IMG/VR virus record: IMGVR_UViG_3300048438_000153
Coordinates: 62,001-126,000 of that record
Origin: a virus
Length of the DNA: 64,000 bases
Strand: one strand, 5' to 3'
How positions within the stretch are numbered: the first letter of the stretch is position 1; each line of letters starts with the position of its first letter. A program made the position numbers and the translations under genes. Of this stretch, positions 1 to 64,000 are shown piece by piece. The notes under the pieces were generated by a model that searched no databases, had not been told where the DNA came from, and was given only the letters and a program-made list of their open reading frames with translations.

Positions 1-2357
1 TAGAAAGTTCTTTCTGTGTCGCCTACATGACCCCCTGTTAAGAGTCTTCTCCCTTGAGGGTTGCTCATGAGAGCTTCTACAGAGGGCGTCTCTATACTCA
101 GTTTAGGGTCGAAGTTATAGGTCTTAGGCTCAATGAAAGGCACTTGTCCTTCACTCAGAGTTTCCCCACCTCTGTTCCAATCTTGGTTGGCTGTCAGAGG
201 ACGGTTTGAGATCGCCTCTAAGCGCACCATTTCTCCATCAAGACCGTCTATGTATAAGACACCGCTATCGACTCTGTAATCAGCGATCTCGGAGCTGTCT
301 GACAAGAGCGTGAGGGTGATGATGTAGCTAGGGATGAAACCGAAGGCGTGGAGTGGTACTGAACCATTGATGACCTTTGCGTTCCCTCTCGCTAAGTCTG
401 ATATTCTTTCTTTCTCAATCCCTTGAAAGAGATCCGATTGATTGAGCTTCAGCGCGCCCAAAATCAAGTTCGCGTTGTTAAGCCCGTGAGTCCTCTTCAC
501 AGAGGTTTTGACGCTAAAAAGCTCTTTCGTGAGCGGTGTCTCAGGAGATGCCGGAAATAAGCCTAGAGCGGGTAGGCTCGAAGTGCCTAATACCCTTAGA
601 CTTTTCTCCTGATATAAGCCCCGGTTCGCGTCTGAATCAGGTGTCGTGACTCGCCTTCCGTTGTTGAGTACAAAAGAAGGGCTGTTGAGGTCTGTGTACG
701 AGAACACATCACCTTCTCCATAGGGAACTCTGAAAGAAAGAACTGTACCTTCGGCCTCAAGTGTTGAAAGGGTCAGTCTATTAGTGATCGCGTCGTAACT
801 CTCAATAACGAGCCCATCTATGCTCGTAAGGTCACTCGCGATGATAGGCATCCCCTTGAATGTCTTTCTCAGGGGGAGACTCAGCTCAACAGTGGTCTGT
901 GTGTCAGTAGGGTCATTCTGAACTGTGACTTGAGTTGATCTGTACCTTAAAGGTGCGCTCTTCCAAGAGTAGTCTCGGAAAGTAACCTCTGAAAAGCCGT
1001 CTGTGGTAGCGATGTTGTCTGAGATGACCTCAAGCGCCCTAACATAGAAAGTGTTTCTCGCGCGCACCTCGATGAAGAAAGCAGACCCATCTAACAGAAG
1101 AAGCTCTCCCTCCCCTAAGAAAGAGAGGAGGCTGTTCCCTAAGTCGTTCGTAAAGTACCCATTGGTAATCGAGCTTGTTCCTGACTGAGACAGACGTGGT
1201 GCTTCCCAAGAATAAACTCCATCTTCAGGTCTAATCTCCTCTATAGAGACAGCGCGCCTGACTTGATGCTTGACTCCAACTCCGATTGCTCCTGTGTAGC
1301 CCACAGCTCTCGTTAGAAGACCTCCCGATTCCTCCACAAGACTCTTAAAGACTCGGATGCTTTTCCCTACTCCATACCCATAGACCACGCTCTCATAAGT
1401 ACCAGCTCTTGCTTTCCTCATGTTCTGTTGGAAAGAAGAGGCGTAAGTGAGACACAAGGGGCTCAAATCTCCCCACTCGACAAGACCATCTTCTGAAGAA
1501 ACCTCGTCATACTCGGGGGTAGCCTCAGTCGGATTATTTCTCAGGAAAGTAACCGTCTTGAACGAGGGGTGCGTGATGCTCTCACCTAGTAGAGAACTCA
1601 CCTCTCCTATCTTGACGTGGGCGGGCTTAGTGACGTTTAAGAGTTTTCTGATGTTCGCTTGGAGCTCAAGCACTTGCTGAGGTAGTCCGAAGTCTATTTC
1701 GTGTGTGTGCTCCGCGCCCTCTGAGTTAGTGTAGGGTTGAACCTCTCCGTTGATGACATCATGTTGGTGGAGATCATCTCCCCAAGAGTAGCCGATAGGA
1801 GAAAGGGTTGACCCGAGCCCCTGATCAGGAGCGAATACGAAGTGTCTATGCCCATCAGCCACCTTTGTGTAACTTAAGATAGACGTAAGGACGCTTATCA
1901 GGTGATTGTCAACCTGAGTGATCTCGACCCTAGAGCCACCCGAAGAGGTTGAGAGCAAGTCGAGGATCGCGCTCTCTTTCGACCCCTCAATCAACGCCAC
2001 TACAGTCGCTAAGATTATTTCTTTCAGGGTGAGATCATCGCTCGCGGTCGGTTCTTGATCTTCCTCGAAGATGAGAGAGGTGAGCTTAGTTGTCAGGAAC
2101 TCCACTCTTAAGTCCGAGTAATCAAGGTCATCACTCAAGTCAGCGATGTCTAAGACCATGTTGGCGAATATCTCAGAAACGCCGTCATAGATGATCTTAT
2201 GGTTCGCGCCGTACTGTGTAGACTTGTAGTTCGACGCAGTACCTGAAGCAATCGAGGTGCTGATTTTCTGAGTGAGGGTTTTGACGAGCTTTCTTGTAGG
2301 TGTGGATTGCTCTCCTAGAGGGTCTTTCACACTACGGTTGTCGTAATAGACTTTCAT
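1..2357 (-). CDS. Large tail/baseplate structural protein with three HxH motifs (partial)
   Basis: The reading frame is open from an ATG at 2357 to the window edge, about 785 residues, so the C-terminus is missing. The ATG overlaps the stop of the J-like gene upstream (TGATG), which argues for one late operon and translational coupling. The protein begins MKVYYDNRSVKDPLGEQSTP. Between about residues 165 and 225 three HxH pairs occur (DGHRHF, DLHQHD, EHTHEI). HxH triplets bind metal in trimeric tail fibre proteins such as T4 gp12, so a metal-stabilised trimer is possible here. The rest is Ser/Thr-rich and beta-like, without a domain I recognise. From its place directly after baseplate wedge genes I infer a baseplate, tail fibre or fibre-connector protein. 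Confidence is good for the gene and modest for the role. Confidence 0.75.
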   Translation of the reverse strand, partial: MKVYYDNRSVKDPLGEQSTPTRKLVKTLTQKISTSIASGTASNYKSTQYGANHKIIYDGVSEIFANMVLDIADLSDDLDYSDLRVEFLTTKLTSLIFEEDQEPTASDDLTLKEIILATVVALIEGSKESAILDLLSTSSGGSRVEITQVDNHLISVLTSILSYTKVADGHRHFVFAPDQGLGSTLSPIGYSWGDDLHQHDVINGEVQPYTNSEGAEHTHEIDFGLPQQVLELQANIRKLLNVTKPAHVKIGEVSSLLGESITHPSFKTVTFLRNNPTEATPEYDEVSSEDGLVEWGDLSPLCLTYASSFQQNMRKARAGTYESVVYGYGVGKSIRVFKSLVEESGGLLTRAVGYTGAIGVGVKHQVRRAVSIEEIRPEDGVYSWEAPRLSQSGTSSITNGYFTNDLGNSLLSFLGEGELLLLDGSAFFIEVRARNTFYVRALEVISDNIATTDGFSEVTFRDYSWKSAPLRYRSTQVTVQNDPTDTQTTVELSLPLRKTFKGMPIIASDLTSIDGLVIESYDAITNRLTLSTLEAEGTVLSFRVPYGEGDVFSYTDLNSPSFVLNNGRRVTTPDSDANRGLYQEKSLRVLGTSSLPALGLFPASPETPLTKELFSVKTSVKRTHGLNNANLILGALKLNQSDLFQGIEKERISDLARGNAKVINGSVPLHAFGFIPSYIITLTLLSDSSEIADYRVDSGVLYIDGLDGEMVRLEAISNRPLTANQDWNRGGETLSEGQVPFIEPKTYNFDPKLSIETPSVEALMSNPQGRRLLTGGHVGDTERTF

Positions 2358-5300
2358 CAGGACTCCTCCTCAAAAGTGAAGCTCAGCTCCCCCACAGAGA
2401 AAGAAGAAAACTCGTTCAGGCGAGCTTCAGAAATAACCTCAATCTTATCCGCGACTGTGTAATCGACGTAGAAAACATAGCTGTAAGGGTCATCTCCTAC
2501 CTCTAAGCCTACGGCAATCTTGCTCGCGCTATCTTCAAGACCGACTATCCCTGAGTCTCCTAAGATTGTTGCGGTGTTCGACTTCCAATTTGCCGAGTTA
2601 TTTCTTTCAATGTCACTCAATACAGAGAGCTCAGTCTCTACTCCTGTAGATAGGCTTTTCTTAAAGACCCGAGCGTTCAAACCACCTGAGTCTATGGGCG
2701 TGTTCAACAGCCTTGTGTCTATGACCCACACGCGAGAAAGACCGTTAGAAAGAGAGCCGTTCTCTCGGTACTCGCTTAAAGCAACCTTAACCTTTTCCCT
2801 GATGATCGAAGTACCCTCTGCAAAAGAGAGCTTAACAAGGGGAAGGCTCACATGGCTCACTCCCTCTGTTGAGTTGATCTCTCTGATTATTTCTGAAGGT
2901 CTAATCACGCCTCCGATGTTCGTAGAGACAATGAAGCTCGACAAGTTGTACTGTAGGAGCGAGTTCACATCCGAAGATGAGAATCCCCTTTCAAGAACAA
3001 TCGAAGCGTTGATGTTCAGAGGTGCTTCTCTAATTTCTTTCACGAGAACATCCGCGCCTAAGTTTTTCTGAGTATCTAACAAGTCCTGTGCGTTCTTGAC
3101 TACTAGGTTTGTCGAGTACGTCACGACAATGTTCTCAAGATAGTTGTAGGAAATGAGAATCGTCTCTCCATCTGTGATCCTAGATCCCTCTGTTCTCTTG
3201 ATTGAGAGTTGACCCACGCCGTCGCTCAAGATCGAGTAGTCAGGGTCAACTGTGTAAGGACTGTCGTAAGTCACGTTAGAAAGATTCTTAACTACGATAG
3301 AAAGAGGATCAGCGCCAAGCTTCAATAGCCTCTCCTCATAGAATCCAGTGATGACATGGTTCTCATCAGAAACGGTTCTGATCTTGTCCTCTGACGTGTT
3401 AGAAAGAACAACACTCGCTGTGTCTCTTGAAGACCTCCCCAAGAAGAGAGGGTCATTGTTATTCTTGACTGAATAATTGGCGATCTCCGCGCCATCCTCA
3501 TCGACCACAGAAAGAACCTCTCTGACAGGCTGTCTAGAAAGAACTAGCTCTGAAGAGAAGTCGCTCCTCCAATCCCCTGTGAAGATGTCCCCTAAGTTGT
3601 AAGAGGGCTGACTGATAGAGGAGTCGAGTCGGATTGTCCGATAGTCCTCCACAACGTACCCTGTAAGGTCGAAGTAAGTCTTTGTAGTGGCGTTGTATAG
3701 TCCAAATCTTACTGAGGAGAAAGTACGGTCAATCAGCTCAAAGATAGGAGTCTCTACAGTAGCGTCTAAAGACCTAAAACGATAAGCCCCGATGCCACCT
3801 ATGGGAATGAACCGAGAGCCAAATATAGACTGATATGAGGGGGCAAATACGTCTGTCACGTTGGCTAAAGATTCCCCCTTAACCCACACGTCTACTTTGC
3901 CCCCTCTCCCATCATCTCTTTTCATGTATTCGCTACTCGCGTCTACCACAAAAGAGTCTAAGACTCCCGCCACAGACCTACTCAGCCTCTCATACCCTCC
4001 CTTAGTCCCTCCGTCTACAGAGTCGAGAGAGCTGAGAGCCCTGATCGCTAGCTCAATGTTATTCTCAACATCGTCTCCTCCAAAGGTTGGGGAGGGGTTC
4101 ATCACAGAAAGACCTAGAGGCGCGCCTCGATTGATCATCCCTGTAGTGAGGTTGCCTCTAACACCGCCAATTTCAGCGACGATAGGCACTCTTATTGAGT
4201 ACCTCTTTGTCACAGGGTTGTAGAAACGCGATGCGTCCTCTAGTGGAATAGACGCTGACGTGGTGGTTATGAAGTTCTGACCGCCTCCTGTCACTCTCGT
4301 ACTACTAGGGATCGAGAAAGAGAAAGTAGGGGGCGTAGTGGTGAAAAACTCGACCACTCCACTCGCCTGAGAAGAAAGTCGTCTCTGAACGCCGAAGTTA
4401 GAGGCGAGCTTCTCAAAGGCGCTGTCGATTAAGATCTGCACTTGATCAGGAGACTCTAGAAAGAGTGATGACTGAAGCGCAGACTTGTACTGACTGTCCT
4501 CCACAGCAATAGATGTTCCCTCGTTAAGTGGGTCGTCAATCTGAAGAAGCCCTAGAAAGCTTGAGCTCCTGTATGAGAAATCGAGCAAGAACCTTGCTCT
4601 TTCCATTTCTGACGCGATTGGGTCAATGATCACATCCCTCACTACAGATCCCGCCACAACCGACACATCAGGTTGCGCCAAGTAAATAGTCTGAACCATG
4701 TCAGCAACGAGCTGATCTCTCGTCACCACAGGGATCGAAGAGTTTGAGCTTGAGATTTGAACGGGCTTGCCAGCCACCTCAGAAGAATAAGAGGACTCCA
4801 CCTCTACACCGTTAACGACTTTTGTTGCGCTCACGATGTAATAAAGAGGCTCAGAAGAAGGGAGACTAGTGAAAAGCCCTACCTGAACTGTCTTTGGAGT
4901 TGAGAACTCTGTGGCGGAGCGGTTGTGCAAGAAAGAAATACTAGTTTTAAGGTACACGTTATTGATTGCGCTAGACACCCTCAGCCTATTCGCGTACTCA
5001 GGGATTTCTTTCTCCCCTAAAGAGGTGGTAGAGAGCGCGGTATCCCCATCTTTTTGGTTGACTAGAATCTCGGCGAATAAAGGGTCAGCAGACTCAAGAA
5101 CGACATCAGTCTGAAGCTGTCCGATCTCTTCAACTACCTCTGTCCGTGAGCCATACTTAACAGGGTCAAGAGGCTCAAAGTTAACTTGCTGATAACCCTC
5201 CGCACCACCCCCTGAGATGGTACTCGCATACAGCGCGTAGTAAGACACCTCTGAGTCAGTGTGGGAGAAAGAAATCTCAACTGCATTACTCCTCCTCTTT

Positions 5301-5647
5301 ACTACGAGCCCTGTAGGTGGTTCAGGCAAGCCGACCGCCTCATCTGAGAGAATCACATTAACTACAAAACCATCTCGGTTTGAGTCTTCTTTCAGAGTAA
5401 AGGTATTGACCCCTGAAGAGAGGTCAAAGCCTTCGGGAAAGACAGAAGGGTTAGGGAACGTGAAAGCGCCGTCTACATCAAGCAAGACATCACCACTAGC
5501 GGAGGTGAATGTCTCTCCCTTGTATTGAACGTCTACGCTCGACGTACCTGAAGAGAAGCCCCTAAGAAATAGACTCTCTTTCGCGGTAGAGAAAGTAGAA
5601 GGAAGAGGCGCTCTCTTGCCTTCGGGTGTAACTATATATTCAATCAT
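2357..5647 (-). CDS. Baseplate wedge protein, gp6/baseplate J-like
   Basis: This 1096-residue protein has the layout of the baseplate J/T4 gp6 family. The N-terminal third (to about residue 310) is beta-rich and has fibronectin-III-like stretches. It is followed by the family's helical entry segment, in which a GSVVRDVI stretch leads into IASEMERA and LLDFSYRSSSF. Around residues 490 to 600 come the typical GVRGNLTTG motif and a GGDDVE.N.ELAIRALSS segment. J-like proteins form the wedge ring around the tail hub and trigger sheath contraction. The gene starts at an ATG that overlaps the preceding stop (ATGA) and ends in TGATG with the next gene. It is longer than usual for the family because of the N-terminal extension. 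The family call is fairly firm; the extension's function is unknown. Confidence 0.8.
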   Translation of the reverse strand: MIEYIVTPEGKRAPLPSTFSTAKESLFLRGFSSGTSSVDVQYKGETFTSASGDVLLDVDGAFTFPNPSVFPEGFDLSSGVNTFTLKEDSNRDGFVVNVILSDEAVGLPEPPTGLVVKRRSNAVEISFSHTDSEVSYYALYASTISGGGAEGYQQVNFEPLDPVKYGSRTEVVEEIGQLQTDVVLESADPLFAEILVNQKDGDTALSTTSLGEKEIPEYANRLRVSSAINNVYLKTSISFLHNRSATEFSTPKTVQVGLFTSLPSSEPLYYIVSATKVVNGVEVESSYSSEVAGKPVQISSSNSSIPVVTRDQLVADMVQTIYLAQPDVSVVAGSVVRDVIIDPIASEMERARFLLDFSYRSSSFLGLLQIDDPLNEGTSIAVEDSQYKSALQSSLFLESPDQVQILIDSAFEKLASNFGVQRRLSSQASGVVEFFTTTPPTFSFSIPSSTRVTGGGQNFITTTSASIPLEDASRFYNPVTKRYSIRVPIVAEIGGVRGNLTTGMINRGAPLGLSVMNPSPTFGGDDVENNIELAIRALSSLDSVDGGTKGGYERLSRSVAGVLDSFVVDASSEYMKRDDGRGGKVDVWVKGESLANVTDVFAPSYQSIFGSRFIPIGGIGAYRFRSLDATVETPIFELIDRTFSSVRFGLYNATTKTYFDLTGYVVEDYRTIRLDSSISQPSYNLGDIFTGDWRSDFSSELVLSRQPVREVLSVVDEDGAEIANYSVKNNNDPLFLGRSSRDTASVVLSNTSEDKIRTVSDENHVITGFYEERLLKLGADPLSIVVKNLSNVTYDSPYTVDPDYSILSDGVGQLSIKRTEGSRITDGETILISYNYLENIVVTYSTNLVVKNAQDLLDTQKNLGADVLVKEIREAPLNINASIVLERGFSSSDVNSLLQYNLSSFIVSTNIGGVIRPSEIIREINSTEGVSHVSLPLVKLSFAEGTSIIREKVKVALSEYRENGSLSNGLSRVWVIDTRLLNTPIDSGGLNARVFKKSLSTGVETELSVLSDIERNNSANWKSNTATILGDSGIVGLEDSASKIAVGLEVGDDPYSYVFYVDYTVADKIEVISEARLNEFSSFSVGELSFTFEEES

Positions 5648-6690
5648 GATAAATCTCCATCAAGAGGGATCGAGCCGGGTACTGCGAAGATGATGTTTAT
5701 ACTGACGGGCTGAGCAGAAAAGCTCTCGACAATCACTCTCACTAAGTAAGCTGTCTCATCATCCCCAATCGTAGACACCTCGACGCCCAAGACTTTCTTA
5801 ATTCTTTCCTCATAACTCATGGTCTGTACTCTCGCCTGTTGCGTCTGTACGTCGATGAGGTTATCGAGCGCGTCTCTCACAGAGGACTTGAGGGCTTGAA
5901 CCACGCCCGCGCTCACTTTCTGACCAATCAAGCTAGGGGCAGTAGAACCATAGAAAGTTTGATAGGGGTTCGACCCTCTCGTTGTGAGCAGAGCTTTGGC
6001 GACTCTTTGATAGAGAAGATCATATCCCTCGATTACCTTGAGCCCACCATAATCGTCAAATCTGAAGTCATTCTCTACACCCGTACCCGAGCACCGCCTA
6101 CAGTAACTCTTTTCTGCTGTGTATGAGACATCAAGAACACCCTCAGAGTAATACGGCTTAGAAAGAAGAATCTTGTAGCCCACGAAGTTCCTCTGCTTGA
6201 CGATTTTCCATGAGGGGAAGACCTCTTTCCCTTTGGCTCTGTAGGAGTTCGCACTGAAGCCTAGTTTCTTAACTACTGACCCACTGATCTTGAACCCGTC
6301 AGAAAGAAGCGAGTCTGTGATCTTTACGGAGGTCTTGTGAGCCTCTGCTGAAAGAGGGTATGGGAGAGCCTCATTCAGCACCCTGACCATCTCTGCTTGA
6401 GAAATAATCTTAGAGGGTAACTTGATCTCTTTTCTAGAGATACCTGACCCTTCTATGACGAGCACGTCTTCCCCTGATTTTACGCGATAGGGAGATGCGC
6501 TTGGAAAGACTGTTTCAGAGCTCTTTCTTAGCCCTTCAGGTGGGATGCTTACGCCGTCTCTTCGGAGGTCGAGCAAGCCCTGTCCCGAAATAGGAGAGAG
6601 GGTCACGATCTCTCGACCGCCTAAGATGGTAACGTCCTCGAACCTGATGTAATGAGGACACGCATGGGCTATCTGAGCGTCTTTGCTCAT
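5644..6690 (-). CDS. Probable baseplate wedge protein, gp25-like, with a zinc knuckle
   Basis: A 348-residue protein directly upstream of, and overlapping, the J-like gene. A CRRCSGTGVENDF segment near residue 197 looks like a zinc knuckle. It is followed by a region resembling the gp25/gpW fold: LLTTRGSNPYQTFYGS, then a helical stretch and a C-terminal EERI...VLGVEVS...TAYLVRVIVES segment. gp25 proteins sit beside gp6/J in contractile-tail wedges, so context and sequence agree. The N-terminal half has no match I know. The start codon is immediately preceded by a perfect 18-bp inverted repeat (6690-6740), so translation is probably affected by RNA structure. A different baseplate component with the same fold remains possible. 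Confidence 0.6.
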   Translation of the reverse strand: MSKDAQIAHACPHYIRFEDVTILGGREIVTLSPISGQGLLDLRRDGVSIPPEGLRKSSETVFPSASPYRVKSGEDVLVIEGSGISRKEIKLPSKIISQAEMVRVLNEALPYPLSAEAHKTSVKITDSLLSDGFKISGSVVKKLGFSANSYRAKGKEVFPSWKIVKQRNFVGYKILLSKPYYSEGVLDVSYTAEKSYCRRCSGTGVENDFRFDDYGGLKVIEGYDLLYQRVAKALLTTRGSNPYQTFYGSTAPSLIGQKVSAGVVQALKSSVRDALDNLIDVQTQQARVQTMSYEERIKKVLGVEVSTIGDDETAYLVRVIVESFSAQPVSINIIFAVPGSIPLDGDLS

Positions 6691-6740
6691 ATCTCACACT
6701 CTCTTTCTGAATAATGACTCACGAAAGAGAGTGTGAGATA
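6690..6740 (-). promoter_or_regulatory. Perfect 18-bp hairpin abutting a start codon
   Basis: Arms 6690-6707 and 6723-6740 are exact reverse complements, with a 15-nt loop. In the minus-strand transcript the second arm runs directly into the ATG at 6690 and contains the purine-rich stretch (GAAAGAGAGTG) that would serve as the ribosome binding site. There is no T-run after either arm, so a classical terminator is unlikely. An RNA processing site or a ribosome-binding-site-hiding switch fits better. Confidence 0.7.
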
Positions 6741-6754
6741 AAGCATTTATTCTC

Positions 6755-9700
6755 TTAGATATCCTCTACTTCTTTTTCAAAGTCAGCGCGAACCATTGCT
6801 TCGATCTGCTCTTCGCTCATCTTATATATCTCAGCCAAGCTCTCAACCGTGTTAGGGTTAATACCCACTTCAACAATCTCACTATCGCCAACCACATCGG
6901 AGGCGAGGAACATAAGAAGGTTCAGGTCTGCGAGCAGACCCTTGAAGTTATTCAGAGTGTTTTTGTAAAGGGAGAAGGTAATCGAGTTAGTGCCTCCGAG
7001 AAGACCTTGCCATTGTTTACCATCTTCAATCTTCTCTACAAGCGTATCGAGATTTCCTGAAAGATAGTTCATACCCTTGCCTAGAGCTTGAGTAAGGACT
7101 AAAGAAGATTCTTCTTCATTTAAAATAGCCAGACCTTGAGGTGTAGAGTCATACCCCTTTCGGAAATCTTTGTATTCATCGTCAGATTTGATTTCAGGAT
7201 GCACCGCTCCGACAAGGTTTCTGAAGAAACTCTGAAGGTGTACTGAAAAGCCGACATCTGAGAACACATTGGGCTTAGGATAAGAATAAGCTCTACCCTC
7301 TGTATCTACTAGAACAACGCTGTTAGTGTCAGGGTAAGGGGTCTTTAAGAAAGCAAAAAGAAGCCCTCTCTCAAGCTCGTCCTGACTCACAGAAGGGAAA
7401 GACGTAGGGTCTTTCTGAATCAAGTCGGTGATCTTATCAACTTGAGCTTCTCTCGTGTTCTCATACACAGGCAAGAAAGTACGGCTCTCGAAAGGGTACT
7501 TGTTTCTGAGGGCGTTAATCTTACGAATAGCGTTCGCCCTGTTCGCAACTGAAAGATCCTTAACATTAGTTAGGATGTTGGAGTTCTCTCCAAAGAACTC
7601 ACCCACGCCAGTTGCTTCAAGATTAACGACAGCAGAGATACCCGCTTGAACAACCTTGTTGTATGATTCTAAAATGGCTTCTTCTTGCTCTTCAACTGCG
7701 GGCGCATAACGGTAGTTCTTAGAAACACCGCGATCTTGTCGGGCTAGTCTGAGAGCATCTCGAACGTCCTCTTGATACTTCTTTCTAGCCTGACCGCGCT
7801 TTCTTTGAATCTCATGAGTACCTGACTCAATGTCGTCGAGCTCTTCCCTCGCCTCTGCGGTATCTTGACCCTCAAGAGACTCTATACGAGTCTCAAGCTC
7901 TTTTGAGATGCTCTCAAGGTTCGCCTCATGCTCCTCTTTCAACTCTTTCTTAACGCGATCTTCAAAAGTCACGATATTAGAGTGAATGTAAGCGGTACGA
8001 AGCTCCGTGACTTTCTTGAGAAGTTCTTCGCCCTCAACAATCTCAGTAAGCTTACTCTGTGCTTCGGTGGCTTTCTGAACATAGCCATTAGCCATATTCC
8101 TTGAGAAAGAGTCGAAAGCTCTGATCGCGTCAAGATTACCACTGAGGAAATCCCTGATCTCCTTCGACCCTATAGAGATCTCTTCCTCAATCTGCTTTTC
8201 AGACTTAGACATAGCTTCGTCAAAGAAGCTGTTAGAAACCCTCAACTCTTTTGACGCCCCTGTCATGATCGACTTGGCGTTGCGGTTGGTGAGCTTCTTG
8301 CCTTTCTTGTTATCACCCGGAGTCACTTTACCCTTAGCATCAACAGTCACCTCAAAGCCCTTCTTCTTACACACCTTGTCAAAGGTTTCGGCGGAACCTG
8401 AATGCTTGATGATCTCATTTCTGATTGAAGTAAGAATCTTTGAAGTTGTCGGATCAGAGCTCTTTTCTGCGAAAGAAAGAGTTTTCTGCGCGACAAACGT
8501 GTCCCAACCGAGAGATTTAAGAACCTGACGGCTCGTTCGGTCGGCAACTGCTTCGTGTGGGAAGTAGTGAGACCCGATCCTTCTAGCGGGGTCGCCCACG
8601 TTCTCTTTAATTGAGTCTCTGAGAAGTGAGCTGACTGTGCTTCCGAGAGACTCCTTGTAGGTTTCACTGAGGATTTCTTTCTGAGCATCAACCTCAACCA
8701 CAATCTTAGTGAGTAATTTCTTGGCTTCTTTGCCCGCTTGCTTGTCTCCCTCGTCGAACAAGTCGAGGATACTATACGCTTCCTCAATCAACTCCTGATC
8801 TGTTGAACTCACTTGCCCAAGAGTCTCAAAGGCGTAATCGACATCTTCCTGTTTTTTCTTGCCTTTAGAAGTAAGGGTAGAGATCGCTTGCTGAACTCTC
8901 ACAAGATCCCTCAGCTCACTTGTAGACTGATCTACTGCTTGCTTAGCCTCTGTGGTGAGGTTTCTCTGAATGGCGTTTGCAACGCTCAAGTCTCTCGCAC
9001 TTAAGCCTTTCAAACCTGATCCTGTCGCCATACCCGCAATAGCTGTGACAGCATCCACACTCTTAGACCCCTGAACAGGAGTGTAGTCTGAGACACTATA
9101 GCGAGAAAGCGGGTGTCCTGAACTTTCCCCTACAGGTAGGAGAGTCAGCTCACTTCTGCGCTGATTGATCTTATCAATATAAGAGAGCTGACTCTCTATA
9201 TGATCCCTTAGCCCTCCCATATCGCTATCTTCATCAATATCGCCTGAAAAGTCGTACTTGTCAGCGACCTCTTTGATGGCATCTTTAAAGGCTTTGACTA
9301 AACGCTTAGAAGACACATAAAAAGACGCATCTCTTAAGCTGTAAATCTCTGTAGGAGCTGTGTTTAAAACTAGGTACAACTCACCCACAACAGACTCAAT
9401 ATTTTCGAGCTTATCGTAATCACCGTCAATATCATCTTCTACAGGGGCGTTAATCTGAGCACTACGACTCTTGATCAAGCTACGAGACTCTCTCTTAAGG
9501 GTGGCTTCATCATAACCACCGTCAAGGAAAACGAGCTCTCTTGGCTCAAGCTGACCGCGCCTGAAGAGCTTGTCATAGACGATTCCCCTGAGCTTCTTCT
9601 GATTACTCTCTGAGTCAGAAATGAGAGAGAGATTATCAAGTAAGAAACGCAGATCCTCTTTAGTGACCCTATCCGTAGTCACAAGGTCAAGAATAGCGTG

Positions 9701-10771
9701 TGCATAGTCCGACTTCTCTTCCTCAGAAGGACTGCCTTTCTTATAGGTAGCCCTCGCATCCGAAAGAGACTCACGCGCCTCACCTGTGTCTGACTGCGTT
9801 CTTTCTTTATTGACGACATCCACGAGATCAGAGTAAGCCTGACTCACGTTCTCAAGAACAACGTCGAAAGCTTCCTGATTACCGAAGCTCGCAGACTTGT
9901 CTTCTTTAACCGCTCGGTCAATGATGTCGAGCATCGTGTGGTTAACGCGAGAGACTTGGCTAAAAATGAATCGTGACCTGTTTTTCCATGAGAACACGCC
10001 TTTACCAATCTTAGGGTCGTTCTCACCGAGTGCTTCGATCTTCTTCTTTCGGAGAGTAGCTGACCTAAAGAGCTTATAGAAGAGAGTCCCACTCTTTGGG
10101 CCTTTCTTAAGAGATGACCGAGAAAGAAAATCCTCTTCTGAACCAACGTCCTCTGACCGCCCGATTAGCGCCTCTAGAATCTTCTCGACGACGTACTCTC
10201 CGAGAGGGTAACCACCGATGTACTGAGCTTGCTCGTAAAGCATACCGCCCTTACCGACTCTCTGTTTAACGATGCTCGCGACAACCCACTCAATGCTGTA
10301 AGTGACCTCAATCGACCGATCAATAATCTTTCTTAAAAGCTGATCTTTCTGAGCGTCTGCCACACCTGTACCTTGAAAAACCACCTCAGCGAATGAAACA
10401 CCCTCGGGAGTCTTGAGCTTCTTGAGTGCTCGGACAAGTTGAGAGGGCTCAGAAAGAGTCCTGAACCTTCTGAATGCCTGTTGAGAAGGGAAATCCTCAA
10501 CATCAAGACCAAGAGCGTAAATGAGCGCGGTGTTGTGAATCATGAAGCGGAAAGAACCGAGTAACTCGCGCACCGCGAGTCTGTCCTCGCGAGTTACGGC
10601 AATCTTAGAGAAAGAAGAGGCGATCTTCTTTCTGAGTGCCACACCAACTTTAGCATTGATTGATGCCGTCTTGATGTCTGAAGCGGGTCGAGTGCCAATC
10701 TCCTCTAAGGAAAGTATTGAAGGCACGATCTCGTGTGCAGAAAGAAGCATAGTCATCTCCATTAAGGTCAT
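6755..10771 (-). CDS. Very large hypothetical protein, probably virion-associated
   Basis: At 1338 residues this is the longest complete reading frame in the window after none other of known type matched it. I recognise no domain. It is highly charged and mostly helical, with long coiled-coil-like stretches (for example around residues 970 to 1050, rich in EL, RE and LE pairs), and it ends in an acidic tail. The start at 10771 has AGGA eight bases upstream; later in-frame ATGs at residues 4, 6 and 8 are possible. It is the first gene of the minus-strand run that leads into the gp25-like and J-like genes, and is separated from them by the 6690-6740 hairpin. A structural or ejected virion protein is my inference from size and place only. 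Confidence 0.6.
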   Translation of the reverse strand: MTLMEMTMLLSAHEIVPSILSLEEIGTRPASDIKTASINAKVGVALRKKIASSFSKIAVTREDRLAVRELLGSFRFMIHNTALIYALGLDVEDFPSQQAFRRFRTLSEPSQLVRALKKLKTPEGVSFAEVVFQGTGVADAQKDQLLRKIIDRSIEVTYSIEWVVASIVKQRVGKGGMLYEQAQYIGGYPLGEYVVEKILEALIGRSEDVGSEEDFLSRSSLKKGPKSGTLFYKLFRSATLRKKKIEALGENDPKIGKGVFSWKNRSRFIFSQVSRVNHTMLDIIDRAVKEDKSASFGNQEAFDVVLENVSQAYSDLVDVVNKERTQSDTGEARESLSDARATYKKGSPSEEEKSDYAHAILDLVTTDRVTKEDLRFLLDNLSLISDSESNQKKLRGIVYDKLFRRGQLEPRELVFLDGGYDEATLKRESRSLIKSRSAQINAPVEDDIDGDYDKLENIESVVGELYLVLNTAPTEIYSLRDASFYVSSKRLVKAFKDAIKEVADKYDFSGDIDEDSDMGGLRDHIESQLSYIDKINQRRSELTLLPVGESSGHPLSRYSVSDYTPVQGSKSVDAVTAIAGMATGSGLKGLSARDLSVANAIQRNLTTEAKQAVDQSTSELRDLVRVQQAISTLTSKGKKKQEDVDYAFETLGQVSSTDQELIEEAYSILDLFDEGDKQAGKEAKKLLTKIVVEVDAQKEILSETYKESLGSTVSSLLRDSIKENVGDPARRIGSHYFPHEAVADRTSRQVLKSLGWDTFVAQKTLSFAEKSSDPTTSKILTSIRNEIIKHSGSAETFDKVCKKKGFEVTVDAKGKVTPGDNKKGKKLTNRNAKSIMTGASKELRVSNSFFDEAMSKSEKQIEEEISIGSKEIRDFLSGNLDAIRAFDSFSRNMANGYVQKATEAQSKLTEIVEGEELLKKVTELRTAYIHSNIVTFEDRVKKELKEEHEANLESISKELETRIESLEGQDTAEAREELDDIESGTHEIQRKRGQARKKYQEDVRDALRLARQDRGVSKNYRYAPAVEEQEEAILESYNKVVQAGISAVVNLEATGVGEFFGENSNILTNVKDLSVANRANAIRKINALRNKYPFESRTFLPVYENTREAQVDKITDLIQKDPTSFPSVSQDELERGLLFAFLKTPYPDTNSVVLVDTEGRAYSYPKPNVFSDVGFSVHLQSFFRNLVGAVHPEIKSDDEYKDFRKGYDSTPQGLAILNEEESSLVLTQALGKGMNYLSGNLDTLVEKIEDGKQWQGLLGGTNSITFSLYKNTLNNFKGLLADLNLLMFLASDVVGDSEIVEVGINPNTVESLAEIYKMSEEQIEAMVRADFEKEVEDI

Positions 10772-10919
10772 ATTTTATATCCTACCCACGTATCAAGATA
10801 AATAATCTATTATGGCTTGATCTGTGTCGGATAGTGTAGTACAAGATGGGTGGCTTTGGAGCTGAGGCAATCTCATCACCGCTCCGCTAACATCCCTCCC
10901 TTATGAGGCGTACATATAC
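10772..10919. promoter_or_regulatory. Divergent intergenic region
   Basis: This 148-nt gap separates the 1338-residue gene (minus) from the sigma-like gene (plus) and must hold starts for both transcripts. On the minus strand an A/T-rich TATAAAATATG stretch precedes the start at 10771. On the plus strand no copy of the TTCTGATATGG element is obvious and the ribosome binding site before 10920 is weak. Confidence 0.4.
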
Positions 10920-11885
10920 ATGACAAACACAGTAATGACGACAGTTTGTCGTTCATTCGGCGCTACTTTCTCTGAGCTTGAGAAAGAACTAATGCCCGAA
11001 GTGAGCGAATCTTTTGAGGCTACTTTCATCCAAATTGAGAAAGAACTAATGCCCGAAGTGAGTGGGTCTTTTGAGGCTACTTTTTCTGAGCTTGAGAAAG
11101 AGCTAATACCCAAGTCACCGAAGACCTCTCTTAAGCTCTTGAATACGAGTAGGAGAGAGAGAAAGAGAACCTCTCGTAGAGAAGAGTCAGTAAGCTCTCC
11201 CAACGAGACTGCAAAATACCTCTACGATGTGAAGCACAATCGCTTCATAGAATGGCAAGAAAGAATCGCTAAATACGCGCTACGCAAGCGCCTCGCTTAC
11301 AATGAGCACGACGCAGACGACCTAGCGTCTAGCTTCATGGTGTGGCTCGTTAAGAAAGACAAGTTTCAGGGGCGAACATCTGACCCTATCATGTACCATT
11401 GGGTACGGGGTCAGATGTTCGTTCAGTGGGTGTCTCGACTACGAGAGAAGCAAGGTAAAGATGGTCTCTCTAGACACCGCGATAAGAAAAACCGCACCCA
11501 ACAAGAGAAGAAGGTCGGGGAGTTTAAGATTACATCTCCAAACTACGCATCCACCGCGATCAGCTCGACCGACGAAAGTGGGCGCGTATCGAGTGAAGAT
11601 TGGTACTACGATTCGGATACAGACCCGACCTCTGAGGAGCTTGAGAAGAAAGATATAGACTCTCACATCTGCGAGGCTTTCGCGTCTGTAGCGAACGAGG
11701 AGGCTGACGTAGAGACTCTCTACAATGTGATGCAAGAGATGATGGACAAGAGCTATCGCTCAGACCTAGAATGGGCTGATGCTTGGTCTGTCTCAAAGCA
11801 GAAGGTCAAGTACCTCAAGTCCATCGTCAGGGACAGCCTACGGTCGAACCGCGCTCTCAGAGAGATCGTGTCTCTCAGCATCTAA
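10920..11885 (+). CDS. Putative sigma-factor-like protein with N-terminal tandem repeats
   Basis: 321 residues. Residues 12-68 are three tandem 19-residue repeats (S-F-x-A-T-F-x-E-L-E-K-E-L-M-P-E-V-S-x), followed by a basic RERKRTSRRE linker. Residues about 105-185 resemble sigma-70 region 2: a helical stretch, then DADDLASSFMVWLVKK, then YHWVRGQMFVQWVSRLRE. Near the C-terminus WSVSKQKVKYLKSIVRDSL could be a region 4-type helix-turn-helix. A phage sigma factor would direct host polymerase to late promoters. The start is uncertain because the ribosome binding site is weak, and a downstream ATG is possible, but the repeats stay in frame. It converges with the GNAT gene, sharing bases 11882-11885. 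The sigma call is a by-eye motif match and could be wrong. Confidence 0.5.
   Translation: MTNTVMTTVCRSFGATFSELEKELMPEVSESFEATFIQIEKELMPEVSGSFEATFSELEKELIPKSPKTSLKLLNTSRRERKRTSRREESVSSPNETAKYLYDVKHNRFIEWQERIAKYALRKRLAYNEHDADDLASSFMVWLVKKDKFQGRTSDPIMYHWVRGQMFVQWVSRLREKQGKDGLSRHRDKKNRTQQEKKVGEFKITSPNYASTAISSTDESGRVSSEDWYYDSDTDPTSEELEKKDIDSHICEAFASVANEEADVETLYNVMQEMMDKSYRSDLEWADAWSVSKQKVKYLKSIVRDSLRSNRALREIVSLSI
10953..11123 (+). repeat. Three tandem 57-bp in-frame repeats
   Basis: Units 10953-11009, 11010-11066 and 11067-11123 encode the 19-residue repeats of the sigma-like protein. Units one and two are nearly identical over GAGAAAGAACTAATGCCCGA, and unit three has diverged at its end. Each encoded unit can form one acidic amphipathic helix. 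Confidence 0.85.
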
Positions 11886-12454
11886 GACTTGTTGATCACG
11901 ACCACATCATCTTTAGATGGGTATCTCCTTGCAAGCGAGCGCCACACACGCAGAGCGTGATCTGAAGTGGGGTTCGAGTTACAGTAGTTGGGAATGAACA
12001 AGAAAGGGACTCTCTTAGTGCGTCTCTCAAAGACGTAGTGGGCGAGTCTTAAGTAGCCCTCAAGACCACACTTACGCCCCCTGAAGCCCTCTTCTAAGTA
12101 GGAGTTAATCACTTCCACGACGTATACCTTACCATCAGGATTGAGGAGAGCTGAATGGTCAGAGACAAGCTCAGCCATTTCCTCATAGCAGACGTACTCA
12201 TCTAGCTCATCCATATGGACTAGAGAAACCGTAGCCTCAAAATCGCCTATTAACTTGTCTTCAGAGTATGCCTGTATGACACTCGTCAACGAGTCGGAGT
12301 CTATGTCCCAACCGCTCTCTCTGTGGAAAGAGACTTGAGACTTAGCGACGAGACGGCGCTCTCTCGACATCCTCTCAGGCGTAAGTGAGTAATCTTCAGG
12401 TAGAGTGCCTTTTGCCATCATGTGTCGGCTCGCGACTCGGATCGACATACTCAC
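11882..12454 (-). CDS. GNAT-like acetyltransferase with RVAS tag
   Basis: 190 residues starting MSMSIRVASRHMMAKG, which carries the short R-V-A-S helix shared with several other proteins here. An EEGFRGRKCGLEGYLRLA segment near residue 127 resembles the acetyl-CoA-binding motif A of GNAT N-acetyltransferases, though the usual Q/R-x-x-G-x-G spacing is altered. The C-terminal 45 residues match the protein at 15121-15630 closely (P-F-L-F-I/V-P, R-V-W-x-S-L-A-R-R-Y-P-S), so the two are paralogs. The substrate is unknown; T4-like phages use acetyltransferases or ADP-ribosyltransferases as injected host modifiers. The stop overlaps the sigma-like gene's stop, and the start overlaps the nuclease gene's stop by four bases. 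Confidence 0.55.
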   Translation of the reverse strand: MSMSIRVASRHMMAKGTLPEDYSLTPERMSRERRLVAKSQVSFHRESGWDIDSDSLTSVIQAYSEDKLIGDFEATVSLVHMDELDEYVCYEEMAELVSDHSALLNPDGKVYVVEVINSYLEEGFRGRKCGLEGYLRLAHYVFERRTKRVPFLFIPNYCNSNPTSDHALRVWRSLARRYPSKDDVVVINKS

Positions 12455-12819
12455 CGCTTGCCTCCGTCGTAGGCAACTGCGTGACCCTCTTGGATCATGA
12501 GGTCATTAAGGGATTGACCTAGCTCAGTCATGTCCTCTTCATAGAGCCACAGGACACCGAGCCACCTCCCGAACTTACCCTTCTTAACAGTGTGGACGAT
12601 GACAGTCTTTCCCTCGATCAATTCCTTAAGAAAGTTTTTTGCCGAGTAGCCTCTTTCTTTCTCTTCGAGGTCTGTTGTTCTGATCTCAGGGGTGTTGATC
12701 CCAACAAGCCTGACTTTGACGCGCGCGAAGTGCTTCATGCCCTGATCAATCATCAAGGTCACAGTGTCTCCGTCATAGACAGAAATGACCTCTGCTTTGT
12801 AGTGATATAAGCTCTTCAT
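12451..12819 (-). CDS. Staphylococcal-nuclease-like (thermonuclease) protein
   Basis: I place the start at the ATG at 12819 because GAAAGGAAAT lies just upstream of it; an in-frame ATG at 12858 would add 13 residues. The 122-residue product has the SNase fold signature from start to end: VYDGDTVTL (Asp16, Asp18), RLVGINTPE (Arg37), an E-R-G-Y-S-A-K-N-F-L helix (Glu55), GRWLG (Arg85) and a C-terminal LN.LMI.EGHAVAY segment. These cover the calcium ligands and both catalytic arginines plus the general base of the family, so it should be an active Ca2+-dependent nuclease. No signal peptide is seen, so it probably acts in the cytoplasm on host DNA or RNA. It lies in an operon between the PAS protein and the GNAT gene. 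Confidence 0.85.
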   Translation of the reverse strand: MKSLYHYKAEVISVYDGDTVTLMIDQGMKHFARVKVRLVGINTPEIRTTDLEEKERGYSAKNFLKELIEGKTVIVHTVKKGKFGRWLGVLWLYEEDMTELGQSLNDLMIQEGHAVAYDGGKR

Positions 12820-12820
12820 T

Positions 12821-13573
12821 TTATTTCCTTTCGGTATTGTTTCTTGAGTCAAACACACTCGCCATAGCAGAACCTAATATGCCTGTTAGGACGAGTAGCA
12901 CTCGCTCAATCATAGCGAGTGAGTCTTTAGCTTCGTTATTACCTGTAATCCAAGAAGTTATAATGAGGACGCCTAGCATTGTTATCAAGCCTACTGTGCC
13001 AGTGAATATTTGTCTTAAGAGTGTGATCTGACCTGTTATCTTCTTTTCCTGTAGCAAGGACTCTTCCGCTTTCATCTTTGCTTCATCAGACTCTTTTTTT
13101 AATTTCTCAAGCTCTTCAATAACCTTATGGTTCTCCTCGATACTCGACTGTAGTTGCTTCTCTCTTTCGACTTCCGAACTACGATCAACAAATAAAGCTA
13201 CAAAGTATCGTTCTTCAGAGTTCTTGATGTCTGCAACATTTGCAGACAATGAAACCAAAGAGCCGTCTTTTCGGACTGCCTCTAGCTTTCTCCAACTACC
13301 CATAATCCCACTACTACGCACAGACCTACCCGAATCTGAACCTTCCTTATAGGAGTTCACATAAGACCTGTGGTTTGAAGAGATACTTTCGGGCATTAAC
13401 TTGCGTACATCTAAGCCCACCATTTCTAAATGTTGATAGCCGAATAAGTGTGAAGCGGGTGTGTTCGCAAATCTTATTTCAAGATCACCTGATTTATCTT
13501 TAGGGTAATCACAGACTACAATAGCGATTTGTAGTCTGTTCCCCATCATTTCAAGAGTCTCTATAACCTTCAT
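12821..13573 (-). CDS. PAS-domain sensor fused to a two-helix, holin-like membrane module
   Basis: 250 residues. Residues about 10-130 form a PAS domain: F-A-N-T-P-A...L-F-G-Y-Q-H-L-E-M-V-G, L-M-P-E, a downstream His, then R-K-D-G-S-L-V-S-L-S-A-N. A charged coiled coil follows (about 131-180). Two hydrophobic helices come next: residues 189-210 and 221-241, with a short loop and a basic, polar tail. That last part resembles small two-helix phage holins or holin-like proteins. No kinase or cyclase domain is present. The stop is two bases from the nuclease start, and the fibre-like gene lies just upstream. PAS domains sense small ligands, redox or light; none of those can be assigned here. Regulated lysis or a membrane signalling role is inference. 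Confidence 0.7.
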   Translation of the reverse strand: MKVIETLEMMGNRLQIAIVVCDYPKDKSGDLEIRFANTPASHLFGYQHLEMVGLDVRKLMPESISSNHRSYVNSYKEGSDSGRSVRSSGIMGSWRKLEAVRKDGSLVSLSANVADIKNSEERYFVALFVDRSSEVEREKQLQSSIEENHKVIEELEKLKKESDEAKMKAEESLLQEKKITGQITLLRQIFTGTVGLITMLGVLIITSWITGNNEAKDSLAMIERVLLVLTGILGSAMASVFDSRNNTERK

Positions 13574-13585
13574 TTCTTACATCCC

Positions 13586-14845
13586 TTAACTAGCGATGAT
13601 GTAAGAGATGTAATAGTCTTGAGCTTGGACTGCATTATTGGTGATGTCCAATACCACAGCAAACTGATTATTAGGTGCGTCTATCTCAGCAACAAGAGGA
13701 AGAGTCGTAATCAAAGTCGTGGCAAGCTGTAGAGCATTATCAAGCTGTAGAGAAACCACGATAGATGAAGTGGCGGTTAAGACTCCGACTACTGGTGGTG
13801 TGATCGTTAGGGTAGTTCCTTGAGCACCGTTAGCTAAGTTGAGAGTCTCTCGACCTTGATAGTTGCGAGTACCTACAACGCCATCTGCGTCTACGGAAAG
13901 AACACCCTCTGCTAGATGTGGGATGATTAGATTACCTCCATCTGCACCATTCGCCCCATTAGGTATCTCAAGAGTAATGTCTCCACTCTGATTCCCGACA
14001 CTATCACCTTGACCTGTGGTTAAATAAAAGTCTCCACCATCACTGTCATTTTCGCTGTCCCCACATTGGATCTCTACTCGACCACCACTCTCTTGATGAC
14101 CTGTACCAAGACGAATGTTGAAGTCTCCACCCTCCCCACCAAACAGACCTCCATTACCTGTGTTGAAATGTACACTCCCCCCTTTCGATCCTTCCTCATC
14201 TTGAGGGTTTGAGTCATACCCCTTACCTGTATAAACTCTGAACTCTCCGCCACTGCCAACATCTGAGTCCACATCACCTATGAGCTTGTACCCCTCTGAG
14301 GTGTAGAAGTACATATCGGCATCATCAGCATCGGGTTCACCCGGTGCAAATTCTTGATTTGTAGGTGCGTGAGAAACAACCCGCAAGGCAGAAGTAGAGT
14401 CATCATAAAAGATGTCAACAAACCCATTATTGATACCACTCTTCCCTTTCAATCTTAACCCTTGGTCATTAGCGTCACCTACCTCATCCTGTCCATCATG
14501 TGGGTCACGATTAAAGAGTTCAGTGCCTTCGACTAAATCTAAAGCCCCCCCTAGCTCACCCTCGTAGGTTACTGCCACATAGCCATTAGCGAGGTAGTAA
14601 GCGATTGACCCACTCTCGATAGATTGTTCCACTCTATCTGTGAGAGCCATAGAGACTGTATTATTTCCACCTGTAGTGAAAGTCAAACTTGAGGGAGGTG
14701 CGAGTGATCTTGTGTACTGACTCTGATCGAGATTATCAGCAAGGTCGTTGAAGTAAAGAGTGTACCCTTCACCTGTAAGTTCGGTGTTTGTACGAGGGTC
14801 GATAGGCCCTCTACCTGTATGTGTTAGTGTGATCTTCCTAGACAT
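13586..14845 (-). CDS. Glycine-rich tail fibre/surface protein
   Basis: 419 residues. Residues about 195-300 hold at least five imperfect repeats of the form G-G-x-(F/V)-x-(L/F)-x-T-G-x-G (GGEFRVYTGKG, GGSVHFNTGNG, GGDFNIRLGTG, GGDFYLTTGQG), which suggests a beta-solenoid or beta-prism shaft. The C-terminal part is hydrophobic and beta-rich (LTITPPVVGVLTATSSIVVSLQL) and could be a trimeric head domain. Such architecture is typical of phage fibres and surface decorations. The product ends YYISYIIAS. It starts at 14845 with AGGA upstream and is first in a run with the PAS and nuclease genes. Receptor binding is inference. Confidence 0.6.
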   Translation of the reverse strand: MSRKITLTHTGRGPIDPRTNTELTGEGYTLYFNDLADNLDQSQYTRSLAPPSSLTFTTGGNNTVSMALTDRVEQSIESGSIAYYLANGYVAVTYEGELGGALDLVEGTELFNRDPHDGQDEVGDANDQGLRLKGKSGINNGFVDIFYDDSTSALRVVSHAPTNQEFAPGEPDADDADMYFYTSEGYKLIGDVDSDVGSGGEFRVYTGKGYDSNPQDEEGSKGGSVHFNTGNGGLFGGEGGDFNIRLGTGHQESGGRVEIQCGDSENDSDGGDFYLTTGQGDSVGNQSGDITLEIPNGANGADGGNLIIPHLAEGVLSVDADGVVGTRNYQGRETLNLANGAQGTTLTITPPVVGVLTATSSIVVSLQLDNALQLATTLITTLPLVAEIDAPNNQFAVVLDITNNAVQAQDYYISYIIAS

Positions 14846-14966
14846 CAGTTAAGTCCTATCTTGGGCATGGGATTTCTATAGAAGCTATTGCATAAACGAT
14901 CCATCAATCTTAGACGTTTTATGCCTCCTTGTAAGGTGTTAAGACACTAATAGATAGGAGGCACAA

Positions 14967-15124
14967 ATGGGAGCTAGGGTCATAACTCTAGCAAAGTGCT
15001 CCGCGCCCTGATCAATGCTGATCGCCTCTGCTATTCTCACGAGTATCTTGGAGATGAGTCAAGGATTCTAAAAGAACAAGAAGACAAACTTAAGACTCGT
15101 GCTCTTTCTCCTCTTCTTGATTAG
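14967..15124 (+). pseudogene. Small gene with an apparent -1 frameshift
   Basis: A strong ribosome binding site (TAGGAGG) precedes an ATG at 14967, but that frame stops after 14 codons (MGARVITLAKCSAP). The -1 frame, entered at about 14994-14996 (GCAAAGTG), continues VLRALINADRLCYSHEYL and ends LKTRALSPLLD with a stop at 15122-15124. That stop overlaps the stop of the convergent GNAT gene by three bases, exactly as at other convergent junctions here. The joined product would be about 52 residues with no known domain. It is either a broken gene, a sequencing indel or a programmed shift; no classical slippery heptamer is present. The rest of 14846-15120 shows no other gene. Confidence 0.4.
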
Positions 15125-15630
15125 GGGGCTTCAAGTACTGCGATACAATCGCCCGATGAAGGATACCTTCTTGCTAAGGATGTCCAGACCCGCCTTGCCT
15201 CGTTTGAGGTCACGCCATCCATGCAATAGTGGGGTACAAAGAGGAATGGCTTGCGCCCATTGTCTTTCCAACCCTCTCCCATACACTTCAGATATAGGCT
15301 CTTGCCTATTCCTTGATTTTGATATTCTGAGTTAAGTTCGCTTTCGTTCATGATAAGCACTGTCACCTCACCTCCCCTACCACGAAGAGAGGGAAACTCT
15401 TGGAGTAGGATTCTCACATCACGAATGCAAGGTGAGTTTGTCAGATCATTAGAACTAGTGAGGTCAAAGGTTGCTAGACTGGCATTGATGAGCCCCACTA
15501 CCTTTGACCTCTCACCCGTAGTTCTTTTATAAAGAACTATGTAGAAGTGGTCTCCATCTGTTTCTCTGACATAAACAAGAGAAGAAGACGCTGACAGGTA
15601 CATAGAGGCTACTCTCTCGCAAGGCTTCAC
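15121..15630 (-). CDS. GNAT N-acetyltransferase with RVAS tag
   Basis: 169 residues from a GTG start (15628-15630). It begins MKPCERVASMYLSASS, carrying the shared R-V-A-S-x-Y-L helix. EYQNQGIGKSLYLKCM near residue 112 is a good GNAT motif A (Q-x-x-G-I-G), which binds the acetyl-CoA pyrophosphate. The C-terminus (KPFLFVPHYC, RRVWTSLARRYPSSGD) is shared with the protein at 11882-12454. The two GNATs flank the nuclease-PAS-fibre run, so they may result from an old duplication. The target is unknown. The 536-residue gene ends 12 bases upstream, so both are likely in one transcript. Confidence 0.7.
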   Translation of the reverse strand: MKPCERVASMYLSASSSLVYVRETDGDHFYIVLYKRTTGERSKVVGLINASLATFDLTSSNDLTNSPCIRDVRILLQEFPSLRGRGGEVTVLIMNESELNSEYQNQGIGKSLYLKCMGEGWKDNGRKPFLFVPHYCMDGVTSNEARRVWTSLARRYPSSGDCIAVLEAP

Positions 15631-15641
15631 TTTTTATGTCC

Positions 15642-17252
15642 TTACCTTCTGAGGCCGAGCTCAGAGAACACCTCAAAGATGAAATCTTGCGCCTCTTTAG
15701 GTTCGCCCACCCTCTTAGGAACACCATCCACGACGACTCTTATATTCTTATAGTTAGACCCTGGTCCATCTTGGTTGACGAAGAAGCCCTTTACCTCGAC
15801 CGTAACGCCCTTAGCGGAGAGCCTGATGATGTGGAAAGTGTTTGTCCTGTCAACGTGGTGTACTACGTCTAGCTGACCTTTTCTGAACATCCACCTCAGT
15901 TGGTCTACAAACCTCTTCATCTCAAAGTTAGACATCGGTGTGCTGAGAAGCCCAAAGAAGCGCGCTGTCCTAATTTGATCGCGAGTAACCTCTTGACCGA
16001 GAGGGTCGATCACCTGATGACCATCATCTAAGAGAATATCAAGACACTCCTTCAAAACCCTGTTAATCTTCCTCTGATTTGAAAGCTCTGAAGAAGCCCC
16101 CGCGCTGATGTCAGAAAGAACAAGCTCTGCTTCTATGGTATTAGGAGAGCCATACATAGTGTCTGCTGAAAAGTACACTCTGTTGAAGCCTCTGAAAGAT
16201 CCTCTTAAGGGTTTGAATCCACGACTAGGGCTGAGAGTGTAAGAGACGCCTTCCGAGTCAGTGATGGTAAATCCATTTTTGTAGAAGGCTTCCGCGTTCC
16301 TGACATATTCAGGGTCATCACTCTGCGCTTTATCTCTCAAGTTCAACCTAACCCAAGTTTGGAGAGCTAAAGTGAATGGCTTGAGAGATCTTCTCAAGTT
16401 CCCTCCCTTGATGTCCCCAATCTCTCGTTCTTTCCCGTTCAGATTGACAGAAATAGAAAGGGTTTTAACCTGCCCTCTAGCTCGGGGCAACCAATCTCCC
16501 ATACTTGGGACAACTACAGTGTAAGGACCTCCGAAAGAAGCTCTTCTTTGGTTAGATGGGGTGTTAACTATGAAGTTAAGATCCTCTAACTTATTAATAC
16601 ACTTCTTAACCTTGATCTCCCCTCTAGTTAAGCGCCCCGCAGAACCTTTTCCTGACGTATTAACAAGACTAGGGACTTTTAAAGTTATTGATTGAGCAGG
16701 TAGTTTATAGCCTTCGTATGATACCACCCCGCCTCCCACCACAGGTAGTCTGAACTCCATTCTTTCTTCTCTTTCACTTCGGTAAAAAATACCATCATTT
16801 TTTGCTCGCGAACCCTCTAGAAAGTGCCTCGCTCTCTCCTTGTATTCGCTCTTATCACCTGAGTTCCAAAGTTCGGCGAGGCCGTCAAGGTAATTCTGAA
16901 TAGCTTTTATAAGCTCTTCTTTTGGAACACAGCGTGAATCCATTCGGGCTTGAGAGTGCGACGTCAACTCAAGAGTAATCTCTACCGTATCCCCCTCATA
17001 GGGATGGTTGTCTAATCTATGGAAATAGCGGTGGGTCAAATTCTGATTGGCGTATACAAGGTTTTCGTACTTTCTTTGAAGATCATAGTTTCTTGAGTGA
17101 ACAACAAACATACCGTCTATTTCAGACTCTGTAATCTCAGGTCCGTAGACTGTTCTGATCCTTTCCCTGATTAAATCAGGCCCGTCACACCTTGTTCTGT
17201 CTCCAAGATTATTAAAAAGTAGGGGCGGTTTTATAGGTCTTCGAGATGTCAT
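15642..17252 (-). CDS. Hypothetical protein, 536 residues
   Basis: No confident family. A short stretch near residue 97 (T-S-H-S-Q-A-R-M-D-S-R-C-V-P-K-E-E-L) looks like the H-x-x-x-R-M-x-x-R-x-(I/V) motif of DUF4258/BrnT-type small domains. The middle is basic and beta-rich, with VVVPSMGDWLPRARGQ and NLRRSLKPF segments, and there are no membrane helices. AAGGAG lies nine bases before the ATG at 17252. It is the first gene of a minus-strand run, divergent from the Nudix gene. The role is unknown. Confidence 0.5.
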   Translation of the reverse strand: MTSRRPIKPPLLFNNLGDRTRCDGPDLIRERIRTVYGPEITESEIDGMFVVHSRNYDLQRKYENLVYANQNLTHRYFHRLDNHPYEGDTVEITLELTSHSQARMDSRCVPKEELIKAIQNYLDGLAELWNSGDKSEYKERARHFLEGSRAKNDGIFYRSEREERMEFRLPVVGGGVVSYEGYKLPAQSITLKVPSLVNTSGKGSAGRLTRGEIKVKKCINKLEDLNFIVNTPSNQRRASFGGPYTVVVPSMGDWLPRARGQVKTLSISVNLNGKEREIGDIKGGNLRRSLKPFTLALQTWVRLNLRDKAQSDDPEYVRNAEAFYKNGFTITDSEGVSYTLSPSRGFKPLRGSFRGFNRVYFSADTMYGSPNTIEAELVLSDISAGASSELSNQRKINRVLKECLDILLDDGHQVIDPLGQEVTRDQIRTARFFGLLSTPMSNFEMKRFVDQLRWMFRKGQLDVVHHVDRTNTFHIIRLSAKGVTVEVKGFFVNQDGPGSNYKNIRVVVDGVPKRVGEPKEAQDFIFEVFSELGLRR

Positions 17253-17262
17253 CCTCTGAACT

Positions 17263-17272
17263 CCTTATATGG
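17263..17272 (+). promoter_or_regulatory. Putative promoter element, TTATATGG type
   Basis: CCTTATATGG lies 42 nt before the Nudix ATG. It matches the recurring (T)GATATGG element found at similar distance before several other plus-strand genes. Confidence 0.4.
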
Positions 17273-17314
17273 TAGTCTTTACAGTGCAGTCGAACACATA
17301 AAAGGAGTACAGAT

Positions 17315-17716
17315 ATGGGCGCAGGAGTCTTATTACAGAAAGATGGGAGGGTTCTCCTCCTCAAGAGAAATAGAAGAAACGACCAATGGGGAGGATATTG
17401 GAACTGTCCTGGCGGAAGCTCAGAGATGGGAGAGTCTCGCTATCAGACCGCTCTCAGAGAAATGAATGAAGAGATAGGAGAGACGCCCCCTTTTAGGGTC
17501 TATGACCACATAGACACAAGAGGCTACACGCTCTTTCTAGCTGACGTGGACTACTTTTTCGCACCCACGCTCAACGAAGAACACTCTGAATGGAGGTGGT
17601 TCGAGAAATCAAGTGTTCTCTCTCTGCCTCTACACCCTAAAGATAGGAAGCCGATCAACCACCTGTTCAGGAAAGAAATAAAGCCCCCTCAGCCCATCGC
17701 GCCACCTAAGACTTAG
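17315..17716 (+). CDS. Nudix hydrolase
   Basis: 133 residues with a perfect Nudix box at residues 34-56: G-x5-E-x7-R-E-M-N-E-E-I-G. The glutamates coordinate the divalent metals that drive hydrolysis of a nucleoside diphosphate linked to another group. The N-terminal beta strands (GAGVLLQKDGRVLLLKRN) and the WGGYWNCPGG run-in fit the ADP-ribose/NTP pyrophosphohydrolase type. Substrate choice (8-oxo-dGTP, modified dNTP, NAD-like or capped RNA) cannot be read by eye. AAAGGAG precedes the ATG. Phage Nudix enzymes often clean nucleotide pools or decap RNA. The 3' end overlaps the convergent 765-residue gene by four bases. Confidence 0.85.
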   Translation: MGAGVLLQKDGRVLLLKRNRRNDQWGGYWNCPGGSSEMGESRYQTALREMNEEIGETPPFRVYDHIDTRGYTLFLADVDYFFAPTLNEEHSEWRWFEKSSVLSLPLHPKDRKPINHLFRKEIKPPQPIAPPKT

Positions 17717-20010
17717 TAGGCGTAAGAGGCATTCTTTCCGAACACGTTATCATCTAGAACCTCTTCGATCTCACCGTAGTTCTCCTCATACCAATCGAGG
17801 TGACCTGGCTCATCGACCACATCGTCTTTCGCGCCCTTGAAGTACGCGATAATGATAGGTGTGATGATCTCAAGAAGAGGGATAGAAGCAGTCGCCCAAA
17901 GCGCCTCAATGCCTGTCAGCTTAACTAAGACATAAGGCAAGAGGTAGTGCTCAAGAACCTCCACAAACGCCACCGCGATTGCCATGAGAACAACCTTGAA
18001 TACGCGCATAGGCCACTTGATATACCACTGTTTATCTGCATCTGCATCCCAACCGTATTTCTTAATGATCTCAAAGGCGTGTTTGATGATCTCGATGGGG
18101 TTGATCGTATGCCATGCTTTCTTGAGGGCTCTCTCAATAACTTTCTTACTGTGCTCCTGAGCAGCCTCCTCAACCAACTTCTTCTTAACTGATGGAGGTA
18201 CAGGGAGTTGGTTAGTGTCTCCCCACACATAACCCTCAATAAACTCAGGGCTCTTATCGCTAGGAGGATCGAGCTCATCTACATAGCCTCCGCGAGACAT
18301 GGCGCGCTCTTGGTTACGGAGCTTTGCACCCTGTTCAAACTCTTCAAAGTCTGCGTCAACCTCTGCCTCAAGCATCTTCTCCGCGACTTCAGGGGCAATC
18401 GCCTCAATCACGTCATCCATGAGGTCATCTACAGGCATCGTGAAAAGGTCGAGATGTCTGCGGAACTTGTCGATAGGGTTCACGACATACTTAAGAAGCA
18501 TCGCCTTAAGTGAGTCTTTCGCGCCCGCCTGATAGTACATAGCAGCGGTTCTGATCTGACCCTCGTAAGAGTTCTGACTCGCTCTTCTCTGCATAACCTG
18601 ACGGACAACCTGTCTCTTCAAATGTCTTTGATCCATTTCTAGCTCTCTTTCTGAATGGGGGATCGTTTTCTTATATGGCTTCATTAACGACTTATCGAGA
18701 ACCCTACTTGCTGAAGAGGTCTTTGAGCTTTTCTTACTTAAGCTAAGGGCATCTACTAGCTCTTGGTCTATTTCTTTCTCTCCGCTTAAGTAAGACCTCA
18801 TCTCATTACCTATCCCCACAGGGTCTTTCTCTAACTCTTCTAAAATCATGTCTTGAACGTCATAGAAGTGTTTCATCCGCGCCAACATTACGAAAGTAGG
18901 TAACTTATCTTCTGAACCGAGCTTCAGGGAGTTAAAGAAACTCTGAAACTTCTTCATCGGAGTATACGCCTCTGAGTGACCCTCATAACCTAACTGTTTT
19001 AGACCCTTATCTATCGAGGGTCTTGCGTTTTCTTGAAAGTCAGAATAAAGCCCACATATCTTTTCTCTCGCGTCTTTTGGAGAAAGAGATTTGTCTTCTA
19101 AGACAGACTGTAGCTTTTTACTGTACTCAGCCTCCACCCCTTCGGGAGTTTGATAGCCTGAGTATATATCTGAAGCTAGGCTGTCGAAGTTAGAGGCACT
19201 TTCTCTCCTTTTGCTTGAGAGCTGATGTAGTGCTTTCTTGTAGAAAACCATCCCCGCCCCAAAAGCAACTGCGGTAGACCCCACTGTAGCAACCACACCT
19301 GTAGCACCTAAAGCAGTTAAGATATTGGTGGTCGCTAACCCCGCAACCGCATTAACAGAAGCAACCCCCCCTTGAGCTCCAGCGCCCCAACCTAACAGGG
19401 GGAGAACCGTAGTCATAGTCCAATTAAGAGAGCAATTTCTAACCATCTGCCTGACTTCAGGATTCTCATCTTTTTTCTTTGACTTCAAGACCTTAAGAGA
19501 CAGAATATCTCCGAGCATCTTCGGAGTTCTTCTTAGAAACTCGTCGCCGATAGATGCGTCCCAAAACTGCTTCAACGCACCCCTCTGAAAACCATCAGTC
19601 TTAAAGCTACGACTAACCTCACTCGCTAAAGCTTTTAAGGACTCTTCAGAAGTCTCTTGGAGAGTCAGGTTGAGCTTGTTATCAGAAAAGACGTCTTCAG
19701 GTAGCCCGAGATTAGGCTTAGATAAGTTCTCAACAACCTGCTTGGAGATGTCTTTCTGAACCGCTTCGTTGAAGCCCTCAAATAACTTGAGAGCGAAATC
19801 ATATCTAGCTTTGTTTAGAGGATCAGCTCTTTCTTTCTCTGAAAGGTAAGACCATCCCTTCACTGTGGTGTACTGAACAATGTTTCCTGTAGGCTTGAAA
19901 CAGTCCTCCCAATCTTTAAACTTTTTGTCGATAAGGTCAAAGACTGTCTCGCTCTCTGATTTTTTAAGTGCTTTCAGGTATCTTGAAGCGACTCTTCTTG
20001 ATGCGCTCAT
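17713..20010 (-). CDS. Large RVAS-tagged protein with hydrophobic segments, possible ejected virion protein
   Basis: 765 residues starting MSASRRVASRYLKALKKS, the clearest copy of the shared R-V-A-S-R-Y-L helix. A glycine/alanine-rich hydrophobic region lies at about residues 195-255 (LPLLGWGAGAQGG through AVAFGAGMVFY). A second hydrophobic region near the C-terminus holds two or three helices (VFKVVLMAIAVAFVEVLEHYL and IPLLEIITPIIIAYF). Long charged helices lie between them. Several Arg/Ala-rich spots (RRASQ, IRTAAMYY) resemble further tag-like sequences. No enzyme motif is visible. Large proteins with glycine-rich membrane-inserting segments are often ejected by phages to form a channel, which is one possible role. 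A 9-C tract lies just before the start. Confidence 0.55.
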   Translation of the reverse strand: MSASRRVASRYLKALKKSESETVFDLIDKKFKDWEDCFKPTGNIVQYTTVKGWSYLSEKERADPLNKARYDFALKLFEGFNEAVQKDISKQVVENLSKPNLGLPEDVFSDNKLNLTLQETSEESLKALASEVSRSFKTDGFQRGALKQFWDASIGDEFLRRTPKMLGDILSLKVLKSKKKDENPEVRQMVRNCSLNWTMTTVLPLLGWGAGAQGGVASVNAVAGLATTNILTALGATGVVATVGSTAVAFGAGMVFYKKALHQLSSKRRESASNFDSLASDIYSGYQTPEGVEAEYSKKLQSVLEDKSLSPKDAREKICGLYSDFQENARPSIDKGLKQLGYEGHSEAYTPMKKFQSFFNSLKLGSEDKLPTFVMLARMKHFYDVQDMILEELEKDPVGIGNEMRSYLSGEKEIDQELVDALSLSKKSSKTSSASRVLDKSLMKPYKKTIPHSERELEMDQRHLKRQVVRQVMQRRASQNSYEGQIRTAAMYYQAGAKDSLKAMLLKYVVNPIDKFRRHLDLFTMPVDDLMDDVIEAIAPEVAEKMLEAEVDADFEEFEQGAKLRNQERAMSRGGYVDELDPPSDKSPEFIEGYVWGDTNQLPVPPSVKKKLVEEAAQEHSKKVIERALKKAWHTINPIEIIKHAFEIIKKYGWDADADKQWYIKWPMRVFKVVLMAIAVAFVEVLEHYLLPYVLVKLTGIEALWATASIPLLEIITPIIIAYFKGAKDDVVDEPGHLDWYEENYGEIEEVLDDNVFGKNASYAY

Positions 20011-20016
20011 CTAACA

Positions 20017-20025
20017 CCCCCCCCC
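20017..20025. repeat. Nine-C homopolymer next to a start codon
   Basis: On the minus strand this is G9, six bases before the ATG at 20010, in the position of the ribosome binding site. Homopolymers of this length slip in replication, and length change would alter ribosome binding rather than reading frame. Confidence 0.7.
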
Positions 20026-20039
20026 TAAAGAAATGTCTT

Positions 20040-20050
20040 TTCTGATATAG
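20040..20050 (+). promoter_or_regulatory. Putative promoter element TTCTGATATAG
   Basis: Thirty nt before the GIY-YIG start. It is the same element as at 24200, 34137 and 22531, with an extended -10-like TGATAT core. Confidence 0.45.
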
Positions 20051-20080
20051 TTAAAAACAGTTAAGTATAAAGGATCTAAC

Positions 20081-20401
20081 ATGAACGAATGGGTCGTATA
20101 TGTCATTCAGAGTCAGCAACCTCGAAAGACAGCAAGTGGAAAGCCTACTGAGGGATTCTTCTACGTTGGGTGTACTACAGATGTTAGCCGTAGACTGAGA
20201 CAACACAACGGAGAAATAAGAGGTGGGGGTAAATATACATCAAAGCATAGACCTTGGAAGCTCATGTGTACCTATGGCACATACGCTAACAGATCTGAAG
20301 CTATGAAAGCAGAGTTAGCTCTTAAGAAGAAGCGAGGTAAGGCTAGGTTATACTGGACAGAGGAACAGTCTAAATGGTGCAGAGGCAAGAACCTCATTTA
20401 A
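20081..20401 (+). CDS. GIY-YIG domain endonuclease
   Basis: 106 residues, essentially one GIY-YIG domain of the UvrC/SLX1 single-domain type. VVYVIQS at residues 5-11 takes the place of GIY, FFYVGCT at 27-32 takes the place of YIG, and it is followed by DVSRRLRQHN (catalytic Arg), a GGKYT turn, RPWKL and the conserved NRSEAMKAELALKK helix (Glu ligand region). These small proteins cut structured or nicked DNA. No separate DNA-binding domain is attached, so it is not a typical homing enzyme by layout. It stands alone on the plus strand between minus-strand genes and overlaps the convergent tagged gene by eight bases. A repair, degradation or recently mobile role are all possible. Confidence 0.85.
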   Translation: MNEWVVYVIQSQQPRKTASGKPTEGFFYVGCTTDVSRRLRQHNGEIRGGGKYTSKHRPWKLMCTYGTYANRSEAMKAELALKKKRGKARLYWTEEQSKWCRGKNLI

Positions 20402-21233
20402 GCTCTCTCACTTTGCCTTTCTTAAAAGAGGGCTCTATATCCCGTGTTTCGTATCGACCCTCTTCATTCCAACTTAGCTCTGTATAAAAGTATCTACCAT
20501 CAGCCTCAAAAGTAAGCTCTAAACCATCGGGATCTCTGTACAGGTCGAGATCTACCTTCTCAAATTTAGTCTGTATAGGTAAGCCATGTAGAGAAAGATA
20601 GTCTTTTAAAGCGGTTTCCAACTCTTCTGAGGTGACGTAAATATCATCTTCTCTATCTAACTCTCTCTGCATAAGAATGAGCATAGAGAAGAAACCAATA
20701 CCTCCCCCCGCTCTCTTCTCAAGAGACCCTGAATTCTTAGAGAGTAGCGCCTTGAGCTTCTCGTAGATCTCGTTGTTATTCTTACGATAGATCTCTCCTG
20801 AATCTGTGTGGAGAGAAAAGCGAGTGTCGCCATGTTGGAAACTATATATATTCCCAATGCCTCCCATACGTCTCCCACCACCTAAACTTGGGGATCTTCC
20901 CGTAGACCTTGCTCTCTGCATTAAGAACAGCGAAGGGTTCGCGCTTTTGTAATATCCGTCGTAGACCCTCTCTAAGTCTTGTATACACTTCCCTACGAAA
21001 TGGAAATGAACTCCATGAAATCTTACGTCCATCGTTATCTTCTTCTTGTCAGATAAGTCGATAGAAACATCAGAAACACCTCTTGTCGCTTTGACGTGGC
21101 TCTCTAGAAGTTTTTGCTCGCTCTCAAGAGTTACCTCTTCTCGACCCTTAAAAAGACCGAAGATCGCCTGCTTTTCGAGGCTTGCTACTCTCATCTCAAG
21201 GTAGTTGACTATTTCTGAAGCTGTTCTTCTCAT
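20394..21233 (-). CDS. TASEI-leader protein, 279 residues
   Basis: It begins MRRTASEIVNYLEMRVASLE, the leader shared with the proteins at 29386, 36865 and 48642. The body starts FGLFKGREEVTLESEQKLLE and continues with VSIDLSDKKKITMDVRFHG. The same order (FLNLFKS..EEES.E..IK, VSISKKGGLRINLIFRG) is seen in the 364-residue protein at 36865, so the two are paralogs beyond the leader. A glycine-rich spot (SLGGGRRMGGIG) lies near residue 120. There is no enzyme motif. GGAGAAAG precedes the ATG. Function is unknown; the shared leader suggests a common destination such as the virion. Confidence 0.65.
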   Translation of the reverse strand: MRRTASEIVNYLEMRVASLEKQAIFGLFKGREEVTLESEQKLLESHVKATRGVSDVSIDLSDKKKITMDVRFHGVHFHFVGKCIQDLERVYDGYYKSANPSLFLMQRARSTGRSPSLGGGRRMGGIGNIYSFQHGDTRFSLHTDSGEIYRKNNNEIYEKLKALLSKNSGSLEKRAGGGIGFFSMLILMQRELDREDDIYVTSEELETALKDYLSLHGLPIQTKFEKVDLDLYRDPDGLELTFEADGRYFYTELSWNEEGRYETRDIEPSFKKGKVRELK

Positions 21234-21288
21234 GTTCTTTCTCCGTTCAAGGGGCCGTCAATAAAGAAAGATGACTATAAAAGATTAA

Positions 21289-21540
21289 TCACTTAATCTC
21301 ATACATCTCAGGGAGAAACTCATCAAGTATTAACCGATGAGAGAAACCATCCCCTCGAACAATAAGTAAAGAGCTTGATAGGTAGTCCACACTATACTCA
21401 GGGTACATATTCTTGAGCATCCTATAAGCATCGTAAGGATAACCTAGAAAGAACAAAGATTTACCGTCAAGAGAGACTCGATCCTTATCGTGTCTACTCA
21501 TCTGAATAAAGATGTCCATCTTTGAGGGGTTTCTCTTCAT
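21289..21540 (-). CDS. Small hypothetical protein, 83 residues
   Basis: I choose the ATG at 21540 (MKRNPSKMDIFIQMSR) because GGGGAGG lies seven bases upstream; an in-frame TTG at 21555 is less likely. The product is soluble and mixed alpha/beta (SLFFLGYPYDAYRMLKNMYP, SLLIVRGDGFSHRLILDEF). No family is recognised. It sits 16 bases downstream of the HEXXH gene and likely shares its transcript. Confidence 0.55.
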   Translation of the reverse strand: MKRNPSKMDIFIQMSRHDKDRVSLDGKSLFFLGYPYDAYRMLKNMYPEYSVDYLSSSLLIVRGDGFSHRLILDEFLPEMYEIK

Positions 21541-21556
21541 AGAAAACCTCCCCAAC

Positions 21557-21955
21557 CTAGCGATCCTGATCTTTCTCTGAAGAGTCTAACCCACCAAGAG
21601 GGTAACTCATCCAAGAATACCTCTTTCTCGTGTCTAGGTAGTTGATGAACTTGTCACATTCCCAAGCCTCTTGCTCAAACCTGATGGCAAGGTAAGAGTC
21701 GCGGGTGAAACCCTTCTTTCTGACGATCGCGCTCCACAGATAGTCGAACAAGTAAATCAGTAGGAAGCCAACTACGAAAGTCTCAAGATACTGCTGAAAG
21801 TGAATCGTCTCATGCCTCTTGGTTTCCTCACTGAGCGTGCCCCTAGAAAACACGAAACAGAAGAGAGTGATCGCGCTGATTTCAATAGGGGCAAACTTTG
21901 ATAGCCATACGGGAATCTTAGAATTCTCGAAGAAAAACGGTTTTAAGCACTTCAT
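21557..21955 (-). CDS. Membrane protein with HEXXH metallopeptidase-like motif
   Basis: 132 residues. HETIH at 48-52 is a zinc-binding HEXXH motif, followed by QQYLE. FEQEAWE near residue 94 offers the third ligand glutamate. Two hydrophobic helices flank the motif (about 24-36 and 58-76). The same order, R-H-E-x-I-H-F-x-Q-Q then F-E-x-E-A, is found in a widespread family of small bacterial membrane proteins of unknown function, so this is probably a member of that family rather than a well-studied protease. GAAAGGAAAG precedes the start. Proteolysis of a membrane substrate is inference. Confidence 0.6.
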   Translation of the reverse strand: MKCLKPFFFENSKIPVWLSKFAPIEISAITLFCFVFSRGTLSEETKRHETIHFQQYLETFVVGFLLIYLFDYLWSAIVRKKGFTRDSYLAIRFEQEAWECDKFINYLDTRKRYSWMSYPLGGLDSSEKDQDR

Positions 21956-21970
21956 AAAGTCACTTTCCTT

Positions 21971-21980
21971 TCTCTGATAG
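21971..21980 (+). promoter_or_regulatory. Weaker copy of the promoter-like element
   Basis: TCTCTGATAG lies 49 nt before the 22030 start. It keeps the CTGATA core but lacks the final TATGG. Confidence 0.25.
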
Positions 21981-22029
21981 GTTTTCTATCTATCCCCATA
22001 AGAAAATAACCGACTAAGGGGCAGAGATC

Positions 22030-22518
22030 ATGAGCACACGAAGTAGAGAGTTTAGAGACACACACGCGACGATGGCTAAGCTATGTCAAGTCGCCATCCG
22101 AGAAGTCGTGAAAATTCTGAGTAAGACCCAAGACCCTCTCGTCAGAACCATCGCGATGAGAAAGTTTAAGAACGGCTACAGGCTTCCTAGAGATACCCGA
22201 AGAATCTCTTTAGAGTTTATTACTCTTGGGAGGATATACGCGGAGAAAGAACGGACTTATGGAGGAAGCCGAGTGCCTTTCAGCCGGGATAAGGTTCAAC
22301 TCACTCTTGGTCAGTCAGTGGAGGTCAACACTCTTCTCAGAAACGCGATTCTGTGGGTCTACAGGTTTTGGTCACCGACAGCAATGGCGAAGCTACTCTT
22401 AAGAGGCGGTGGCTTAGAGTTCGTGGATCTCCACATCAGAGAATACGCGCTCCTCAGAAACATCGGATTGATCCACCGCATGAGGTACAGAGAGCTGTTG
22501 AGGCTATTCTTCACCTGA
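22030..22518 (+). CDS. Hypothetical protein, 162 residues
   Basis: A basic helical protein beginning MSTRSREFRDTHATMAKLCQ, with an AGGGG ribosome binding site. The N-terminal half (residues 14-60) is helical. A VEVNTLLRNAILWVYRFWSP segment near residue 97 is hydrophobic but too short and polar for a clear membrane helix. The C-terminus repeats R-x-R-E-L-L-R-L. No family is recognised. It is followed after 64 nt by the SNF2 gene, which has its own promoter-like element. Confidence 0.5.
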   Translation: MSTRSREFRDTHATMAKLCQVAIREVVKILSKTQDPLVRTIAMRKFKNGYRLPRDTRRISLEFITLGRIYAEKERTYGGSRVPFSRDKVQLTLGQSVEVNTLLRNAILWVYRFWSPTAMAKLLLRGGGLEFVDLHIREYALLRNIGLIHRMRYRELLRLFFT

Positions 22519-22530
22519 ACACCATCTTTT

Positions 22531-22540
22531 TTCTGATATA
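22531..22540 (+). promoter_or_regulatory. Putative promoter element TTCTGATATATAAT
   Basis: Forty-two nt before the SNF2 start. The core runs into TATAAT, an exact bacterial -10, with the extended TG two bases upstream of TATAT. It is the strongest copy of the element. Confidence 0.5.
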
Positions 22541-22582
22541 TAATGCGCGTAACCACAACCACGCGCAGAGAAAGGACAGACG

Positions 22583-24175
22583 ATGGAAAGTGAAAAGCTA
22601 CTCTCCACCATCGAGAAACTAAGAAAGATCAGGACGAAAGAAGATCTCAAAGCACCCCCCTCAACGATTCTCAAGACTACCCTTGATAACGGCGCTCCAC
22701 TCACTTTGAGGCAGTATCAGATACAGGGGATTCTCCATCTCCTCGCCATGCCCCGATTCGTTCTCGGTGATGATACAGGTCTAGGCAAGACCTTGCAGAC
22801 GATATCAGCTCTTTCTTACTTGTGGGAGAAGAAGCCCGAAATCCCCGCCCTCATCTGCACCACCAAGAGTGCCGTGGGGCAGTGGGAATCAGAGTTTGCT
22901 CGATTCACTAATGGTGTGAAGATATTCAAGTGTCTCGGCACAAAGAAAAAGAGAGCTAAGATTCACGAGGAGTTTCAGAGCTACTCAGACGGACCGAAAG
23001 CTCTTGTGATGGGCTACCGTACCGCTGTCATGGACTTCCAACACCTACAGCACATGAACGGTCATGTGATGATCTTTGATGAGGCTACCGCTTTTAAGAA
23101 TGACTCATCTCAAGTCCATCAGGTATGTAAGCACCTAGCGGGATCTGCGGAGCGCGTTTGGAGTCTTTCTGCGACTATCATCAAGAACAGGCTCATGGAG
23201 GCGTGGGCGATCTATAAGGTCACTGTCCCTCACCTCTTCACGACTAAGACTCACTTTATGAGAGAATACTGCATCACCCGCGATCAGACCCTCCCTGGCG
23301 GTAGGCGACGCATTAAGATCGTCGTAGGCCACAGAAAGAGAGACATCGAGGCTTTTCGAGAGGTCATCGACCCCTATTTCATTGGGCGTCCCAAGCACGA
23401 AGTGGCTCAGGAGCTACCCCCTCTCACGACTAAGACAATCCCATGCCCCCTCTCGAAAGCTCAGAAAGCGAAATATGAGGAGGCGCTACAGGGACTCTTA
23501 GAGGTCATCGACCCCGAAACAGGTGAGGTGATAGAAAGAGAAGTGACGAAGCTCACAGCAGTCACCATCTGTCAGCAAATAGTCAATCACCCCTCTCTCG
23601 TTAACTGTGATGGAGACAGTGGGAAGCTCGACACTCTGATCGACCTCCTAGAGAATGAGTTGGACGGCGAGAAAGTAATCGTGTTCTCGCGCTTCAGGTC
23701 GATGGTTGATATTCTTGAAGCTGAGCTAGAGGGCAGAAAGATCAAGACCTGTCGAATCACAGGGGCGGAGAACGGCGATCAGCGCGTGGCGAGTCAGAAA
23801 GCATTTCAAGACCCTGAGAATGAGACGAGAGTGTGTCTCATCACAATGGCCGCCGCTGAGGGTGTCAACTTACAGCTTGCAAAGGCTGTTGTGTTCTACG
23901 ACACCCCTTGGAGCGCGGGTGACTACCTTCAGATTATTGGTCGCATGATCCGTATCGGGTCTATCCACGATAGGGTCTTTTCCTACCACATCTGCGCCCC
24001 CAAGACGATTGATGATCGCGTGATGAAAACACTAGGGGTCAAGATGAACCTCATCGAGTCTGTGCTCGGAAAGAGACTTAAGTCTGAGACAGATGGAGAG
24101 TCCGTTGTAGAGATGGGACAATCGGAGGTAGCCGACCTCTTTGATGGTCTTTTGGAGGACGCTAGAAGCCTGTAG
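22583..24175 (+). CDS. SNF2/RAD54-type DNA helicase-like ATPase
   Basis: 530 residues with the superfamily 2 motifs in order: Q-motif region LRQYQIQGI (42-50), Walker A GDDTGLGKT (62-70), motif Ib-like TTKSAVGQW, Walker B DEAT (166-169), motif III SAT (196-198), VIVFSRF (motif IV, about 365), AAAEGVNL (motif V, 423-430) and QIIGRMIRIG (motif VI, 450-459). The D-D-T-G-L-G-K-T form and W.QSE-type spacing point to the SNF2 group. Phage relatives include UvsW-like enzymes that remodel forks and recombination intermediates. It probably translocates on duplex or branched DNA during replication and repair. A plus-strand promoter-like element lies 42 nt upstream, and the loader-like gene follows. Confidence 0.9.
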   Translation: MESEKLLSTIEKLRKIRTKEDLKAPPSTILKTTLDNGAPLTLRQYQIQGILHLLAMPRFVLGDDTGLGKTLQTISALSYLWEKKPEIPALICTTKSAVGQWESEFARFTNGVKIFKCLGTKKKRAKIHEEFQSYSDGPKALVMGYRTAVMDFQHLQHMNGHVMIFDEATAFKNDSSQVHQVCKHLAGSAERVWSLSATIIKNRLMEAWAIYKVTVPHLFTTKTHFMREYCITRDQTLPGGRRRIKIVVGHRKRDIEAFREVIDPYFIGRPKHEVAQELPPLTTKTIPCPLSKAQKAKYEEALQGLLEVIDPETGEVIEREVTKLTAVTICQQIVNHPSLVNCDGDSGKLDTLIDLLENELDGEKVIVFSRFRSMVDILEAELEGRKIKTCRITGAENGDQRVASQKAFQDPENETRVCLITMAAAEGVNLQLAKAVVFYDTPWSAGDYLQIIGRMIRIGSIHDRVFSYHICAPKTIDDRVMKTLGVKMNLIESVLGKRLKSETDGESVVEMGQSEVADLFDGLLEDARSL

Positions 24176-24199
24176 AAAAACTGCTCTGACCTCCGCTTA

Positions 24200-24210
24200 T
24201 TCTGATATGG
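24200..24210 (+). promoter_or_regulatory. Putative promoter element TTCTGATATGG
   Basis: Thirty-seven nt before the start at 24248. It is the cleanest match to the shared element, placed just after the SNF2 stop. Confidence 0.5.
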
Positions 24211-24247
24211 GTAAGACATACTTACCACAGAGATGAAAGGAGAGGTC

Positions 24248-24985
24248 ATGGCGGTCTGCAAGAAGTGTCACGGACACGGTTATGTCCAAGTGGACGAGGG
24301 GCATTATGGGATGCCTCAAGCCGTCCCTTGTTCATGCGTGCTTAAGAGAGCCCTGAGCGTCCAAGCGAGAAAGGCTTGGGGAGGGCTCGAAATCGTACCT
24401 GTTAAGAGAAGCAGTTTACTCAAAGGAAAGATTCGCGAGAACATCGTAGTCACGGCGAACAAGGCTGATCTGATGATCCACCTCAGATCAGCTCTCGCAC
24501 ACCACGCCCGACCTGAAGAGTTCGTAAAAGTAGTTTCTGACGCAACTCTTATTTCTGCTTGGCTCTCAAACCTCGCGCGCTCTGACAAGGATGTGATCGA
24601 CCCCGACTACATCCGTGAGCTGAGAGTGGCGAGCTTAGAAGACTTGGCTGAGTCACCTACTCTCCTCATCATTCGACTTGGCGTTAAGACAGCTAGAAAT
24701 AGCGCGATGCCTGAAGTACTCGCTGAGACGATTGAGCTGAGACAACACTTAGGTAAGCCAACTTGGGTTGTGGAAGAAACAGATAAGCCCTTAGAAGAAG
24801 GTCATATTTCATGGTCTAGGGCTGTGGATGACGCGCTTGATGGTTGGGAGCAAGTACCTCTCATGGGTACAGCTAAAGCAACAAAGCCTATTCAGAGAAA
24901 GGGTGGAGGACTTACTGTTCAGGACGTAAGCTCCAACACCGCTCAAGGACTCCCTCAAGCCCGACATAAGACGATGAAACTATGA
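24248..24985 (+). CDS. Helicase-loader-like protein with zinc finger and degenerate AAA+ domain
   Basis: The start at 24248 follows AAAGGAGAGG, which an upstream in-frame ATG (24233) would place inside the gene. The 245-residue product begins MAVCKKCHGHGYVQ and has PCSC near residue 28, a four-cysteine zinc finger like that of DnaC/DnaI-type loaders. Residues about 85-200 follow the loader ATPase layout: VVSDATLISAWL, LLIIRLGVKTARNSAMPEVL, RQHLGKPTWVVEE. There is no Walker A, and the Walker B Asp is replaced (L-I-I-R-L-G). The gene overlaps the DnaB-type helicase by four bases, so it probably helps load that helicase without hydrolysing ATP. The loader role is inference from fold and neighbour. 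Confidence 0.6.
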   Translation: MAVCKKCHGHGYVQVDEGHYGMPQAVPCSCVLKRALSVQARKAWGGLEIVPVKRSSLLKGKIRENIVVTANKADLMIHLRSALAHHARPEEFVKVVSDATLISAWLSNLARSDKDVIDPDYIRELRVASLEDLAESPTLLIIRLGVKTARNSAMPEVLAETIELRQHLGKPTWVVEETDKPLEEGHISWSRAVDDALDGWEQVPLMGTAKATKPIQRKGGGLTVQDVSSNTAQGLPQARHKTMKL

Positions 24986-26493
24986 AGATTCTTAGAAGCA
25001 TATTACCTGACCCCCGCATTGGCGACGACGCTAAAGCGATGCTCCAAAACTACTCTGCGCTCAGGGAGTCTATCTTAAGGTTCGATCTCCCAACTGACGT
25101 GACGATCTATGAGTACATCAAAGACTTCGTTTCTCAGCACTCTCACCTACCTGTGCAGAACACCGCCATTCAGTTTTTCGACTCAAATAATCAATACGAT
25201 GAAGCTGACCGAATCCGTTCCCTCGCCTCTGTCGATCCCGCTTATCGTGGAGACTTCATCTTCTTAATTGAGAAGCAAGTAGAGGACGCGAGGGTTATTT
25301 CCCTGAGTGAGACAATGGCTCAGGTGAAAGAAATCACTCGAAATGGGATCGAGATCAAAGAGGGAAAGAAAAAGCGTATTCTTAAGGGAGCGCGTGACGC
25401 GGGGAAGTACATATTTCAGCAACTACATGGAGTGATGACACCTACGTTCGGATCGCGCATTGGAGGCGAGGCGCTCGGTGATGGAGATGAGTTTTGGGAG
25501 GAGTATCAGAAAGTAAAGGACACTAAAGTAGAAGTCTTACCAAAAACAGGACTTGAAGTAATCGACAACGCTCTCGGAGGCTTTAAGAGGAAAGAACTTT
25601 ACATCATCGCGGGCTTCACAGGACACATGAAGTCTAGGTCAGCACTTAATTGGGTCTACAATCAGAGCGTCTATGGAGGCACGAGCACGATCTATTTCTC
25701 TCTTGAAATGCACTACTCCCAATGTCGTAGGATGATCTATTGCTTTCACAGTATGCACCCTAAGTTCCGCGCTAAGAGAATGGCTCTCGACATCCAAAAG
25801 CACGCTAACCCTGATGTGGGACTCGACCCTATCAAGATGCGTGAAGCGAAGCTCAGTCAAGATGAAGAGGCTTTTCTGAAAGAGGTCGTTCAAGACCTGA
25901 AAGAGAACATGGAGAATGGCACTTACGGCTCGATCTTCTTTGAGGTCGCTGATCCTGACAGCCTCGATTTCACTGTCGAGGACATGAGGACTAAGGCAGA
26001 AGCCATCTCTCAGAAACACCCCATCAAATTGGTCGTAGTAGACCACGCTCTCTTAATGTCGAGTAGGCGGTGGGTCAACTCTACTACAGAGCGACTCAAT
26101 GAGGTGATACGCGACCTCAAGAAAACCGCTATGGGCTTTAATCGTGGTCAGGGTGTCCCTATCCTGTGCCTCTTTCAGATTAACCGCGAGGGCTTCAAAG
26201 CGGCTGAAAAGAACAACGGCACTTACAACCTCACTCACCTTTCCTACGCTAACGAAGCTGAACGCTCTGCTGACGTGGTAATCGCGGGTTGGTTCGGTGA
26301 TGATATGCGTGAGAAGAGCATGATTAAGTATCAGTGTCTGAAGTCTCGCGACCAAGCTCCTTTCGAGGCTTTCGAGGCTCAGGTGTCTTGGCCTGTTGGT
26401 CGTATTCTGAACACACCTCTAAACTTTAATATGGGGTCGTCTTCCAAGTCAGGCGGTAAAGCTAAAGCAGACCCTTTAGATGACGTCGTGTAA
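24982..26493 (+). CDS. DnaB-type replicative helicase with unusual P-loop
   Basis: 503 residues. The N-terminal domain (to about 180) is helical. The RecA-like core begins GLEVIDNALGGFKRKELYII. The P-loop at 211-218 reads G-F-T-G-H-M-K-S, with Met where Gly normally precedes Lys, but Lys and Ser are kept. TIYFSLEMHYSQ matches DnaB motif H1a, VVVDHALLM (Asp354) is Walker B, LFQINRE (about 398-403) is motif H3 and ERSADVVIAGW is motif H4. It should unwind duplex DNA ahead of the fork as a hexamer. The C-terminal tail is glycine/serine/lysine-rich. It overlaps the loader-like gene at its start and is followed by the T5orf172-like gene. Confidence 0.88.
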   Translation: MKILRSILPDPRIGDDAKAMLQNYSALRESILRFDLPTDVTIYEYIKDFVSQHSHLPVQNTAIQFFDSNNQYDEADRIRSLASVDPAYRGDFIFLIEKQVEDARVISLSETMAQVKEITRNGIEIKEGKKKRILKGARDAGKYIFQQLHGVMTPTFGSRIGGEALGDGDEFWEEYQKVKDTKVEVLPKTGLEVIDNALGGFKRKELYIIAGFTGHMKSRSALNWVYNQSVYGGTSTIYFSLEMHYSQCRRMIYCFHSMHPKFRAKRMALDIQKHANPDVGLDPIKMREAKLSQDEEAFLKEVVQDLKENMENGTYGSIFFEVADPDSLDFTVEDMRTKAEAISQKHPIKLVVVDHALLMSSRRWVNSTTERLNEVIRDLKKTAMGFNRGQGVPILCLFQINREGFKAAEKNNGTYNLTHLSYANEAERSADVVIAGWFGDDMREKSMIKYQCLKSRDQAPFEAFEAQVSWPVGRILNTPLNFNMGSSSKSGGKAKADPLDDVV

Positions 26494-26503
26494 TGGAAAG
26501 AAA

Positions 26504-26857
26504 ATGGACTCTGATCAGATCTACAAAAAAATCTTAGAATTGCAAAGAAAGAGCAAGTTGGAAAGAAAAGGAGACTGCCTTTACTTTGTGCAGGCGAGAG
26601 GAACAGGTCGCATTAAGATCGGCCGGTCAAAAAACCCTAAAAGACGACTACAGTCTTTACAGACAGGGAACGCGAAAGAGCTCAGACTCATCGCCTCTCT
26701 CGAAGGGTTAGGGTGGCGAGAAAGAAATATCCACGAGAGACTCAGAGAATGGAGAGTTTCAGGGGAGTGGTTCGACTACGATTGTGTAGGAAACATCCCC
26801 GATGAAATCTATGATCTTATCCCCTATGGGGGGCTAGATGATTGGTGGATTGAATGA
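26504..26857 (+). CDS. T5orf172/MUG113-like (GIY-YIG-related) protein
   Basis: The ATG at 26504 is preferred because GGAAAG lies six bases upstream. The 117-residue product has the T5orf172 signature: LYFVQARGTGRIKIGRSKNPKRRLQSL written across residues 28-55, then LRLIASLEG, then a helix with ERNIHERL and a final GEWFDY. This domain is a variant of GIY-YIG nucleases and is common in phages and large DNA viruses. It is short, with no extra DNA-binding region. It starts just after the DnaB stop and overlaps the next small gene by four bases. Nuclease activity is likely but unproven for the family. Confidence 0.75.
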   Translation: MDSDQIYKKILELQRKSKLERKGDCLYFVQARGTGRIKIGRSKNPKRRLQSLQTGNAKELRLIASLEGLGWRERNIHERLREWRVSGEWFDYDCVGNIPDEIYDLIPYGGLDDWWIE

Positions 26858-27012
26858 ACCCTGAAGAGTGTATGCTCGTCGCTTCTTTCTTAACAATCAT
26901 CGCGACACAACCCAAACGCCCCACTGAGTATGACCCACTCAAGAAAGTGGGTGTGTTCTGTCTTTATGCGCTTATTTTGTTCTACCTCAATCAAATACTA
27001 TATGGAGTGTAA
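26854..27012 (+). CDS. Small membrane protein, 52 residues
   Basis: The ATG overlaps the previous stop (ATGA). The product has two hydrophobic stretches, CMLVASFLTIIAT near residue 6 and VGVFCLYALILFYL near residue 33, joined by a polar P-K-R-P-T-E-Y-D-P loop. It has no known family. Size and two-helix layout allow a holin, an inhibitor of a host membrane protein or superinfection exclusion, none of which can be chosen from the sequence. The promoter-like element for the next gene lies inside its last codons. Confidence 0.55.
   Translation: MNPEECMLVASFLTIIATQPKRPTEYDPLKKVGVFCLYALILFYLNQILYGV
26997..27005 (+). promoter_or_regulatory. Putative promoter element ACTATATGG
   Basis: Forty-three nt before the 27049 start and overlapping the end of the 52-residue gene. 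It shares the TATATGG end of the recurring element. Confidence 0.35.
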
Positions 27013-27048
27013 GTCTTACTTTAACACACACTCAAAAAAGAGGTGAAC

Positions 27049-27393
27049 ATGACATTTGAAGAGCTGAGAAAGACCACAAGGACTCCCATTGACTGTATCT
27101 GTGGCGGTAATGGAGTTATACTCTCGACAAAGAAGCCTTGTGCAGAACACTTCCTCTACTCAACAGACGAGGAGTTCAGACTTGAATCTCTTCGTCTTGT
27201 ATACGCTAACTTCCGCGCCTACGTCGTGGCTCAGGCTAAGGCACTTAAGGATACCGCCCCACACCTCCCTAAGAACTCAAAGCAAGTCGATGAGGTGGTC
27301 AAGGCGATCTTCAACCCAACCACGCCTGAAGAGTGGGTCACAGCGATCCGTAACTACATCCTCTCTGCCCTCTTCTATTTCATCTGCGATTAA
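27049..27393 (+). CDS. Hypothetical protein, 114 residues
   Basis: The start at 27049 follows AAGAGGTG; an in-frame GTG six bases earlier would sit inside that ribosome binding site. The product has DCICGGNGVI near residue 15 and a further Cys near residue 29, possibly a metal site. The middle is helical, and it ends in a hydrophobic NYILSALFYFICD. It is not recognised. It lies 12 nt upstream of the primase zinc-finger gene, in the replication run. Confidence 0.5.
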   Translation: MTFEELRKTTRTPIDCICGGNGVILSTKKPCAEHFLYSTDEEFRLESLRLVYANFRAYVVAQAKALKDTAPHLPKNSKQVDEVVKAIFNPTTPEEWVTAIRNYILSALFYFICD

Positions 27394-27405
27394 GGATAGA
27401 GAACA

Positions 27406-27951
27406 GTGAGCAAGCGAGCCGAGCGCATCAAGGAAGAAATCTCAATCTTAAAGGTTCTTTCCGACTACGGCTACGATGTCTATGAGGGAGGGGGAGAACA
27501 GCAGTTCCGCTGTGATCTTCATGGAGACGGATCAGATAATGCTCCGAGCGCGAGAGCCTACCCTGAGTCTAACTCTTTCTTCTGCTTCGCCTGTGGTAGA
27601 CCTAGAGACAGCATCGCTCTCGTCATGGAGAAAGAGGGCGCGGAGTTCTCAAAAGCCTGTTCTCTAATAGAAAAAAAATACGGCCTTTCTGAATGGGTCT
27701 ACAAGAAGAAAGAAGACCCATTCGAGCGAGCTGAGAGAGAGGCTGAAGCGCCCTTAGACAATCGCGCTGAGATGGAGAGGAGAGTTGGGTCTAAACTCTT
27801 TTTTCTCACTAGAGAACGAACCCTCGATTTAAGTACCATGCTAAGACTTTGGGAAGGGTATGATTTGATCTGTTCGCTAGATCATCAATCACCCGATCAT
27901 TGGAGGAAACTCCTCCGACAAATACCCCAAAGGCAAGACGATGAGTGCTGA
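27406..27951 (+). CDS. DnaG-type primase zinc-binding domain protein (no catalytic domain)
   Basis: 181 residues from a GTG start. Residues about 7-90 match the CHC2 zinc-binding domain of bacterial and phage primases: a helical ISILKVLSDYGYDV, then C-D-L-H, a PSARAYPESNSFFCFACG segment giving C-x2-C, and a closing helix ending EKKYGL. The four ligands Cys, His, Cys, Cys are all present. The Toprim/RNA polymerase domain is absent; the rest is charged and helical. It could recognise priming sites and recruit a partner catalytic subunit, or regulate the host primase. The adjacent small genes with overlapping starts could encode partners. The helicase genes just upstream support a replication role. 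Confidence 0.75.
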   Translation: MSKRAERIKEEISILKVLSDYGYDVYEGGGEQQFRCDLHGDGSDNAPSARAYPESNSFFCFACGRPRDSIALVMEKEGAEFSKACSLIEKKYGLSEWVYKKKEDPFERAEREAEAPLDNRAEMERRVGSKLFFLTRERTLDLSTMLRLWEGYDLICSLDHQSPDHWRKLLRQIPQRQDDEC

Positions 27952-28261
27952 CGAAAATGACCTAGACATAGCCGAAATCTTTTACGCATCCTTAACCCTA
28001 GTTGCAGAGCAAGCGCAGTCCCCTTCTGATCTCCTTAAAGTGTGGATCAGCTTAGGGAAACGCATCGGGATAGATGAGATCATACCCCACCTCAAAGTCG
28101 TTCTTTATGAGAGCGAAGAGGGGGACAGAAATATCGTGGGGATCGTGGGCGCTCCCTCTGAAGATGTAGTAACTCATATTAGCTCAGAAAGAGTCTTTAA
28201 CGAGATGCTCTGTCAAGCCTCAGTGAGAGCACTAGAGGAAATGAAAGAGACGTATCACTAA
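27941..28261 (+). CDS. Hypothetical protein, 106 residues
   Basis: An acidic helical protein whose ATG overlaps the end of the primase-like gene by 11 bases and whose stop overlaps the next start (TAATG). It contains SDLLKVWISLGKRIGIDEII and LKVVLYESEEGDRN. No family is recognised. Tight coupling on both sides suggests work with the primase-like protein. Confidence 0.5.
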   Translation: MSADENDLDIAEIFYASLTLVAEQAQSPSDLLKVWISLGKRIGIDEIIPHLKVVLYESEEGDRNIVGIVGAPSEDVVTHISSERVFNEMLCQASVRALEEMKETYH

Positions 28262-28698
28262 TGATCTACAGGCGAGACGGACTCATCTTCACGAAGTTCA
28301 CAGACCCTCATTGGGCGAATCCTAAAGTAGCTCGGATTATGCCCACCCATGAAGGGGGTTCTTGGGGATCTTTCTTAGAGCTGAAAGACACCGAGTGGGC
28401 TCGATTCATTGATGAGGTGTCTCCCGAGTCAATAGAGAGAGCACTACAGGGCGACTCTACGCCCCTAATGAAAGAGGGTCTGCGCGACCCTAGAGGATGC
28501 CTGAAGAGATCCCCTCTTGAGAGAGAGTGCGCCGACGCGAAAGGGTGTACCTCATTTAAGAAATCAGTGTGTTCGTCTGCCTCGAAAAAGACACCTGAGT
28601 GCTTCGCTATTTCTAGGGAGTTACCCCCCTCAGTTCGAGTCCTTCTTTCTGCGTGGAAAGAAGGCTATTATGTAGTCAGAGAAAGGATCAAGACATGA
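28261..28698 (+). CDS. Cysteine-rich hypothetical protein, 145 residues
   Basis: Its start overlaps the previous stop and its end overlaps the ClpP-like start (ATGA). Residues about 80-117 hold six cysteines (GCLKRS..EREC, KGCTS, SVCSS, PECFA), suggesting a zinc or iron-sulfur site. The N-terminal half includes WGSFLELKDTEWARFIDEV. No known family is matched. Because it sits between a primase zinc domain and a protease, its role is not predictable from context. Confidence 0.5.
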   Translation: MIYRRDGLIFTKFTDPHWANPKVARIMPTHEGGSWGSFLELKDTEWARFIDEVSPESIERALQGDSTPLMKEGLRDPRGCLKRSPLERECADAKGCTSFKKSVCSSASKKTPECFAISRELPPSVRVLLSAWKEGYYVVRERIKT

Positions 28699-29336
28699 GA
28701 GCTTTAAGCCCGTCTAATCGTAGGGTCTACCCTAACCAACCACAAAACAGCTCAGGCAAGTTGAGCAATAACTCTGAGTACTACGGAGACTTGACGGTCG
28801 CAGATAACAACATCTACCTCTACCAAGACATCACTCCGAAAGCGATGATGGAGCTTGGTATTGCGATCAAGAGCCTGAACAATCAGATTATCTCTCTCAT
28901 CAGTGAGCTAGAGATGTCGAGCGCGCCCACTATCCACCTCCACATCAACTCAGGTGGAGGGTGCGCTTTCAGTGGTCTCGCAGGAGCGAGCCATATCCTT
29001 AACTCTCAAATTCCTGTATCCACCTACGTCGAGGGAAGAGCGGCTTCAGCCGCTACTATTCTTTCTAGCGTGGGCGCGCACAGGTACATCACCGAACACA
29101 GCTTCATGCTAATCCATCAAGTCTCGACAGGTGTGTGGGGGACTTACGAAAACTTGAATGACGAGAAAGAAAGCATGGACTCTCTCATGGAGATGCTTGA
29201 ATCTATTTACCTCAAGCACACCAAGATGAAGAAGAAACAGCTCAAGCAACTCTTAAAGAGGGATCTTTGGATGAACCCTGAGAAATGCTTGGAGCTCGGG
29301 CTTGTTGACGAGATCATCAAGTACGAGCGCACTTGA
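28695..29336 (+). CDS. ClpP-like serine protease
   Basis: I place the start at 28695, the ATG that overlaps the preceding stop as ATGA, giving 213 residues. The ClpP fold is clear: IHLHINSGGG (81-89), GRAASAATIL with nucleophile Ser118, FMLIHQVS with His141, and LLKRDLWMNPEKCLELGLVD with Asp190. The whole catalytic triad is present, as are the Gly-Gly oxyanion-hole residues. Phage ClpP-like enzymes are usually prohead proteases next to capsid genes, but none is nearby here. It could mature virion proteins from a distance, or act on host or phage proteins early in infection. No separate AAA+ unfoldase is visible in the window. Confidence 0.85.
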   Translation: MRALSPSNRRVYPNQPQNSSGKLSNNSEYYGDLTVADNNIYLYQDITPKAMMELGIAIKSLNNQIISLISELEMSSAPTIHLHINSGGGCAFSGLAGASHILNSQIPVSTYVEGRAASAATILSSVGAHRYITEHSFMLIHQVSTGVWGTYENLNDEKESMDSLMEMLESIYLKHTKMKKKQLKQLLKRDLWMNPEKCLELGLVDEIIKYERT

Positions 29337-29385
29337 GTTTTCTTTCTACATCCTTATCTATGTCAACAGCTATGGGAGAAAGAAC

Positions 29386-29736
29386 ATGAAAAGAACAGCA
29401 TCCGAAATTCTCAGTGACCTCGACAGGCGACTCGCACGTTTAGAAAGGACAGCATCAAGAGGTATAAGTGACGGCACTACAGAAGAGCTTCTTGACCGCA
29501 TCAACGACGAATACACCGAGTGGGTTGGGTGGCAATACCCGACGACTCTTAACCAAAGAAAAGACGGCGTTACCCTCGTTTCAGTCGAGGACTACTACGC
29601 AGTAATATGGGTCGGCTTCGGTGAGGGCGAAGACGAGATCATTGACATCACAAAGAATATGAGCAGAGCGAAGAGAATCTATCAGTCATTGAAGTTTGAC
29701 CCTATTCGCTACCCCCACTATCGCTTTAACACCTGA
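29386..29736 (+). CDS. TASEI-leader protein, 116 residues
   Basis: The ATG at 29386 follows GGGAGAAAG and gives the leader MKRTASEILSDLDRRLARLE, shared with 20394, 36865 and 48642. A second RTASRG follows at residue 21. The body is short: a helical EELLDRINDEYTEW, then a beta-like TLVSVEDYYAVIWVGFG. No domain is recognised. Unlike two other members it lies on the plus strand, downstream of the ClpP-like protease. A protease next to a tagged substrate is an attractive but unproven pairing. Confidence 0.65.
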   Translation: MKRTASEILSDLDRRLARLERTASRGISDGTTEELLDRINDEYTEWVGWQYPTTLNQRKDGVTLVSVEDYYAVIWVGFGEGEDEIIDITKNMSRAKRIYQSLKFDPIRYPHYRFNT

Positions 29737-29740
29737 ATCA

Positions 29741-30754
29741 TTAGCTCTGAGCATCAATCGCGTGACTAAGAATCGTCCCGTGATATAAGATATCTTTCAG
29801 GGTTTCCACGTCACTGACCTGTTTCGAGGTCACTCTGATGTGTGCCTCTTGATATGACCTCCCTGACACACTAGGGAAATCATATCGAAAGAACAGGATG
29901 TTCCCATCTTCCCCGATGAGAGTGAACCGTTCTTCAGACGCCTTCATAAACAGTGGCGAGTATTTTCTGATGAAAGTATTGATCTCCCGATCAAGAGCCC
30001 TCTCGTCTTTCACGGAAACGACCTTCTCAGAATACTGTCTTTTAGAAGGTGGCTTGAGAGGGTTCTTGTCTAAGAAAGACATCTCTAAGGTGTAAAAATC
30101 AGAGCTAGAGATCAAGTACATATTCGCGACTCTAATCGCGCTCGCTCTCTTCGTAGAGCCTATATGCTCTATCACAGACCTGTTGTTGTCGATAAGAACA
30201 ACATCCCCACTCTCTACAGCTTCATAGAGAGCTCCATCGACACGAGGATGGATAGACAAAATATCCTCTCCTAACATCGGAACACCGTCTAAAGAAAACA
30301 GAGTTCTCATAAGAACACTCGCGCTATCTACAATGGCTTCGGCGATATCTTCCACATAAGGCTTCAGACTGTATTGAAGATCAACGGTCGTAAAGCTGTA
30401 ACCTCTTGGATTGAGCGCGTCTACTTTGTTATGTGGCTGTCCCATAACTTTCTTAAAGATCGTCTTGAACTCCCCTACCTCCATCACAGTAAGAACAGGT
30501 TTGATACCCCCCTTTTTCATCTTTACCGCGCCCATTGTCTCGTCAAGAGAAAGGATCATATGCCACACTCCTCTTTCGCATTTAATGACCCAAGTGTCGT
30601 CTACAACAACCTGACCATTTTTGCGGTAGGGGATCTTTTTCTTAGCACTCCATGTACTTTTAGGGACGTGAGTCACAGACCAATCAAGAGAGGGGGTCTT
30701 TCTATTCAAAACGCCCACTACAGGATCAGCCCATTTCTCGTCTGCATACTCCAT
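29741..30754 (-). CDS. Hypothetical protein with internal RVAN tag, C-terminal domain shared with next gene
   Basis: 337 residues, starting at the ATG at 30754 that overlaps the upstream gene's stop (TGATG); a GTG at 30757 is possible. Residues about 200-337 begin KRASAIRVANMYLISSS and end LKDILYHGTILSHAI. The neighbouring 143-residue protein has the same order: a R-I-V-R-M start, E-x-x-F-E-K-A-L helix, and LLQILQYGTVFSHAL end. This is therefore a partial tandem duplication with an extra 200-residue N-terminal domain (CERGVWHMILSLDE, a lysine-rich KMKKGGIKP). No enzyme motif is seen. The internal tag is in the place where the shorter paralog begins. Confidence 0.55.
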   Translation of the reverse strand: MEYADEKWADPVVGVLNRKTPSLDWSVTHVPKSTWSAKKKIPYRKNGQVVVDDTWVIKCERGVWHMILSLDETMGAVKMKKGGIKPVLTVMEVGEFKTIFKKVMGQPHNKVDALNPRGYSFTTVDLQYSLKPYVEDIAEAIVDSASVLMRTLFSLDGVPMLGEDILSIHPRVDGALYEAVESGDVVLIDNNRSVIEHIGSTKRASAIRVANMYLISSSDFYTLEMSFLDKNPLKPPSKRQYSEKVVSVKDERALDREINTFIRKYSPLFMKASEERFTLIGEDGNILFFRYDFPSVSGRSYQEAHIRVTSKQVSDVETLKDILYHGTILSHAIDAQS

Positions 30755-31185
30755 CACCGAACTTCTCTCAAGGCATGACTAAAAACAGTGCCATATTGCA
30801 AAATCTGAAGAAGATCCTCGTCGCTAAAGTCCTCTGAATCTATACCTATCAAAACGTACCTACCCTCACCGTTAAACTCACTGAGAGTGTACTTAAAGTT
30901 GGCTTGGTAAGAATCTCTAGTACGAAAAACTTCAAGGTAGGAGATGCGCTTTTCGTCAACCTCATTGAGATCCCACTCCACATCTTTCACATATTCTCTT
31001 AATGCCTTCTCGAATTCATCTTCGTTTCTTATATCAGTAATGGATGATCCGAGTGACCTTGGTTTATTTGCCCAAGGCTTATTTCGATAGTCTGTCCTAT
31101 CTTCATAGGTGAGTTGCATCTTAAAAGGGGCTCGTCCAGCAACCTTCATCCTTACGATGCGTTCTATCATTTCTTCCCTAGCCAT
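30754..31185 (-). CDS. Hypothetical protein, short paralog of the next gene's C-terminal domain
   Basis: 143 residues. I choose the ATG at 31185 because AGGAG lies five bases upstream; a GTG at 31188 is too close. It begins MAREEMIERIVRMKVAGRAP and ends LLQILQYGTVFSHAL. It matches the C-terminal part of the protein at 29741-30754. The ribosome binding site lies in an imperfect hairpin (31189-31226). The role is unknown. Confidence 0.55.
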   Translation of the reverse strand: MAREEMIERIVRMKVAGRAPFKMQLTYEDRTDYRNKPWANKPRSLGSSITDIRNEDEFEKALREYVKDVEWDLNEVDEKRISYLEVFRTRDSYQANFKYTLSEFNGEGRYVLIGIDSEDFSDEDLLQILQYGTVFSHALREVR

Positions 31186-31188
31186 CAC

Positions 31189-31226
31189 ATCTCCTGTCTG
31201 TGTTAATATAGTAAGATACAGGGGAT
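31189..31226 (-). promoter_or_regulatory. Imperfect hairpin holding a ribosome binding site
   Basis: ATCTCCTGT (31189-31197) and ACAGGGGAT (31218-31226) are complementary at eight of nine positions. On the minus strand the AGGAG for the 31185 start lies in the stem. A TATATTAA stretch lies in the loop and could be a late promoter. Confidence 0.4.
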
Positions 31227-31235
31227 ATAGACGAC

Positions 31236-31811
31236 TTATTTAATCTTCTTCTTAGACCGCCACTCTTCCCTCATCTTGGCTTCGATGAGGGGTAGATTCT
31301 GCTCGGCGCGGTGGAGGTCGTGAGCTTTCTTTCTCGCGTTTTGATCAAGTTTCATGTTCCCTAGCACTGTAATCTCACCCGTAGTCTTATCTTGAAGCCT
31401 AGAGGTGAGTCCTGTGGTTTGGGGCATGAGTTGCTTGATCAGGTTAGGGTCGATATTCTTGATGGCGATATCCCACACAAGGTCGATCTCAAGACCCTGC
31501 ATCACCATGAGAGGGTTGCCTCCATACTCGGTGTTCATCTTCTGACGAAAAAGACTGATTCCTGAGCGGGTCTTAAGCTCAAGGTCAAAGAAGTGAACAG
31601 CCATAGGAAAGTTGGGGCGGTCAAAGAACATCTTGAAAGCCACATGGAGATTCTTATCTCCGAAAGAAACGACAGGGTTGTCTACATGACCCCAATCATG
31701 AATCAGAACGTGGATCTCTTTACTCTCAACGAGTCTCGAAATGAACTCCTGTTCTATTTCTGACATAGGCACATAGAGCGCCTTACCTTTACCTCCGAAG
31801 ATGTTGCTCAT
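31236..31811 (-). CDS. Hypothetical protein, 191 residues
   Basis: It starts MSNIFGGKGKALYVPMSEIE with AGGAGGAG upstream. It has an IHVLIHDWGHVDNPVVSFG segment near residue 33, a beta-rich VHFFDLELKTRSG and a basic, lysine-rich C-terminus (REEWRSKKKIK). No family is recognised. It is 23 nt downstream of the topoisomerase gene and may be co-transcribed with it; a role in DNA handling is only suggested by this and by the basic tail. Confidence 0.5.
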   Translation of the reverse strand: MSNIFGGKGKALYVPMSEIEQEFISRLVESKEIHVLIHDWGHVDNPVVSFGDKNLHVAFKMFFDRPNFPMAVHFFDLELKTRSGISLFRQKMNTEYGGNPLMVMQGLEIDLVWDIAIKNIDPNLIKQLMPQTTGLTSRLQDKTTGEITVLGNMKLDQNARKKAHDLHRAEQNLPLIEAKMREEWRSKKKIK

Positions 31812-31834
31812 ACTCTCCTCCTCTTCTCTGTAGT

Positions 31835-33346
31835 TTAGTTAATACTACCAAGAGAAGAGTCCATCATATCCATCAGTTCGAGCAAGTTTTCACCTGATGT
31901 TCTTTCTCCGAGAGAGTCATCTAGTTGACTCATAAGAGAAAGAAGATTCTCACCCGCTGTGCGCCCTAGTGGGTAGCTCGGAGTCCCTATTGTGTTAGCG
32001 ACCTCAATGAACTTATCCACGTCGAAGCTGATCGTGTCGAAGCCTTGCAAGATCGCTTTCTCGATGTTTCTTTCTACATACCCCTGTGAGATGAAGTTTA
32101 AGACAATCATCGGACTCACATAGTAGTCAATCGTGTTTTGGCGTTCCATATGACTCAGACCTTGAGAAGCCCTCTCAAGAGCGTCATTAAAGAACTCTGA
32201 GACCTCATCAGCTACGAGTTTCTTAAGATCCGCTGTGCCTCTCTGCACGAGCGCCTTAATCGCTGTGTGGAGATCCTCTTGCTCCTCCTCAAAGTGATCA
32301 TAAAACTTGCGAGTGGCTTTCAGCATACGGAAGTCTCTTGGCTCAAGACCACAACTACCGACCTTCGATTTGACATATCTTCTTAAATAGTTGTAGTCGT
32401 ATTGAAAGCCACTTAAGCCTCTAAAGATGGGGAGCTGTGACTCAGGATCTCCACTACCTAAACCTACCTCTTCTGAGGCTTTCTCTATGTAGGGTGTAAG
32501 AGCCTCTATGATTTCTGTGTTAGAGAGCTCCGCTATGTTATCGACACCACTCTTACCGACGAACTTGATTTGAACAAAGTCCTCTCGAAACTCAGTGATG
32601 TGGGAGGGGCGAAGAGAAGAAGCGCCAAACGTAGAGATCTCTTCAACTACATTACCCCCACTGTCTTTTCTGACTGTCTTTCCGATTTTCTGAGATCCCG
32701 GCCTAATACCCGTCTCCATCATAATCGCAGTCAAGATCGCGCTAAGTCTGAGGTCTTCATGAGGGCTCTTCATATCAGTTAAGACTTCATCAACAAGATC
32801 GTTATAGTTGGATATCATATTAGCGAGGAGATCATGCTTATGGAGAAGATCTCTACCTTGGTTACCTACCCTATCACGCACCTGAGAAATATTACCCGCA
32901 TCGTCGAGTTTAAAAACGATGTTTCTCGGGAGATACTTTCGGATTGCCTGTGGGATTCTTTCTCTTACAGACGCCTGCTCGACGAAGAGGAGCTTATACT
33001 CGAACCCTTGATCTGCGTATCTCTTAACCCTTCCCTCCTCAATAGGAGTGACAGGCTCACCCTCAAAGAGAAGAGTCACTAGGAGGTTGAGCGCGCCGTT
33101 TCTGACGCGGTTAGATCCCTCAGCTTCTTCGAGAGTACCCATGTAAGTGTCTAGGTACTTCTCGACTTCAGAGAAAGCAGAAATGTACTTCTTGAATCTA
33201 GGCTTCTTATCGAAAGAAGCCACGTTTACTTTCTTATTGATTTTAGCGTGGAGCTTAATGAACTCCCTAACAGCCTTACGAGCGTGCTTGATCTGATTCT
33301 TTGCGTCTCGGACGTTGAGCGCGTCAGCTTGTATTTGAAATCCCAT
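31835..33346 (-). CDS. DNA topoisomerase IB with duplicated C-terminal peptide
   Basis: 503 residues. The catalytic core fits type IB topoisomerases: METGIRPGS (Arg215), FGASSLRPSHI, KFVGKSG (Lys265), PRDFRMLKATRKF (Arg340) and NTIDYYVSP, with Asn404 in the place of the usual His and a tyrosine at 408 or 409 as nucleophile. The bacterial enzyme of Deinococcus also has Asn there. It should relax supercoils by single-strand cleavage with a 3'-phosphotyrosine link. The N-terminal domain to about 160 is helical and basic. Residues 462-480 and 482-500 are a duplicated R-T-x-G-E-N-L-L-x-L-M-x-x-x-D-x-S-L-G. AGGAGAAAG precedes the start. A tyrosine recombinase is the less likely alternative. Confidence 0.75.
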   Translation of the reverse strand: MGFQIQADALNVRDAKNQIKHARKAVREFIKLHAKINKKVNVASFDKKPRFKKYISAFSEVEKYLDTYMGTLEEAEGSNRVRNGALNLLVTLLFEGEPVTPIEEGRVKRYADQGFEYKLLFVEQASVRERIPQAIRKYLPRNIVFKLDDAGNISQVRDRVGNQGRDLLHKHDLLANMISNYNDLVDEVLTDMKSPHEDLRLSAILTAIMMETGIRPGSQKIGKTVRKDSGGNVVEEISTFGASSLRPSHITEFREDFVQIKFVGKSGVDNIAELSNTEIIEALTPYIEKASEEVGLGSGDPESQLPIFRGLSGFQYDYNYLRRYVKSKVGSCGLEPRDFRMLKATRKFYDHFEEEQEDLHTAIKALVQRGTADLKKLVADEVSEFFNDALERASQGLSHMERQNTIDYYVSPMIVLNFISQGYVERNIEKAILQGFDTISFDVDKFIEVANTIGTPSYPLGRTAGENLLSLMSQLDDSLGERTSGENLLELMDMMDSSLGSIN

Positions 33347-33362
33347 TTCTTTCTCCTATCTT

Positions 33363-33689
33363 TTAAAGAGTGCCGTCGAACTTCTCGTCATCAGTAATTG
33401 CACCTAGAGGCTCTGATGGAGAAATGGGTTTCTTAGGGGGAGGTGTGGGCGCTTCCTTGTCGATAGCAGAGACAGCGATGTGTGTGTACTTGTCGAGTGC
33501 AGCCTGACCCAAAATGTAGCCTATCTGAATGAACCCACTAGTCACGATCATAGAAACGAGCACCATGAAAGCATAGTGCTCGATCTTAGTCTGATACTCC
33601 CAAATCACATAGAACATGAGAATCTTCCACCCGAGATCGGCGATGAGGTAGGCGAGGAACTTCTTACTCTTTAAAGGCAACTTGTCCAT
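33363..33689 (-). CDS. Two-helix membrane protein, 108 residues
   Basis: A basic N-terminus (MDKLPLKSKKF) is followed by hydrophobic helices at about 12-28 (LAYLIADLGWKILMFYVI) and 41-62 (FMVLVSMIVTSGFIQIGYIL), then a proline-rich polar tail (PTPPPKKPISPSEP). This layout fits a holin-like or inner-membrane phage protein. No signal cleavage site is evident. It lies between the topoisomerase gene and a 124-residue gene on the same strand. A lysis role is possible but nothing here proves it. Confidence 0.55.
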   Translation of the reverse strand: MDKLPLKSKKFLAYLIADLGWKILMFYVIWEYQTKIEHYAFMVLVSMIVTSGFIQIGYILGQAALDKYTHIAVSAIDKEAPTPPPKKPISPSEPLGAITDDEKFDGTL

Positions 33690-33749
33690 GATAGTGGTTC
33701 TCTTTCTTATCGAGGTATTCTAGCTCTCTTTGAGGATAAAGAAAGTATC

Positions 33750-34124
33750 TCAGCGCGCGAGGGGCTTGATGTTGACTGTCAAACCACTCTTCGCCCCCGA
33801 TGGCTTCGCTTTCCCCCTAAGCTGACCTAGCATGGGGTCATTTATTCTGAGGTTGTTCATTCCTGTCTGAAAGTCATCCTCCTCCTGTTGCTGATACTTG
33901 TTCGTTTTCAGCACAGAGGGGTGTTCCTCAATCAGCGTCTCAAGCCTGTACTGCTCTTCAGGGAGGAGCGTTGGGAGGAGCTGAAAGAAATCCTTTCTCG
34001 CTGACGGGTATATCTTAAGGAACTCCAAGATGACCTCATCATCAAGTACAGGTGGGTTCTGTGGGTTCGTGTTGCTTCCCTTGAGGGACACTCCACCCTG
34101 AGCGTTGATCCAAAAGTTGCCCAT
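33750..34124 (-). CDS. Hypothetical protein, 124 residues
   Basis: A Gln/Asn/Pro-rich N-terminus (MGNFWINAQGGVSLKGSNTN) is followed by a helical VILEFLKIYPSARKDFFQLL region and a low-complexity QQQEEDD linker. The C-terminus is basic (KAKPSGAKSG). AAGGAGAG precedes the start and lies in an inverted repeat shared with the polymerase gene. No family is recognised. Confidence 0.5.
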   Translation of the reverse strand: MGNFWINAQGGVSLKGSNTNPQNPPVLDDEVILEFLKIYPSARKDFFQLLPTLLPEEQYRLETLIEEHPSVLKTNKYQQQEEDDFQTGMNNLRINDPMLGQLRGKAKPSGAKSGLTVNIKPLAR

Positions 34125-34127
34125 GAT

Positions 34128-34186
34128 CTCTCCTTATTCTGATATGTATCTCCACCTATCACCCTCCCATAAAAGAATAAGGAGAG
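34128..34186. promoter_or_regulatory. 13-bp perfect inverted repeat between divergent genes
   Basis: CTCTCCTTATTCT (34128-34140) and AGAATAAGGAGAG (34174-34186) are exact complements with a 33-nt spacer. Each arm supplies the ribosome binding site of one divergent gene (33750 gene and DNA polymerase). The left arm also overlaps the promoter-like element at 34137. Confidence 0.65.
34137..34146 (+). promoter_or_regulatory. Putative promoter element TTCTGATATG
   Basis: Forty-three nt before the DNA polymerase start, matching the shared plus-strand element. Confidence 0.45.
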
Positions 34187-34189
34187 CGA

Positions 34190-36868
34190 ATGTTTGACGA
34201 CTTTCTCGCAGACATAAGACGACCTGTCATAGAGTCCTACGAATGGATGAAAGAATGTGACCTAATCTTAGGCACGAAAGAGAACATAACTCAAGCCATT
34301 GACGAGTGCATGGCGGTTGAAGTCTACGGTTGCGACATCGAGACTACAGGACTTGACAACCGCGTCTTTGAAGGGCGCACGATGGACTCTATCGTGGGTA
34401 TCGGGATCGCGCCATCTCACGACAAGGCTTATTACTTTCCTATCGGACACAAGTCAGGCTCAGAGTATAACATTCCTTGGTCAATCATCGGACGAGAGTT
34501 TGGGCGTCTGTTCGACCCTTCCACGAAAGCCCGACCTGTCTTCCACAACATCTCTTTCGACGCGCCTTTCTTAGAGTACAACGGCTTCTTCTCGCTCGGG
34601 AAAGATCGGTGGGATGACCACAAGAAATGGGAAGACTCTCTCATCATCAAGTACCTCCTCAACCCACGTCAAAAAGGAGGGCGTGGGCTTAAGGCTCTGT
34701 CAGACAAGCTCTGTGACATGAAGATGATTGAGCTCAATGAGCTATTCCCCCCTGAAGAGGAACAGCGAGACTACTCGACCATTGACCCTTCATGGCAACC
34801 TTGTGTACTCTACGCGGCGGCTGATCCTCTCTGTACTCTCAGAATATGGGATATCATGAGAAAGGAATACGAAGATGCGCCTGAGCACTCTGACTCGATG
34901 TATAACCTCGAAAAGATGTGCTGTATCGCCACCTCATGGATGCACCGATGCCGAGTGTATATTGACCCTGAGAAAGCGATGGAGTCAGCGATTGAAGGTC
35001 AGCGCCTATGGTGGGAGAGTCTACTAGAGGTATATAAGGGCGCGTCTAAGATTCTAGAGAGAGACATCACACCCTCTTTCGTCAAGATCATGCGCGATGG
35101 ATCAAGAGGTCTGATCGAGCCCTTCGACCCCCGAGCCATCTCTGAGGGAGGGAGCGCCAACTACAAAGTGATCGTACAGGAAGCTCGAAGATACGCGCAA
35201 AACACCGCACCTGATCCAACTCAAAAGATCAGTAAGAGTGTGGCTCTGCTCGGTAAGTCTGCTGGTACTGAGAAAGTGGAGTTTCCCTATACGTATGACG
35301 TTCTCTCTCCTCAACAGCTAGGTTTGCTCTTGAGAGAGTTGGGAGTAGATGGTCTGCTCGCCTCTGAGAAGTCAGGCCAAGTAGTCACTAAGGGAGAAGT
35401 TCTCGATGAGGTCATCGAGAAAAACTCTGAGAAACTCCCTTTCATGAAGAAAGTGAAGAACCTCCGTGTTCTCGTCAAGGCGCTCAGCCAATACCTCATC
35501 CCTTTCATAGAGGACATTGGATCTGACGGTACGCTGAAGCCGAAGTTCGATCAGTTCAGTGCTGACACAGGGCGTTTTTCGTGTAAGACTAACAGTAAGC
35601 CCCATATCGTGAGAGACGGCGGTTGTCGCGTACCTTTTCAGGGCATCCCCGCCTATGGAAAAGACAAAGACAAGAAGCCCGCGATCATTTCTTACATGAG
35701 AGATTGTATAGTCGCGCGCGAAGAAGGGTGGTGGCTGACCGCGATTGACTACGCAGGTGTAGAGCTAAGACTCGTAACTAACCTCTCGAAAGAGCCCCTG
35801 TGGATTAAAGCTTTCTTCGAGTGTTCAGACTGTGGGCAACAGTACCCTAGAGAGATGGGGGAAGATGAGATTCCCACACCGACTCCAACCTATTGTGTGT
35901 GTGGGTCGGATCGCATAGGTGATCTGCACACTGTAACTGCGGTTGCTTTCTACGGCGAGGGCGCTAAGGGAAAACCTGATTGGAAAGACAAGCGAGGGAA
36001 CGGAAAGGGATGTAACTTCGCCCTTTCTTACGGAGGCACAGGGAAAGCTGTTCAGCGCACTATCAAGTGCTCTGCTAAGGAAGGGGACGAAAAGTATAAG
36101 ACTTTCACGAGCACTTACAAGACACTCGCCTCTTGGTGGGGGAAACAGAACAAGTTCGCCCATAAACATGGCTATGTTAAGACGGCTTTCGGACGAGTTC
36201 AGCCCCTCCCTGATATCCACGACGAGGATTACAGAAAGTCCTCGAAAGAGGAGAGAAAGGCGGTGAATGGACCTGTTCAGGGAACGAGCGCGGATATCAC
36301 GAAGCTCGCGATGAGTCTCATCTACAGAGAGGTTAAGAAACGAGGGTGGTTCGATAAGCTCAAGATGATCCTTACAGTCCACGACGAGATTGTCTTTGAG
36401 ATCCATGAAGACGTGATCGGAGAGGCTATCCCTGTACTGACTCAGATTATGGCGAGAAACAAAGCAATCGCCAATCAGGGATGGGAAGTCCCTCTCCTTG
36501 TAGACGTAGAGATCGGAAAGACGTGGGGAGTGCCATACGACCTCAAAGACTTAAGGCGAGGGTACAAGGAAAAGCTCGTACCTGACGGCGTTGATGAAAA
36601 GGGGGAGAAGAAGTACAGAGAGGAGCGCGTTCCTGTGCCTGAATCACTCGCTAAGATTTTCTATGTGGGGAGTGAGGCTGATGAGCCTTCTTCAAGCTCG
36701 CCTGAGAAAGAAGAAGGCTCAGGTTCTTCATCCGAAAGCCCCTCTAAGACTTATGTGCTTAAAGAGCTTTCTCAGGACTCCGCGTTCGATTTGGGTATGT
36801 GGCTCTCCCATAATACGGACGGTGTTGTAACGTATGAGGGGAGAGACATCACGGCGCTGTTTTCTTAG
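34190..36868 (+). CDS. Family A DNA polymerase with 3'-5' exonuclease and zinc-ribbon insert
   Basis: 892 residues. Exonuclease motifs are intact: CDIETTG (Asp49, Glu51), HNISFDAPF (Asp124), YAAADPL (Tyr208, Asp212). Polymerase motif A is DYAGVELR (Asp520). Motif B is R-G-N-G-K-G-C-N-F-A-L-S-Y-G (Arg602, Lys606, Phe610, Tyr614), with Phe at the position equivalent to E. coli Phe762. Motif C is VHDE (731-733). Between motifs A and B, residues 545-571 hold C-x2-C and C-x-C, a zinc-ribbon-like insertion absent from the standard fold. The C-terminus has a Ser/Glu-rich linker (about 808-835) and a short folded end. It is the replicative polymerase of this phage. Residues 224-245 and about 310-400 contain further insertions of unknown role. 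The 3' end overlaps the convergent gene by four bases. Confidence 0.95.
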   Translation: MFDDFLADIRRPVIESYEWMKECDLILGTKENITQAIDECMAVEVYGCDIETTGLDNRVFEGRTMDSIVGIGIAPSHDKAYYFPIGHKSGSEYNIPWSIIGREFGRLFDPSTKARPVFHNISFDAPFLEYNGFFSLGKDRWDDHKKWEDSLIIKYLLNPRQKGGRGLKALSDKLCDMKMIELNELFPPEEEQRDYSTIDPSWQPCVLYAAADPLCTLRIWDIMRKEYEDAPEHSDSMYNLEKMCCIATSWMHRCRVYIDPEKAMESAIEGQRLWWESLLEVYKGASKILERDITPSFVKIMRDGSRGLIEPFDPRAISEGGSANYKVIVQEARRYAQNTAPDPTQKISKSVALLGKSAGTEKVEFPYTYDVLSPQQLGLLLRELGVDGLLASEKSGQVVTKGEVLDEVIEKNSEKLPFMKKVKNLRVLVKALSQYLIPFIEDIGSDGTLKPKFDQFSADTGRFSCKTNSKPHIVRDGGCRVPFQGIPAYGKDKDKKPAIISYMRDCIVAREEGWWLTAIDYAGVELRLVTNLSKEPLWIKAFFECSDCGQQYPREMGEDEIPTPTPTYCVCGSDRIGDLHTVTAVAFYGEGAKGKPDWKDKRGNGKGCNFALSYGGTGKAVQRTIKCSAKEGDEKYKTFTSTYKTLASWWGKQNKFAHKHGYVKTAFGRVQPLPDIHDEDYRKSSKEERKAVNGPVQGTSADITKLAMSLIYREVKKRGWFDKLKMILTVHDEIVFEIHEDVIGEAIPVLTQIMARNKAIANQGWEVPLLVDVEIGKTWGVPYDLKDLRRGYKEKLVPDGVDEKGEKKYREERVPVPESLAKIFYVGSEADEPSSSSPEKEEGSGSSSESPSKTYVLKELSQDSAFDLGMWLSHNTDGVVTYEGRDITALFS

Positions 36869-37959
36869 ATGCTCCAACCTATAGGGACGTATTTATCTTC
36901 AAGCCTCACGCCGTTGTAGGAGTACTGTTTCTTCTGAGGACCTATATACCTATCTCTTGTAAACTCTCTGTCAGAGTCTTCTATATACTCCTTAAGTTTA
37001 CGTCTCTCATGATCAGTCATCTTTCTTTTCTTCGGCTTATTGTCAACGTAGATGAGCTTCTTTTTGAGGACTTGCCTTAAGAAAGAGTAAGCGAGGTCAC
37101 TGTGGAGTGTGTTCCTTGCCTTCCTACCGTATGTCTCCTCTATAATGTCCGTCACCTCGTCAGCGTCAACAGCGAGGTGGGCGCTATCCGCCCAATCGTA
37201 AAGGTCTGAAGCGCCTTTTAAGAATGTCTTAATTTCAGACGAGTCAGAAAGACTAGCGAGCTTGAAATACACTTCGACCCCTCTGTACTGAAAGCAAATC
37301 GTATGGCTCTTTTCTTTTAAGAAAGAAAAGCCATGCCTCTTGAGGAGTTCATTTGATCTAAGGGTGTCTTGATACTCGGGCTTACTTTGATACATAGACT
37401 CAGAGTTCCATCTCTGATAGTATTCAGGAAACTCAGGGTACGCGCTCATCTTGTCGAGCCGAGCGATTCTCCCTCTAGAGCTATTCCTTTCTCCCCCTTC
37501 TAAATCGAGTAACTCCGTGAGCCCAATAACAGTAGAAAGAACAGAATAAAGCCCCTTTGTGGTGGAGATCACGACTGATTTCTCAAGTCCTCTTCTGTCA
37601 ATCTCATACCTAGTGATGGGGATCTGCCCCGACCTCAAGCCTGTGGGTCTAATTTTCGAGTCATAAACTCCGAATCTCTCTGTTTCGTCGTGAGTAACCT
37701 TTCCGTTAAAAACGAAAATCTCCCCCCGAAAGATAAGATTGATTCTGAGACCCCCTTTTTTTGAGATAGAGACATCGACTCGATCAACGTCGTCAAGGTT
37801 CGCTTTTATCGCGCCCTCAATCGACTCTTCTTCTTCTCTAGTGTAGCTTTTAAAGAGGTTAAGAAACCCTGACTCTGTTTCTGAAGCAAAGTGATCACCC
37901 TCAAGTCGGGCGACCCTGATCTCTAGGTCGGAAAGGATTTCTGAAGCTGTTCTTCTCAT
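36865..37959 (-). CDS. TASEI-leader protein, 364 residues
   Basis: It begins MRRTASEILSDLEIRVARLE, nearly identical to the leaders at 20394 and 29386. The following 130 residues match the 279-residue paralog in order (FLNLFKS, VDVSISKKGGLRINLIFRGE, a KVTHDETERFGVYDSKI segment, VVISTTKGLYSVL). The C-terminal half is extra: a helical QWRNSE-like region, a charged SGL/FLKEKSHTICFQYRGVEVYFK strand region and a lysine/arginine-rich KPKKRKMTDHERRKLKEYIE segment. No enzyme motif is seen. It is divergent from the 38028 gene. Virion or DNA-associated function is possible because of the basic region. Confidence 0.65.
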   Translation of the reverse strand: MRRTASEILSDLEIRVARLEGDHFASETESGFLNLFKSYTREEEESIEGAIKANLDDVDRVDVSISKKGGLRINLIFRGEIFVFNGKVTHDETERFGVYDSKIRPTGLRSGQIPITRYEIDRRGLEKSVVISTTKGLYSVLSTVIGLTELLDLEGGERNSSRGRIARLDKMSAYPEFPEYYQRWNSESMYQSKPEYQDTLRSNELLKRHGFSFLKEKSHTICFQYRGVEVYFKLASLSDSSEIKTFLKGASDLYDWADSAHLAVDADEVTDIIEETYGRKARNTLHSDLAYSFLRQVLKKKLIYVDNKPKKRKMTDHERRKLKEYIEDSDREFTRDRYIGPQKKQYSYNGVRLEDKYVPIGWSI

Positions 37960-37976
37960 GGTCTGAGCTCCCTTTC

Positions 37977-37986
37977 TTTGATATGG
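37977..37986 (+). promoter_or_regulatory. Putative promoter element TTTGATATGG
   Basis: Forty-one nt before the 38028 start. It is probably the entry point of the modification island run (38028 onward), since no further copy is seen before 47364. Confidence 0.45.
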
Positions 37987-38027
37987 TTAAGCACACATTA
38001 AAGCCAAGATAAAGAGGATACAGAAAC

Positions 38028-38606
38028 ATGAAGAAAGACCTGTTAGGAGATTGTAACGACCAAAAGATATCTGAGGTCGAGTTCACTTCCATTTTTTGCA
38101 AGAGATGTAAGAATAAAACCTGTGATCGAGCGGGTTGGGCATCTTCTTCTTGGGAAGAAAGAATGTCTACTCAAGCTGTCCGATTTCTCAAACACCCTAA
38201 TATCGTCTCTCAGTCTGAATCCTCTAGGTGGGATGGGTTAGTCAACCTAGAGTCGCTAGAGGTGACAGGATCAATCGAAGTGTGGGGAGTGCCTCAGAAA
38301 GCCCCTCCTGTAGCCTTTGAAGAAGTGAAACCTCAGCCTATCTTTGAGTCTGATTCTACTCCTCCTCTAGTACAGATAGAGACGCCTAAGTCTGAAGAGA
38401 AAGAAGAGTCAGATACCCAACAAAAAGCTGTAGAGAAAGAGCCACTTGAACCTCCTCCCCAACAGGTGAGAAGAGTAGTAAACACACCGCCTCAACAGAT
38501 CATGGTGAGCGGTATAGATAATACACCTAAGAGGAAGTCTTTCGATGAGTGGGCTGTCCCGACTAACAAGCTCAACATCGGCGGTACGTTTAAGATGGGA
38601 GGCTAA
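38028..38606 (+). CDS. Hypothetical protein with N-terminal cysteine cluster
   Basis: 192 residues. FCKRCKNKTCDRAGW near residue 23 is a compact C-x2-C-x4-C cluster that probably binds a metal. The middle (about 100-150) is a Pro/Glu/Ser-rich unfolded linker. The C-terminus (KSFDEWAVPTNKLNIGGTFKMGG) is short and basic. AAAGAGGATACAG precedes the start. It is the first gene after the promoter-like element leading to the methyltransferase array, so it may belong to that system. No known family. Confidence 0.5.
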   Translation: MKKDLLGDCNDQKISEVEFTSIFCKRCKNKTCDRAGWASSSWEERMSTQAVRFLKHPNIVSQSESSRWDGLVNLESLEVTGSIEVWGVPQKAPPVAFEEVKPQPIFESDSTPPLVQIETPKSEEKEESDTQQKAVEKEPLEPPPQQVRRVVNTPPQQIMVSGIDNTPKRKSFDEWAVPTNKLNIGGTFKMGG

Positions 38607-38608
38607 AT

Positions 38609-38839
38609 ATGAGCGAAGAAATGGTCATAGCAAGTTTAGTTAGGAGCGGTGAGATTGTGGTCTGTGGGTACAATTACAAACAGAAACTCAGGATCGACCC
38701 TGAGTGCTACAGGCTCATCGTGACTAAGCCAAATCAAATTAAAGACGAGAGCAAGAAGATCCACTTCATTGGGAGTCTTTCAGATGAAGAAAGAAGAATT
38801 TGGAGATCTTACATGGAGGCGCGTAAGTCCTCTAGGTAA
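38609..38839 (+). CDS. Small hypothetical protein, 76 residues
   Basis: It starts two bases after the previous stop. The beta-rich MVIASLVRSGEIVVCGYNYK and IDPECYRLIVTKPNQIK could be a small fold, with a helical C-terminus (SDEERRIWRSYME). Not recognised. The next gene overlaps its end. Confidence 0.45.
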   Translation: MSEEMVIASLVRSGEIVVCGYNYKQKLRIDPECYRLIVTKPNQIKDESKKIHFIGSLSDEERRIWRSYMEARKSSR

Positions 38840-39161
38840 GATCCCCCGCAAGCATATTAGAAAGTTCCTCAACAAAGACCCTGAAACCATTGATATTATT
38901 AAGAAATGGCTCGACAAGAATGGGCTGATCATTCTCTTTACTCAAAGAAAAGCAAAGGGGTGGGAAAAAGTTTGGGCCACAGATGGGGGCAATATCTATA
39001 TGAATGATGAGGATCACAACCCTACTTCAGAAGAACTCGACATAAGGATCAGGAAAGTATCTGTGAAAGAGCAAGAGCCATTGCGCGAGGATCTGCTAGG
39101 GAAAGACGTGTCTTTGAGAGACAAACTAGAATACTTAAAAGAGATGGAAAGACCCCTGTAA
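38784..39161 (+). CDS. Hypothetical protein, 125 residues
   Basis: I choose the ATG at 38784 (GGGAG eight bases upstream), which overlaps the preceding gene by 56 nt; a TTG at 38769 is possible. It has basic GKIPRKHIRKFLNKDPETID and helical ends. There is no domain I know. Its stop overlaps the start of the first methyltransferase (TAATG), so the two are translationally coupled. Confidence 0.5.
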   Translation: MKKEEFGDLTWRRVSPLGKIPRKHIRKFLNKDPETIDIIKKWLDKNGLIILFTQRKAKGWEKVWATDGGNIYMNDEDHNPTSEELDIRIRKVSVKEQEPLREDLLGKDVSLRDKLEYLKEMERPL

Positions 39162-40354
39162 TGTTTTTTGAATATGATAAAGAAAAACCAAAGCTCCTAG
39201 ATGAGACAACAATAAATGGCCCGTCAGGAAACCTTTATATCCCCAAAGGGCTTTGGCAAGACATGATCAAATCTTATGAGAAAGAAGATGTCTTGAACCG
39301 CCTCCGAGACTTAATCAACAAGGGAGTGATTTCTTTCCCTTATCAACACTACAGTAAAGAGGAGGTGCTTGACGAGTTTCAGCGACTCAGGAACTCAGTA
39401 GCTTCTTTCTCTGAAAGCGAGTGGGAGTGCAACCGATTGGTGACTGAAGCCCCTCTCTCATTTAGGAGAGGTAGCTACTACACTCCCAAGTCAGCTCGGG
39501 TTGGGAGTAAGGTGTCTGATTTGTTCACACAGAGAATAAGAATGGAGGTTGGACATCAGAGGTTTCTTTCTCCTATAAGAGCGTGGGAGAGTGAAAGAAA
39601 GTCCTTTCTCAACTATCTCTTCAACCCTGATATGTTTGAAGGAGACATCAACGAAAGATGTCTCAGAGTTTCGCTGAGTATGAGGTCATACATTGCGAGT
39701 CAGTTCAAACCTGAGTCAGCTAAGGTCATTTATGATACCTTTCAAGCCAAGAGAGTCCTAGACTTCAGCGCGGGATGGGGAGATAGACTCGTCGGGTTCC
39801 TCGCAAGTAATGCTGAGAGTTATATAGGGATTGACCCTAACTCTAAACTCCACGAACCCTATCAGAAGATTGTCGATTTCTGTGACGTAGGGAAAGAAAC
39901 AAGGTTCATCTGCGCTCCCGCAGAGGAAGCAGATTTAACGGGTGTTGAGGTGGACTTTATATTCACCTCTCCTCCCTATTTCACTCTCGAAAGGTACAGT
40001 CAGGAAGACACTCAGAGTTGGAAGCGATACCCTAAAATCAACGCTTGGCTAGATGGATTTCTATTTCCTACTTTATCTAAGTGTTGGAATTGCCTTGAAG
40101 AAGGGGGGAGAGTACTCGTCAATATCGCCGACGCTTATACGAATGGAGAGCGAGAGGAAATATGTCAGCCGATGTTAAGACATATGGAATCTCTTGGGGC
40201 TACTTACGAGGGAGTCATAGGTTACGAAATGGGAGCGAGACCAGGTAAAAACATGGATAATATCGGCAAGACTTTCTGTGAGCCGATATGGGTTTGGAGC
40301 AAAGGGGAAGCTCCCGAACCTAAGTGGAAATCAGATACGTTTTTGGGAGTCTAA
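39161..40354 (+). CDS. SPPY-type DNA methyltransferase, paralog A
   Basis: 397 residues. The N-terminal domain begins MFFEYDKEKP and carries motifs shared by all four copies: a KVSD(L/Q)-F/Y-T-Q box near 117, and an S-Q-F-K-P...A-K box at 180-188. Motif I, V-L-D-F-S-A-G-W-G-D-R-L (199-210), binds AdoMet; GIDPNSKLHEPYQK (223-235) follows as motif II. Motif IV is TSPPYF (269-274). The C-terminus holds the conserved MLRHMESLGATYEGVIGYEM and the end EPIWVWSKGEAPEPKW. SPPY is typical of amino-methyltransferases that make N4-methylcytosine or N6-methyladenine. Target sequence and base cannot be read. The gene starts in TAATG overlap with the gene upstream. Confidence 0.75.
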   Translation: MFFEYDKEKPKLLDETTINGPSGNLYIPKGLWQDMIKSYEKEDVLNRLRDLINKGVISFPYQHYSKEEVLDEFQRLRNSVASFSESEWECNRLVTEAPLSFRRGSYYTPKSARVGSKVSDLFTQRIRMEVGHQRFLSPIRAWESERKSFLNYLFNPDMFEGDINERCLRVSLSMRSYIASQFKPESAKVIYDTFQAKRVLDFSAGWGDRLVGFLASNAESYIGIDPNSKLHEPYQKIVDFCDVGKETRFICAPAEEADLTGVEVDFIFTSPPYFTLERYSQEDTQSWKRYPKINAWLDGFLFPTLSKCWNCLEEGGRVLVNIADAYTNGEREEICQPMLRHMESLGATYEGVIGYEMGARPGKNMDNIGKTFCEPIWVWSKGEAPEPKWKSDTFLGV

Positions 40355-40355
40355 T

Positions 40356-41066
40356 ATGTGGGGTTATTATGGGTCAAAAGCAAAGATTGTTAGTCAATAC
40401 CCGAAGCCGACCAAAGATAAGATTATAGAGCCATTTGCAGGAACTGCTCAATATGCTCTTAAATACTTTGATAGAGACATAGAACTCTATGATAAATATG
40501 AGCTGATCGTAAATCTTTGGAAGTGGTTACAGAAATGTAGCCCAAAAGACATCACATCACTACCTCACTTAAAGGCAGGCGAGAGCGTAGATGATTACGA
40601 ATGGGATTGTGATGAAGCAAAACACTTAATAGGCTTCATCATTTCAGGCGGTGCTACTCAGCCAAAAAAATCAGTGACTAAGTGGAAAGCGGTGATCAGG
40701 CCGAACACTCAAAACTACAAGAAAACTCTCATTTCTTCTAACCTATACAAGATCAGGCATTGGAACATCGAGTGTAAGTCTTATGAAGAAATAGATAACC
40801 AAGAAGCTACTTGGTTCATTGACCCTCCTTATGAAGAGGGGGGGGTATATTACAGACACAGCTCAAAAAACATAGATTTCAGCCACCTTTCAGAATGGTG
40901 TCAGGAACGTGAGGGAGAAGTGATTGTCTGTGAGAAACAAGGTGCGTCTTGGCTTCCCTTTGAACCGCTTACAGAAGTGAAAGGCTTGAAGGCACAGAGC
41001 TTCCAAGAAGCAGTCTGGTTGAAGAACATGAGTTTACCTAAGCAATTAGACTTGTTTGGACTTTAA
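40356..41066 (+). CDS. Dam-like adenine DNA methyltransferase with clamp-binding tail
   Basis: I place the start at 40356 (GGGAG six bases upstream, two bases after the methyltransferase A stop), giving 236 residues. IIEPFAGTAQYAL (23-35) is the AdoMet motif I and FIDPPY (154-159) is motif IV with the DPPY core of N6-adenine methyltransferases. The N-terminal M-W-G-Y-Y-G-S-K and order of motifs resemble the Dam/D12 class. The protein ends KQLDLFGL: QLDLF (230-234) matches the pentapeptide that binds the bacterial sliding clamp. Site-specific adenine methylation of replicating phage DNA is the likely role. Its 3' end is followed by a 33-bp repeat and a methyltransferase remnant. Confidence 0.8.
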   Translation: MWGYYGSKAKIVSQYPKPTKDKIIEPFAGTAQYALKYFDRDIELYDKYELIVNLWKWLQKCSPKDITSLPHLKAGESVDDYEWDCDEAKHLIGFIISGGATQPKKSVTKWKAVIRPNTQNYKKTLISSNLYKIRHWNIECKSYEEIDNQEATWFIDPPYEEGGVYYRHSSKNIDFSHLSEWCQEREGEVIVCEKQGASWLPFEPLTEVKGLKAQSFQEAVWLKNMSLPKQLDLFGL

Positions 41067-41094
41067 GAAATGAAGAACCAAATATTTAACGAGG
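41062..41094 (+). repeat. 33-bp direct repeat, second copy at 42449-42481
   Basis: Both copies read TTTAAGAAATG then AGAACCAAAT and are identical at 29 of 33 positions. Each joins the end of one gene to a small frame beginning M-x-N-Q-I-F-N-E. The mark is likely a recombination or duplication boundary in the modification island. Confidence 0.75.
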
Positions 41095-41246
41095 TCTGCT
41101 TAGAAACCATGTCTCGAATGAGCGATAGCTCAATAGACAAAAACATGAATAACATCGGCAAGACCTTCTGTGAGCCGATATGGGTTTGGAGTAAGGGCGA
41201 AGCCCCTGAGCCCAAGTGGAACCAAGACACTTATTTCGGAGTATGA
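41070..41246 (+). pseudogene. Chimeric methyltransferase remnant, 58 codons
   Basis: The small frame begins MKNQIFNEVCLETMSRM, followed by S-D-S-S-I-D, which matches the N-terminus of classical type II amino-methyltransferases (N-Q-x-F-N-E-D-C-L-E-x-M...S-I-D then the catalytic PPY). The sequence then jumps without DPPY to MNNIGKTFCEPIWVWSKG and ends PEPKWNQDTYFGV, the C-terminal tail of the local SPPY family. So two methyltransferase ends are joined with the catalytic middle lost. The frame is open and has AAG before the ATG, but no enzyme function is possible. I take it as a deletion product. Confidence 0.65.
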
Positions 41247-41249
41247 AGC

Positions 41250-42401
41250 ATGAGTCTTACTAGAAAGAGCTTTCTCAACTCTAAAGGTGAGATATACCTC
41301 ACACAGAAAGAGATTAGAACCCTTGCGAAAGAACATGACATAGAAGAGATTATAGAGGTACTCGGTAAGATCGTAGACGAGTTGCCTTTCCCACTCACTG
41401 AGTACACAGATCAAGAGGTCATAACCGATTTTAATAGGTTAAAAAACACACACCTTGAAGTTATACGGGGCGGTTGGGTGAGCCACAGGATAGATGAGGC
41501 GATCTCTCCTTTATACAGAGGGGAGTCAATAAGATTCCCTAAGACAAGAAACATAGGGGGCAAAGTCTCTAATCAATACACAGAGGCGTTAAGGTTATCT
41601 ACGCCTCATGCGAGATACAAAAGCCACAAAGATCTTTGGTATGCTAAGAGAAAGTATTGGTTAAAGTATTTCTTCAACATCAAGATGCACACAGGAAATC
41701 TCGAACAGGGTAAGCTGAGGCAAGGTTTGTCAGGTCAATATTACTGCTCTCAGTTTAAACCTCTCATCGCTAAGTCAATGTACGATACTTTCCAAGCTAA
41801 GAGAGTCTTAGACTTCAGCGCGGGATGGGGAGACAGACTCGTGGGCTTCCTCGCGAGCGGAGCTGAGAGTTATGTCGGGATAGACCCTAACTCTAAGCTA
41901 CATGAACCCTATCAGAAGATCGCTGATTCTATTTCTGATAGGGTAGCTTCGACTTTCGTCAGCCCTGCGGAAGATTTTGATTATAACTCTGTTGAGTACG
42001 ACTTTGTGTTTACTAGCCCTCCCTATTTCGACCTAGAGAGATACAGCAACGAAGGCACTCAAAGTTGGAAAAGGTACTCAGAATTTGAAGAGTGGGTTCA
42101 AAACTTCCTGTTTAAAACGCTAACCGCCTGTTGGAGAAACCTCTCAGACAACGGTCGGATGATAATTAACATATCTGACATATATTCAAAGGGAGCAAAG
42201 AGAGAGATCTGTAGCCCCATGTTAAGACATATGGAGTCTCTAGGCGCTACCTATGAAGGTGTTATAGGGTATGAGATGGCCCATAAGACTAGCAAATCGG
42301 TTAAGCGACACGATCTGCCTTTCTGCGAGCCTATGTTCGTGTGGTCAAAAGGAAACCCACCTGAGCCTCAGTGGAACTCCCAACTCTTTTTTGAGATCTA
42401 A
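41250..42401 (+). CDS. SPPY-type DNA methyltransferase, paralog B
   Basis: 383 residues, starting MSLTRKSFLNSKGEIYLTQK rather than the M-F-F-(E/D)-Y start of the other three copies, so its N-terminus is divergent or replaced. Motif I V-L-D-F-S-A-G-W-G-D-R-L is at 186-197, GIDPN at about 210, and TSPPYF at 255-260. KVSNQY (105-110) and SQFKP (167-171) are kept. The region after SPPY is the most divergent (NNGRMIINISDIYSKGAKRE), and it ends EPMFVWSKGNPPEPQW then NSQLFFEI instead of DTYFGV. The catalytic residues are intact, so activity is likely. The gene is flanked by methyltransferase remnants on both sides. Confidence 0.72.
   Translation: MSLTRKSFLNSKGEIYLTQKEIRTLAKEHDIEEIIEVLGKIVDELPFPLTEYTDQEVITDFNRLKNTHLEVIRGGWVSHRIDEAISPLYRGESIRFPKTRNIGGKVSNQYTEALRLSTPHARYKSHKDLWYAKRKYWLKYFFNIKMHTGNLEQGKLRQGLSGQYYCSQFKPLIAKSMYDTFQAKRVLDFSAGWGDRLVGFLASGAESYVGIDPNSKLHEPYQKIADSISDRVASTFVSPAEDFDYNSVEYDFVFTSPPYFDLERYSNEGTQSWKRYSEFEEWVQNFLFKTLTACWRNLSDNGRMIINISDIYSKGAKREICSPMLRHMESLGATYEGVIGYEMAHKTSKSVKRHDLPFCEPMFVWSKGNPPEPQWNSQLFFEI
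42207..42256 (+). repeat. 50-bp block identical in three methyltransferase genes
   Basis: The block ending CTAGGCGCTACCTATGA occurs without mismatch at 42207-42256, 45987-46036 and 47179-47228; paralog A (about 40165-40210) has diverged. It encodes S-P-M-L-R-H-M-E-S-L-G-A-T-Y-E. Identity at silent positions points to recent duplication or gene conversion. Confidence 0.8.
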
Positions 42402-42453
42402 GACTCCTGACCCTGAGCCTAAGTGGACACAAGACAACTTCTTCGGAGTTTAA
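42402..42453 (+). pseudogene. Methyltransferase C-terminal tail remnant
   Basis: Directly after the paralog B stop, another frame reads P-D-P-E-P-K-W-T-Q-D-N-F-F-G-V and stops, the same end as the tails of paralogs A, C and D. There is no start codon. It appears to be left by recombination that replaced the end of one gene with another. Confidence 0.6.
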
Positions 42454-42456
42454 GAA

Positions 42457-42537
42457 ATGCAGAACCAAATCTTCAATGAGGAGTACTTCAAGATGTCGAA
42501 AGTAAGACTAGAAAACACTCAGGAGTATCTTTTCTAA
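42457..42537 (+). pseudogene. 26-codon frame beginning like a methyltransferase N-terminus
   Basis: MQNQIFNEEYFKMSKVRLEN repeats the N-Q-I-F-N-E start of the remnant at 41070 and then diverges; it stops in TAATG overlap with the thymidylate-synthase-like gene. It may be a decayed methyltransferase start now serving as a leader for translation of the next gene. Confidence 0.5.
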
Positions 42538-43238
42538 TGCACCACATACAAGAAAGAAACTGCGCTGAAGCGTGGATTAAAGCCACTCAAGACATCCTCT
42601 CTAAAGGAGAGAATATGGGTGGCCTATACGAGATCCTCAATATGGGGATAGAAATCACTTCCTCTGAGGTATGTCCTGTCTTTGACAGCCATTTCAGAGA
42701 CGTCTTCGGAGACGAGAGAATAGACTATGCTAAGTCTGTCACTTTCATCGAGCCTAAGCCCAACCCTCTCTTTCCCGATTTAAGAGAATACGAGCAGAAC
42801 AAGACGGGGAAATGGACAAATAGCTATTGGGGTCGGATGTTCTCTTGGAACGGCGGATTCAACCAAGTCGAACAGACGATTAAGAGACTGAAAGAGAACA
42901 AGCAAGCCAAGACCATCGTAATCGGAGTCTACGACCCTCAGACTGACGGAAAGAAAGTCATGGGAGGGATGCCCTGTCTGCTCACCATAGACCTCAAGCC
43001 TAGAGGCGGTAAACTTAACCTCACAGCTAACTTTAGGAGTCAGGCTGTCTCCAAGTCAGGGTATGCGGATTACATGGCTCTCGTAGAGTTCTGTGACTTC
43101 CTCTGCAAAGAGAGCGGGTGTCTCGACTTTGGGTTAGTGACTTCTTTCGCTCACTCATGTCATGTGAGGACTCAAAACGGAGAACTTAAGAAATCCAAGG
43201 AGCTGATGAGGAGATATCATGAAGAAATGGGTAGCTGA
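42537..43238 (+). CDS. Thymidylate-synthase-like nucleotide (hydroxy)methyltransferase, possibly dCMP type
   Basis: 233 residues, shorter than standard ThyA. MPCLLTIDLKPRGGKLNL holds the catalytic Cys147 (P-C, though the following His is Leu), and FRSQ (166-169) is the phosphate-binding Arg-Ser motif. In GYADYMALVEF, the residue that is Asn in dUMP enzymes appears as Asp178. Asp at this place distinguishes T4 dCMP hydroxymethylase from thymidylate synthase, so dCMP is a likely substrate, to give 5-methyl- or 5-hydroxymethyl-dCMP. A dUMP enzyme cannot be excluded by eye. The start overlaps the preceding small frame (TAATG) and the end overlaps the PP-loop gene by 20 nt, making a coupled cassette. 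Confidence 0.65.
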   Translation: MHHIQERNCAEAWIKATQDILSKGENMGGLYEILNMGIEITSSEVCPVFDSHFRDVFGDERIDYAKSVTFIEPKPNPLFPDLREYEQNKTGKWTNSYWGRMFSWNGGFNQVEQTIKRLKENKQAKTIVIGVYDPQTDGKKVMGGMPCLLTIDLKPRGGKLNLTANFRSQAVSKSGYADYMALVEFCDFLCKESGCLDFGLVTSFAHSCHVRTQNGELKKSKELMRRYHEEMGS

Positions 43239-44130
43239 TTTTAAGAGTATTCTTTACTCCACTATAGAGGCTCTCCCCCCTGAAGTGAGTCTTTCTTTCT
43301 CGGGTGGCGTTGACTCCTCTATGCTTTTATTCGCTATGATTGATTTAGGCAGACCCCCTACAGAGCTCATCACATTCAAGATTGTAGGGGAATACTCTAA
43401 GGACTTAGATTTCGCTAGAAAGACCGCCCATCATTACGGCATCCCTTTGAGGGTTGCTCAGATCCCAAGTAACCCTCAAAAGAAAGACCTCGAAAGAGAG
43501 ATTAAAGAGATTCTTAGAGAAACGAGAGTTTCTCGGAGCATAGACACTCAGGTGTCCTATGCCTACTCCTACATGACCTCAATCACCTCAACTGACCATC
43601 TTGTTCTCGGGTTCTACGAGGACTTGTACTGCCTCAACAATAAGAAAAACTCTGTCATGTATAGCAATATGCTAAAGGGAAATCTCTCTGAGAAAGAGTT
43701 CGTTTCTTGGATCAATCAAGAAAGAGTCGAAATATATCAAGGCAAGGTTGCAGGGCGCAAAGCTCAGATTGACCACAACTATGTCGTGATCTCTAACTAC
43801 ATTGAGTCTAAGGGTATTCAGACTATCTGTCCCCTCAGAAATCAGGAGATGTTGGATCATTGTCTTAAGAAAGGGTTTGAAGATCTGACGTTCGATCTGA
43901 ATGGAAAGAGAAGGTCTAAGTGGTTCATCAAAGACATGATCTTTAAGAAGTATTTCGACCAACACAAAACCAACATATCTAACTTTCATACATCGGGAAA
44001 AGAAGGTGGGCTGAAAGGTCTGCATCAGAGGGTGCTTCTAACAGGATCACCATACAAAGACACAAGAGCAATTTACAATCAAATACTTAAAGACATTGAG
44101 TTTGAAGAGAGCGCGCATTTCCTATGCTAA
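43219..44130 (+). CDS. PP-loop ATPase, asparagine-synthetase-C-like
   Basis: 303 residues. LSFSGGVDSSMLLFAM (residues 25-40) is a PP-loop that binds ATP and releases pyrophosphate after adenylating a substrate. The later TDHLVLGFYEDLYCLN and RRSKWFIKDMIFKKYF segments follow the order seen in the synthetase domain of asparagine synthetase. There is no glutaminase domain, so nitrogen would come from elsewhere. GAGGAG precedes the ATG, which lies within the end of the synthase-like gene; the stop overlaps the PLP gene. In a modification cassette such an enzyme could activate a base or an amino acid for coupling. Substrate is unknown; QueC- or TilS-like enzymes are alternatives. Confidence 0.7.
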   Translation: MKKWVADFKSILYSTIEALPPEVSLSFSGGVDSSMLLFAMIDLGRPPTELITFKIVGEYSKDLDFARKTAHHYGIPLRVAQIPSNPQKKDLEREIKEILRETRVSRSIDTQVSYAYSYMTSITSTDHLVLGFYEDLYCLNNKKNSVMYSNMLKGNLSEKEFVSWINQERVEIYQGKVAGRKAQIDHNYVVISNYIESKGIQTICPLRNQEMLDHCLKKGFEDLTFDLNGKRRSKWFIKDMIFKKYFDQHKTNISNFHTSGKEGGLKGLHQRVLLTGSPYKDTRAIYNQILKDIEFEESAHFLC

Positions 44131-44957
44131 ACCTACACACACCTGTCGAAACTTACCGCATAGAAAGCACTGAGGTAGACGTTAAGAGAGATGACCTTCA
44201 TAATGGAGATCTCGACCTCCCTCCTTGGGCAAAGCTAGAGGGGGTGCGCCAACTACTCCTCTCAGACTGCTTCGATAAAAGAAAGCCCATCGTACACCTA
44301 ACTATCAGAGGTTCATACACAGGGTGGGCTCTTTCTTATTTCGGGAGAGAATACGGGTACGACATCAAGATCGCCTATCCGAAAACCAAGTCTTACCCTC
44401 AAGAAATGCTCGATAAGATCACTCAATATGGAGGGGAACTTGTGCCTCTCCGACATAATATGGTGGCGGTTCTCTCAGCTCAGGTTAAGAAGATGGCTAA
44501 AGAGCGCGGGTGGCAAATGAGCCCCGACGCTTTCAACCACCCTGTCTATGTAAAGTCTTGGAAAGAAAGATCTGCTTCTTTCTTTCAAGAGAACGACTAT
44601 CAGACCCTCGTCATTCAAGGGGGGAGTGGAGTTACGAGTGTTGGACTCATTCAGAGTTTTCTCGGTGTAGATTACATTGCGGGTCAGATGTTTGAGCCCA
44701 CATACGAGGGAAAGAAAGTAATCATCATCTCCACCTCAAGTGTAAAGACCGTGAAGTCTGCGCTCGTATCAAATATGGGGAGTGTGCCTTCGTGTGTAGA
44801 AATCTACAAATCTGAACATGACTTCTATGACGAGATTCCTACTCATGCGACACCGTTCCCCTGTAACCGTCTGTGGGACAAGAAAGCGTGGGTTTGGATG
44901 ACTCAGAATGTGGGTGAGTTGAAGGATAGAACTCTCTTTTGGAACTTGGGGGCATAA
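44124..44957 (+). CDS. PLP-dependent fold-type II enzyme (ACC deaminase/cysteine synthase group)
   Basis: 277 residues. VDVKRDDLHNGDLDLPPWAK (19-38) carries the probable PLP lysine Lys37, in the place of the lysine in the G-N-K-x-R-K-L motif of ACC deaminase-type enzymes. TIRGSYTGWALSYFG replaces the S-N-H-(A/G) substrate loop. IQGGSGVTSVGL (163-175) is the glycine-rich loop that holds the PLP phosphate. Family members do beta-elimination, beta-replacement or deamination of amino acids. Next to a PP-loop ATPase and a synthase-like enzyme it could make or transfer an amino-acid-derived group to a nucleotide. It is shorter than the usual 330-400 residues. The gene ends three bases before the paralog C start. 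Confidence 0.7.
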   Translation: MLNLHTPVETYRIESTEVDVKRDDLHNGDLDLPPWAKLEGVRQLLLSDCFDKRKPIVHLTIRGSYTGWALSYFGREYGYDIKIAYPKTKSYPQEMLDKITQYGGELVPLRHNMVAVLSAQVKKMAKERGWQMSPDAFNHPVYVKSWKERSASFFQENDYQTLVIQGGSGVTSVGLIQSFLGVDYIAGQMFEPTYEGKKVIIISTSSVKTVKSALVSNMGSVPSCVEIYKSEHDFYDEIPTHATPFPCNRLWDKKAWVWMTQNVGELKDRTLFWNLGA

Positions 44958-44960
44958 GCT

Positions 44961-46184
44961 GTGTTTTTTGAGTACGAGAAAGAACTGCCTAAAACAGATC
45001 TCTCTGACTATAGTCTCCTCAAGAATGGGCAAATCTCTATACCTTCCTATGTATGGCGCGAGATTAAAAACAGCTTCGATAAGAAAGAGGTGATCGAGCA
45101 CATCTCTCAACTTATACAAGATCACAACCTCCCCTACCCGAGTAGGACATACACAAAAGCTGTACTCGACAGGGACTTCAGAAAGCTCAAGAGCGAGTCA
45201 TGTGGTGTGAAAGAGGGATCTTGGGAGTGCTTGAGGACGATCCCTAATGTCACTCTTAAATACCTTAATCGTCAGTGCTACATACAGGCTAGTCAACATG
45301 GTCTAAAAGTCTCGGATCAGCAGACGCATCTCTCTCGCATGAAATGCGCTCACTTCGAGCACAAGAGTCCGTACAGAGAATGGACTCGGCAAGGGTGCAA
45401 GTCGAAGGTCAGATACGTTCTAAGAGTGTTGTGGAGTCTATCAGAAGGAGACGCCCTTAAGAACGGTGTGTGCGAGAAGCAACTGAGAGACTGCTTGAGG
45501 TTGGGCAACTACATGGCGAGTCAGTTCAAGCCCTCATGCGCTAAGACCCTGTATGATTTCTTTCAGGCTAAGAGAGTCTTAGACCTAAGCTCAGGGTGGG
45601 GTGACAGGCTCGTAGGTTTTCTTGCGAGTGGGGCTGAGAGCTATGTCGGGATAGACCCTAACTCTGAACTCCACGAACCCTATCAGAAGATCGCTGACTT
45701 CTGTGACACAGGGAAGGAAACACGATTCATCTGTGATCCCGCAGAGGACGCAGACTTAACGGGTGTTGAGGTGGACTTCGTATTTACGAGCCCCCCTTAC
45801 TTTGACGTTGAAAAGTACAGTGAAGAAGACACTCAGAGTTGGAAACGATATAAGTCGAAAGACCTATGGCTGAATAACTTCTTTCTCCCATCGCTCACTA
45901 AGGCTTGGGAGGCTCTTTCTGAGGGAGGGAGGATAGCCATCAACATCGCAGACAAGGGTCACTCAAGAGAAGATGTGGGCGAGGACATCTGTAGCCCCAT
46001 GTTAAGACATATGGAGTCTCTAGGCGCTACCTATGAGGGGATTATCGGGTATAGGATGAACAAGAGGCCGGGTGACAGAATGGGCGCGGTTGGAGGCGCG
46101 GTTTTCTGTGAGCCGATATGGGTTTGGAGTAAGGGTGAAGCCCCTGATCCCAAGTGGACTCAAGACACCTATTTCGGAGTTTAA
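44961..46184 (+). CDS. SPPY-type DNA methyltransferase, paralog C
   Basis: 407 residues from a GTG start (MFFEYEKELPKTDLS), three bases after the PLP gene. KVSDQQT (116-122), SQFKP (187-191), motif I V-L-D-L-S-S-G-W-G-D-R-L (206-217; Leu-Ser replaces Phe-Ser-Ala), GIDPNSELHEPYQK (about 230) and TSPPYF (276-281) are present. The N-terminal 150 residues are the most cysteine-rich of the four copies, which suggests a different target-recognition surface. The tail is EPIWVWSKGEAPDPKW then TQDTYFGV. After the stop only one base separates it from paralog D. Methylation of DNA is probable; the target is not known. Confidence 0.72.
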   Translation: MFFEYEKELPKTDLSDYSLLKNGQISIPSYVWREIKNSFDKKEVIEHISQLIQDHNLPYPSRTYTKAVLDRDFRKLKSESCGVKEGSWECLRTIPNVTLKYLNRQCYIQASQHGLKVSDQQTHLSRMKCAHFEHKSPYREWTRQGCKSKVRYVLRVLWSLSEGDALKNGVCEKQLRDCLRLGNYMASQFKPSCAKTLYDFFQAKRVLDLSSGWGDRLVGFLASGAESYVGIDPNSELHEPYQKIADFCDTGKETRFICDPAEDADLTGVEVDFVFTSPPYFDVEKYSEEDTQSWKRYKSKDLWLNNFFLPSLTKAWEALSEGGRIAINIADKGHSREDVGEDICSPMLRHMESLGATYEGIIGYRMNKRPGDRMGAVGGAVFCEPIWVWSKGEAPDPKWTQDTYFGV

Positions 46185-46185
46185 G

Positions 46186-47364
46186 ATGTTTTTCGATTAC
46201 GAAAAAGAGATCACATCTCTCGATGAGATCAAGTATATTAAGAACGGTTATTTCCACATCCTCCCTAGTGAGTGGGAGATGCTTAGAAAGTCTTTTACCA
46301 AGGAAGAAATAAAAGACCATATCGCGCCCATCCTGAGTTCATTACCGTACCCCTATTTCGAGTATTCAGAGAAAGAGCTGAGGAGAGATTTCTCTAAGCT
46401 GAAATCACTCTCGAATAAACTCAAGCAAGGGGAATGGGTAGCTACAAGACAAGCAGCAGAAAGAGACACACTCTTTCTCGGTCAGAGTATCTATATGGAC
46501 TGCTACTACACAGGGAAAGGAATATCTGATCAGTACACTCAAGAGGCGCGCTTTAAATGCTCTTATAGAGCTGTCGGTAACTCCCCTTACGACGAGTGGG
46601 TCAGTGCGGACAAGAAGAACTCTTTCTTAAGATGTTTCTTCGGCATCTCAGAGAGGGACATCTACGAAAGAGGAGGAGTCAACAAGCAGACACTCAGGCG
46701 CGCTCTAAAGATGCACACATACACAGCGAGTCAGTTCAAGGCTGAAGCCTCTAAAACCCTGTATGATTTCTTTCAGGCTAAGAGAGTCTTAGACTTCAGT
46801 GCAGGATGGGGTGACAGGCTCGTGGGTTTCCTCGCTAGCGGAGCAGATAGTTATGTCGGGATAGACCCTAACTCTAAGCTACATGAACCCTATCAGAAGA
46901 TCGTCGATTTCTGTAACACAGGGAAGGAAACACGATTCATCTGTGCTCCCGCAGAGGACGCAGACTTAACAGGTGTTGAGGTGGACTTCGTGTTTACAAG
47001 TCCTCCCTATTTTGACATAGAGAGATACAGTGACGAAGACACTCAGAGTTGGAAACGATACCCTGAAATAGACTCTTGGGTCGAGGGCTTCTTCCTCCCC
47101 ACTCTAAGCAAGTGTTGGAGTGTTCTTTCTGAGGGCGGGAGAATACTTGTCAACATCGCCGATAAGAAGGGCAACGACATCTGTAGCCCCATGTTAAGAC
47201 ATATGGAGTCTCTAGGCGCTACCTATGAGGGTGTTATAGGCTACCGTATGTCAGAAAGAGGAGGGCAAAAGACCACCGTACCGAGCTGTGAGCCGATATG
47301 GGTTTGGTCTAAAGGCGACGCGCCCGAACCTAAGTGGACTCAAGACACCTATTTCGGAGTTTAA
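46186..47364 (+). CDS. SPPY-type DNA methyltransferase, paralog D
   Basis: I choose the ATG at 46186, two bases after paralog C, because it gives the family start MFFDYEKEIT; an in-frame ATG at 46072 inside paralog C is rejected. 392 residues. GISDQYTQ (111-119), SQFKAE (182-187), V-L-D-F-S-A-G-W-G-D-R-L (201-212), GIDPNSKLHEPYQK (225-238) and TSPPYFD (271-277) are all kept. From motif I to the tail it is the copy closest to A and C, while its first 150 residues differ. It ends EPIWVWSKGDAPEPKW then TQDTYFGV. Its stop lies three bases from the convergent histone-like gene. Confidence 0.74.
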   Translation: MFFDYEKEITSLDEIKYIKNGYFHILPSEWEMLRKSFTKEEIKDHIAPILSSLPYPYFEYSEKELRRDFSKLKSLSNKLKQGEWVATRQAAERDTLFLGQSIYMDCYYTGKGISDQYTQEARFKCSYRAVGNSPYDEWVSADKKNSFLRCFFGISERDIYERGGVNKQTLRRALKMHTYTASQFKAEASKTLYDFFQAKRVLDFSAGWGDRLVGFLASGADSYVGIDPNSKLHEPYQKIVDFCNTGKETRFICAPAEDADLTGVEVDFVFTSPPYFDIERYSDEDTQSWKRYPEIDSWVEGFFLPTLSKCWSVLSEGGRILVNIADKKGNDICSPMLRHMESLGATYEGVIGYRMSERGGQKTTVPSCEPIWVWSKGDAPEPKWTQDTYFGV

Positions 47365-47367
47365 AGC

Positions 47368-47562
47368 TCAGTCCTCTTTATAAGCCTCAAGAATCTCACC
47401 CCGAAGCGCCTTGAGCTGATCCATAGCTACCTTGAGTTGCTTACGGACGCGAGTTCCTGCTGAGCGGTTCTTCTTAGTGTCGATCTTCTGTGCGTCAGAG
47501 ACGACTTCTTCAGCAGTAAGAATAGTAGTGATTTCCTGTAGGCGATTAGAGATGTTACTCAT
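47368..47562 (-). CDS. Hc1-like histone/nucleoid protein
   Basis: The ATG at 47562 follows CGGAG; an upstream in-frame start is less likely. The 64-residue product is helical with a basic, lysine-rich C-terminal half: KKNRSAGTRVRKQLKVAMDQ then LKALRGEILEAYKED. The S-A-G-T-R-x-R-K-x-L segment followed by a L-R-x-E-I-L helix is characteristic of bacterial Hc1-type histone H1 homologs, which also occur in phages. It probably binds DNA and compacts or organises it. It is divergent from the HAD-like gene and lies at the end of the modification island. The match is short, so moderate confidence. Confidence 0.55.
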   Translation of the reverse strand: MSNISNRLQEITTILTAEEVVSDAQKIDTKKNRSAGTRVRKQLKVAMDQLKALRGEILEAYKED

Positions 47563-47682
47563 ATCTTTTCTCCGATATAGGTGTTGGTGTGTGGGAATGA
47601 GTCGGAACTGACTCATGAACATTTATACCGATCAGTTTTACTTTTATACCTAGTTAAGAGAAAAGTAGAAAGAGGGACACTC
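47563..47682. promoter_or_regulatory. Divergent intergenic region with small palindrome
   Basis: This 120-nt gap serves the histone-like gene (minus) and the HAD-like gene (plus). CCGATATAGG at 47567-47576 resembles the plus-strand promoter element, but lies over 100 nt from the plus start. ATGAGTC and GACTCAT (47597-47616) form a 7-bp palindrome with a 6-nt spacer, a possible operator. A TTTTATACC stretch nearer the plus start could be a second promoter. Confidence 0.35.
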
Positions 47683-48354
47683 ATGAGAACAATCACAGCA
47701 AGAGTCGCCACAAAGTTCTTAAAGAAAGCAGCGGAAAGTCTTGAGATACACATCTATGACTTCGATGGAACTCTGTTCCGTAGTCCTGAAGCTCCTGAGT
47801 GGTGGAGTAAAAGAAGATATGGTCAGTGGCACTCCAACCAATCTTCATTGGGTCAGCCCTTTGTGCCTAACAACCCTTCTTCAGACTATTGGATTAACGG
47901 CGTAGTAGAGGAAGCAAAGAAGTCCATAGCAGACTTGAATACTTGGGCAGTCATGTGTACAGGACGCATCGACACAGGAGCTCTCAGATACAGAGTGGCT
48001 GAGTTACTGAGGCAAGAGGGTCTTGATTTCGATCAGAACTTTCTTAACGACACAGGTAGGCTGACAAGACCCTACAAGAAAGTGACTCTAATCGAACTCC
48101 TGAAGCAGTTCCCACAGGTCAAGAAAGTCGTTGTGTGGGAGGACACTCAGAAAAACCTCGACGCGCTCGAAAGCATCTGCGACAGGATCGGGATCGAGTT
48201 TGAAGGGAAGCTCATTTCTGAGAGGCTTCTCTCTTCAAACCACATCTCAGAGGATGAATACATAGACTTTCTTAGAGGAGAGCTCTCCGCTAAAGAGTTC
48301 ACTCAGATCTATAAGGCTCTACAGAAGAGTAGAAAGAGAAAGCAAGAATTATGA
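47683..48354 (+). CDS. HAD-superfamily phosphatase-like protein with RVAT tag
   Basis: I choose the ATG at 47683 (AGAGGG upstream), giving 223 residues that start MRTITARVATKFLKKAAESL, a form of the shared R-V-A-S tag. HAD motif I is IYDFDGTLF (Asp26, Asp28, Thr30), motif II is MCTGR (Thr93), Lys133 or a neighbour could be motif III and WEDTQKN (152-158) is motif IV. The DFDGTLFRSPEAPEWW region and a cap insertion resemble the HAD domain of Swiss-army-knife RNA repair proteins, suggesting a polynucleotide phosphatase. A small-molecule phosphatase is also possible. It overlaps the next tagged gene by four bases. Confidence 0.7.
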   Translation: MRTITARVATKFLKKAAESLEIHIYDFDGTLFRSPEAPEWWSKRRYGQWHSNQSSLGQPFVPNNPSSDYWINGVVEEAKKSIADLNTWAVMCTGRIDTGALRYRVAELLRQEGLDFDQNFLNDTGRLTRPYKKVTLIELLKQFPQVKKVVVWEDTQKNLDALESICDRIGIEFEGKLISERLLSSNHISEDEYIDFLRGELSAKEFTQIYKALQKSRKRKQEL

Positions 48355-48671
48355 GAAAGACAGCCTCTTCAAAGAGAGTCGCAAAGATGTACTTCTTAGC
48401 GAGCACAAACTTGCCTCTCTTAGAGGAAGCCTTACCAAACACCTTCTCAGAAATCGAGCCCTTTAACCGAGTCTCTTGTAGTCACGACATTATGGAGAGC
48501 CTCAAGGCTGAGAAAGAGTTCAACCAAGAGACTCTCTTAAGGGTCTTGTCTGAGTACACTCAAGTAGATACCAACCTTGTCATGGCTGATGTCTCTCACT
48601 TATTCTCAGACGTGGGAGTAGCTCAGAAAGAAAAGCTCTTATCAGCTCTCACCACAGATAGAGAGCTGTAG
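48351..48671 (+). CDS. Tagged hypothetical protein, 106 residues
   Basis: It begins MRKTASSKRVAKMYFLASTN, combining an R-K-T-A-S start like the TASEI leader with an R-V-A-K-M-Y-F helix like the RVAS tag. The body is helical (LLEEALPNTFSEIEPF, ETLLRVLSEYTQV, EKLLSALTTDREL) and without known domains. It overlaps the HAD-like gene (ATGA) and runs 30 nt into the 3' end of the convergent WGR gene. Confidence 0.55.
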   Translation: MRKTASSKRVAKMYFLASTNLPLLEEALPNTFSEIEPFNRVSCSHDIMESLKAEKEFNQETLLRVLSEYTQVDTNLVMADVSHLFSDVGVAQKEKLLSALTTDREL

Positions 48672-49451
48672 AGTGAGGTAGGTAGAAAGAGAGTTAAGCT
48701 CTTTCACTACCTTGAAGGGGTCGAACTTAAGACGACGATTATCACCTTTAAGTCTAGAAAGAGGCTTTCGGAGTTTTTTCTGAACCTCTTGAGCCATTGA
48801 CTCTTCAAGCTTTGACGTAAGCGCGAAGGCTGACTCAAGATCCTCGATCAAGTCTTGACCAACTTGACCTTGCTCTGCGTCAAGAACAGCCTCTTCAAGT
48901 GCTCTCTTAAGCTTCATAAGAACAGGCTTGCAAGAGATGACTGATTGGTTCGCCCACGAGCCTGCGTGAGACTCTAGACCCACAGGATACTGACCGAGAG
49001 GGAGCTTCCTGTTGTTTGGAGCGCGGTGGTAGTCTCCAAAGGCAGAAATATAACCCTTCTTAACCTTACTTAGCTCAAGGCGTTGAAGCTCGTACTTTGC
49101 ACCCGCGAGGTTCTTGAAGGTATCGCGTCTCTCTTGGAAACGAGGCCCAAGACGACCATACCTCTTGATGAGTGTGTAGCCCCCGACATTCTGAGGGTTC
49201 TGAACGATCAGCATCTCGTAATACTTAGACTGATTCTTCTCGCTATCAATCTTGTAAAGCATGGAGGCTTCCCCCTCCCTTGCTTTCTGACGTGTAAGAC
49301 CCTCAGATTTGAGGTAGGGCTTACCCGCAGCAGTCTTATTGATTTGTTGAGAGGCGCGCTTCGCCATAGCCTGACGAACATAAGCTCTTTTCTCTAGATA
49401 CTCGATGCGGTCTTCAAGGGCTGTCAGATTTTCTGAAGATAACCTATACAT
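48642..49451 (-). CDS. WGR-domain protein with TASEI-like leader
   Basis: 269 residues. It begins MYRLSSENLTALEDRIEYLE, a divergent copy of the TASEI leader, followed by KRAYVRQAMAKRASQQ, a second helical tag-like region. Residues about 75-135 form a WGR domain: KYYEMLIVQN, GYTLIKRYGRLG, RRDTFKNLAGAKYELQ, KVKKGY. WGR domains occur in PARPs and bacterial MolR-type proteins and bind nucleic acids. There is no PARP catalytic domain. The C-terminal part (about 175-269) is helical. The ribosome binding site sits in a hairpin (49456-49497). A DNA- or RNA-binding role inside the virion or host is inference. Confidence 0.7.
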   Translation of the reverse strand: MYRLSSENLTALEDRIEYLEKRAYVRQAMAKRASQQINKTAAGKPYLKSEGLTRQKAREGEASMLYKIDSEKNQSKYYEMLIVQNPQNVGGYTLIKRYGRLGPRFQERRDTFKNLAGAKYELQRLELSKVKKGYISAFGDYHRAPNNRKLPLGQYPVGLESHAGSWANQSVISCKPVLMKLKRALEEAVLDAEQGQVGQDLIEDLESAFALTSKLEESMAQEVQKKLRKPLSRLKGDNRRLKFDPFKVVKELNSLSTYLTLQLSICGES

Positions 49452-49455
49452 AGTG

Positions 49456-49497
49456 TCCTCCTCTTTGGTAAGGAAAATAGATAAACCAAGGAGGAGA
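49456..49497 (-). promoter_or_regulatory. Hairpin holding the WGR gene's ribosome binding site
   Basis: TCCTCCTCTTTGGT (49456-49469) and ACCAAGGAGGAGA (49485-49497) pair along about 12 positions with one mismatch. In the minus-strand RNA the GAGGAGG of the WGR gene is within the stem. No T-run follows, so it is a poor terminator. Confidence 0.5.
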
Positions 49498-49508
49498 TAA
49501 AAAACCTA

Positions 49509-49841
49509 TTAAGAGCTGTAGCTGTAAGAGACTACCGCGAACTCTTTCTTGCCGATGATTTCTTTCGGAGAGAGATCGGTTCTCTTAATAGCCCACTCTA
49601 CATAGTAAGTACGTGGGATAAACTCTGTGCTTAGAGTCTCTCCCACATAGTAGACGCCTTCAGACTCTCTGACAGGAGAGCGATCTCCTAGACCGACGCG
49701 ATAGACTCCTCTTGTTTGAGTCTCACCGTAGAAAGTATACGTGATCTCGTAAGGGTCAAAAGGAAACCCGTTCTCGTCTGCTATAGATACTCTTAAGTCA
49801 TTCGGACCGAGTAGTTGGAGTTGTTTGAACAAAACAGCCAT
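49509..49841 (-). CDS. Probable minor structural protein, 110 residues
   Basis: Beta-rich throughout: DLRVSIADENGFPFDPYEIT, GVYYVGETLSTEFIPRTYYV, KKEFAVVSYSYSS. The D-E-N-G-x-P-x-D-P start and a late ...YYVEW strand are common in small Ig-like phage virion proteins. It overlaps the 67-residue gene upstream (TGATG) and shares a layout with the 112-residue gene at 50056, so the three form a virion-protein set. Exact role unknown. Confidence 0.5.
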   Translation of the reverse strand: MAVLFKQLQLLGPNDLRVSIADENGFPFDPYEITYTFYGETQTRGVYRVGLGDRSPVRESEGVYYVGETLSTEFIPRTYYVEWAIKRTDLSPKEIIGKKEFAVVSYSYSS

Positions 49842-50044
49842 CAGGTAGCACCCGCATATAAACCGAGAAAGAGATCTTCAAGCAGTGAGTGATCGAACAC
49901 ATCGTATATCACGTCTACAGTTTGAGAGTCAGGAAATAGCCAAACGGATCTCCCTACGTTAACCTCAATTAAGGATACCTGAAGAGTGCTACCCTTTAGG
50001 CATCTCCTGAAGAGAGCAACAGGGTTTGAAAAATCAATCAGCAT
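49841..50044 (-). CDS. Small hypothetical protein, 67 residues
   Basis: It starts MLIDFSNPVALFRRCLKGST with AAGGAAC upstream and ends in TGATG overlap with the next gene. Beta-rich VSLIEVNVGRSVWLFPD and an acidic end. It lies between two small structural-like genes and probably belongs with them. No family recognised. Confidence 0.5.
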   Translation of the reverse strand: MLIDFSNPVALFRRCLKGSTLQVSLIEVNVGRSVWLFPDSQTVDVIYDVFDHSLLEDLFLGLYAGAT

Positions 50045-50055
50045 AAGGTGTTCCT

Positions 50056-50394
50056 TCAGAAAGTAGCCAAGAGCTTCTGAGCGGTGACAGGCTTTTCAAC
50101 TTGTATAACTAGGTCGCGGATCAGCTCAGACCCATCAGCCACAAGTTCAGACTTGCATTCTACAAATACAGTATAACCCGCAAGCCCTTCGGGGATTTGA
50201 TACTGAGCTATGAAACGATAAGCCTGATCAGTAGCTCCCATAGGGAGGTCTGCGTCCGTCAAGGCTGTCCTCACAGCGCCTACAAAGTAAAACACTTGAT
50301 AGACGACATTCTGAACGGTCAGCGGTTTACCTAGCTCATCAAGCCAAGACACTTGTAGTGGGTGCGTATCGCCTTCTCTAGCTCTAGTAGTCAT
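50056..50394 (-). CDS. Probable minor structural protein, 112 residues
   Basis: Beta-rich, with an N-terminal HPLQVSWLDELGKPLTVQNV that resembles the D-E-x-G-x-P run of the 110-residue protein, then YQIPEGLAGYTVFVECKSEL. This suggests an Ig-like virion protein. It has GAGGAC upstream, overlapping the end of the EF-hand gene. Assigned from layout and neighbours only. Confidence 0.5.
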   Translation of the reverse strand: MTTRAREGDTHPLQVSWLDELGKPLTVQNVVYQVFYFVGAVRTALTDADLPMGATDQAYRFIAQYQIPEGLAGYTVFVECKSELVADGSELIRDLVIQVEKPVTAQKLLATF

Positions 50395-50396
50395 GA

Positions 50397-51095
50397 TCAG
50401 TCCTCGTGAGTGTGGTAGCCCTCTCCGAAGAGAAAGTAACGGTGGAGGTCAGAGAGCAGAGCGTGGGCGTGTGAAATCTTATCCTCAACCCAATCTTCTA
50501 GCTCCTCACCCTCATGTACTTGACCTTCAAGGGTGCGGAGAAAGTCATCCATCTCTCGGATATTCTGAAGGCTCATGTAAGAGCCTCTGTGATGCCCCCC
50601 TCCTTGCTTCACAAATCGGGAATCGAGATCTCTTTCTAGCTCGTCTTCTTCCTCAATCATATCTACGAGCTGATCCGCGAGGTCATCAATCAAGCCCTCC
50701 TCTTCAGCGATCTCATAGAGATCATAATCTGACGCGGTGCGCTTGTAGAACTCACCCTCAGAAATGAAGCCGTCATCGTCGTCATCGAGAAGATCAAAGC
50801 CCTCTTCCCACTCGCGCTCAGAAATCAAACCGTCGCCATCAATGTCGAGGTCGTCGAAGTGAGGGTTATCCCACTCTTCTTCTGAAATAAAACCAGAGTT
50901 ATCTGTGTCGATCTGATCGAAAGCGTACTCCCACTCTTCGGGAGAAAGGCGTCCGTCATCGTCTTCGTCCATGTCTCGGAAAGAAGATGATGAAGTCTTA
51001 GTCTCACCGTAGTCGTGCCTCATGCGTAGAGGCTGTGTAAGAAAGGGGCTTCTCTCGCGAGAGAAATCAGGTGAGAATTTATGTTTGTAGCTCAT
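50397..51095 (-). CDS. Four-EF-hand calcium-binding protein
   Basis: 232 residues. Four canonical 12-residue EF loops occupy 43-54 (DEDDDGRLSPEE), 63-74 (DTDNSGFISEEE), 84-95 (DIDGDGLISERE) and 104-115 (DDDDDGFISEGE). All have Asp at 1, 3 and 5, Gly at 6 and Glu at 12 apart from Asn/Ser variants in loop two, so calcium binding is very likely. A KRTASDYDLYEIA stretch follows at 118-130. Residues about 175-225 (GSYMSLQNIREMDDFLRTL, ELEDWVEDKISHAHALL) match a helical C-terminal domain seen in many marine phage proteins. The N-terminus is basic and Ser-rich. It lies upstream of the small structural genes, so a calcium-stabilised virion protein is one reading. Confidence 0.85.
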   Translation of the reverse strand: MSYKHKFSPDFSRERSPFLTQPLRMRHDYGETKTSSSSFRDMDEDDDGRLSPEEWEYAFDQIDTDNSGFISEEEWDNPHFDDLDIDGDGLISEREWEEGFDLLDDDDDGFISEGEFYKRTASDYDLYEIAEEEGLIDDLADQLVDMIEEEDELERDLDSRFVKQGGGHHRGSYMSLQNIREMDDFLRTLEGQVHEGEELEDWVEDKISHAHALLSDLHRYFLFGEGYHTHED

Positions 51096-51112
51096 AGCTT
51101 TAGTTGTCTTTC

Positions 51113-51880
51113 TTAGTGGTTGTTGATGTAGGCAGATGCAACGCGCTCAATCATTGCATACCTCTCTCCGCTTGGGCTCTTCTTATGTTTGGGCTTACGC
51201 GATCTACCCTTTGCCACATCTTTACTTCTGTTGTGGTGCTTACCCTTACCTGATGACCCCACGCCCCCATCAAACATACCCTGAGTGCTCGGGTCGCGGA
51301 ACTTAGGTATGGTGTTAGGGTCTTTTTTCTTTTTCTTCTTAGAAGCCGTCTTAAGACTCGCCATCACCTGACGTCCGTCTTCGGTGATCTCACGATCAAG
51401 CATGACCGCAGGCCGACGAACAAGGTAGTTAGGCCATTTCTCAAACCACTTAGAATAAAACTCGTCTTCCCCTACCTCTCTAACAGTCTTATCCGGGTTC
51501 GGGATGTTCGGGTCAGCGACGTGAACGATGTAGTTACCGCGCTCTCCTGTGACATCAAAGATCAGGCTCGCGTGACTCCAATCACGACCCTCGGGATTCC
51601 ACGCAATTAAGACAGGCTTTCCCTGATCAGTCCATGCTTTCACCTGAGAAAGAGTAGCAGGTGTGGTGAGCGTAGCCCGACACCCAAAGTACTGAGCGCA
51701 AGCTAAGACTTCTTCCCATCGAGCACCCTTCATAGGTTGCGCGCCGATGACCTTGTTTACCTGATCTTCGTTGCAGTCAACACCGAGCGCGTTGAGAGCC
51801 ATACACGTCGAGGTAGAGACACAGCTAAACTGAGATCTCTGTCTGATGGGCTTTACGTTAGCCTTCGCTGTTCTTCTCAT
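51113..51880 (-). CDS. C39-like cysteine protease with C-terminal RVAS tag
   Basis: I choose the ATG at 51880 (AAAGG upstream), giving 255 residues that start MRRTAKANVKPIRQRSQFSC; an ATG at 51952 is inside a hairpin. The papain/C39-like triad is visible: Cys20 in QFSCVSTS, His103 in WSHASLIFDV and Asp123 in HVADPN. MKGARWEEVLACAQYFG and the Trp-rich WFEKWPNYLVRRPA are further family features. The C-terminal 60 residues are basic and lysine-rich (KKKKKK, RSKDVAKGRSRKPKHKK) and end ERYAMIERVASAYINNH, with the R-V-A-S tag at the very C-terminus. It may cleave phage or host proteins, perhaps from inside the virion. Confidence 0.75.
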   Translation of the reverse strand: MRRTAKANVKPIRQRSQFSCVSTSTCMALNALGVDCNEDQVNKVIGAQPMKGARWEEVLACAQYFGCRATLTTPATLSQVKAWTDQGKPVLIAWNPEGRDWSHASLIFDVTGERGNYIVHVADPNIPNPDKTVREVGEDEFYSKWFEKWPNYLVRRPAVMLDREITEDGRQVMASLKTASKKKKKKDPNTIPKFRDPSTQGMFDGGVGSSGKGKHHNRSKDVAKGRSRKPKHKKSPSGERYAMIERVASAYINNH

Positions 51881-51941
51881 GGGAAGCACCTTTCTTAGTC
51901 TTTCCTCTAACCCTCTTATAGACGATCTACCAAGGGACGAC

Positions 51942-51966
51942 ATTCTCCGCATATTGTGCGGAGAAT
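51942..51966. promoter_or_regulatory. Perfect 10-bp palindrome, hairpin with 5-nt loop
   Basis: ATTCTCCGCA (51942-51951) and TGCGGAGAAT (51957-51966) are exact complements. It lies in the gap between the C39-like gene and the 52048 gene. It could be an operator or a terminator-like hairpin; no T-run follows on either strand. Confidence 0.6.
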
Positions 51967-52016
51967 AGACCTCTTAATCTCCGCACACTCGAAAAGCATC
52001 TTGCCTCTCCCTAAAT

Positions 52017-52024
52017 ACGATATG
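52017..52024 (+). promoter_or_regulatory. Possible promoter element ACGATATG
   Basis: Twenty-three nt before the 52048 start. It has the GATATG core but is closer than the other copies. Confidence 0.3.
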
Positions 52025-52047
52025 TACCCCTCACAAGGAGGTAAGTC

Positions 52048-52395
52048 ATGATCGCAGTCTTACATGACAAAGACATACTCAGCGTGAGAACAGACAAGCT
52101 GTATGGGGGCGTTATCATCTGCCCTATGAGAAAGAAGAACGCAGAGCAGTTCAGGATATTTATCTTAAACGGAAAGAGATCCTACGCGCTCTCATTTGAT
52201 CAGAGTAGAGGGGAAGTCCTGAAGCACCAATCCGCAAAGACATCTGAAGCCCTTCTCTTAAGGGATCTCATCAAGTCCCTCAATCAAGAAGAATACGTCT
52301 CGATGCACCCCCCTGTTATGTGGGAGTGGGGAGAGAAAGAGCTCGATTATCGAATACTCAAAATGACCCCACACGATTACTTAAACTCATGGTGA
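52048..52395 (+). CDS. Hypothetical protein, 115 residues
   Basis: GGAGGTAAGTC precedes the ATG. Beta-rich at first (MIAVLHDKDILSVRTDKLYG, VIICPMRKK) then helical (TSEALLLRDLIKSLNQE), ending in Trp- and Asp-rich WEWGEKELD. No family is recognised. It precedes the 52406 gene by 10 nt and probably shares its transcript. Confidence 0.5.
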   Translation: MIAVLHDKDILSVRTDKLYGGVIICPMRKKNAEQFRIFILNGKRSYALSFDQSRGEVLKHQSAKTSEALLLRDLIKSLNQEEYVSMHPPVMWEWGEKELDYRILKMTPHDYLNSW

Positions 52396-52405
52396 AAGAA
52401 AGAAC

Positions 52406-53182
52406 ATGAACGAGCAGAAAGCTGGATGTGAAGCCATCGTGGAAGCGATGAAGGAAGACGCTAAGAAAAAAGGCTCTAGGGCAAAAAATATCGACCATTG
52501 GAAGTCCTTTGCCTGCCAAGCCATCGGAATCTCCAAGATGGGGTCAGCGCGGTGGCTGATGGTCATCAACTACGGCGTGAGAGAAGGCTATTTTAAGATT
52601 GTAAACGTCAAGGAAAAAGAAACCCTCTCCTTAGACACAGAGACACCCCCCCAAGTCTCTCTCATCGAAGAAGATCCCGAAGTCGAGACTCCTGAGCCTC
52701 CCGAAACGCCAAAGCGCGACAAGAGAGGATTCATGCCCTCTGACTACATCAAGGGTACAGGGATGCTTAAAGCAGAAACACCTAGAGCCAAGTCAATTCG
52801 AGAGAACGCGCACCGCTCAGACCTCATCCCTCAAAAGGGAGATCTCCTATGGGCGATCCGACCCGATAACTCCGTCTTCCATTCTGAAGTAGAAGAGGTC
52901 AGCATCGGAGTCCACGTCACGCCCCTCAATAAGAAAGATGGGCATTGGAGCTACGTCTCCTCTAATGACGTGTATGAAGATCAGAAAGAAGCTAAGAAAG
53001 AAGCGGATCGCAGAAGGTCAGAGAAAGAGAAAAGGTCAGCTAAGACTTATTGGTCTGCCGAGCTCGTGAATCGCGACGAATACGCTCTCTTCAAAGAATA
53101 CCTTGATAACAGAGAAGCCTTCTTCGCCTACTTGAAAAAGTTCTCCGAGGACACTGAGCTTGAGGGCAATCTCTTAAGCTAA
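52406..53182 (+). CDS. Hypothetical protein, 258 residues
   Basis: The N-terminal 65 residues look like a small winged-helix-type domain (GCEAIVEAMKEDAKKKGS, GSARWLMVINYGVREGYFKI). A Pro/Glu-rich linker (about 85-105) follows, then a beta-rich region (DLLWAIRPDNSVFHSEVEEV) and a charged coiled coil. No known family. The DNA-binding idea is from the first domain's look only. It overlaps the convergent spike gene by nine bases. Confidence 0.5.
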   Translation: MNEQKAGCEAIVEAMKEDAKKKGSRAKNIDHWKSFACQAIGISKMGSARWLMVINYGVREGYFKIVNVKEKETLSLDTETPPQVSLIEEDPEVETPEPPETPKRDKRGFMPSDYIKGTGMLKAETPRAKSIRENAHRSDLIPQKGDLLWAIRPDNSVFHSEVEEVSIGVHVTPLNKKDGHWSYVSSNDVYEDQKEAKKEADRRRSEKEKRSAKTYWSAELVNRDEYALFKEYLDNREAFFAYLKKFSEDTELEGNLLS

Positions 53183-55528
53183 TATCTGACCTCTAGGGAT
53201 GAGCCCGAGTGCTTGATACGTCTTACCCACCAAAGGGTGGAGATCAGAGGCGCAGAGGATAGCGCCTGATACCCCCGTTGCGGTAGACCCCGCATTTAAG
53301 ACTACAGAAGGTGCTTCTAAAGACACTTTACCCACTGACCTAATGCCTACCCCTAGTGAACCTGTAATCGCCACGTTACCTACCGCAGACTGAACACTCG
53401 CGTCTCCCAAGATCGCCTTGACCGTCACGCTCTCAGGAGAGGTGTCAACTGAGTTGCCCGCAGACCTCAGAGTAACACTCCCCACAGTAGATGACTGACT
53501 AATGCTTCCTAAGTTAACGCTCGTTGATCTGTCCCCTACTGTGAGGCTCGTCTGTTCCACATCTCCAAAGGCGACTGTTTCTTTCCTGACAGTACCGCCC
53601 ACCGATCCTGTCGCGGGCGACGACCCAAACGTCTCCTCAAGACCCTGACTCTTAATTGGCAATCCGTCTGTAGGACCTCCGTAGACTACTCTCTTGTTAC
53701 CTGTCACTGTCTCAGTCATGTCCGACGTCTCTAAAGTGAGCGATTTACCGCTCGCCAATGAGAAAGAGTCCTGACTTGAGAATCTGAAAGACTTAACGTC
53801 TGTGAAATCCACGATAGGAGCTGAGAGCTTAACCACACTAGAAGACTGTATTGAGATGCCTCGGCGCGCCTCAATGTTAACGCCCATCTGAGCTTCTTTC
53901 GCATCTTGGTTAGACGCGCCCTCATTAGGTGTTATGTAGCCCCCCGCAGAGATATTGACCGCGCCCTTTGGAGAAGTGACGTTGACACCTAGTGAGTTAC
54001 CGCTGTCTGACCCACCCACTAGGTTAATCTGAGCAGATTTCACCCTTAAATCGCCATCGAGAGTCACCTCTCCCCCACCGTTTACTTTCGCCTGTAGAGC
54101 TTCAGTAGAAAGACTAGAAATCTGCGCCTTCAAAGCTCCATTCTTAGTGAAAGAAACGAATGAGTCAGAGAGCTCTTCACTCAGAGGGTTCACCTTGATA
54201 AGTGTCGCGCACTGACTCCCGACCTCTCCCGTAACAGAGGGGACGAGAACTCCCTGACCGCTCGCGAAAGAAACACCGAGAGGGATGCCGTAGCTCTGAC
54301 GACCTACCCCAAAAGGATCATTACCTACAACACTCCCTAAGACAAACTCTACAAGAGGCAGACCACTCGCTAGGCGCTCAGCGTCGAAGCCGTCTGTTTG
54401 CTCCGTCACAGGGAGCGTGCCGTTAGACGTGTGAGATACCTCTACCCTATACTCTGAAAGAGCAGAGGATATCGGTTTCCCTGACTTGGCTTTCCTGTCT
54501 CTCCCTCTCTCGTCCATGCGGAGAATCGACTTGCCCCCATAGATTAGTTTACCTGAGTTAGCTCCCGTGACCTGACCTGACTCGTTAATAAGATTGGCTT
54601 CAAAGAAGAAAGAGAAAGGATTGAGATGGGGGTCAAGAGTGCCTCCCTCCTTCTCGAACTCTGTCTTGCCCTCTGAGTCCTTAAGAAAGATCTTATTTGG
54701 AAGGAACTTTCCGAGTGGGTCTGTGCTCGGCTCTGAAGGGTTCAACGTCGGGCTCGATTGAGGAGATCCGATTGAATCCTCCCCGAGATAAACCTGCATA
54801 CCCCCATCCCAATTGAAGCCGTCAGAAATCATCTCTTGAGGGATATGCTGTGCGTCTCTCTGAACCATCCCCGAATAGACTCGCGCTCCCGCCATCGAGT
54901 GGAACTGCTGAAGCGACCTCATCACAATCGCTTGGTCTTGATCTCTTAGTCTGATCTCGTTGGCTCTCCTGTTCGTGAGCAAAACACTCTCGTCAAGAAA
55001 GAGATCCGCACCCTGAGCTGACGAGGCGAGGATGTTCCCCTGATCCATGTGGCGCATCTTAAATCTTATTCTCTGCGCCACCTGAGAAACAGCCTGTCTG
55101 TCTTTCAGGTTGTTAAGAACCTGTTCCTCTGTAGTGAAGTCCTGAACAGGAAGCCAATCATGGCCGTAGAAAGGAGTTCTAGGCATCCAAGTCAGAATAA
55201 TAGGCTGTTTCCTACCTGCCTTATCCCCACTGTTGGCGACCCAACCTACCATACAGTAGTCGCCGACCTGTGGGATCGCCCCTAAGAAATGCCTAGACCC
55301 CGCTGAGGCCGCTGAAATCTCAACGCCCGTATACTTGGGTCTTTGATGCTCTCCGTGAACCACCTCAATGTTACACCTGAGCTCAGGGTGATAGACATCC
55401 GTGACTCGCGCCAAGCACAGAGAAAGAGCTGACCACCCATAACTAGGGTTGCTTTGCTTAAGCGCACTATTTCTGAGCCTCTCACTATCTCCCGCAGGGA
55501 AGTGAGTCATCTTACTGTACTTATCCAT
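53174..55528 (-). CDS. Baseplate spike/central puncturing protein, OB-fold (gp5/gpV-like)
   Basis: 784 residues. The N-terminal domain has the gpV/gp5 OB-fold look (LARVTDVYHPELRCNIEVVH, PQVGDYCMVGWVA, a later IILTWMP). The C-terminal half is long and repetitive, with short V-x-L-x-S and G-S-x-x-x-(V/L) strands (VEFVLGSVVGND, SITGSLGVGIRSVGKVSLEA), consistent with a triple-stranded beta-helix needle. No lysozyme domain was found. Its start overlaps the stop of the hub gene (TGATG). In contractile tails the spike sits under the hub at the tip, matching gene order. The call is by fold and place. Confidence 0.7.
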   Translation of the reverse strand: MDKYSKMTHFPAGDSERLRNSALKQSNPSYGWSALSLCLARVTDVYHPELRCNIEVVHGEHQRPKYTGVEISAASAGSRHFLGAIPQVGDYCMVGWVANSGDKAGRKQPIILTWMPRTPFYGHDWLPVQDFTTEEQVLNNLKDRQAVSQVAQRIRFKMRHMDQGNILASSAQGADLFLDESVLLTNRRANEIRLRDQDQAIVMRSLQQFHSMAGARVYSGMVQRDAQHIPQEMISDGFNWDGGMQVYLGEDSIGSPQSSPTLNPSEPSTDPLGKFLPNKIFLKDSEGKTEFEKEGGTLDPHLNPFSFFFEANLINESGQVTGANSGKLIYGGKSILRMDERGRDRKAKSGKPISSALSEYRVEVSHTSNGTLPVTEQTDGFDAERLASGLPLVEFVLGSVVGNDPFGVGRQSYGIPLGVSFASGQGVLVPSVTGEVGSQCATLIKVNPLSEELSDSFVSFTKNGALKAQISSLSTEALQAKVNGGGEVTLDGDLRVKSAQINLVGGSDSGNSLGVNVTSPKGAVNISAGGYITPNEGASNQDAKEAQMGVNIEARRGISIQSSSVVKLSAPIVDFTDVKSFRFSSQDSFSLASGKSLTLETSDMTETVTGNKRVVYGGPTDGLPIKSQGLEETFGSSPATGSVGGTVRKETVAFGDVEQTSLTVGDRSTSVNLGSISQSSTVGSVTLRSAGNSVDTSPESVTVKAILGDASVQSAVGNVAITGSLGVGIRSVGKVSLEAPSVVLNAGSTATGVSGAILCASDLHPLVGKTYQALGLIPRGQILA

Positions 55529-58500
55529 CAGCTACCCCCTTTTAATTTTTCCTGTCGGACAACCCAATCAAGAGCCTTTTCTTCAATCTCTTTCTTATAC
55601 TGATTGACGATGTAGTTATCGTCTAGGTCATTAGAGGCCACAGTGAGGAAGTTACCCTCATCAGCTAAGAAAATCTCAATGTCACTTGTGTCTCCTCGAC
55701 ACTCACATGACGCACCACCCCGCGACTGTGGCCTTATGTCAGAAATACGTCTCGGCGTGTTCGCAATCACCAGATCATTCTTCTGATCCATGAAACCGTT
55801 AGCTAGAGCTGATTTCAGACTCTCAGCCTTGTTCTCTCCCTGTAAAACATTTCCTGTGAGGCGCTGATACGCATCAGCGACCTTACCCTCTCCACCGCTC
55901 GCCTCAATTCTCTTAACGACCGTCGAGGCGAGGTCTTGAAAGATCTTCTTTCTGTCCTTACCCTGTACTTTGTTGTGAAGTGCTCTGAGAAACTGATCAA
56001 CCTCTTCTTCTACGAGAAGTCTCGTCACATCGCTTCTTAAGAGACGGTCAAAACCCCCTCCCTGATCTATGTCCAGACCTCTCCCGTACTGATACGCTCC
56101 AAATAGCTCATAACCCTTCTCGTCAGAAACAGGGAAGATAGGGCTCTTCCAAGTATCTTCATAGTAAGTGATAGGCTTTTTAACATAGGATATGTTGCCC
56201 TTGGAACTCACGCGCACTCTTAGCTTGAGGTACACATCGTTCAATAGCTTTCTAACCTCGTTGGGGTTCATCACCTCATTCTTTCCGAAGGCGACACCAC
56301 CCCAATCATTCTTAAGGTTATTTACGAGTAGAAGCGCGGTGTTCTCCGCAACCTCATACTCAAGTAATGCGTCGATGATCTCACCATCTCCCACAACAAC
56401 CCTCTCTTTTTTAACTACCTTTGTCACCCTCTTGAAATCACCTGATTTCTTAGCCTTACCCTTGTAGAAAGAAGCCGAAGCTTTCTTCCCTGTGAGGTTC
56501 TTTCCTTTAAGTACTTTTCTGAAGTGAACTACGAGCTGTGAGAGAATGAGCCCATACAAAGTCGCGCCGTTTATCTTGCCATTGATTTTTGTGATACGTC
56601 TCGTGCCTTTTCTCTTGATCCCATGCTCTTGGAAAGAAAGGAACAGAATATCTTTAGTCGGCACTGTAACTGCCTGATTGTCTGAATACCTCGTCCTCGT
56701 GTAAAGACCCCTCACCACAGCACCCTCTCCAAAGCGCACTCGGTTTCCACCTCCAACTTCAGTCTCTTTGAGCACCATGTTTGTCTCTGTAGAATCTATT
56801 CTTTCTTCTTCAAGATAAGCCTGTTCGTCCTCAGTCTGTCTGAACACTCTTGGACCTTGATCTTCAGGGTTTGGTGACGAAGACGAATAGTACCTGTAAT
56901 AGCCGGGTTGGTTCGGGTTGAAGCTAGCCTTTTTGTTAGAAAGAAGAGTAAGAATAGAAGCCGTACTCCCTGGCTTTTGGATCGACCCATCCGTCTGCGC
57001 TTTGTTCTCCACCGCCTCAATCAAGTCTACAATCGTAGCAAGACCCACTGTCGAAGCCCTTGTATCAGTCTTAGCTTGATCCCCCCTTAGCTTCTCTCTC
57101 GCTTCAAGGTATGCTTTCTCAATCTTCTCGTTCACTTGACGAGCATCCTTACGCCCCCTCTTCCTCACCTTAGAAGCACTTCTACGAGCATTATTAAGCT
57201 CCCCTAAAGCCCCTGAAAGACTGACCTCTCCGGGAAGTAGCCCTGTGTATGTCCTACTATATGCCTTTCTTGTCACCTTCCCTGTGGCTTTGTCTTTCAG
57301 CTCTTTCTTAGAAACTGTGTGCTTTGTGAATTTAAGTTTCAGCTCTCTTCCATCACTTGTTGTAAGCACCCAAGGACCTTTGTAAAGAGTGACATCATCT
57401 ACCTCTCTCGTCTCCCCCGACCCTATAGTTTTAGAGTCGTTTGAAGCGAGCTTAAGTACGCCGAGCCTCAGCCCATACTTAATCAGCATATTCCGATACA
57501 TCTTGCGCGTATTAGAACCTAGACCTGAAGTCGCGCCCTTCAGCATATCAAGCCCGAAAGCAATCGCTGAGGGGTCAGGATGTTCAGGGTCAAGTGCCAT
57601 CACCACATTAGGGAAACCGACTGTCTTGTAAAAGCCCTCGTCGTCCTTTGCGATCAAACTCTTAGGTGGGAAGAGAGGGTTCGCGAGATTGATCGAGTCT
57701 ATGCCGTCTTTAGCGGGATCTCCAGGGGGTAGGAACTTCTTTCTGCGCGCAGTAAGGGTTAAGCCTGTCGTACAGTCTCCGCCGAAAGAGAAAGAATGAG
57801 AAACAGAGGTCACATAATAAAAACAGTCTATATGCTCAACATAGACAGGGTATCCAGGTTTAAGCTCAGGGCGCATAGGGATACTTAAAGAACACCCATT
57901 CACGTTGGTGTTCGATTTCTCTAGCTCCACCACAGAGGCAAAGAAAGCACTCCGCGCTGTGTTGAAGAAAGTAGTGTCCATTTCTAAGGGCTTCCAACCA
58001 TACTTAGCCACGAGCCTGTAGTCCACATAAGTACCCTTCACTCCCCACGTTCCCTCCATAGGTAAGCCCGCTGTATTTCTGAACATACCGCCTTTCGTGA
58101 TCGCATAGGTGTACTCAGGCTCTTGATGCTCGAAAGAAATGTCGAGGATGTCTTCTCTCTTAATACGGTAGACTCGGCTTGAACTCGTGTCCATGTTGTA
58201 GAAAGGAGGCTTGAAAACCAAGTCTCCGTCCACGTCCTGATAAAACTCGTAACCCACTTTCTCAGCCACTGTGTCTGCGATGGATTGTTTAGTCTCAAAC
58301 TGACTAGAGAAAAGCTCGACATTTCCGAGCGCGCCTATATCGGTGATGAAAGCCTTGAGCTCTGTAGAGAGCATCCCCAAACCGCCTCTGCCTGTGTCGT
58401 CAAGCTCCACCGCGAAGAGAAGGTCTGCTGCTCTTAAGAGTCTAGCGTTCTCATCACTCTCGAAAAGGCCGAGTGCCTGAGCCACCCCGAGCTCCCCACC

Positions 58501-59457
58501 CTTCGTTACTTTCCCATTGTAATGGATGTTGTGCTGACCCTTGATGATCTTTCTTAAGTCAGACCCCTTTCTCTTTCCCCTAGAGGGATCGCCTAGAAAA
58601 GCCGTCTGTAAGCTAGAGAACATACTCCCTGAAGCCCCATACATTCTTAGACCATAAAGCCCCTGTGAGAAACGGTTCTCCCAATAGCGGAGTGTCTGAG
58701 AAAAGAGACTCCTACCTCCCGCGTTCTTGCTCTTTTGATTGCTCGATTTACTGAACACCCACTCAGCATCCCCTGCGGAACCCCCTGAGTCTCTGTAGAG
58801 GTCATAGATAATCTGATGAGGAGTCATGTTCGTGTAGACGTGTCCGTCGAGCCTCATCGAACCTCTAGACTCAGCAGGCGTAGAAGCGAGGTAGGCCGCG
58901 TTGGTGTTGATCTTTTGATTCTGCCAAAAGTGAAGCAACCCACTACAGCTAAGACTTGCAGAATAAAAGCCCCCACTGAAGTTGTAAGAAACACTCGTCA
59001 CTACACCGTGAAAGACAGGGTAGTAAGGGCGCATCCCCACCTTAGAAAGATCATATTCTTCACTACTTGCTCCGTTGACATAGGTGTCGCCTTTAGGACT
59101 CAAGCCCTCTACCTCAAAGAAGCCCCTGTAGTAGACGTTGATTTCCACTCCTGTAGAGAAAAGAAACTCACCATCCTTAAATATCGAGTCTCCGTAGTGA
59201 GAAGGGATCGACATCTCGATGCTCGAAGAAGAGTCGCCTGACGAGACGCCCGCGTTCACAGAAACAGATGTGATGAAAGCCTGAAAGTCGATCTTATTCC
59301 TACACTCTAGACAGCCCGCGATTGTTGTGTCTCCGTTCAAGAGCACGATGCAGTCGGGAGTCCAAGAAATGATCTTCCTATGCTTGTTGAGAATATCTTG
59401 TGACCAATTGCCCGCTGAGGGCCTACCCTCTAAGATGTTGTTCGCCATATTGTCCAT
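55528..59457 (-). CDS. Large baseplate hub protein, gp27/gpD-like
   Basis: 1309 residues. Residues about 30-590 have the hub look: WTPDCIVLLNGDTTIAG, FQAFITSVSVNAGV...SSIEMSIPSH, a YPVFHGVVTSVSYNF segment and a late GYPVYVEHIDCFYYVTSVSH (domain 4 of gpD/gp27-type hubs), followed by TGLTLTARRKK. The C-terminal 700 residues are a large extension of charged helices (about 770-830) and beta segments, ending with a cysteine pair (CECRGD). The start may be the ATG at 59457 or at 59445. The hub connects the tail tube to the spike gene that follows. The extension is unusual; its role is unknown. Confidence 0.7.
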   Translation of the reverse strand: MDNMANNILEGRPSAGNWSQDILNKHRKIISWTPDCIVLLNGDTTIAGCLECRNKIDFQAFITSVSVNAGVSSGDSSSSIEMSIPSHYGDSIFKDGEFLFSTGVEINVYYRGFFEVEGLSPKGDTYVNGASSEEYDLSKVGMRPYYPVFHGVVTSVSYNFSGGFYSASLSCSGLLHFWQNQKINTNAAYLASTPAESRGSMRLDGHVYTNMTPHQIIYDLYRDSGGSAGDAEWVFSKSSNQKSKNAGGRSLFSQTLRYWENRFSQGLYGLRMYGASGSMFSSLQTAFLGDPSRGKRKGSDLRKIIKGQHNIHYNGKVTKGGELGVAQALGLFESDENARLLRAADLLFAVELDDTGRGGLGMLSTELKAFITDIGALGNVELFSSQFETKQSIADTVAEKVGYEFYQDVDGDLVFKPPFYNMDTSSSRVYRIKREDILDISFEHQEPEYTYAITKGGMFRNTAGLPMEGTWGVKGTYVDYRLVAKYGWKPLEMDTTFFNTARSAFFASVVELEKSNTNVNGCSLSIPMRPELKPGYPVYVEHIDCFYYVTSVSHSFSFGGDCTTGLTLTARRKKFLPPGDPAKDGIDSINLANPLFPPKSLIAKDDEGFYKTVGFPNVVMALDPEHPDPSAIAFGLDMLKGATSGLGSNTRKMYRNMLIKYGLRLGVLKLASNDSKTIGSGETREVDDVTLYKGPWVLTTSDGRELKLKFTKHTVSKKELKDKATGKVTRKAYSRTYTGLLPGEVSLSGALGELNNARRSASKVRKRGRKDARQVNEKIEKAYLEAREKLRGDQAKTDTRASTVGLATIVDLIEAVENKAQTDGSIQKPGSTASILTLLSNKKASFNPNQPGYYRYYSSSSPNPEDQGPRVFRQTEDEQAYLEEERIDSTETNMVLKETEVGGGNRVRFGEGAVVRGLYTRTRYSDNQAVTVPTKDILFLSFQEHGIKRKGTRRITKINGKINGATLYGLILSQLVVHFRKVLKGKNLTGKKASASFYKGKAKKSGDFKRVTKVVKKERVVVGDGEIIDALLEYEVAENTALLLVNNLKNDWGGVAFGKNEVMNPNEVRKLLNDVYLKLRVRVSSKGNISYVKKPITYYEDTWKSPIFPVSDEKGYELFGAYQYGRGLDIDQGGGFDRLLRSDVTRLLVEEEVDQFLRALHNKVQGKDRKKIFQDLASTVVKRIEASGGEGKVADAYQRLTGNVLQGENKAESLKSALANGFMDQKNDLVIANTPRRISDIRPQSRGGASCECRGDTSDIEIFLADEGNFLTVASNDLDDNYIVNQYKKEIEEKALDWVVRQEKLKGGS

Positions 59458-59464
59458 CCCATTT

Positions 59465-60412
59465 TTAATTGGAAGAGTTGAGGTTTCTTAATCTTTCAAC
59501 CACCTGTGTCTCGAATGGGTCATTGAACTTGTGGTTGTAAACTACGAAAGAAAGGTCGAAAGAGATACCACCGTTTTGCCTCGTTTCTTCGAGAGTATAG
59601 CTCATACTCTCAATACGCCCCTCCCATGTCTGTCCGTCATAGTGGATCGCTTGCCTACCTATTGCGTGGTAAGCCCTTGAGCGCCCTATTCGATCTGCAA
59701 TGGCTGTGTTATTTCTGTAGAGAGAAAAGATCGCCATGAGGTGTCGGAAAGAGGCGCTGTCTTTGCGTGCTGTATGCGTTAAGCCGTTGGGACCAGTTTC
59801 TGAGGTGTTACCCGCCACGAACGCGCCAATAGAGCATGAAATACTGATCGTAGGAAGCTCTTCTCCCCACCTCTGAAAGACGAACCCATATCTCGTCTGA
59901 TCTTGGTAACTCTGAATAGAGTTGTAGGACACTTCAAAGCTCGAAGGGTTGATCATAAACACAATGGGTGGGAGTGTATCTAACGCCCTGTGCTGAATGG
60001 CAAAGTCAATCAGACCCTCTCTGTCTGTGAACGCGGGCGCGACTGCCCCTATCGTCTCACTGAGTCTAGACCTCGCCTGTACGCTAGAGCTAGGGTTGAT
60101 AGGAGGTCCAGCTAGGGAGGAGAGGCGAGGGGAGAAAGAGTTACTCCCACCTAAGTCTTGCCTACTTCTCGGCAAGAAAGAAGCTCTCGGATTGAGGGGG
60201 CTAGAGAAAGGAGTGGAACTAGAAAAACTTCTTACGAGGTATCCGCTCTTCGTGGGCGGAGGGACTGCCTCTAGAATGAAAGGGGAATACTGCCTAAGAT
60301 TTTGGTTAGAGAAATCAATCGGGTAGTGACTCTCGCTATCTTCAGGAAAGAGAATCAAGTCTTCTCCCATAGGTAGGTCTACATAAGGGACGGTGCTTGT
60401 CGTGCCTCTCAT
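59465..60412 (-). CDS. Tail/baseplate protein, paralog of the next gene
   Basis: 315 residues; the ATG at 60412 overlaps the upstream stop (ATGA) and has GGAGGG before it, better than a GTG at 60421. The N-terminal 130 residues are Pro/Ser-rich. The rest aligns by eye with the 216-residue protein at 60409: INPSSFEVSYNSIQSYQDQT with VNPTQLAFSYQKKVSRTPT, then a W-G-E/D-E-x-P turn, a LMAIFSLYRNN helix, and an I-H-Y-D-G-Q-T-W-E-G turn. It sits between tape measure and hub, where LysM/gp53-like baseplate or tail-completion proteins are found. Two copies in tandem is not usual. Confidence 0.6.
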   Translation of the reverse strand: MRGTTSTVPYVDLPMGEDLILFPEDSESHYPIDFSNQNLRQYSPFILEAVPPPTKSGYLVRSFSSSTPFSSPLNPRASFLPRSRQDLGGSNSFSPRLSSLAGPPINPSSSVQARSRLSETIGAVAPAFTDREGLIDFAIQHRALDTLPPIVFMINPSSFEVSYNSIQSYQDQTRYGFVFQRWGEELPTISISCSIGAFVAGNTSETGPNGLTHTARKDSASFRHLMAIFSLYRNNTAIADRIGRSRAYHAIGRQAIHYDGQTWEGRIESMSYTLEETRQNGGISFDLSFVVYNHKFNDPFETQVVERLRNLNSSN

Positions 60413-61059
60413 CTGAACCACCCTCCCTGAGTCCTCACGCCGTGTACTTCTCTTTCTACCTGAAAGACGGTGTTGAGCTTGAAAGTGAAGGGTGAGTCAG
60501 CCGTCTCAGAAACGGAGAAACTCTGAAACCATCCGTACCACTGACCACCGTCAAAATTCATCTGTATACGCCCCTGTAGAGCGATGTAGCCTCTTGAGTC
60601 ATAGATCGAGCCGTTGTTGTGAAAGAGCGCGAGCATATCTAGGTATTTGTCGTAGGCGAGCGTCTCTCTTCGATTGCCCCCTAGATCAATGCCATAGGTG
60701 CGATTCTGAGTCGGTGTGTTCGGTCTATTCGCTTGAAGAGAGGTGACTGCCCCTGTGGTATTAGAAAGACCCGAGTAGAGCCGTATAAAGCCACCTGTGC
60801 TCATATCAAGAGTAATGGTATAGGGCTCATCTCCCCAATAGTATTCGACCCAACCTCCGATGGTCGGAGTTCGACTTACTTTCTTCTGATAAGAGAAAGC
60901 GAGTTGAGTGGGGTTGACGTGACATACGAGCTTAATCCCATCGGGGAGCATGGAGTCTCTTCCGTTGGGGTGTATGATGTCGAAGTAGACAGGTCGCTTA
61001 TTGAGCGCGGGGTTAGACTCATCTAAATGAGAATTGAAATAGGGTTTAATAACAGACAT
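60409..61059 (-). CDS. Tail/baseplate protein, shorter paralog
   Basis: 216 residues, starting 15 nt after the tape measure stop with GAGGTG upstream. VNPTQLAFSYQKKVSRTPTI, YYWGDEPYTITLDMSTGGF, LDMLALFHNNGSIYDSRGYI and QMNFDGGQWYGWFQSFSVS correspond to blocks of the next gene. Baseplate LysM/gp53-type proteins and tail-completion proteins occupy this slot in other myoviruses. The beta-rich body with a single helix fits a ring-forming protein. It lacks the Pro/Ser-rich N-terminus of the paralog. Confidence 0.6.
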   Translation of the reverse strand: MSVIKPYFNSHLDESNPALNKRPVYFDIIHPNGRDSMLPDGIKLVCHVNPTQLAFSYQKKVSRTPTIGGWVEYYWGDEPYTITLDMSTGGFIRLYSGLSNTTGAVTSLQANRPNTPTQNRTYGIDLGGNRRETLAYDKYLDMLALFHNNGSIYDSRGYIALQGRIQMNFDGGQWYGWFQSFSVSETADSPFTFKLNTVFQVEREVHGVRTQGGWFR

Positions 61060-61073
61060 GAATCACCTCTTTC

Positions 61074-64000
61074 TTAGCCCATCAACATACCCTGAGACTG
61101 ATTAGCTCTCTTAAGGGTTTCTAGCATCGCAGAAGGGTTGTTTCCGTTGATGTTATAGTTGTTGATGATAGTAGCTCCACCCATTCCTCCTCCCCCCGCG
61201 TTGGGGGCATTAGGATTGTAGAAAGCAACCGAATCATCGCTTCGACCTTCCATTAAGTATCCGTTATGGAACAGCATGGGCTTTGTCATCCCTGTAGCGG
61301 AGACGGCATCTTCGGCGTAGTATCTCTTAAATTGCTGTCTGAGATCGGTCAATCTCTCAAGATCCATGCTCTCTTGAGAAGTCAAATCACCCTCTTTCCC
61401 ATAAATTTTAGTTATCTCGCTGTCGAGTTTATTAATGTATGATTTACGACCACTTTCTGTAGAAAAGTCCCCCCCTGGACCCAGCTCTCCCGTAACTTGC
61501 CTTTTTAACTGATCGCGATCATGCTTAAGAAGAGCGTCAAGTTGAGCTTCTGAATACATATCTTTAAGCTTTTTACTCTTAAGCTTTATGTCAAGATCGA
61601 CTTGGGCTCTCTGTTCATTGGCACGTTTAGCTTCAGCCGGGGTCATATTGCCATTCTCTACGAGCTTTTGGATGTCCTCTGCTGAGAGCATTTCCTTTCT
61701 ATAATCTTTCAGATTACCAAGTTCCTCTTGCTCTGCAAGGAATCTACTAGAGACACCTTCAACTCTCCCACTTGAGAGCTTTATGTCTCCTGTACTGCTA
61801 TAGTTTCTGCGGGAGAAAAAGCTATCTGCATGAGTGGCTTGTACGTTACCGTCATAGTAGTTCTGAGAGAACTTCGCGCCCTCGTCTGAAGCTCCAAAGC
61901 TAACGCCTCTAGTGGTTTTGATATCCTCCATAACCAGCTCACCCAGACTCCCCCTTTGTTCTGCTATTCTCTGAATATCTCCTCCTGAAGCTTTCATGCC
62001 ATAAGACTTTATCAGCTTTTCGAGGAACTCCTGATGATCACTATCTCCCGCTTTACCTCCCTTTAGGACTGCCAAGAAGTCTGCGTTAGAAACACCCTTA
62101 CGCTTGAGCTGTTGCCTTAAGAACTCACCACCACCTTCATGCTTTTGAAGTAGACCTGCGAGCTCTTGATCAGCGCCCTCGTCAGTTAATCTATGAATAG
62201 CTTCGCCCCTTGCGCTCCCTGTGTCTATATTCGACGCATATACCTTAGCTTCCTCTTTCTTTATTTTAAGCTCAAGCTCTCTTCTCTTAAACCCGTCCTC
62301 GGCCAATTTCCTCTTTTTCTCCTCTTCCTTGATAGCCTTTTCCTTAATTTCAGGGTTTTTCATTTTATCTATCTCAAGTCTTCTCTTAGATGCCCTTTCT
62401 CTTTCCTTTTTTCTTTCTTGAAATAGCGTTTTCCTCCCAACCCGAACCTCCTGTCTAGTCTTTTGAGCCTTCTCAAGATTTCCCTGACGGCCTGTATCAA
62501 ATCTTAAAAACCAAGAAGCAAGCGACAGTATCGGGTCTAAGATGCTTTGCAATAACGACCCTAAGTGGTTGTTGATAACATCTGCGGAGGTCATTGTCGC
62601 ATTAACAACTTCTTGAAGGAGATCCATTTGAGTGAGAGAGTCGAGTTTCTGAGCGTCGAGATCTGCGCCCTGTGCGTGAACATAGTCTTGGATGTTGTCT
62701 ATGACGCGCCCTTGCTTATCGACGATTTTTCCATTTTGAACACTAACCTTATCAGAAAGACCAGCCTCTTCAATGGCTTTCTTCATATTCGCTTCGTCAA
62801 AACCACCTATACCGTCACTTGCGTTGTCTCTAATCTCCTCCAACACTCTGAAGTCATCCCTCATAGCCATATCGAGCAACCTCATCTGCTCTAGCTCATC
62901 GAGGCTCTTTCCAGTCATCTGAGATATCTTCTCCATCTCAATCGCAGTAACATCTCTGAAGCCCTTACCCCCCGTGACATTGTAGAGTTGCTTAAACTGA
63001 GCTGAGAGCGCACCCGACATATCAAGATCACCGAGCGCGAGGGCTTGATTACTCAGACCACCCTTACCTGCTCTAGATAATCTTACTGACTGCATAAGTT
63101 TTCTAGCAGCACCCTCACCTTCTGCACCACCCTTTCTGCGAAGCTCCCCCATTTTTTTTTCTAAGTCAGCGTCGCTCATCTTAGAGAAATCAGTGGCTCG
63201 ATCTATGCCGATTTCTGCCATGATTTTCTTAGTTCTCTTGCTCCTAAAAAGAGCAAAAAAGTCTTTCTTAGTCTGATCTGCTGTCCTCTTGAAAGCTCCC
63301 TTCATGCCTCCCGTCAAGATAATCCTCTTAAACCTTTCTTGGATGCCCTCGCCTTTGAAACCGCCCGCCAAGCCCTTGGTGAAAGCTTGGGCCGCTTCAG
63401 GCCCTAAGACCTTAGAGAGATTGACGAAAAGATTAGCGGCTTCACCTATTCTTATGTTCATCGACCCGATGCCCTGAGACAAGTCCTGAACAACACTGAA
63501 GAAATCCTTTGTGTTAAGAGTGGACTGCTTAGAGAGGTCACGGATGCGCCCGAACTCCTGAGACATCCTCTCCATATAAACTCCGCTTTTGACCGAGATA
63601 CCAAGCTCTTTCCGAAACTCGCTTGAAAATGCAACGAGAGTGCCGAAATCGACACCCAAAGACTTAGCTGAGGCTTGGAAAGTAATTGTAAGGTCTTTAA
63701 TGGTTTCGAGGCTCTTTTTAAGACTCATCCCATCATCTTGAAGAGAGCCGAAGTTAATACCTACCTCATTGAAAGTATAAGCGAGTTGCCTAGCTTCTTC
63801 TAGGGTGACTCCAAGGGCGTTCGCGAAGCCTGCATCAGAAAGACCTTTTCTTATCGTATGGACTGTATCACTAACATTGGTCATCCCATCTGCGAGAAGA
63901 TCCGTCGCACCATAAGAGTCAATGAGCTCTTTGTGTATGCCTTTCATGTTCTCTTCGAGAGCCTGTAAGCCCTTAAAGATCGCAAAAGCCCCCGCTAGCG
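61074..64000 (-). CDS. Tail tape measure protein (partial, N-terminus outside the window)
   Basis: The frame is open to the window edge: before the ATG at 63947 it continues in frame as LAGAFAIFKGLQALEEN, so the real start lies beyond 64000. At least 975 residues are present. The protein is long, helical and hydrophobic in places, with SLETIKDLTITFQASAKSLG, KDFFSVVQDLSQGIG and GLAGGFKGEGIQERF. A long charged coiled coil (about 510-600, with runs of E and K) follows. The end has an NNYNINGNNPSAML region. These are typical of tape measure proteins, which set tail length. The order tape measure, tail proteins, hub, spike supports it. Confidence 0.8.
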   Translation of the reverse strand, partial: LAGAFAIFKGLQALEENMKGIHKELIDSYGATDLLADGMTNVSDTVHTIRKGLSDAGFANALGVTLEEARQLAYTFNEVGINFGSLQDDGMSLKKSLETIKDLTITFQASAKSLGVDFGTLVAFSSEFRKELGISVKSGVYMERMSQEFGRIRDLSKQSTLNTKDFFSVVQDLSQGIGSMNIRIGEAANLFVNLSKVLGPEAAQAFTKGLAGGFKGEGIQERFKRIILTGGMKGAFKRTADQTKKDFFALFRSKRTKKIMAEIGIDRATDFSKMSDADLEKKMGELRRKGGAEGEGAARKLMQSVRLSRAGKGGLSNQALALGDLDMSGALSAQFKQLYNVTGGKGFRDVTAIEMEKISQMTGKSLDELEQMRLLDMAMRDDFRVLEEIRDNASDGIGGFDEANMKKAIEEAGLSDKVSVQNGKIVDKQGRVIDNIQDYVHAQGADLDAQKLDSLTQMDLLQEVVNATMTSADVINNHLGSLLQSILDPILSLASWFLRFDTGRQGNLEKAQKTRQEVRVGRKTLFQERKKERERASKRRLEIDKMKNPEIKEKAIKEEEKKRKLAEDGFKRRELELKIKKEEAKVYASNIDTGSARGEAIHRLTDEGADQELAGLLQKHEGGGEFLRQQLKRKGVSNADFLAVLKGGKAGDSDHQEFLEKLIKSYGMKASGGDIQRIAEQRGSLGELVMEDIKTTRGVSFGASDEGAKFSQNYYDGNVQATHADSFFSRRNYSSTGDIKLSSGRVEGVSSRFLAEQEELGNLKDYRKEMLSAEDIQKLVENGNMTPAEAKRANEQRAQVDLDIKLKSKKLKDMYSEAQLDALLKHDRDQLKRQVTGELGPGGDFSTESGRKSYINKLDSEITKIYGKEGDLTSQESMDLERLTDLRQQFKRYYAEDAVSATGMTKPMLFHNGYLMEGRSDDSVAFYNPNAPNAGGGGMGGATIINNYNINGNNPSAMLETLKRANQSQGMLMG

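Follow-up and report, generated by a model that had tools for sequence, protein, structure and literature searches.

Proteins with a common N-terminal leader in the window

The window, the whole stretch of 64,000 nucleotides that we analysed, carries four proteins that begin with the same short peptide, which we call leader A. Three are encoded on the minus strand, and the 29386 product is on the plus strand.

20394..21233, minus strand: leader-A protein, 279 aa; N-terminus MRRTASEIVNYLEMRVASLE, leader codons 21162-21233
29386..29736, plus strand: leader-A protein, 116 aa; N-terminus MKRTASEILSDLDRRLARLE, leader codons 29386-29457, last residues ERTAS
36865..37959, minus strand: leader-A protein, 364 aa; N-terminus MRRTASEILSDLEIRVARLE, leader codons 37888-37959
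48642..49451, minus strand: leader-A protein, 269 aa, with a WGR-domain body; N-terminus MYRLSSENLTALEDRIEYLE, a divergent leader, leader codons 49380-49451

The 29386..29736 gene starts with the ATG at 29386, not with the TTG further upstream at 29302. All four proteins match the N-terminal pattern proposed in the initial annotation, and their bodies differ as described there. The bodies of the 20394 and 36865 products are related: they fall into one phmmer cluster, and the two are 25% identical across the whole alignment. Neither the 116-residue body nor the body of the 48642-49451 product, a WGR domain in Pfam (PF05406, E 2.6e-13), is related to them. AlphaFold2 gave a mean pLDDT of 39 for the 20394 family (4 sequences), too low for a usable model.

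A promoter-like element lies upstream of the first and the last of these genes.

21261..21269, minus strand: promoter-like element TTTCTTTAT, beginning 36 nt before the 20394-21233 gene
49497..49505, minus strand: promoter-like element GTTTTTTAT, beginning 54 nt before the 48642-49451 gene

In the relatives, GTTTnTTTAT was found upstream of 41 of 89 leader genes but of just 32 of 851 other genes, and these 32 include several structural or further leader genes. The genes for the major capsid protein, the scaffold, and the protease have no element of this type directly in front.

Other proteins of the window have a short R-V-A-S core ("leader B") or stretches that resemble RTAS.

11882..12448, minus strand: protein with an N-terminal leader B (MSIRVASRHM)
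15121..15630, minus strand: protein with an N-terminal leader-B core (MKPCERVASMYLSA)
17713..20010, minus strand: 765-aa protein with an N-terminal leader-B core (MSASRRVASRYLKA)
47683..48354, plus strand: HAD_SAK_1 protein with an N-terminal leader-B core (MRTITARVATKFLKKA)
48351..48671, plus strand: 106-aa protein, N-terminus MRKTASSKRVAKMYFLAS
50397..51095, minus strand: EF-hand protein with an internal KRTAS site
51113..51952, minus strand: Peptidase C39-like protein; leader-like N-terminus MRRMSSLGRSSIRGLEERL...MRRTAK, inner KTAS, C-terminal ERVASAYINNH

The RTAS-like stretches that had been pointed out in the EF-hand, C39-like, and 48351 products are real. They belong to an enrichment of [RK]-x-A-S throughout the 275-kb record (138 seen versus 52 expected). 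L019 encodes the C-terminal half of the 17713..20010 product as a leader-B protein of its own. Elsewhere in the record, the C-terminal end of the 188096-191497 product is KKVASRYLRERKDRRG.

Spread and conservation of leader A

Leader A is a 24-residue N-terminal module with the consensus MRR(T/S)ASE(I/V)(I/L)xxLExR(I/V)ARLE. A profile search of the whole 275,102-bp record found it in 12 proteins, four of them in the window, always at the N terminus (E 3.5e-13 to 4.5e-4). The pattern was matched by 12 of the 266 called proteins versus none of 53,200 shuffled N-termini. A blind search for N-termini common to proteins with dissimilar bodies returned leader A as the largest cluster, with 11 proteins. 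Each of four other phage contigs encodes 9 to 31 leader proteins. Across IMG/VR we gathered 120 non-redundant leader-A proteins, and the leader is N-terminal in essentially all of them. Their bodies (n = 114) form 86 phmmer clusters that are sequence-unrelated to one another, and folds as different as WGR and cupin occur among them. When 87 leader proteins were scanned against Pfam and PHROGs, no family matched two or more of them and none covered the leader. Leader A thus does not belong to any larger domain family in these collections.

Most of columns 1 to 20 of the leader alignment carry 2.0 to 4.3 bits of information. The values are 1.2 to 2.2 bits in columns 21 to 24 and at most 0.6 in columns 25 to 40, so that conservation collapses beyond residue 24. 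Identical leader residues are encoded by different codons in 45% of comparisons. Therefore, selection acts on the peptide itself, and the conservation of the leader is old and at the protein level. The leader and the body can also be parted. The HIQAKSYDR body follows leader A in L021, but in L019 and L030 it has no more than a short RIAT core (E 2e-56). The mean hydrophobic moment of the leader is 0.53, compared with 0.28 for shuffled sequences and 0.26 for the bodies, which is consistent with the amphipathic helix suggested initially.

Leader genes often adjoin, and 59 of the 120 have another leader gene within 1.5 kb. Two copies in the 275-kb record, 140934 and 141744, have upstream DNA in common. 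Both observations would suit a sequence without function that is selfish or prone to recombination and has been copied between genes, or a single fast-evolving family with a coiled-coil segment for oligomerisation. However, the codon differences and the unrelated folds of the bodies make such an origin extremely unlikely.

Leader A has no relative in 84,980 prokaryote species genomes, so there was no sign of a secretion or sorting signal encoded by bacteria. A tblastn search of 50,697 phage records did not find it, and it is absent from cultured relatives. The blind search for shared N-termini gave no comparable cluster in the cultured phages Tunturi_5 and G. We found no description of the leader in the open-access literature.

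The [RK]-x-A-S motif and the head genes

The major capsid protein belongs to phrog_2522 and is related to those of Bacillus phage G, Tunturi_5, and mycobacteriophage I3. The record also encodes a head maturation protease (phrog_18299) at positions 186675-188093. PHROGs recognised the protease, capsid, and portal proteins, and Pfam recognised none of them. All five leader-A genomes have the same protease (62-66% identity in the four others), and LR745208 has it with 44% identity. AlphaFold2 gave a pLDDT of 42 for it (6 sequences), again too low for a usable model.

The [RK]-x-A-S motif occurs 33 times in the contiguous head gene block, compared with 6.3 expected, and 6 times in leader proteins beyond residue 24, compared with 0.9 expected. 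It is not enriched in early genes (1 versus 2.4) or replication genes (7 versus 4.4). We rely on contiguous gene blocks for this comparison, because an earlier set of head proteins (41 versus 4.6) was partly chosen with the motif known. A helix common to many unrelated bodies would suit any address tag, whether for the tail or baseplate, a membrane, an intracellular replication compartment, or a common partner (a chaperone or a phage RNA polymerase, for example). However, the motif links the leader proteins to the head block, and not to the tail, early, or replication blocks. We therefore consider another address quite unlikely.

Within the leader, [RK]-x-A-S stands at residues 3 to 6 and is followed by [RK]-Q-A-[SGA] at residues 21 to 24. 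The end of the leader reads ARLE-[RK]QA[SGA], usually with an arginine two residues before Glu-20. The drop in conservation coincides with this [RK]-x-A-[SGA], and a similar site is common to the leader and the head proteins. The strict motif lies within residues 19 to 36 in 30 of the 120 leader proteins; five later windows of 18 residues held it in 1, 3, 0, 0, and 1 of 91 to 116 proteins. The loose site at the end of the leader is recognisable at positions 20 to 24 in just 74 of the 120. R-x-A lies inside the conserved leader in 119 of 120. The scaffold candidate (184640-186685 of the record) keeps NISREAS in 9 of 10 sequences and has KVAS in the tenth, and the head protease has RVAS or RIAS near its N terminus in 7 of 8. 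The major capsid protein is usually the main substrate of a head protease. Here it has a conserved KLAAS instead of the strict motif.

LR745208 is a sister phage whose capsid protein is 89% identical. It lacks leader A. It places a different leader of about 29 residues, leader C (MTTLRSKLIRLAHENPALRPQLLPLLKEA), on 11 proteins with unrelated bodies. Leader C, like leader A, is N-terminal and ends in [RK]-x-A. However, the two sequences differ, and [RK]-x-A-S is only weakly enriched across LR745208 (104 versus 79).

A putative prohead-targeting tag

The best explanation, and in our judgement a fairly probable one, is that the leader is an N-terminal prohead-targeting tag, similar to the capsid-targeting sequences (CTS) of T4, that is trimmed by the head protease. 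The sequence features behind this reading are the 24-residue N-terminal module on unrelated bodies, selection on the peptide, the motif of the head genes, the upstream element, and the replacement of the leader in the sister phage. The leader would form an amphipathic helix of about 20 residues with A5, I9, L12, I16, L19, and A23 on one face. This helix may bind the scaffold or core, or the inner shell, during head assembly, and any protein fused to it would be packaged. During maturation, the head protease would trim the leader. The predicted cut, most likely at [RK]-x-A↓[SGA] in residues 21 to 24, falls where conservation ends; a further cut at R-T-A↓S, close to the N terminus, is possible. 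The freed bodies may remain with the DNA and then enter the host by ejection, like the T4 internal proteins. Counting against a trimmed tag are the capsid protein without a strict site, the loose site in only part of the leaders, the weak enrichment in LR745208, and the capsid, scaffold, and protease genes without the upstream element.

The trimmed packaging signal is thus retained from the initial annotation, without the phiKZ-type cut after A-S-E that was part of it. Such a cut would fit the A-x-E at residues 5 to 7 in 112 of 120 leaders, and the SPN3US protease cuts after A-x-E, with the phiKZ and T4 enzymes also cutting after Glu (PMC10052503, PMC9026906). However, the phage has a capsid and a protease of the phage G/Tunturi type, and in the other class of leader just 12 of 19 have A-x-E. 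In head proteins (the partly motif-chosen set), A-x-E is not enriched (49 seen versus 46.0 expected). Neither is [SAG]-x-E (120 versus 121). We consider this version very unlikely. The data favour [RK]-x-A-S as the candidate site; it is enriched in the head block and lies at residues 3 to 6 of the leader, with an [RK]-Q-A-[SGA] form at residues 21 to 24. A cut at residue 7 would also leave the conservation of residues 8 to 24, and its end at residue 24, unexplained. The T4 gp21 site, [L/I]-x-E, is not found at the leader end ([LI]-x-E in head proteins, 69 versus 57 expected).

Alternatively, the leader may be an uncut packaging or docking tag, a helical plug that stays on a core, shell, or tail protein, with [RK]-x-A-S as the docking motif. 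It would resemble the cargo-loading peptides of bacterial microcompartments or encapsulins. The motif is also internal and C-terminal (as in the 188096-191497 product and the RVASAYINNH of the C39-like protein), R-x-A sits within the conserved leader, and the capsid protein lacks the strict site, all of which would agree with docking. However, a cut site is the simpler explanation of why conservation stops at [RK]-x-A-[SGA], and the scaffold and protease sites lie in linkers, as expected of maturation cuts. We regard the uncut tag as unlikely.

The T4 CTS comprise 10 to 19 residues on diverging bodies (PMC9026906). Leader A resembles the T4 signals (IPI, IPII, and IPIII; protease gp21) in being a short peptide at the N terminus of small proteins whose bodies differ (12 in the 275-kb record and 120 overall, in 86 body clusters), and in the diverse cargo of relatives. 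Head targeting followed by trimming is predicted for leader A as well. However, leader A is unrelated in sequence, has 24 residues, is carried by 9 to 31 proteins per genome, accompanies a phage-G-type capsid, and has [RK]-x-A-S as its predicted site instead of [L/I]-x-E. In phage P1, the N-terminal 30 residues of DarB direct the packaging of a reporter (PMC9024508). This stretch, too, is N-terminal, no longer than 30 residues, and thought to send a protein to the head, but no consensus emerged from the Dar N-termini in the P1 study, whereas one consensus is present here on many proteins. The head propeptides of SPN3US are also short, at 20 to 24 residues (PMC10052503). Those of the SPN3US/phiKZ type (gp45 and gp225, 20 and 24 residues) resemble leader A in length and are removed from internal head proteins. 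However, they are cut after A-x-E, are not described as one sequence common to many proteins, and belong to phages with a different capsid and protease family.

Tentatively, and with somewhat less confidence than in the tag itself, we propose a wider scheme for one branch of the uncultured huge phages related to phage G. A lineage-specific, exchangeable tag (leader A, or the unrelated leader C in the sister phage) may load dozens of unrelated proteins into each head, and a head protease whose [RK]-x-A↓S specificity would be new may strip the scaffold, protease, and cargo tags alike.

Few of the proteins that huge phages package and inject resemble anything known, which makes them difficult to predict. 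If leader A is a packaging tag, the 24-residue profile alone would pick out predicted injected proteins, more than 100 here and nearly all without a recognised family. The tag would then be a readable list of the proteins injected by these phages, and T4 capsid targeting would have a second counterpart that was built independently. It would also define a testable head-protease specificity and might serve as a tool to load proteins into very large heads.

Leader A in the record and in other viral contigs

Leader A, the 24-residue N-terminal peptide proposed in the initial annotation as common to four proteins, was borne out at all four N termini, and three of these genes lie on the minus strand. 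A profile search in all frames of the 275,102-bp record, of which the window spans positions 62001-126000, found it in 12 proteins, N-terminal in 12 of 12 (E 3.5e-13 to 4.5e-4), and the best candidate beyond these had an E value of 0.39. The N-terminal pattern matched 12 real proteins, versus none when residues 1 to 40 of each called protein were shuffled (200 shuffles). A leader-blind search for N termini common to proteins with dissimilar bodies returned leader A as its top cluster, with 11 proteins. Genes were called with a simple script, and IMG/VR records may be incomplete.

When 2.9 million viral contigs were scanned with the leader alignment, 138 stretches matched, of which 135 were confirmed; the best 80 were retained. 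The search of the whole genome and its relatives that had been suggested at the outset gave 12 copies in the record and 9 to 31 in four other contigs.

Leader A copies per contig (whole-record searches)
275,102-bp record: 12
375,691-bp contig: 31
290,179-bp contig: 17
226,698-bp contig: 12
143,151-bp contig: 9

Across the 120 non-redundant leader A proteins gathered, conservation is high to residue 20, still clear at residues 21 to 24 ([RK]-Q-A-[SGA]), and nearly absent beyond residue 24. At one locus (L020:6780-14785), six leader or leader-like genes cluster on the same strand, resembling a cargo island.

Bodies, codons and upstream DNA

The 114 bodies long enough for comparison fell into 86 clusters (phmmer, E 1e-3), some of which could merge by remote homology. 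Among 87 leader proteins scanned, Pfam identified few bodies, clearly only WGR and cupin, and no Pfam or PHROGs family was matched by more than one member. Therefore, leader A itself is not a known domain, and membership in a larger known domain family, the outcome that would have counted against a leader, was not found. Leader A presence varies on one and the same body; the leader A version of the "HIQAKSYDR" body is in L021, and in L019 and L030 this body begins with a short RIAT core (E 2e-56). Codons differ between leaders at 45% of identical-residue positions, and therefore the leaders do not reflect recent DNA copying, except in two adjacent genes of the record whose upstream DNA is also alike. 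Judged from these sequences, the leader A peptide is under selection.

The element GTTTnTTTAT occurs about 60 nt upstream of 41 of 89 leader genes versus 32 of 851 others; tail or neck genes and additional leader genes account for several of these 32. At many loci (e.g., L059, L068 and L034) the leader genes are preceded by a longer conserved block, TAGTTTnTTTAT ... AAGTGATCTCTTTAACC, a possible phage-specific promoter.

Head genes and the [RK]-x-A-S motif

The initial annotation suggested that the leader could be trimmed after (S/A/G)-x-E, the site of the phiKZ-type prohead protease. This is not supported: neither A-x-E nor [SAG]-x-E is enriched in head proteins, and the phage is not of the phiKZ type. 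Its major capsid protein is phrog_2522, with 89% identity to that of LR745208 (uncultured, 485 kb); identities to the capsid proteins of Tunturiibacter phage Tunturi_5 and Bacillus phage G are 47% and 38%. The record also encodes a head maturation protease, at 186675-188093 (phrog_18299, E 1.6e-15). It is common to all five leader A genomes, the other four being 62 to 66% identical, and the LR745208 protease is 44% identical to it. The homologue in L067 (870 aa from the first Met) has an intein-like insertion of about 400 residues exactly at the conserved SMG|C (CFVPNTPITLGDG ... GVAVHN). The terminase large subunit (record 193473-196607, minus strand; L012:16473-19607) appears to be interrupted at its GRRSGK/TT motif by a sequence resembling an intein (CVTGDTLIPTPGG ... 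FTNHN).

The motif [RK]-x-A-S was seen 138 times in the whole proteome of the record versus 52 expected; [RK]-x-S-A, [DE]-x-A-S and other neighboring patterns were near their expected counts.

[RK]-x-A-S by contiguous gene block ("early" and "replication" assigned from gene content and position, not expression)
Portal-to-capsid: 33 versus 6.3 expected
Leader proteins beyond residue 24: 6 versus 0.9 expected
Left early genes: 1 versus 2.4 expected
Replication genes: 7 versus 4.4 expected
Tail blocks: 1.5 to 2-fold of expected

Alignments across contigs show NISREAS conserved in the scaffold candidate, ahead of the conserved C-terminal segment, and RVAS/RIAS conserved in the head protease, some 25 residues from the N terminus; the capsid protein has only KLAAS. 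The NISREAS and RVAS/RIAS sites are predicted cut sites, positioned where maturation cuts would be expected. RVASxYL-like cores also occur C-terminally or between domains (record 188096-191497 and 169737-171383; window 29741-30754 and 51113-51952, the last a peptidase C39-like product).

A second leader and the proposed function

Leader A was not found in the sister phage LR745208. However, that unannotated record (LR745208.1, loci L127-L136) encodes 11 proteins with MTTLRSKLIRLAHENPALRPQLLPLLKEA or a closely similar sequence. In 10 of them it lies N-terminally or nearly so, and in one it is internal (residue 351); the bodies were mutually unrelated in all eight compared. Three proteins of our record have this leader class near the N terminus. 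Both classes have an early R-x-A and tend to finish with [RK]-x-A. No such leader appeared in Tunturi_5 or phage G in a leader-blind N-terminus search. A 516-aa protein of the record (174527-176077, minus strand), kept in L028 and L038, has the second motif three times, two N-terminal and one C-terminal, and is possibly a core protein or docking hub.

Three precedents bear on function. T4 capsid-targeting sequences of 10 to 19 residues direct the entry of internal proteins into the core, and gp21 cleaves them off at [L/I]-x-E (PMC9026906), P1 DarB has an N-terminal signal (PMC9024508), and SPN3US has short propeptides of 20 and 24 residues cleaved after A-x-E (PMC10052503). Because of these precedents, we judge that leader A is probably a prohead-targeting tag that is trimmed. 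A docking tag that is not cleaved ranks second and seems unlikely. As a trimmed targeting tag, leader A would have its closest working analogues in the T4 capsid-targeting sequence and the P1 DarB signal; it would work like a capsid-targeting sequence, but by sequence, capsid type and motif it belongs to neither the T4 nor the phiKZ family.

Follow-up and report, generated by a model that had tools for sequence, protein, structure and literature searches.

The window analysed here, a stretch of 64,000 nucleotides that forms part of a 275,102-bp phage record (G000), carries three overlapping genes that we interpret, with a probability of roughly 60%, as a phage cassette of new composition for the hypermodification of DNA cytosines. 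These genes occupy positions 42537-44957 on the plus strand and encode a thymidylate synthase (TS)-like protein, an asparagine synthetase B (AsnB)-type ligase and a fold-type II PLP protein, with an overlap of 20 bp between the TS-like and ligase genes and of 7 bp between the ligase and PLP genes. An earlier note on this DNA had described the overlapping trio, including the absence of a glutaminase domain from the ligase, and the open reading frames, Pfam and PHROGs matches, structural models and profiles confirm that it is real. By means of this cassette, cytosines are probably decorated with an amino-acid-like group. The coordinates of the trio and of the surrounding methyltransferase array are given in Table 1.

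Table 1. Genes and gene remnants of the cassette and its surroundings, in window positions.
Feature	Position	Strand	Evidence
N4/N6-type DNA methyltransferase paralogue	39161..40354	+	Pfam 4.7e-7
D12-class DNA methyltransferase	40356..41066	+	Pfam MethyltransfD12 6.2e-7
C-terminal methyltransferase remnant	41139..41243	+	86% identical to end of 39161 gene
N4/N6-type DNA methyltransferase, 5' of TS-like gene	41250..42401	+	Pfam N6_N4_Mtase 3e-8; motifs DFSAGWGDRL, TSPPYF
Remnant of another methyltransferase copy (C-terminal part), located between the 41250 gene and the TS-like gene	42404..42450	+	in-frame PDPEPKWTQDNFFGV
TS-fold protein, predicted cytosine-specific and non-folate-binding	42537..43238	+	233 aa; Pfam, AlphaFold/Foldseek, PDB profile, residue table (n=32)
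Asparagine-synthetase-type PP-loop ligase without glutaminase domain, CmoY-like	43219..44130	+	303 aa; Pfam, PDB profile, alignments, phmmer
Fold-type II PLP enzyme, relative of M6 gp52	44124..44957	+	277 aa; phrog_7093, tblastn, M6 alignment, AlphaFold/Foldseek
N4/N6-type DNA methyltransferase, 3 bp 3' of PLP gene	44961..46184	+	Pfam 4.7e-5 (under family cut-off); phrog_12517; aligned motifs
N4/N6-type DNA methyltransferase paralogue	46186..47364	+	Pfam 2.3e-7; homology begins at 46186

An IMG/VR search with the TS-like family as bait yielded 25 viral loci, several of them on near-duplicate contigs and one belonging to the window phage itself, so that the counts are not independent; the AsnB-type ligase is present in the same cassette in 24/25 of these loci and the PLP gene in 22/25, the other three having a radical-SAM gene in its place. 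This bears out the suggestion that the three genes are coupled, and a test for their independent scattering was negative. Several of the contigs that carry the cassette are T4-like in their neighbouring genes. Gene order and overlaps are retained in diverged relatives, where identity is 82-85% for the TS-like protein, 49-54% for the ligase and about 70% for the PLP protein, and comparison of L007 with L008, the sole pair with unsaturated dS, gave dN/dS values of 0.02 (TS-like), 0.06 (PLP) and 0.09 (ligase), which argues that the arrangement is not due to chance. Across the giant phages the ligase evolves fastest of the three, as might be expected if it determines the side chain. When 84,980 genomes of bacteria and archaea were scanned for a host, a single distant cassette came to light, in an Ignavibacteria MAG and with a radical-SAM gene in place of the PLP gene; it did not lead to a host assignment. 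The cassette as a set was not found in the cultured phage collection searched, and no description of it was found in the literature searched; since it occurs in many uncultured phages, a widespread modification could have gone unnoticed.

The TS-like protein matches the Pfam family Thymidylat_synt (5.5e-6), and its AlphaFold model (pLDDT 82, nine-row alignment) supports a TS fold. Foldseek comparison of the model gave MilA as the best match and AfhB as the one of the top matches that scored highest by target-normalised TM-score, and the family profile, searched against the PDB, matched MilA at 7e-8 and AfhB at 3e-6, with true thymidylate synthases at 5e-3 or worse. Equivalents of the catalytic Cys146 and of Arg166, Ser167 and His207 are invariant among 32 distinct members of the family, the first three being Cys147, Arg167 and Ser168 in the window protein (each conserved 32/32). 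The position of Asn177, which is responsible for uracil recognition, is Asp in all 32 members (Asp178 in the window protein), and an Asn-to-Asp change at this position switches TS from dUMP to dCMP (PMC8670742). At the level of specificity residues, then, the predicted preference of this family for cytosine is well supported.

A role as thymidylate synthase can be discarded: Asn177 is replaced, the genome of the window phage encodes a separate ThyX elsewhere, and the phage that carries locus L058 has a true ThyA in addition to its cassette TS-like protein, so that the latter is unnecessary for dTMP. The window phage genome also encodes ribonucleotide reductase, thymidine kinase, dCMP deaminase, deoxynucleoside kinase and MazG. 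Thymine and cytosine had both initially been considered as the modified base; the Asp at position 177 (32/32) and the presence of ThyX make cytosine the more probable of the two. Matches to TS genes in Gordonia phages were rejected, as they adjoin thymidylate kinase and not this cassette, and a TS relative in an Enterococcus phage probably belongs to the classic hmC route because a beta-glucosyltransferase gene lies nearby.

Two further positions of TS, Asp169 and Gly173, which contact folate in that enzyme, are occupied by Ala or Arg and by Ser, respectively, in 32/32 members (Ala170 and Ser174 in the window protein). Both residues are retained in T4 gp42, the Enterococcus phage relative, MilA, M6 gp58 and T4 TS and both are lost in AfhB, so that Asp177 coincides with loss of the two folate-site residues in AfhB (RSQNCAVVMQLD) and in the window protein (RSQAVSKSGYAD), an analogy that is based on two residues and a shallow nine-row structure model. 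Folate use by the family therefore appears doubtful, as does the proposal in the earlier note that a 5-hydroxymethyl nucleotide is made first, because the family lacks two residues found in every folate-dependent relative that was compared. Of the four arginines with which TS binds phosphate, two are altered in the window protein (R126 to Lys and R127 to Thr) and one more is without a counterpart in the N-terminal alignment; at position 147 the TS-like family has Leu or Met, compared with Thr in dCMP enzymes. Because of these changes in the arginines and at position 147, the substrate may not be dCMP.

The ligase matches the Pfam family Asn_synthase (6.8e-6), and its profile finds 1ct9 as the best match in the PDB (4.4e-13). 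The short form without the N-terminal glutaminase domain is encoded in the window, in other giant phages and in L108- and L117-type phages; the domain is present in the ligases of L010, L012, L013 and L002, and most of the T4-like contigs encode the full asparagine synthetase form. A phmmer search with CmoY, which couples glycine to 5-carboxymethylcytosine in the DNA of Synechococcus phage S-B43 (PMC12783734), against 280 proteins of this genome matched the window ligase at 7.1e-5. Ligases with a glutaminase domain have also been reported for systems of the CmoA/CmoX/CmoY type (PMC12783734), and the two forms observed here, with and without this domain, parallel the two described in that work.

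As the earlier note had stated, the trio is flanked by methyltransferase genes and fragments, and Pfam and the alignments agree on one D12 gene, four N6_N4 methyltransferase genes that are related to one another, and two remnants of methyltransferase C termini. The D12 reading frame is open from 40278, although 40356 is the likelier start, and the gene is confined to the array of this phage among the cassette loci compared. Pfam matches to EcoRII-C and RhopH3, both under their cut-offs, were set aside. In most of the relatives' loci the TS-like gene likewise has a methyltransferase of the N4/N6 type as its neighbour, and in L014 one such enzyme is fused to a radical-SAM protein, which ties the methyltransferases to the cassette.

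The PLP protein is matched end to end by phrog_7093 (PHROGs, 3.3e-20) and also matches Pfam PALP at 2.4e-7, with a bit score of 30.8 that lies below the Pfam cut-off of 35. Its AlphaFold model (pLDDT 91) has the fold-type II PLP fold, and the nearest solved structures found by Foldseek are D-cysteine desulfhydrases (5e-12). Lys37 is invariant in 19 PLP sequences and in M6 and is likely, as judged from this alignment, to be the Schiff-base lysine. Among 50,697 phage records searched by tblastn, relatives in cultured phages were detected in 46 records with the window query and in 62-63 with other members of the family; by genus all are M6/YuA-type, infecting Pseudomonas, Bordetella, Sphaerotilus and Stenotrophomonas, except for one Pseudanabaena phage. 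The M6 enzyme, according to Lee et al., reportedly decarboxylates the amino acid on the base. The homologue in phage SN1 has been included among the thymidine-hypermodification genes of M6-like phages (PMC9476957). With this PLP relative, CmoY (PMC12783734) and cytidylate enzymes of the MilA/AfhB type, each of the three cassette proteins has a relative or precedent in phage DNA modification, in line with the role proposed in the earlier note.

At other loci, the same PLP family is accompanied by a 2-hydroxyacid dehydrogenase, often together with Asp/Asn-hydroxylase-like oxygenases, and the TS-like gene was present in none of these loci in this sample. These enzymes may represent a second way to make the substrate, but the replacement of the TS-like gene by a dehydrogenase and oxygenases also fits small-molecule metabolism. 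The cassette might then make a free amino-acid-type compound, for precursor supply or surface chemistry, and share with the methyltransferases only an anti-host island, a reading consistent with the occurrence of AsnB, PLP, 2-hydroxyacid dehydrogenase and Asp/Asn-hydroxylase-like enzymes in free-metabolite chemistry. We consider it unlikely, given that the TS-fold enzyme is of the cytosine type, that the PLP relatives in cultured phages come almost entirely from M6-type hypermodification phages, and that the methyltransferases are adjacent to the cassette and, in one locus, fused to its radical-SAM component.

An order of events in which the methyltransferase acts first is also conceivable, modifying the exocyclic N4 of cytosine or N6 of adenine with a methyl or other SAM-derived group that the TS-like protein, PLP enzyme and ligase then elaborate. 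The cassettes of L120, L128 and L134, which contain methyltransferase, PLP and AsnB genes without a TS-like gene, would be explained in this way, as would the position of the methyltransferase next to the TS-like gene and the L014 fusion. However, the methyltransferase family looks, from its sequence, like ordinary SPPY-type aminomethyltransferases, CmoA was not found, and C5 is the site of TS-fold chemistry, so that we give this order of events little credence.

Searches for the marker families of two known pathways, each with a positive control, were carried out on the 275-kb record and its relatives, records that are classed as linear and may be incomplete. Neither the amino acid:DNA transferase ADDT (PF18724; M6 control, 2.3e-48) nor the 5-hmdU DNA kinase HMUDK (PF18723; M6 control, 1.4e-57) was found in G000 or 7 relatives, which extends to the whole record the earlier observation that the known transferase and kinase are absent. 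Carboxy-SAM synthase CmoA (TIGR00740; S-B43, 2.5e-34) was not found in G000 and gave no credible match in 10 relatives, and the C5-cytosine methyltransferase CmoX (PF00145; S-B43 control, 4.9e-54) was found neither in G000 nor in 7 relatives. As required markers are absent, the M6-type and CmoA/CmoX/CmoY pathways were both rejected. A variant of the M6/ViI thymidine hypermodification that starts from 5-hydroxymethyl-dU would account for the homologous PLP enzyme, but the Asp in place of Asn at position 177 and the lack of ADDT and HMUDK make it improbable. A 5-carboxymethylcytosine system is more improbable still despite the CmoY-like ligase and the presence of both ligase kinds, since CmoA and the C5-methyltransferase are missing where S-B43 scored positive in both searches. 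The cassette fits none of the three routes tested (M6-type thymidine, CmoA/CmoX/CmoY and T4-type), and because the combination of enzymes matches none of them, the modified base is probably a new one.

For the cytosine hypermodification that we favour, we infer the handle, reactions, step order and product set out below, beyond the gene set, specificity residue and absences that were tested. Cys147 of the TS-fold protein would attack C6 of cytosine, with Asp178 recognising the base, and the protein would functionalise C5 without folate, perhaps with flavin as in AfhB, to create a handle on either dCMP or DNA. The PLP enzyme, replaced or joined by radical-SAM enzymes in relatives, would make or edit an amino-acid-type group on this handle, as proposed for its M6 relative. 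Against this model, no gene of the cassette is an obvious candidate for coupling an amino acid to the base. The AsnB-type ligase would then adenylate a carboxylate and close an amide, the nitrogen coming from glutamine-derived ammonia in relatives that bear the glutaminase domain and from a free amine or amino acid in the window phage. Adjacent N4/N6-type methyltransferases may act in the same pathway, perhaps in the choice of site, and the outcome would be phage DNA hidden from host nucleases. That the chemistry is new in this specific sense, with a folate-free TS-fold enzyme placing a C5 handle on cytosine and the PLP enzyme and an AsnB-type DNA amide ligase building an amide-bearing amino-acid side chain in ammonia-using and free-amine-using ligase lineages, we regard as tentative, at slightly less than even odds. 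If correct, it would constitute a new route to hypermodification in which TS chemistry of the cytidylate type is coupled with amino-acid editing and amide ligation, and would define a family of TS-fold proteins that no longer use folate.

The suggestion that the gene set differs from those known holds for the set as a whole, but two of its three parts have close precedents. The window ligase shares with E. coli asparagine synthetase B (1ct9) the SGGxDS PP-loop and a conserved lysine (Lys234 in the window), aligned throughout, but lacks the glutaminase domain. Like the CmoA/CmoX/CmoY system of S-B43, for which an amide bond on a cytosine substituent has been demonstrated (PMC12783734), the cassette places an AsnB-type ligase without glutaminase beside a DNA-modifying enzyme, and alignments show the window ligase to be 18-19% identical to CmoY; here, however, TS-fold and PLP enzymes and N4/N6-type methyltransferases stand in place of CmoA and the C5-methyltransferase. 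With the M6/YuA-like phages the cassette has in common the PLP enzyme, at about 25% identity end to end and with the motifs PFPCN..D.K.W and FWN.G, as well as the radical-SAM partner in some of its relatives, whereas ADDT and HMUDK are lacking, the TS-fold enzyme is of the cytosine rather than the uracil type, and an AsnB-type ligase is added. MilA, a CMP hydroxymethylase, and the dCMP hydroxymethylase T4 gp42 are likewise cytidylate-specific TS-fold enzymes with Asp177, but both have retained Asp and Gly at the folate site, in contrast to the window family. AfhB, the TS-fold enzyme of phage HY126 (PDB 9iqu, 9iqc), whose PDB titles name it a dCMP hydroxylase and flavin-dependent monooxygenase and which has close homologues in Mosigvirus phages, differs from the window protein in keeping the Thr after the catalytic Cys and both arginines of the RR pair, yet shares with it a TS fold of similar size, Asp177, the catalytic Cys and the loss of both folate-site residues checked.

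Two decayed methyltransferase copies, at 41069-41245 and 42404-42536 of the window, adjoin an NQIFNE-type stretch, which suggests that paralogues of the methyltransferase array have been gained and lost through recombination. Elsewhere in the whole phage record (G000), a protein of the S-adenosylmethionine lyase family (PF23780, 3.6e-7) is present in the stretch 212868-274131 (protein set A5), although the same phage has several SAM-dependent methyltransferases. A glutamine-synthetase-fold protein encoded outside the cassette was found too in three related giant-phage records.

Features in the phage record and in loci from other genomes
Feature	Location	Strand or remark
HAD domain (PF10307, 1.3e-13), Swiss Army Knife RNA-repair family	window 47581-48354	shortly after methyltransferase array
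Glutamine-synthetase-fold protein	G000:C1:168684-169379	- strand
PLP cassettes, 2-hydroxyacid dehydrogenase replacing TS-like gene	L072:3003-5005; L069:289-2222; L120:5806-6681; L129:3140-5001	
Radical-SAM and N4/N6-type DNA methyltransferase domains fused	L014:4486-6891	single 801-aa ORF
TS-fold gene, Asp at specificity position	L018:7989-10347	Enterococcus phage nattely
CmoA-like methyltransferase gene immediately adjoining CmoY-like ligase gene	L019:7096-8789	Erwinia phage pEa_SNUABM_5

Among the sampled loci, no PLP cassette carried the TS-like gene and a 2-hydroxyacid dehydrogenase together; beside the dehydrogenase, Asp/Asn-hydroxylase-like oxygenases are present or absent. The radical-SAM/methyltransferase fusion ORF adjoins a TS-like gene, and a methyltransferase-TS-ligase-radical SAM form of the cassette occurs on an Ignavibacteria MAG contig (L138, CAIOZA010000025.1), which could be a prophage or a phage binned into the MAG.

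In Enterococcus phage nattely, a beta-glucosyltransferase gene lies two genes away from the Asp-bearing TS-fold gene, suggesting that the DNA of this phage contains glucosylated hydroxymethylcytosine. In pEa_SNUABM_5, the ligase resembling CmoY, the AsnB-type enzyme of the 5-carboxymethylcytosine system of Synechococcus phage S-B43, is annotated as asparagine synthetase, and the adjoining methyltransferase was judged by eye to resemble CmoA, the carboxy-SAM synthase of that system.
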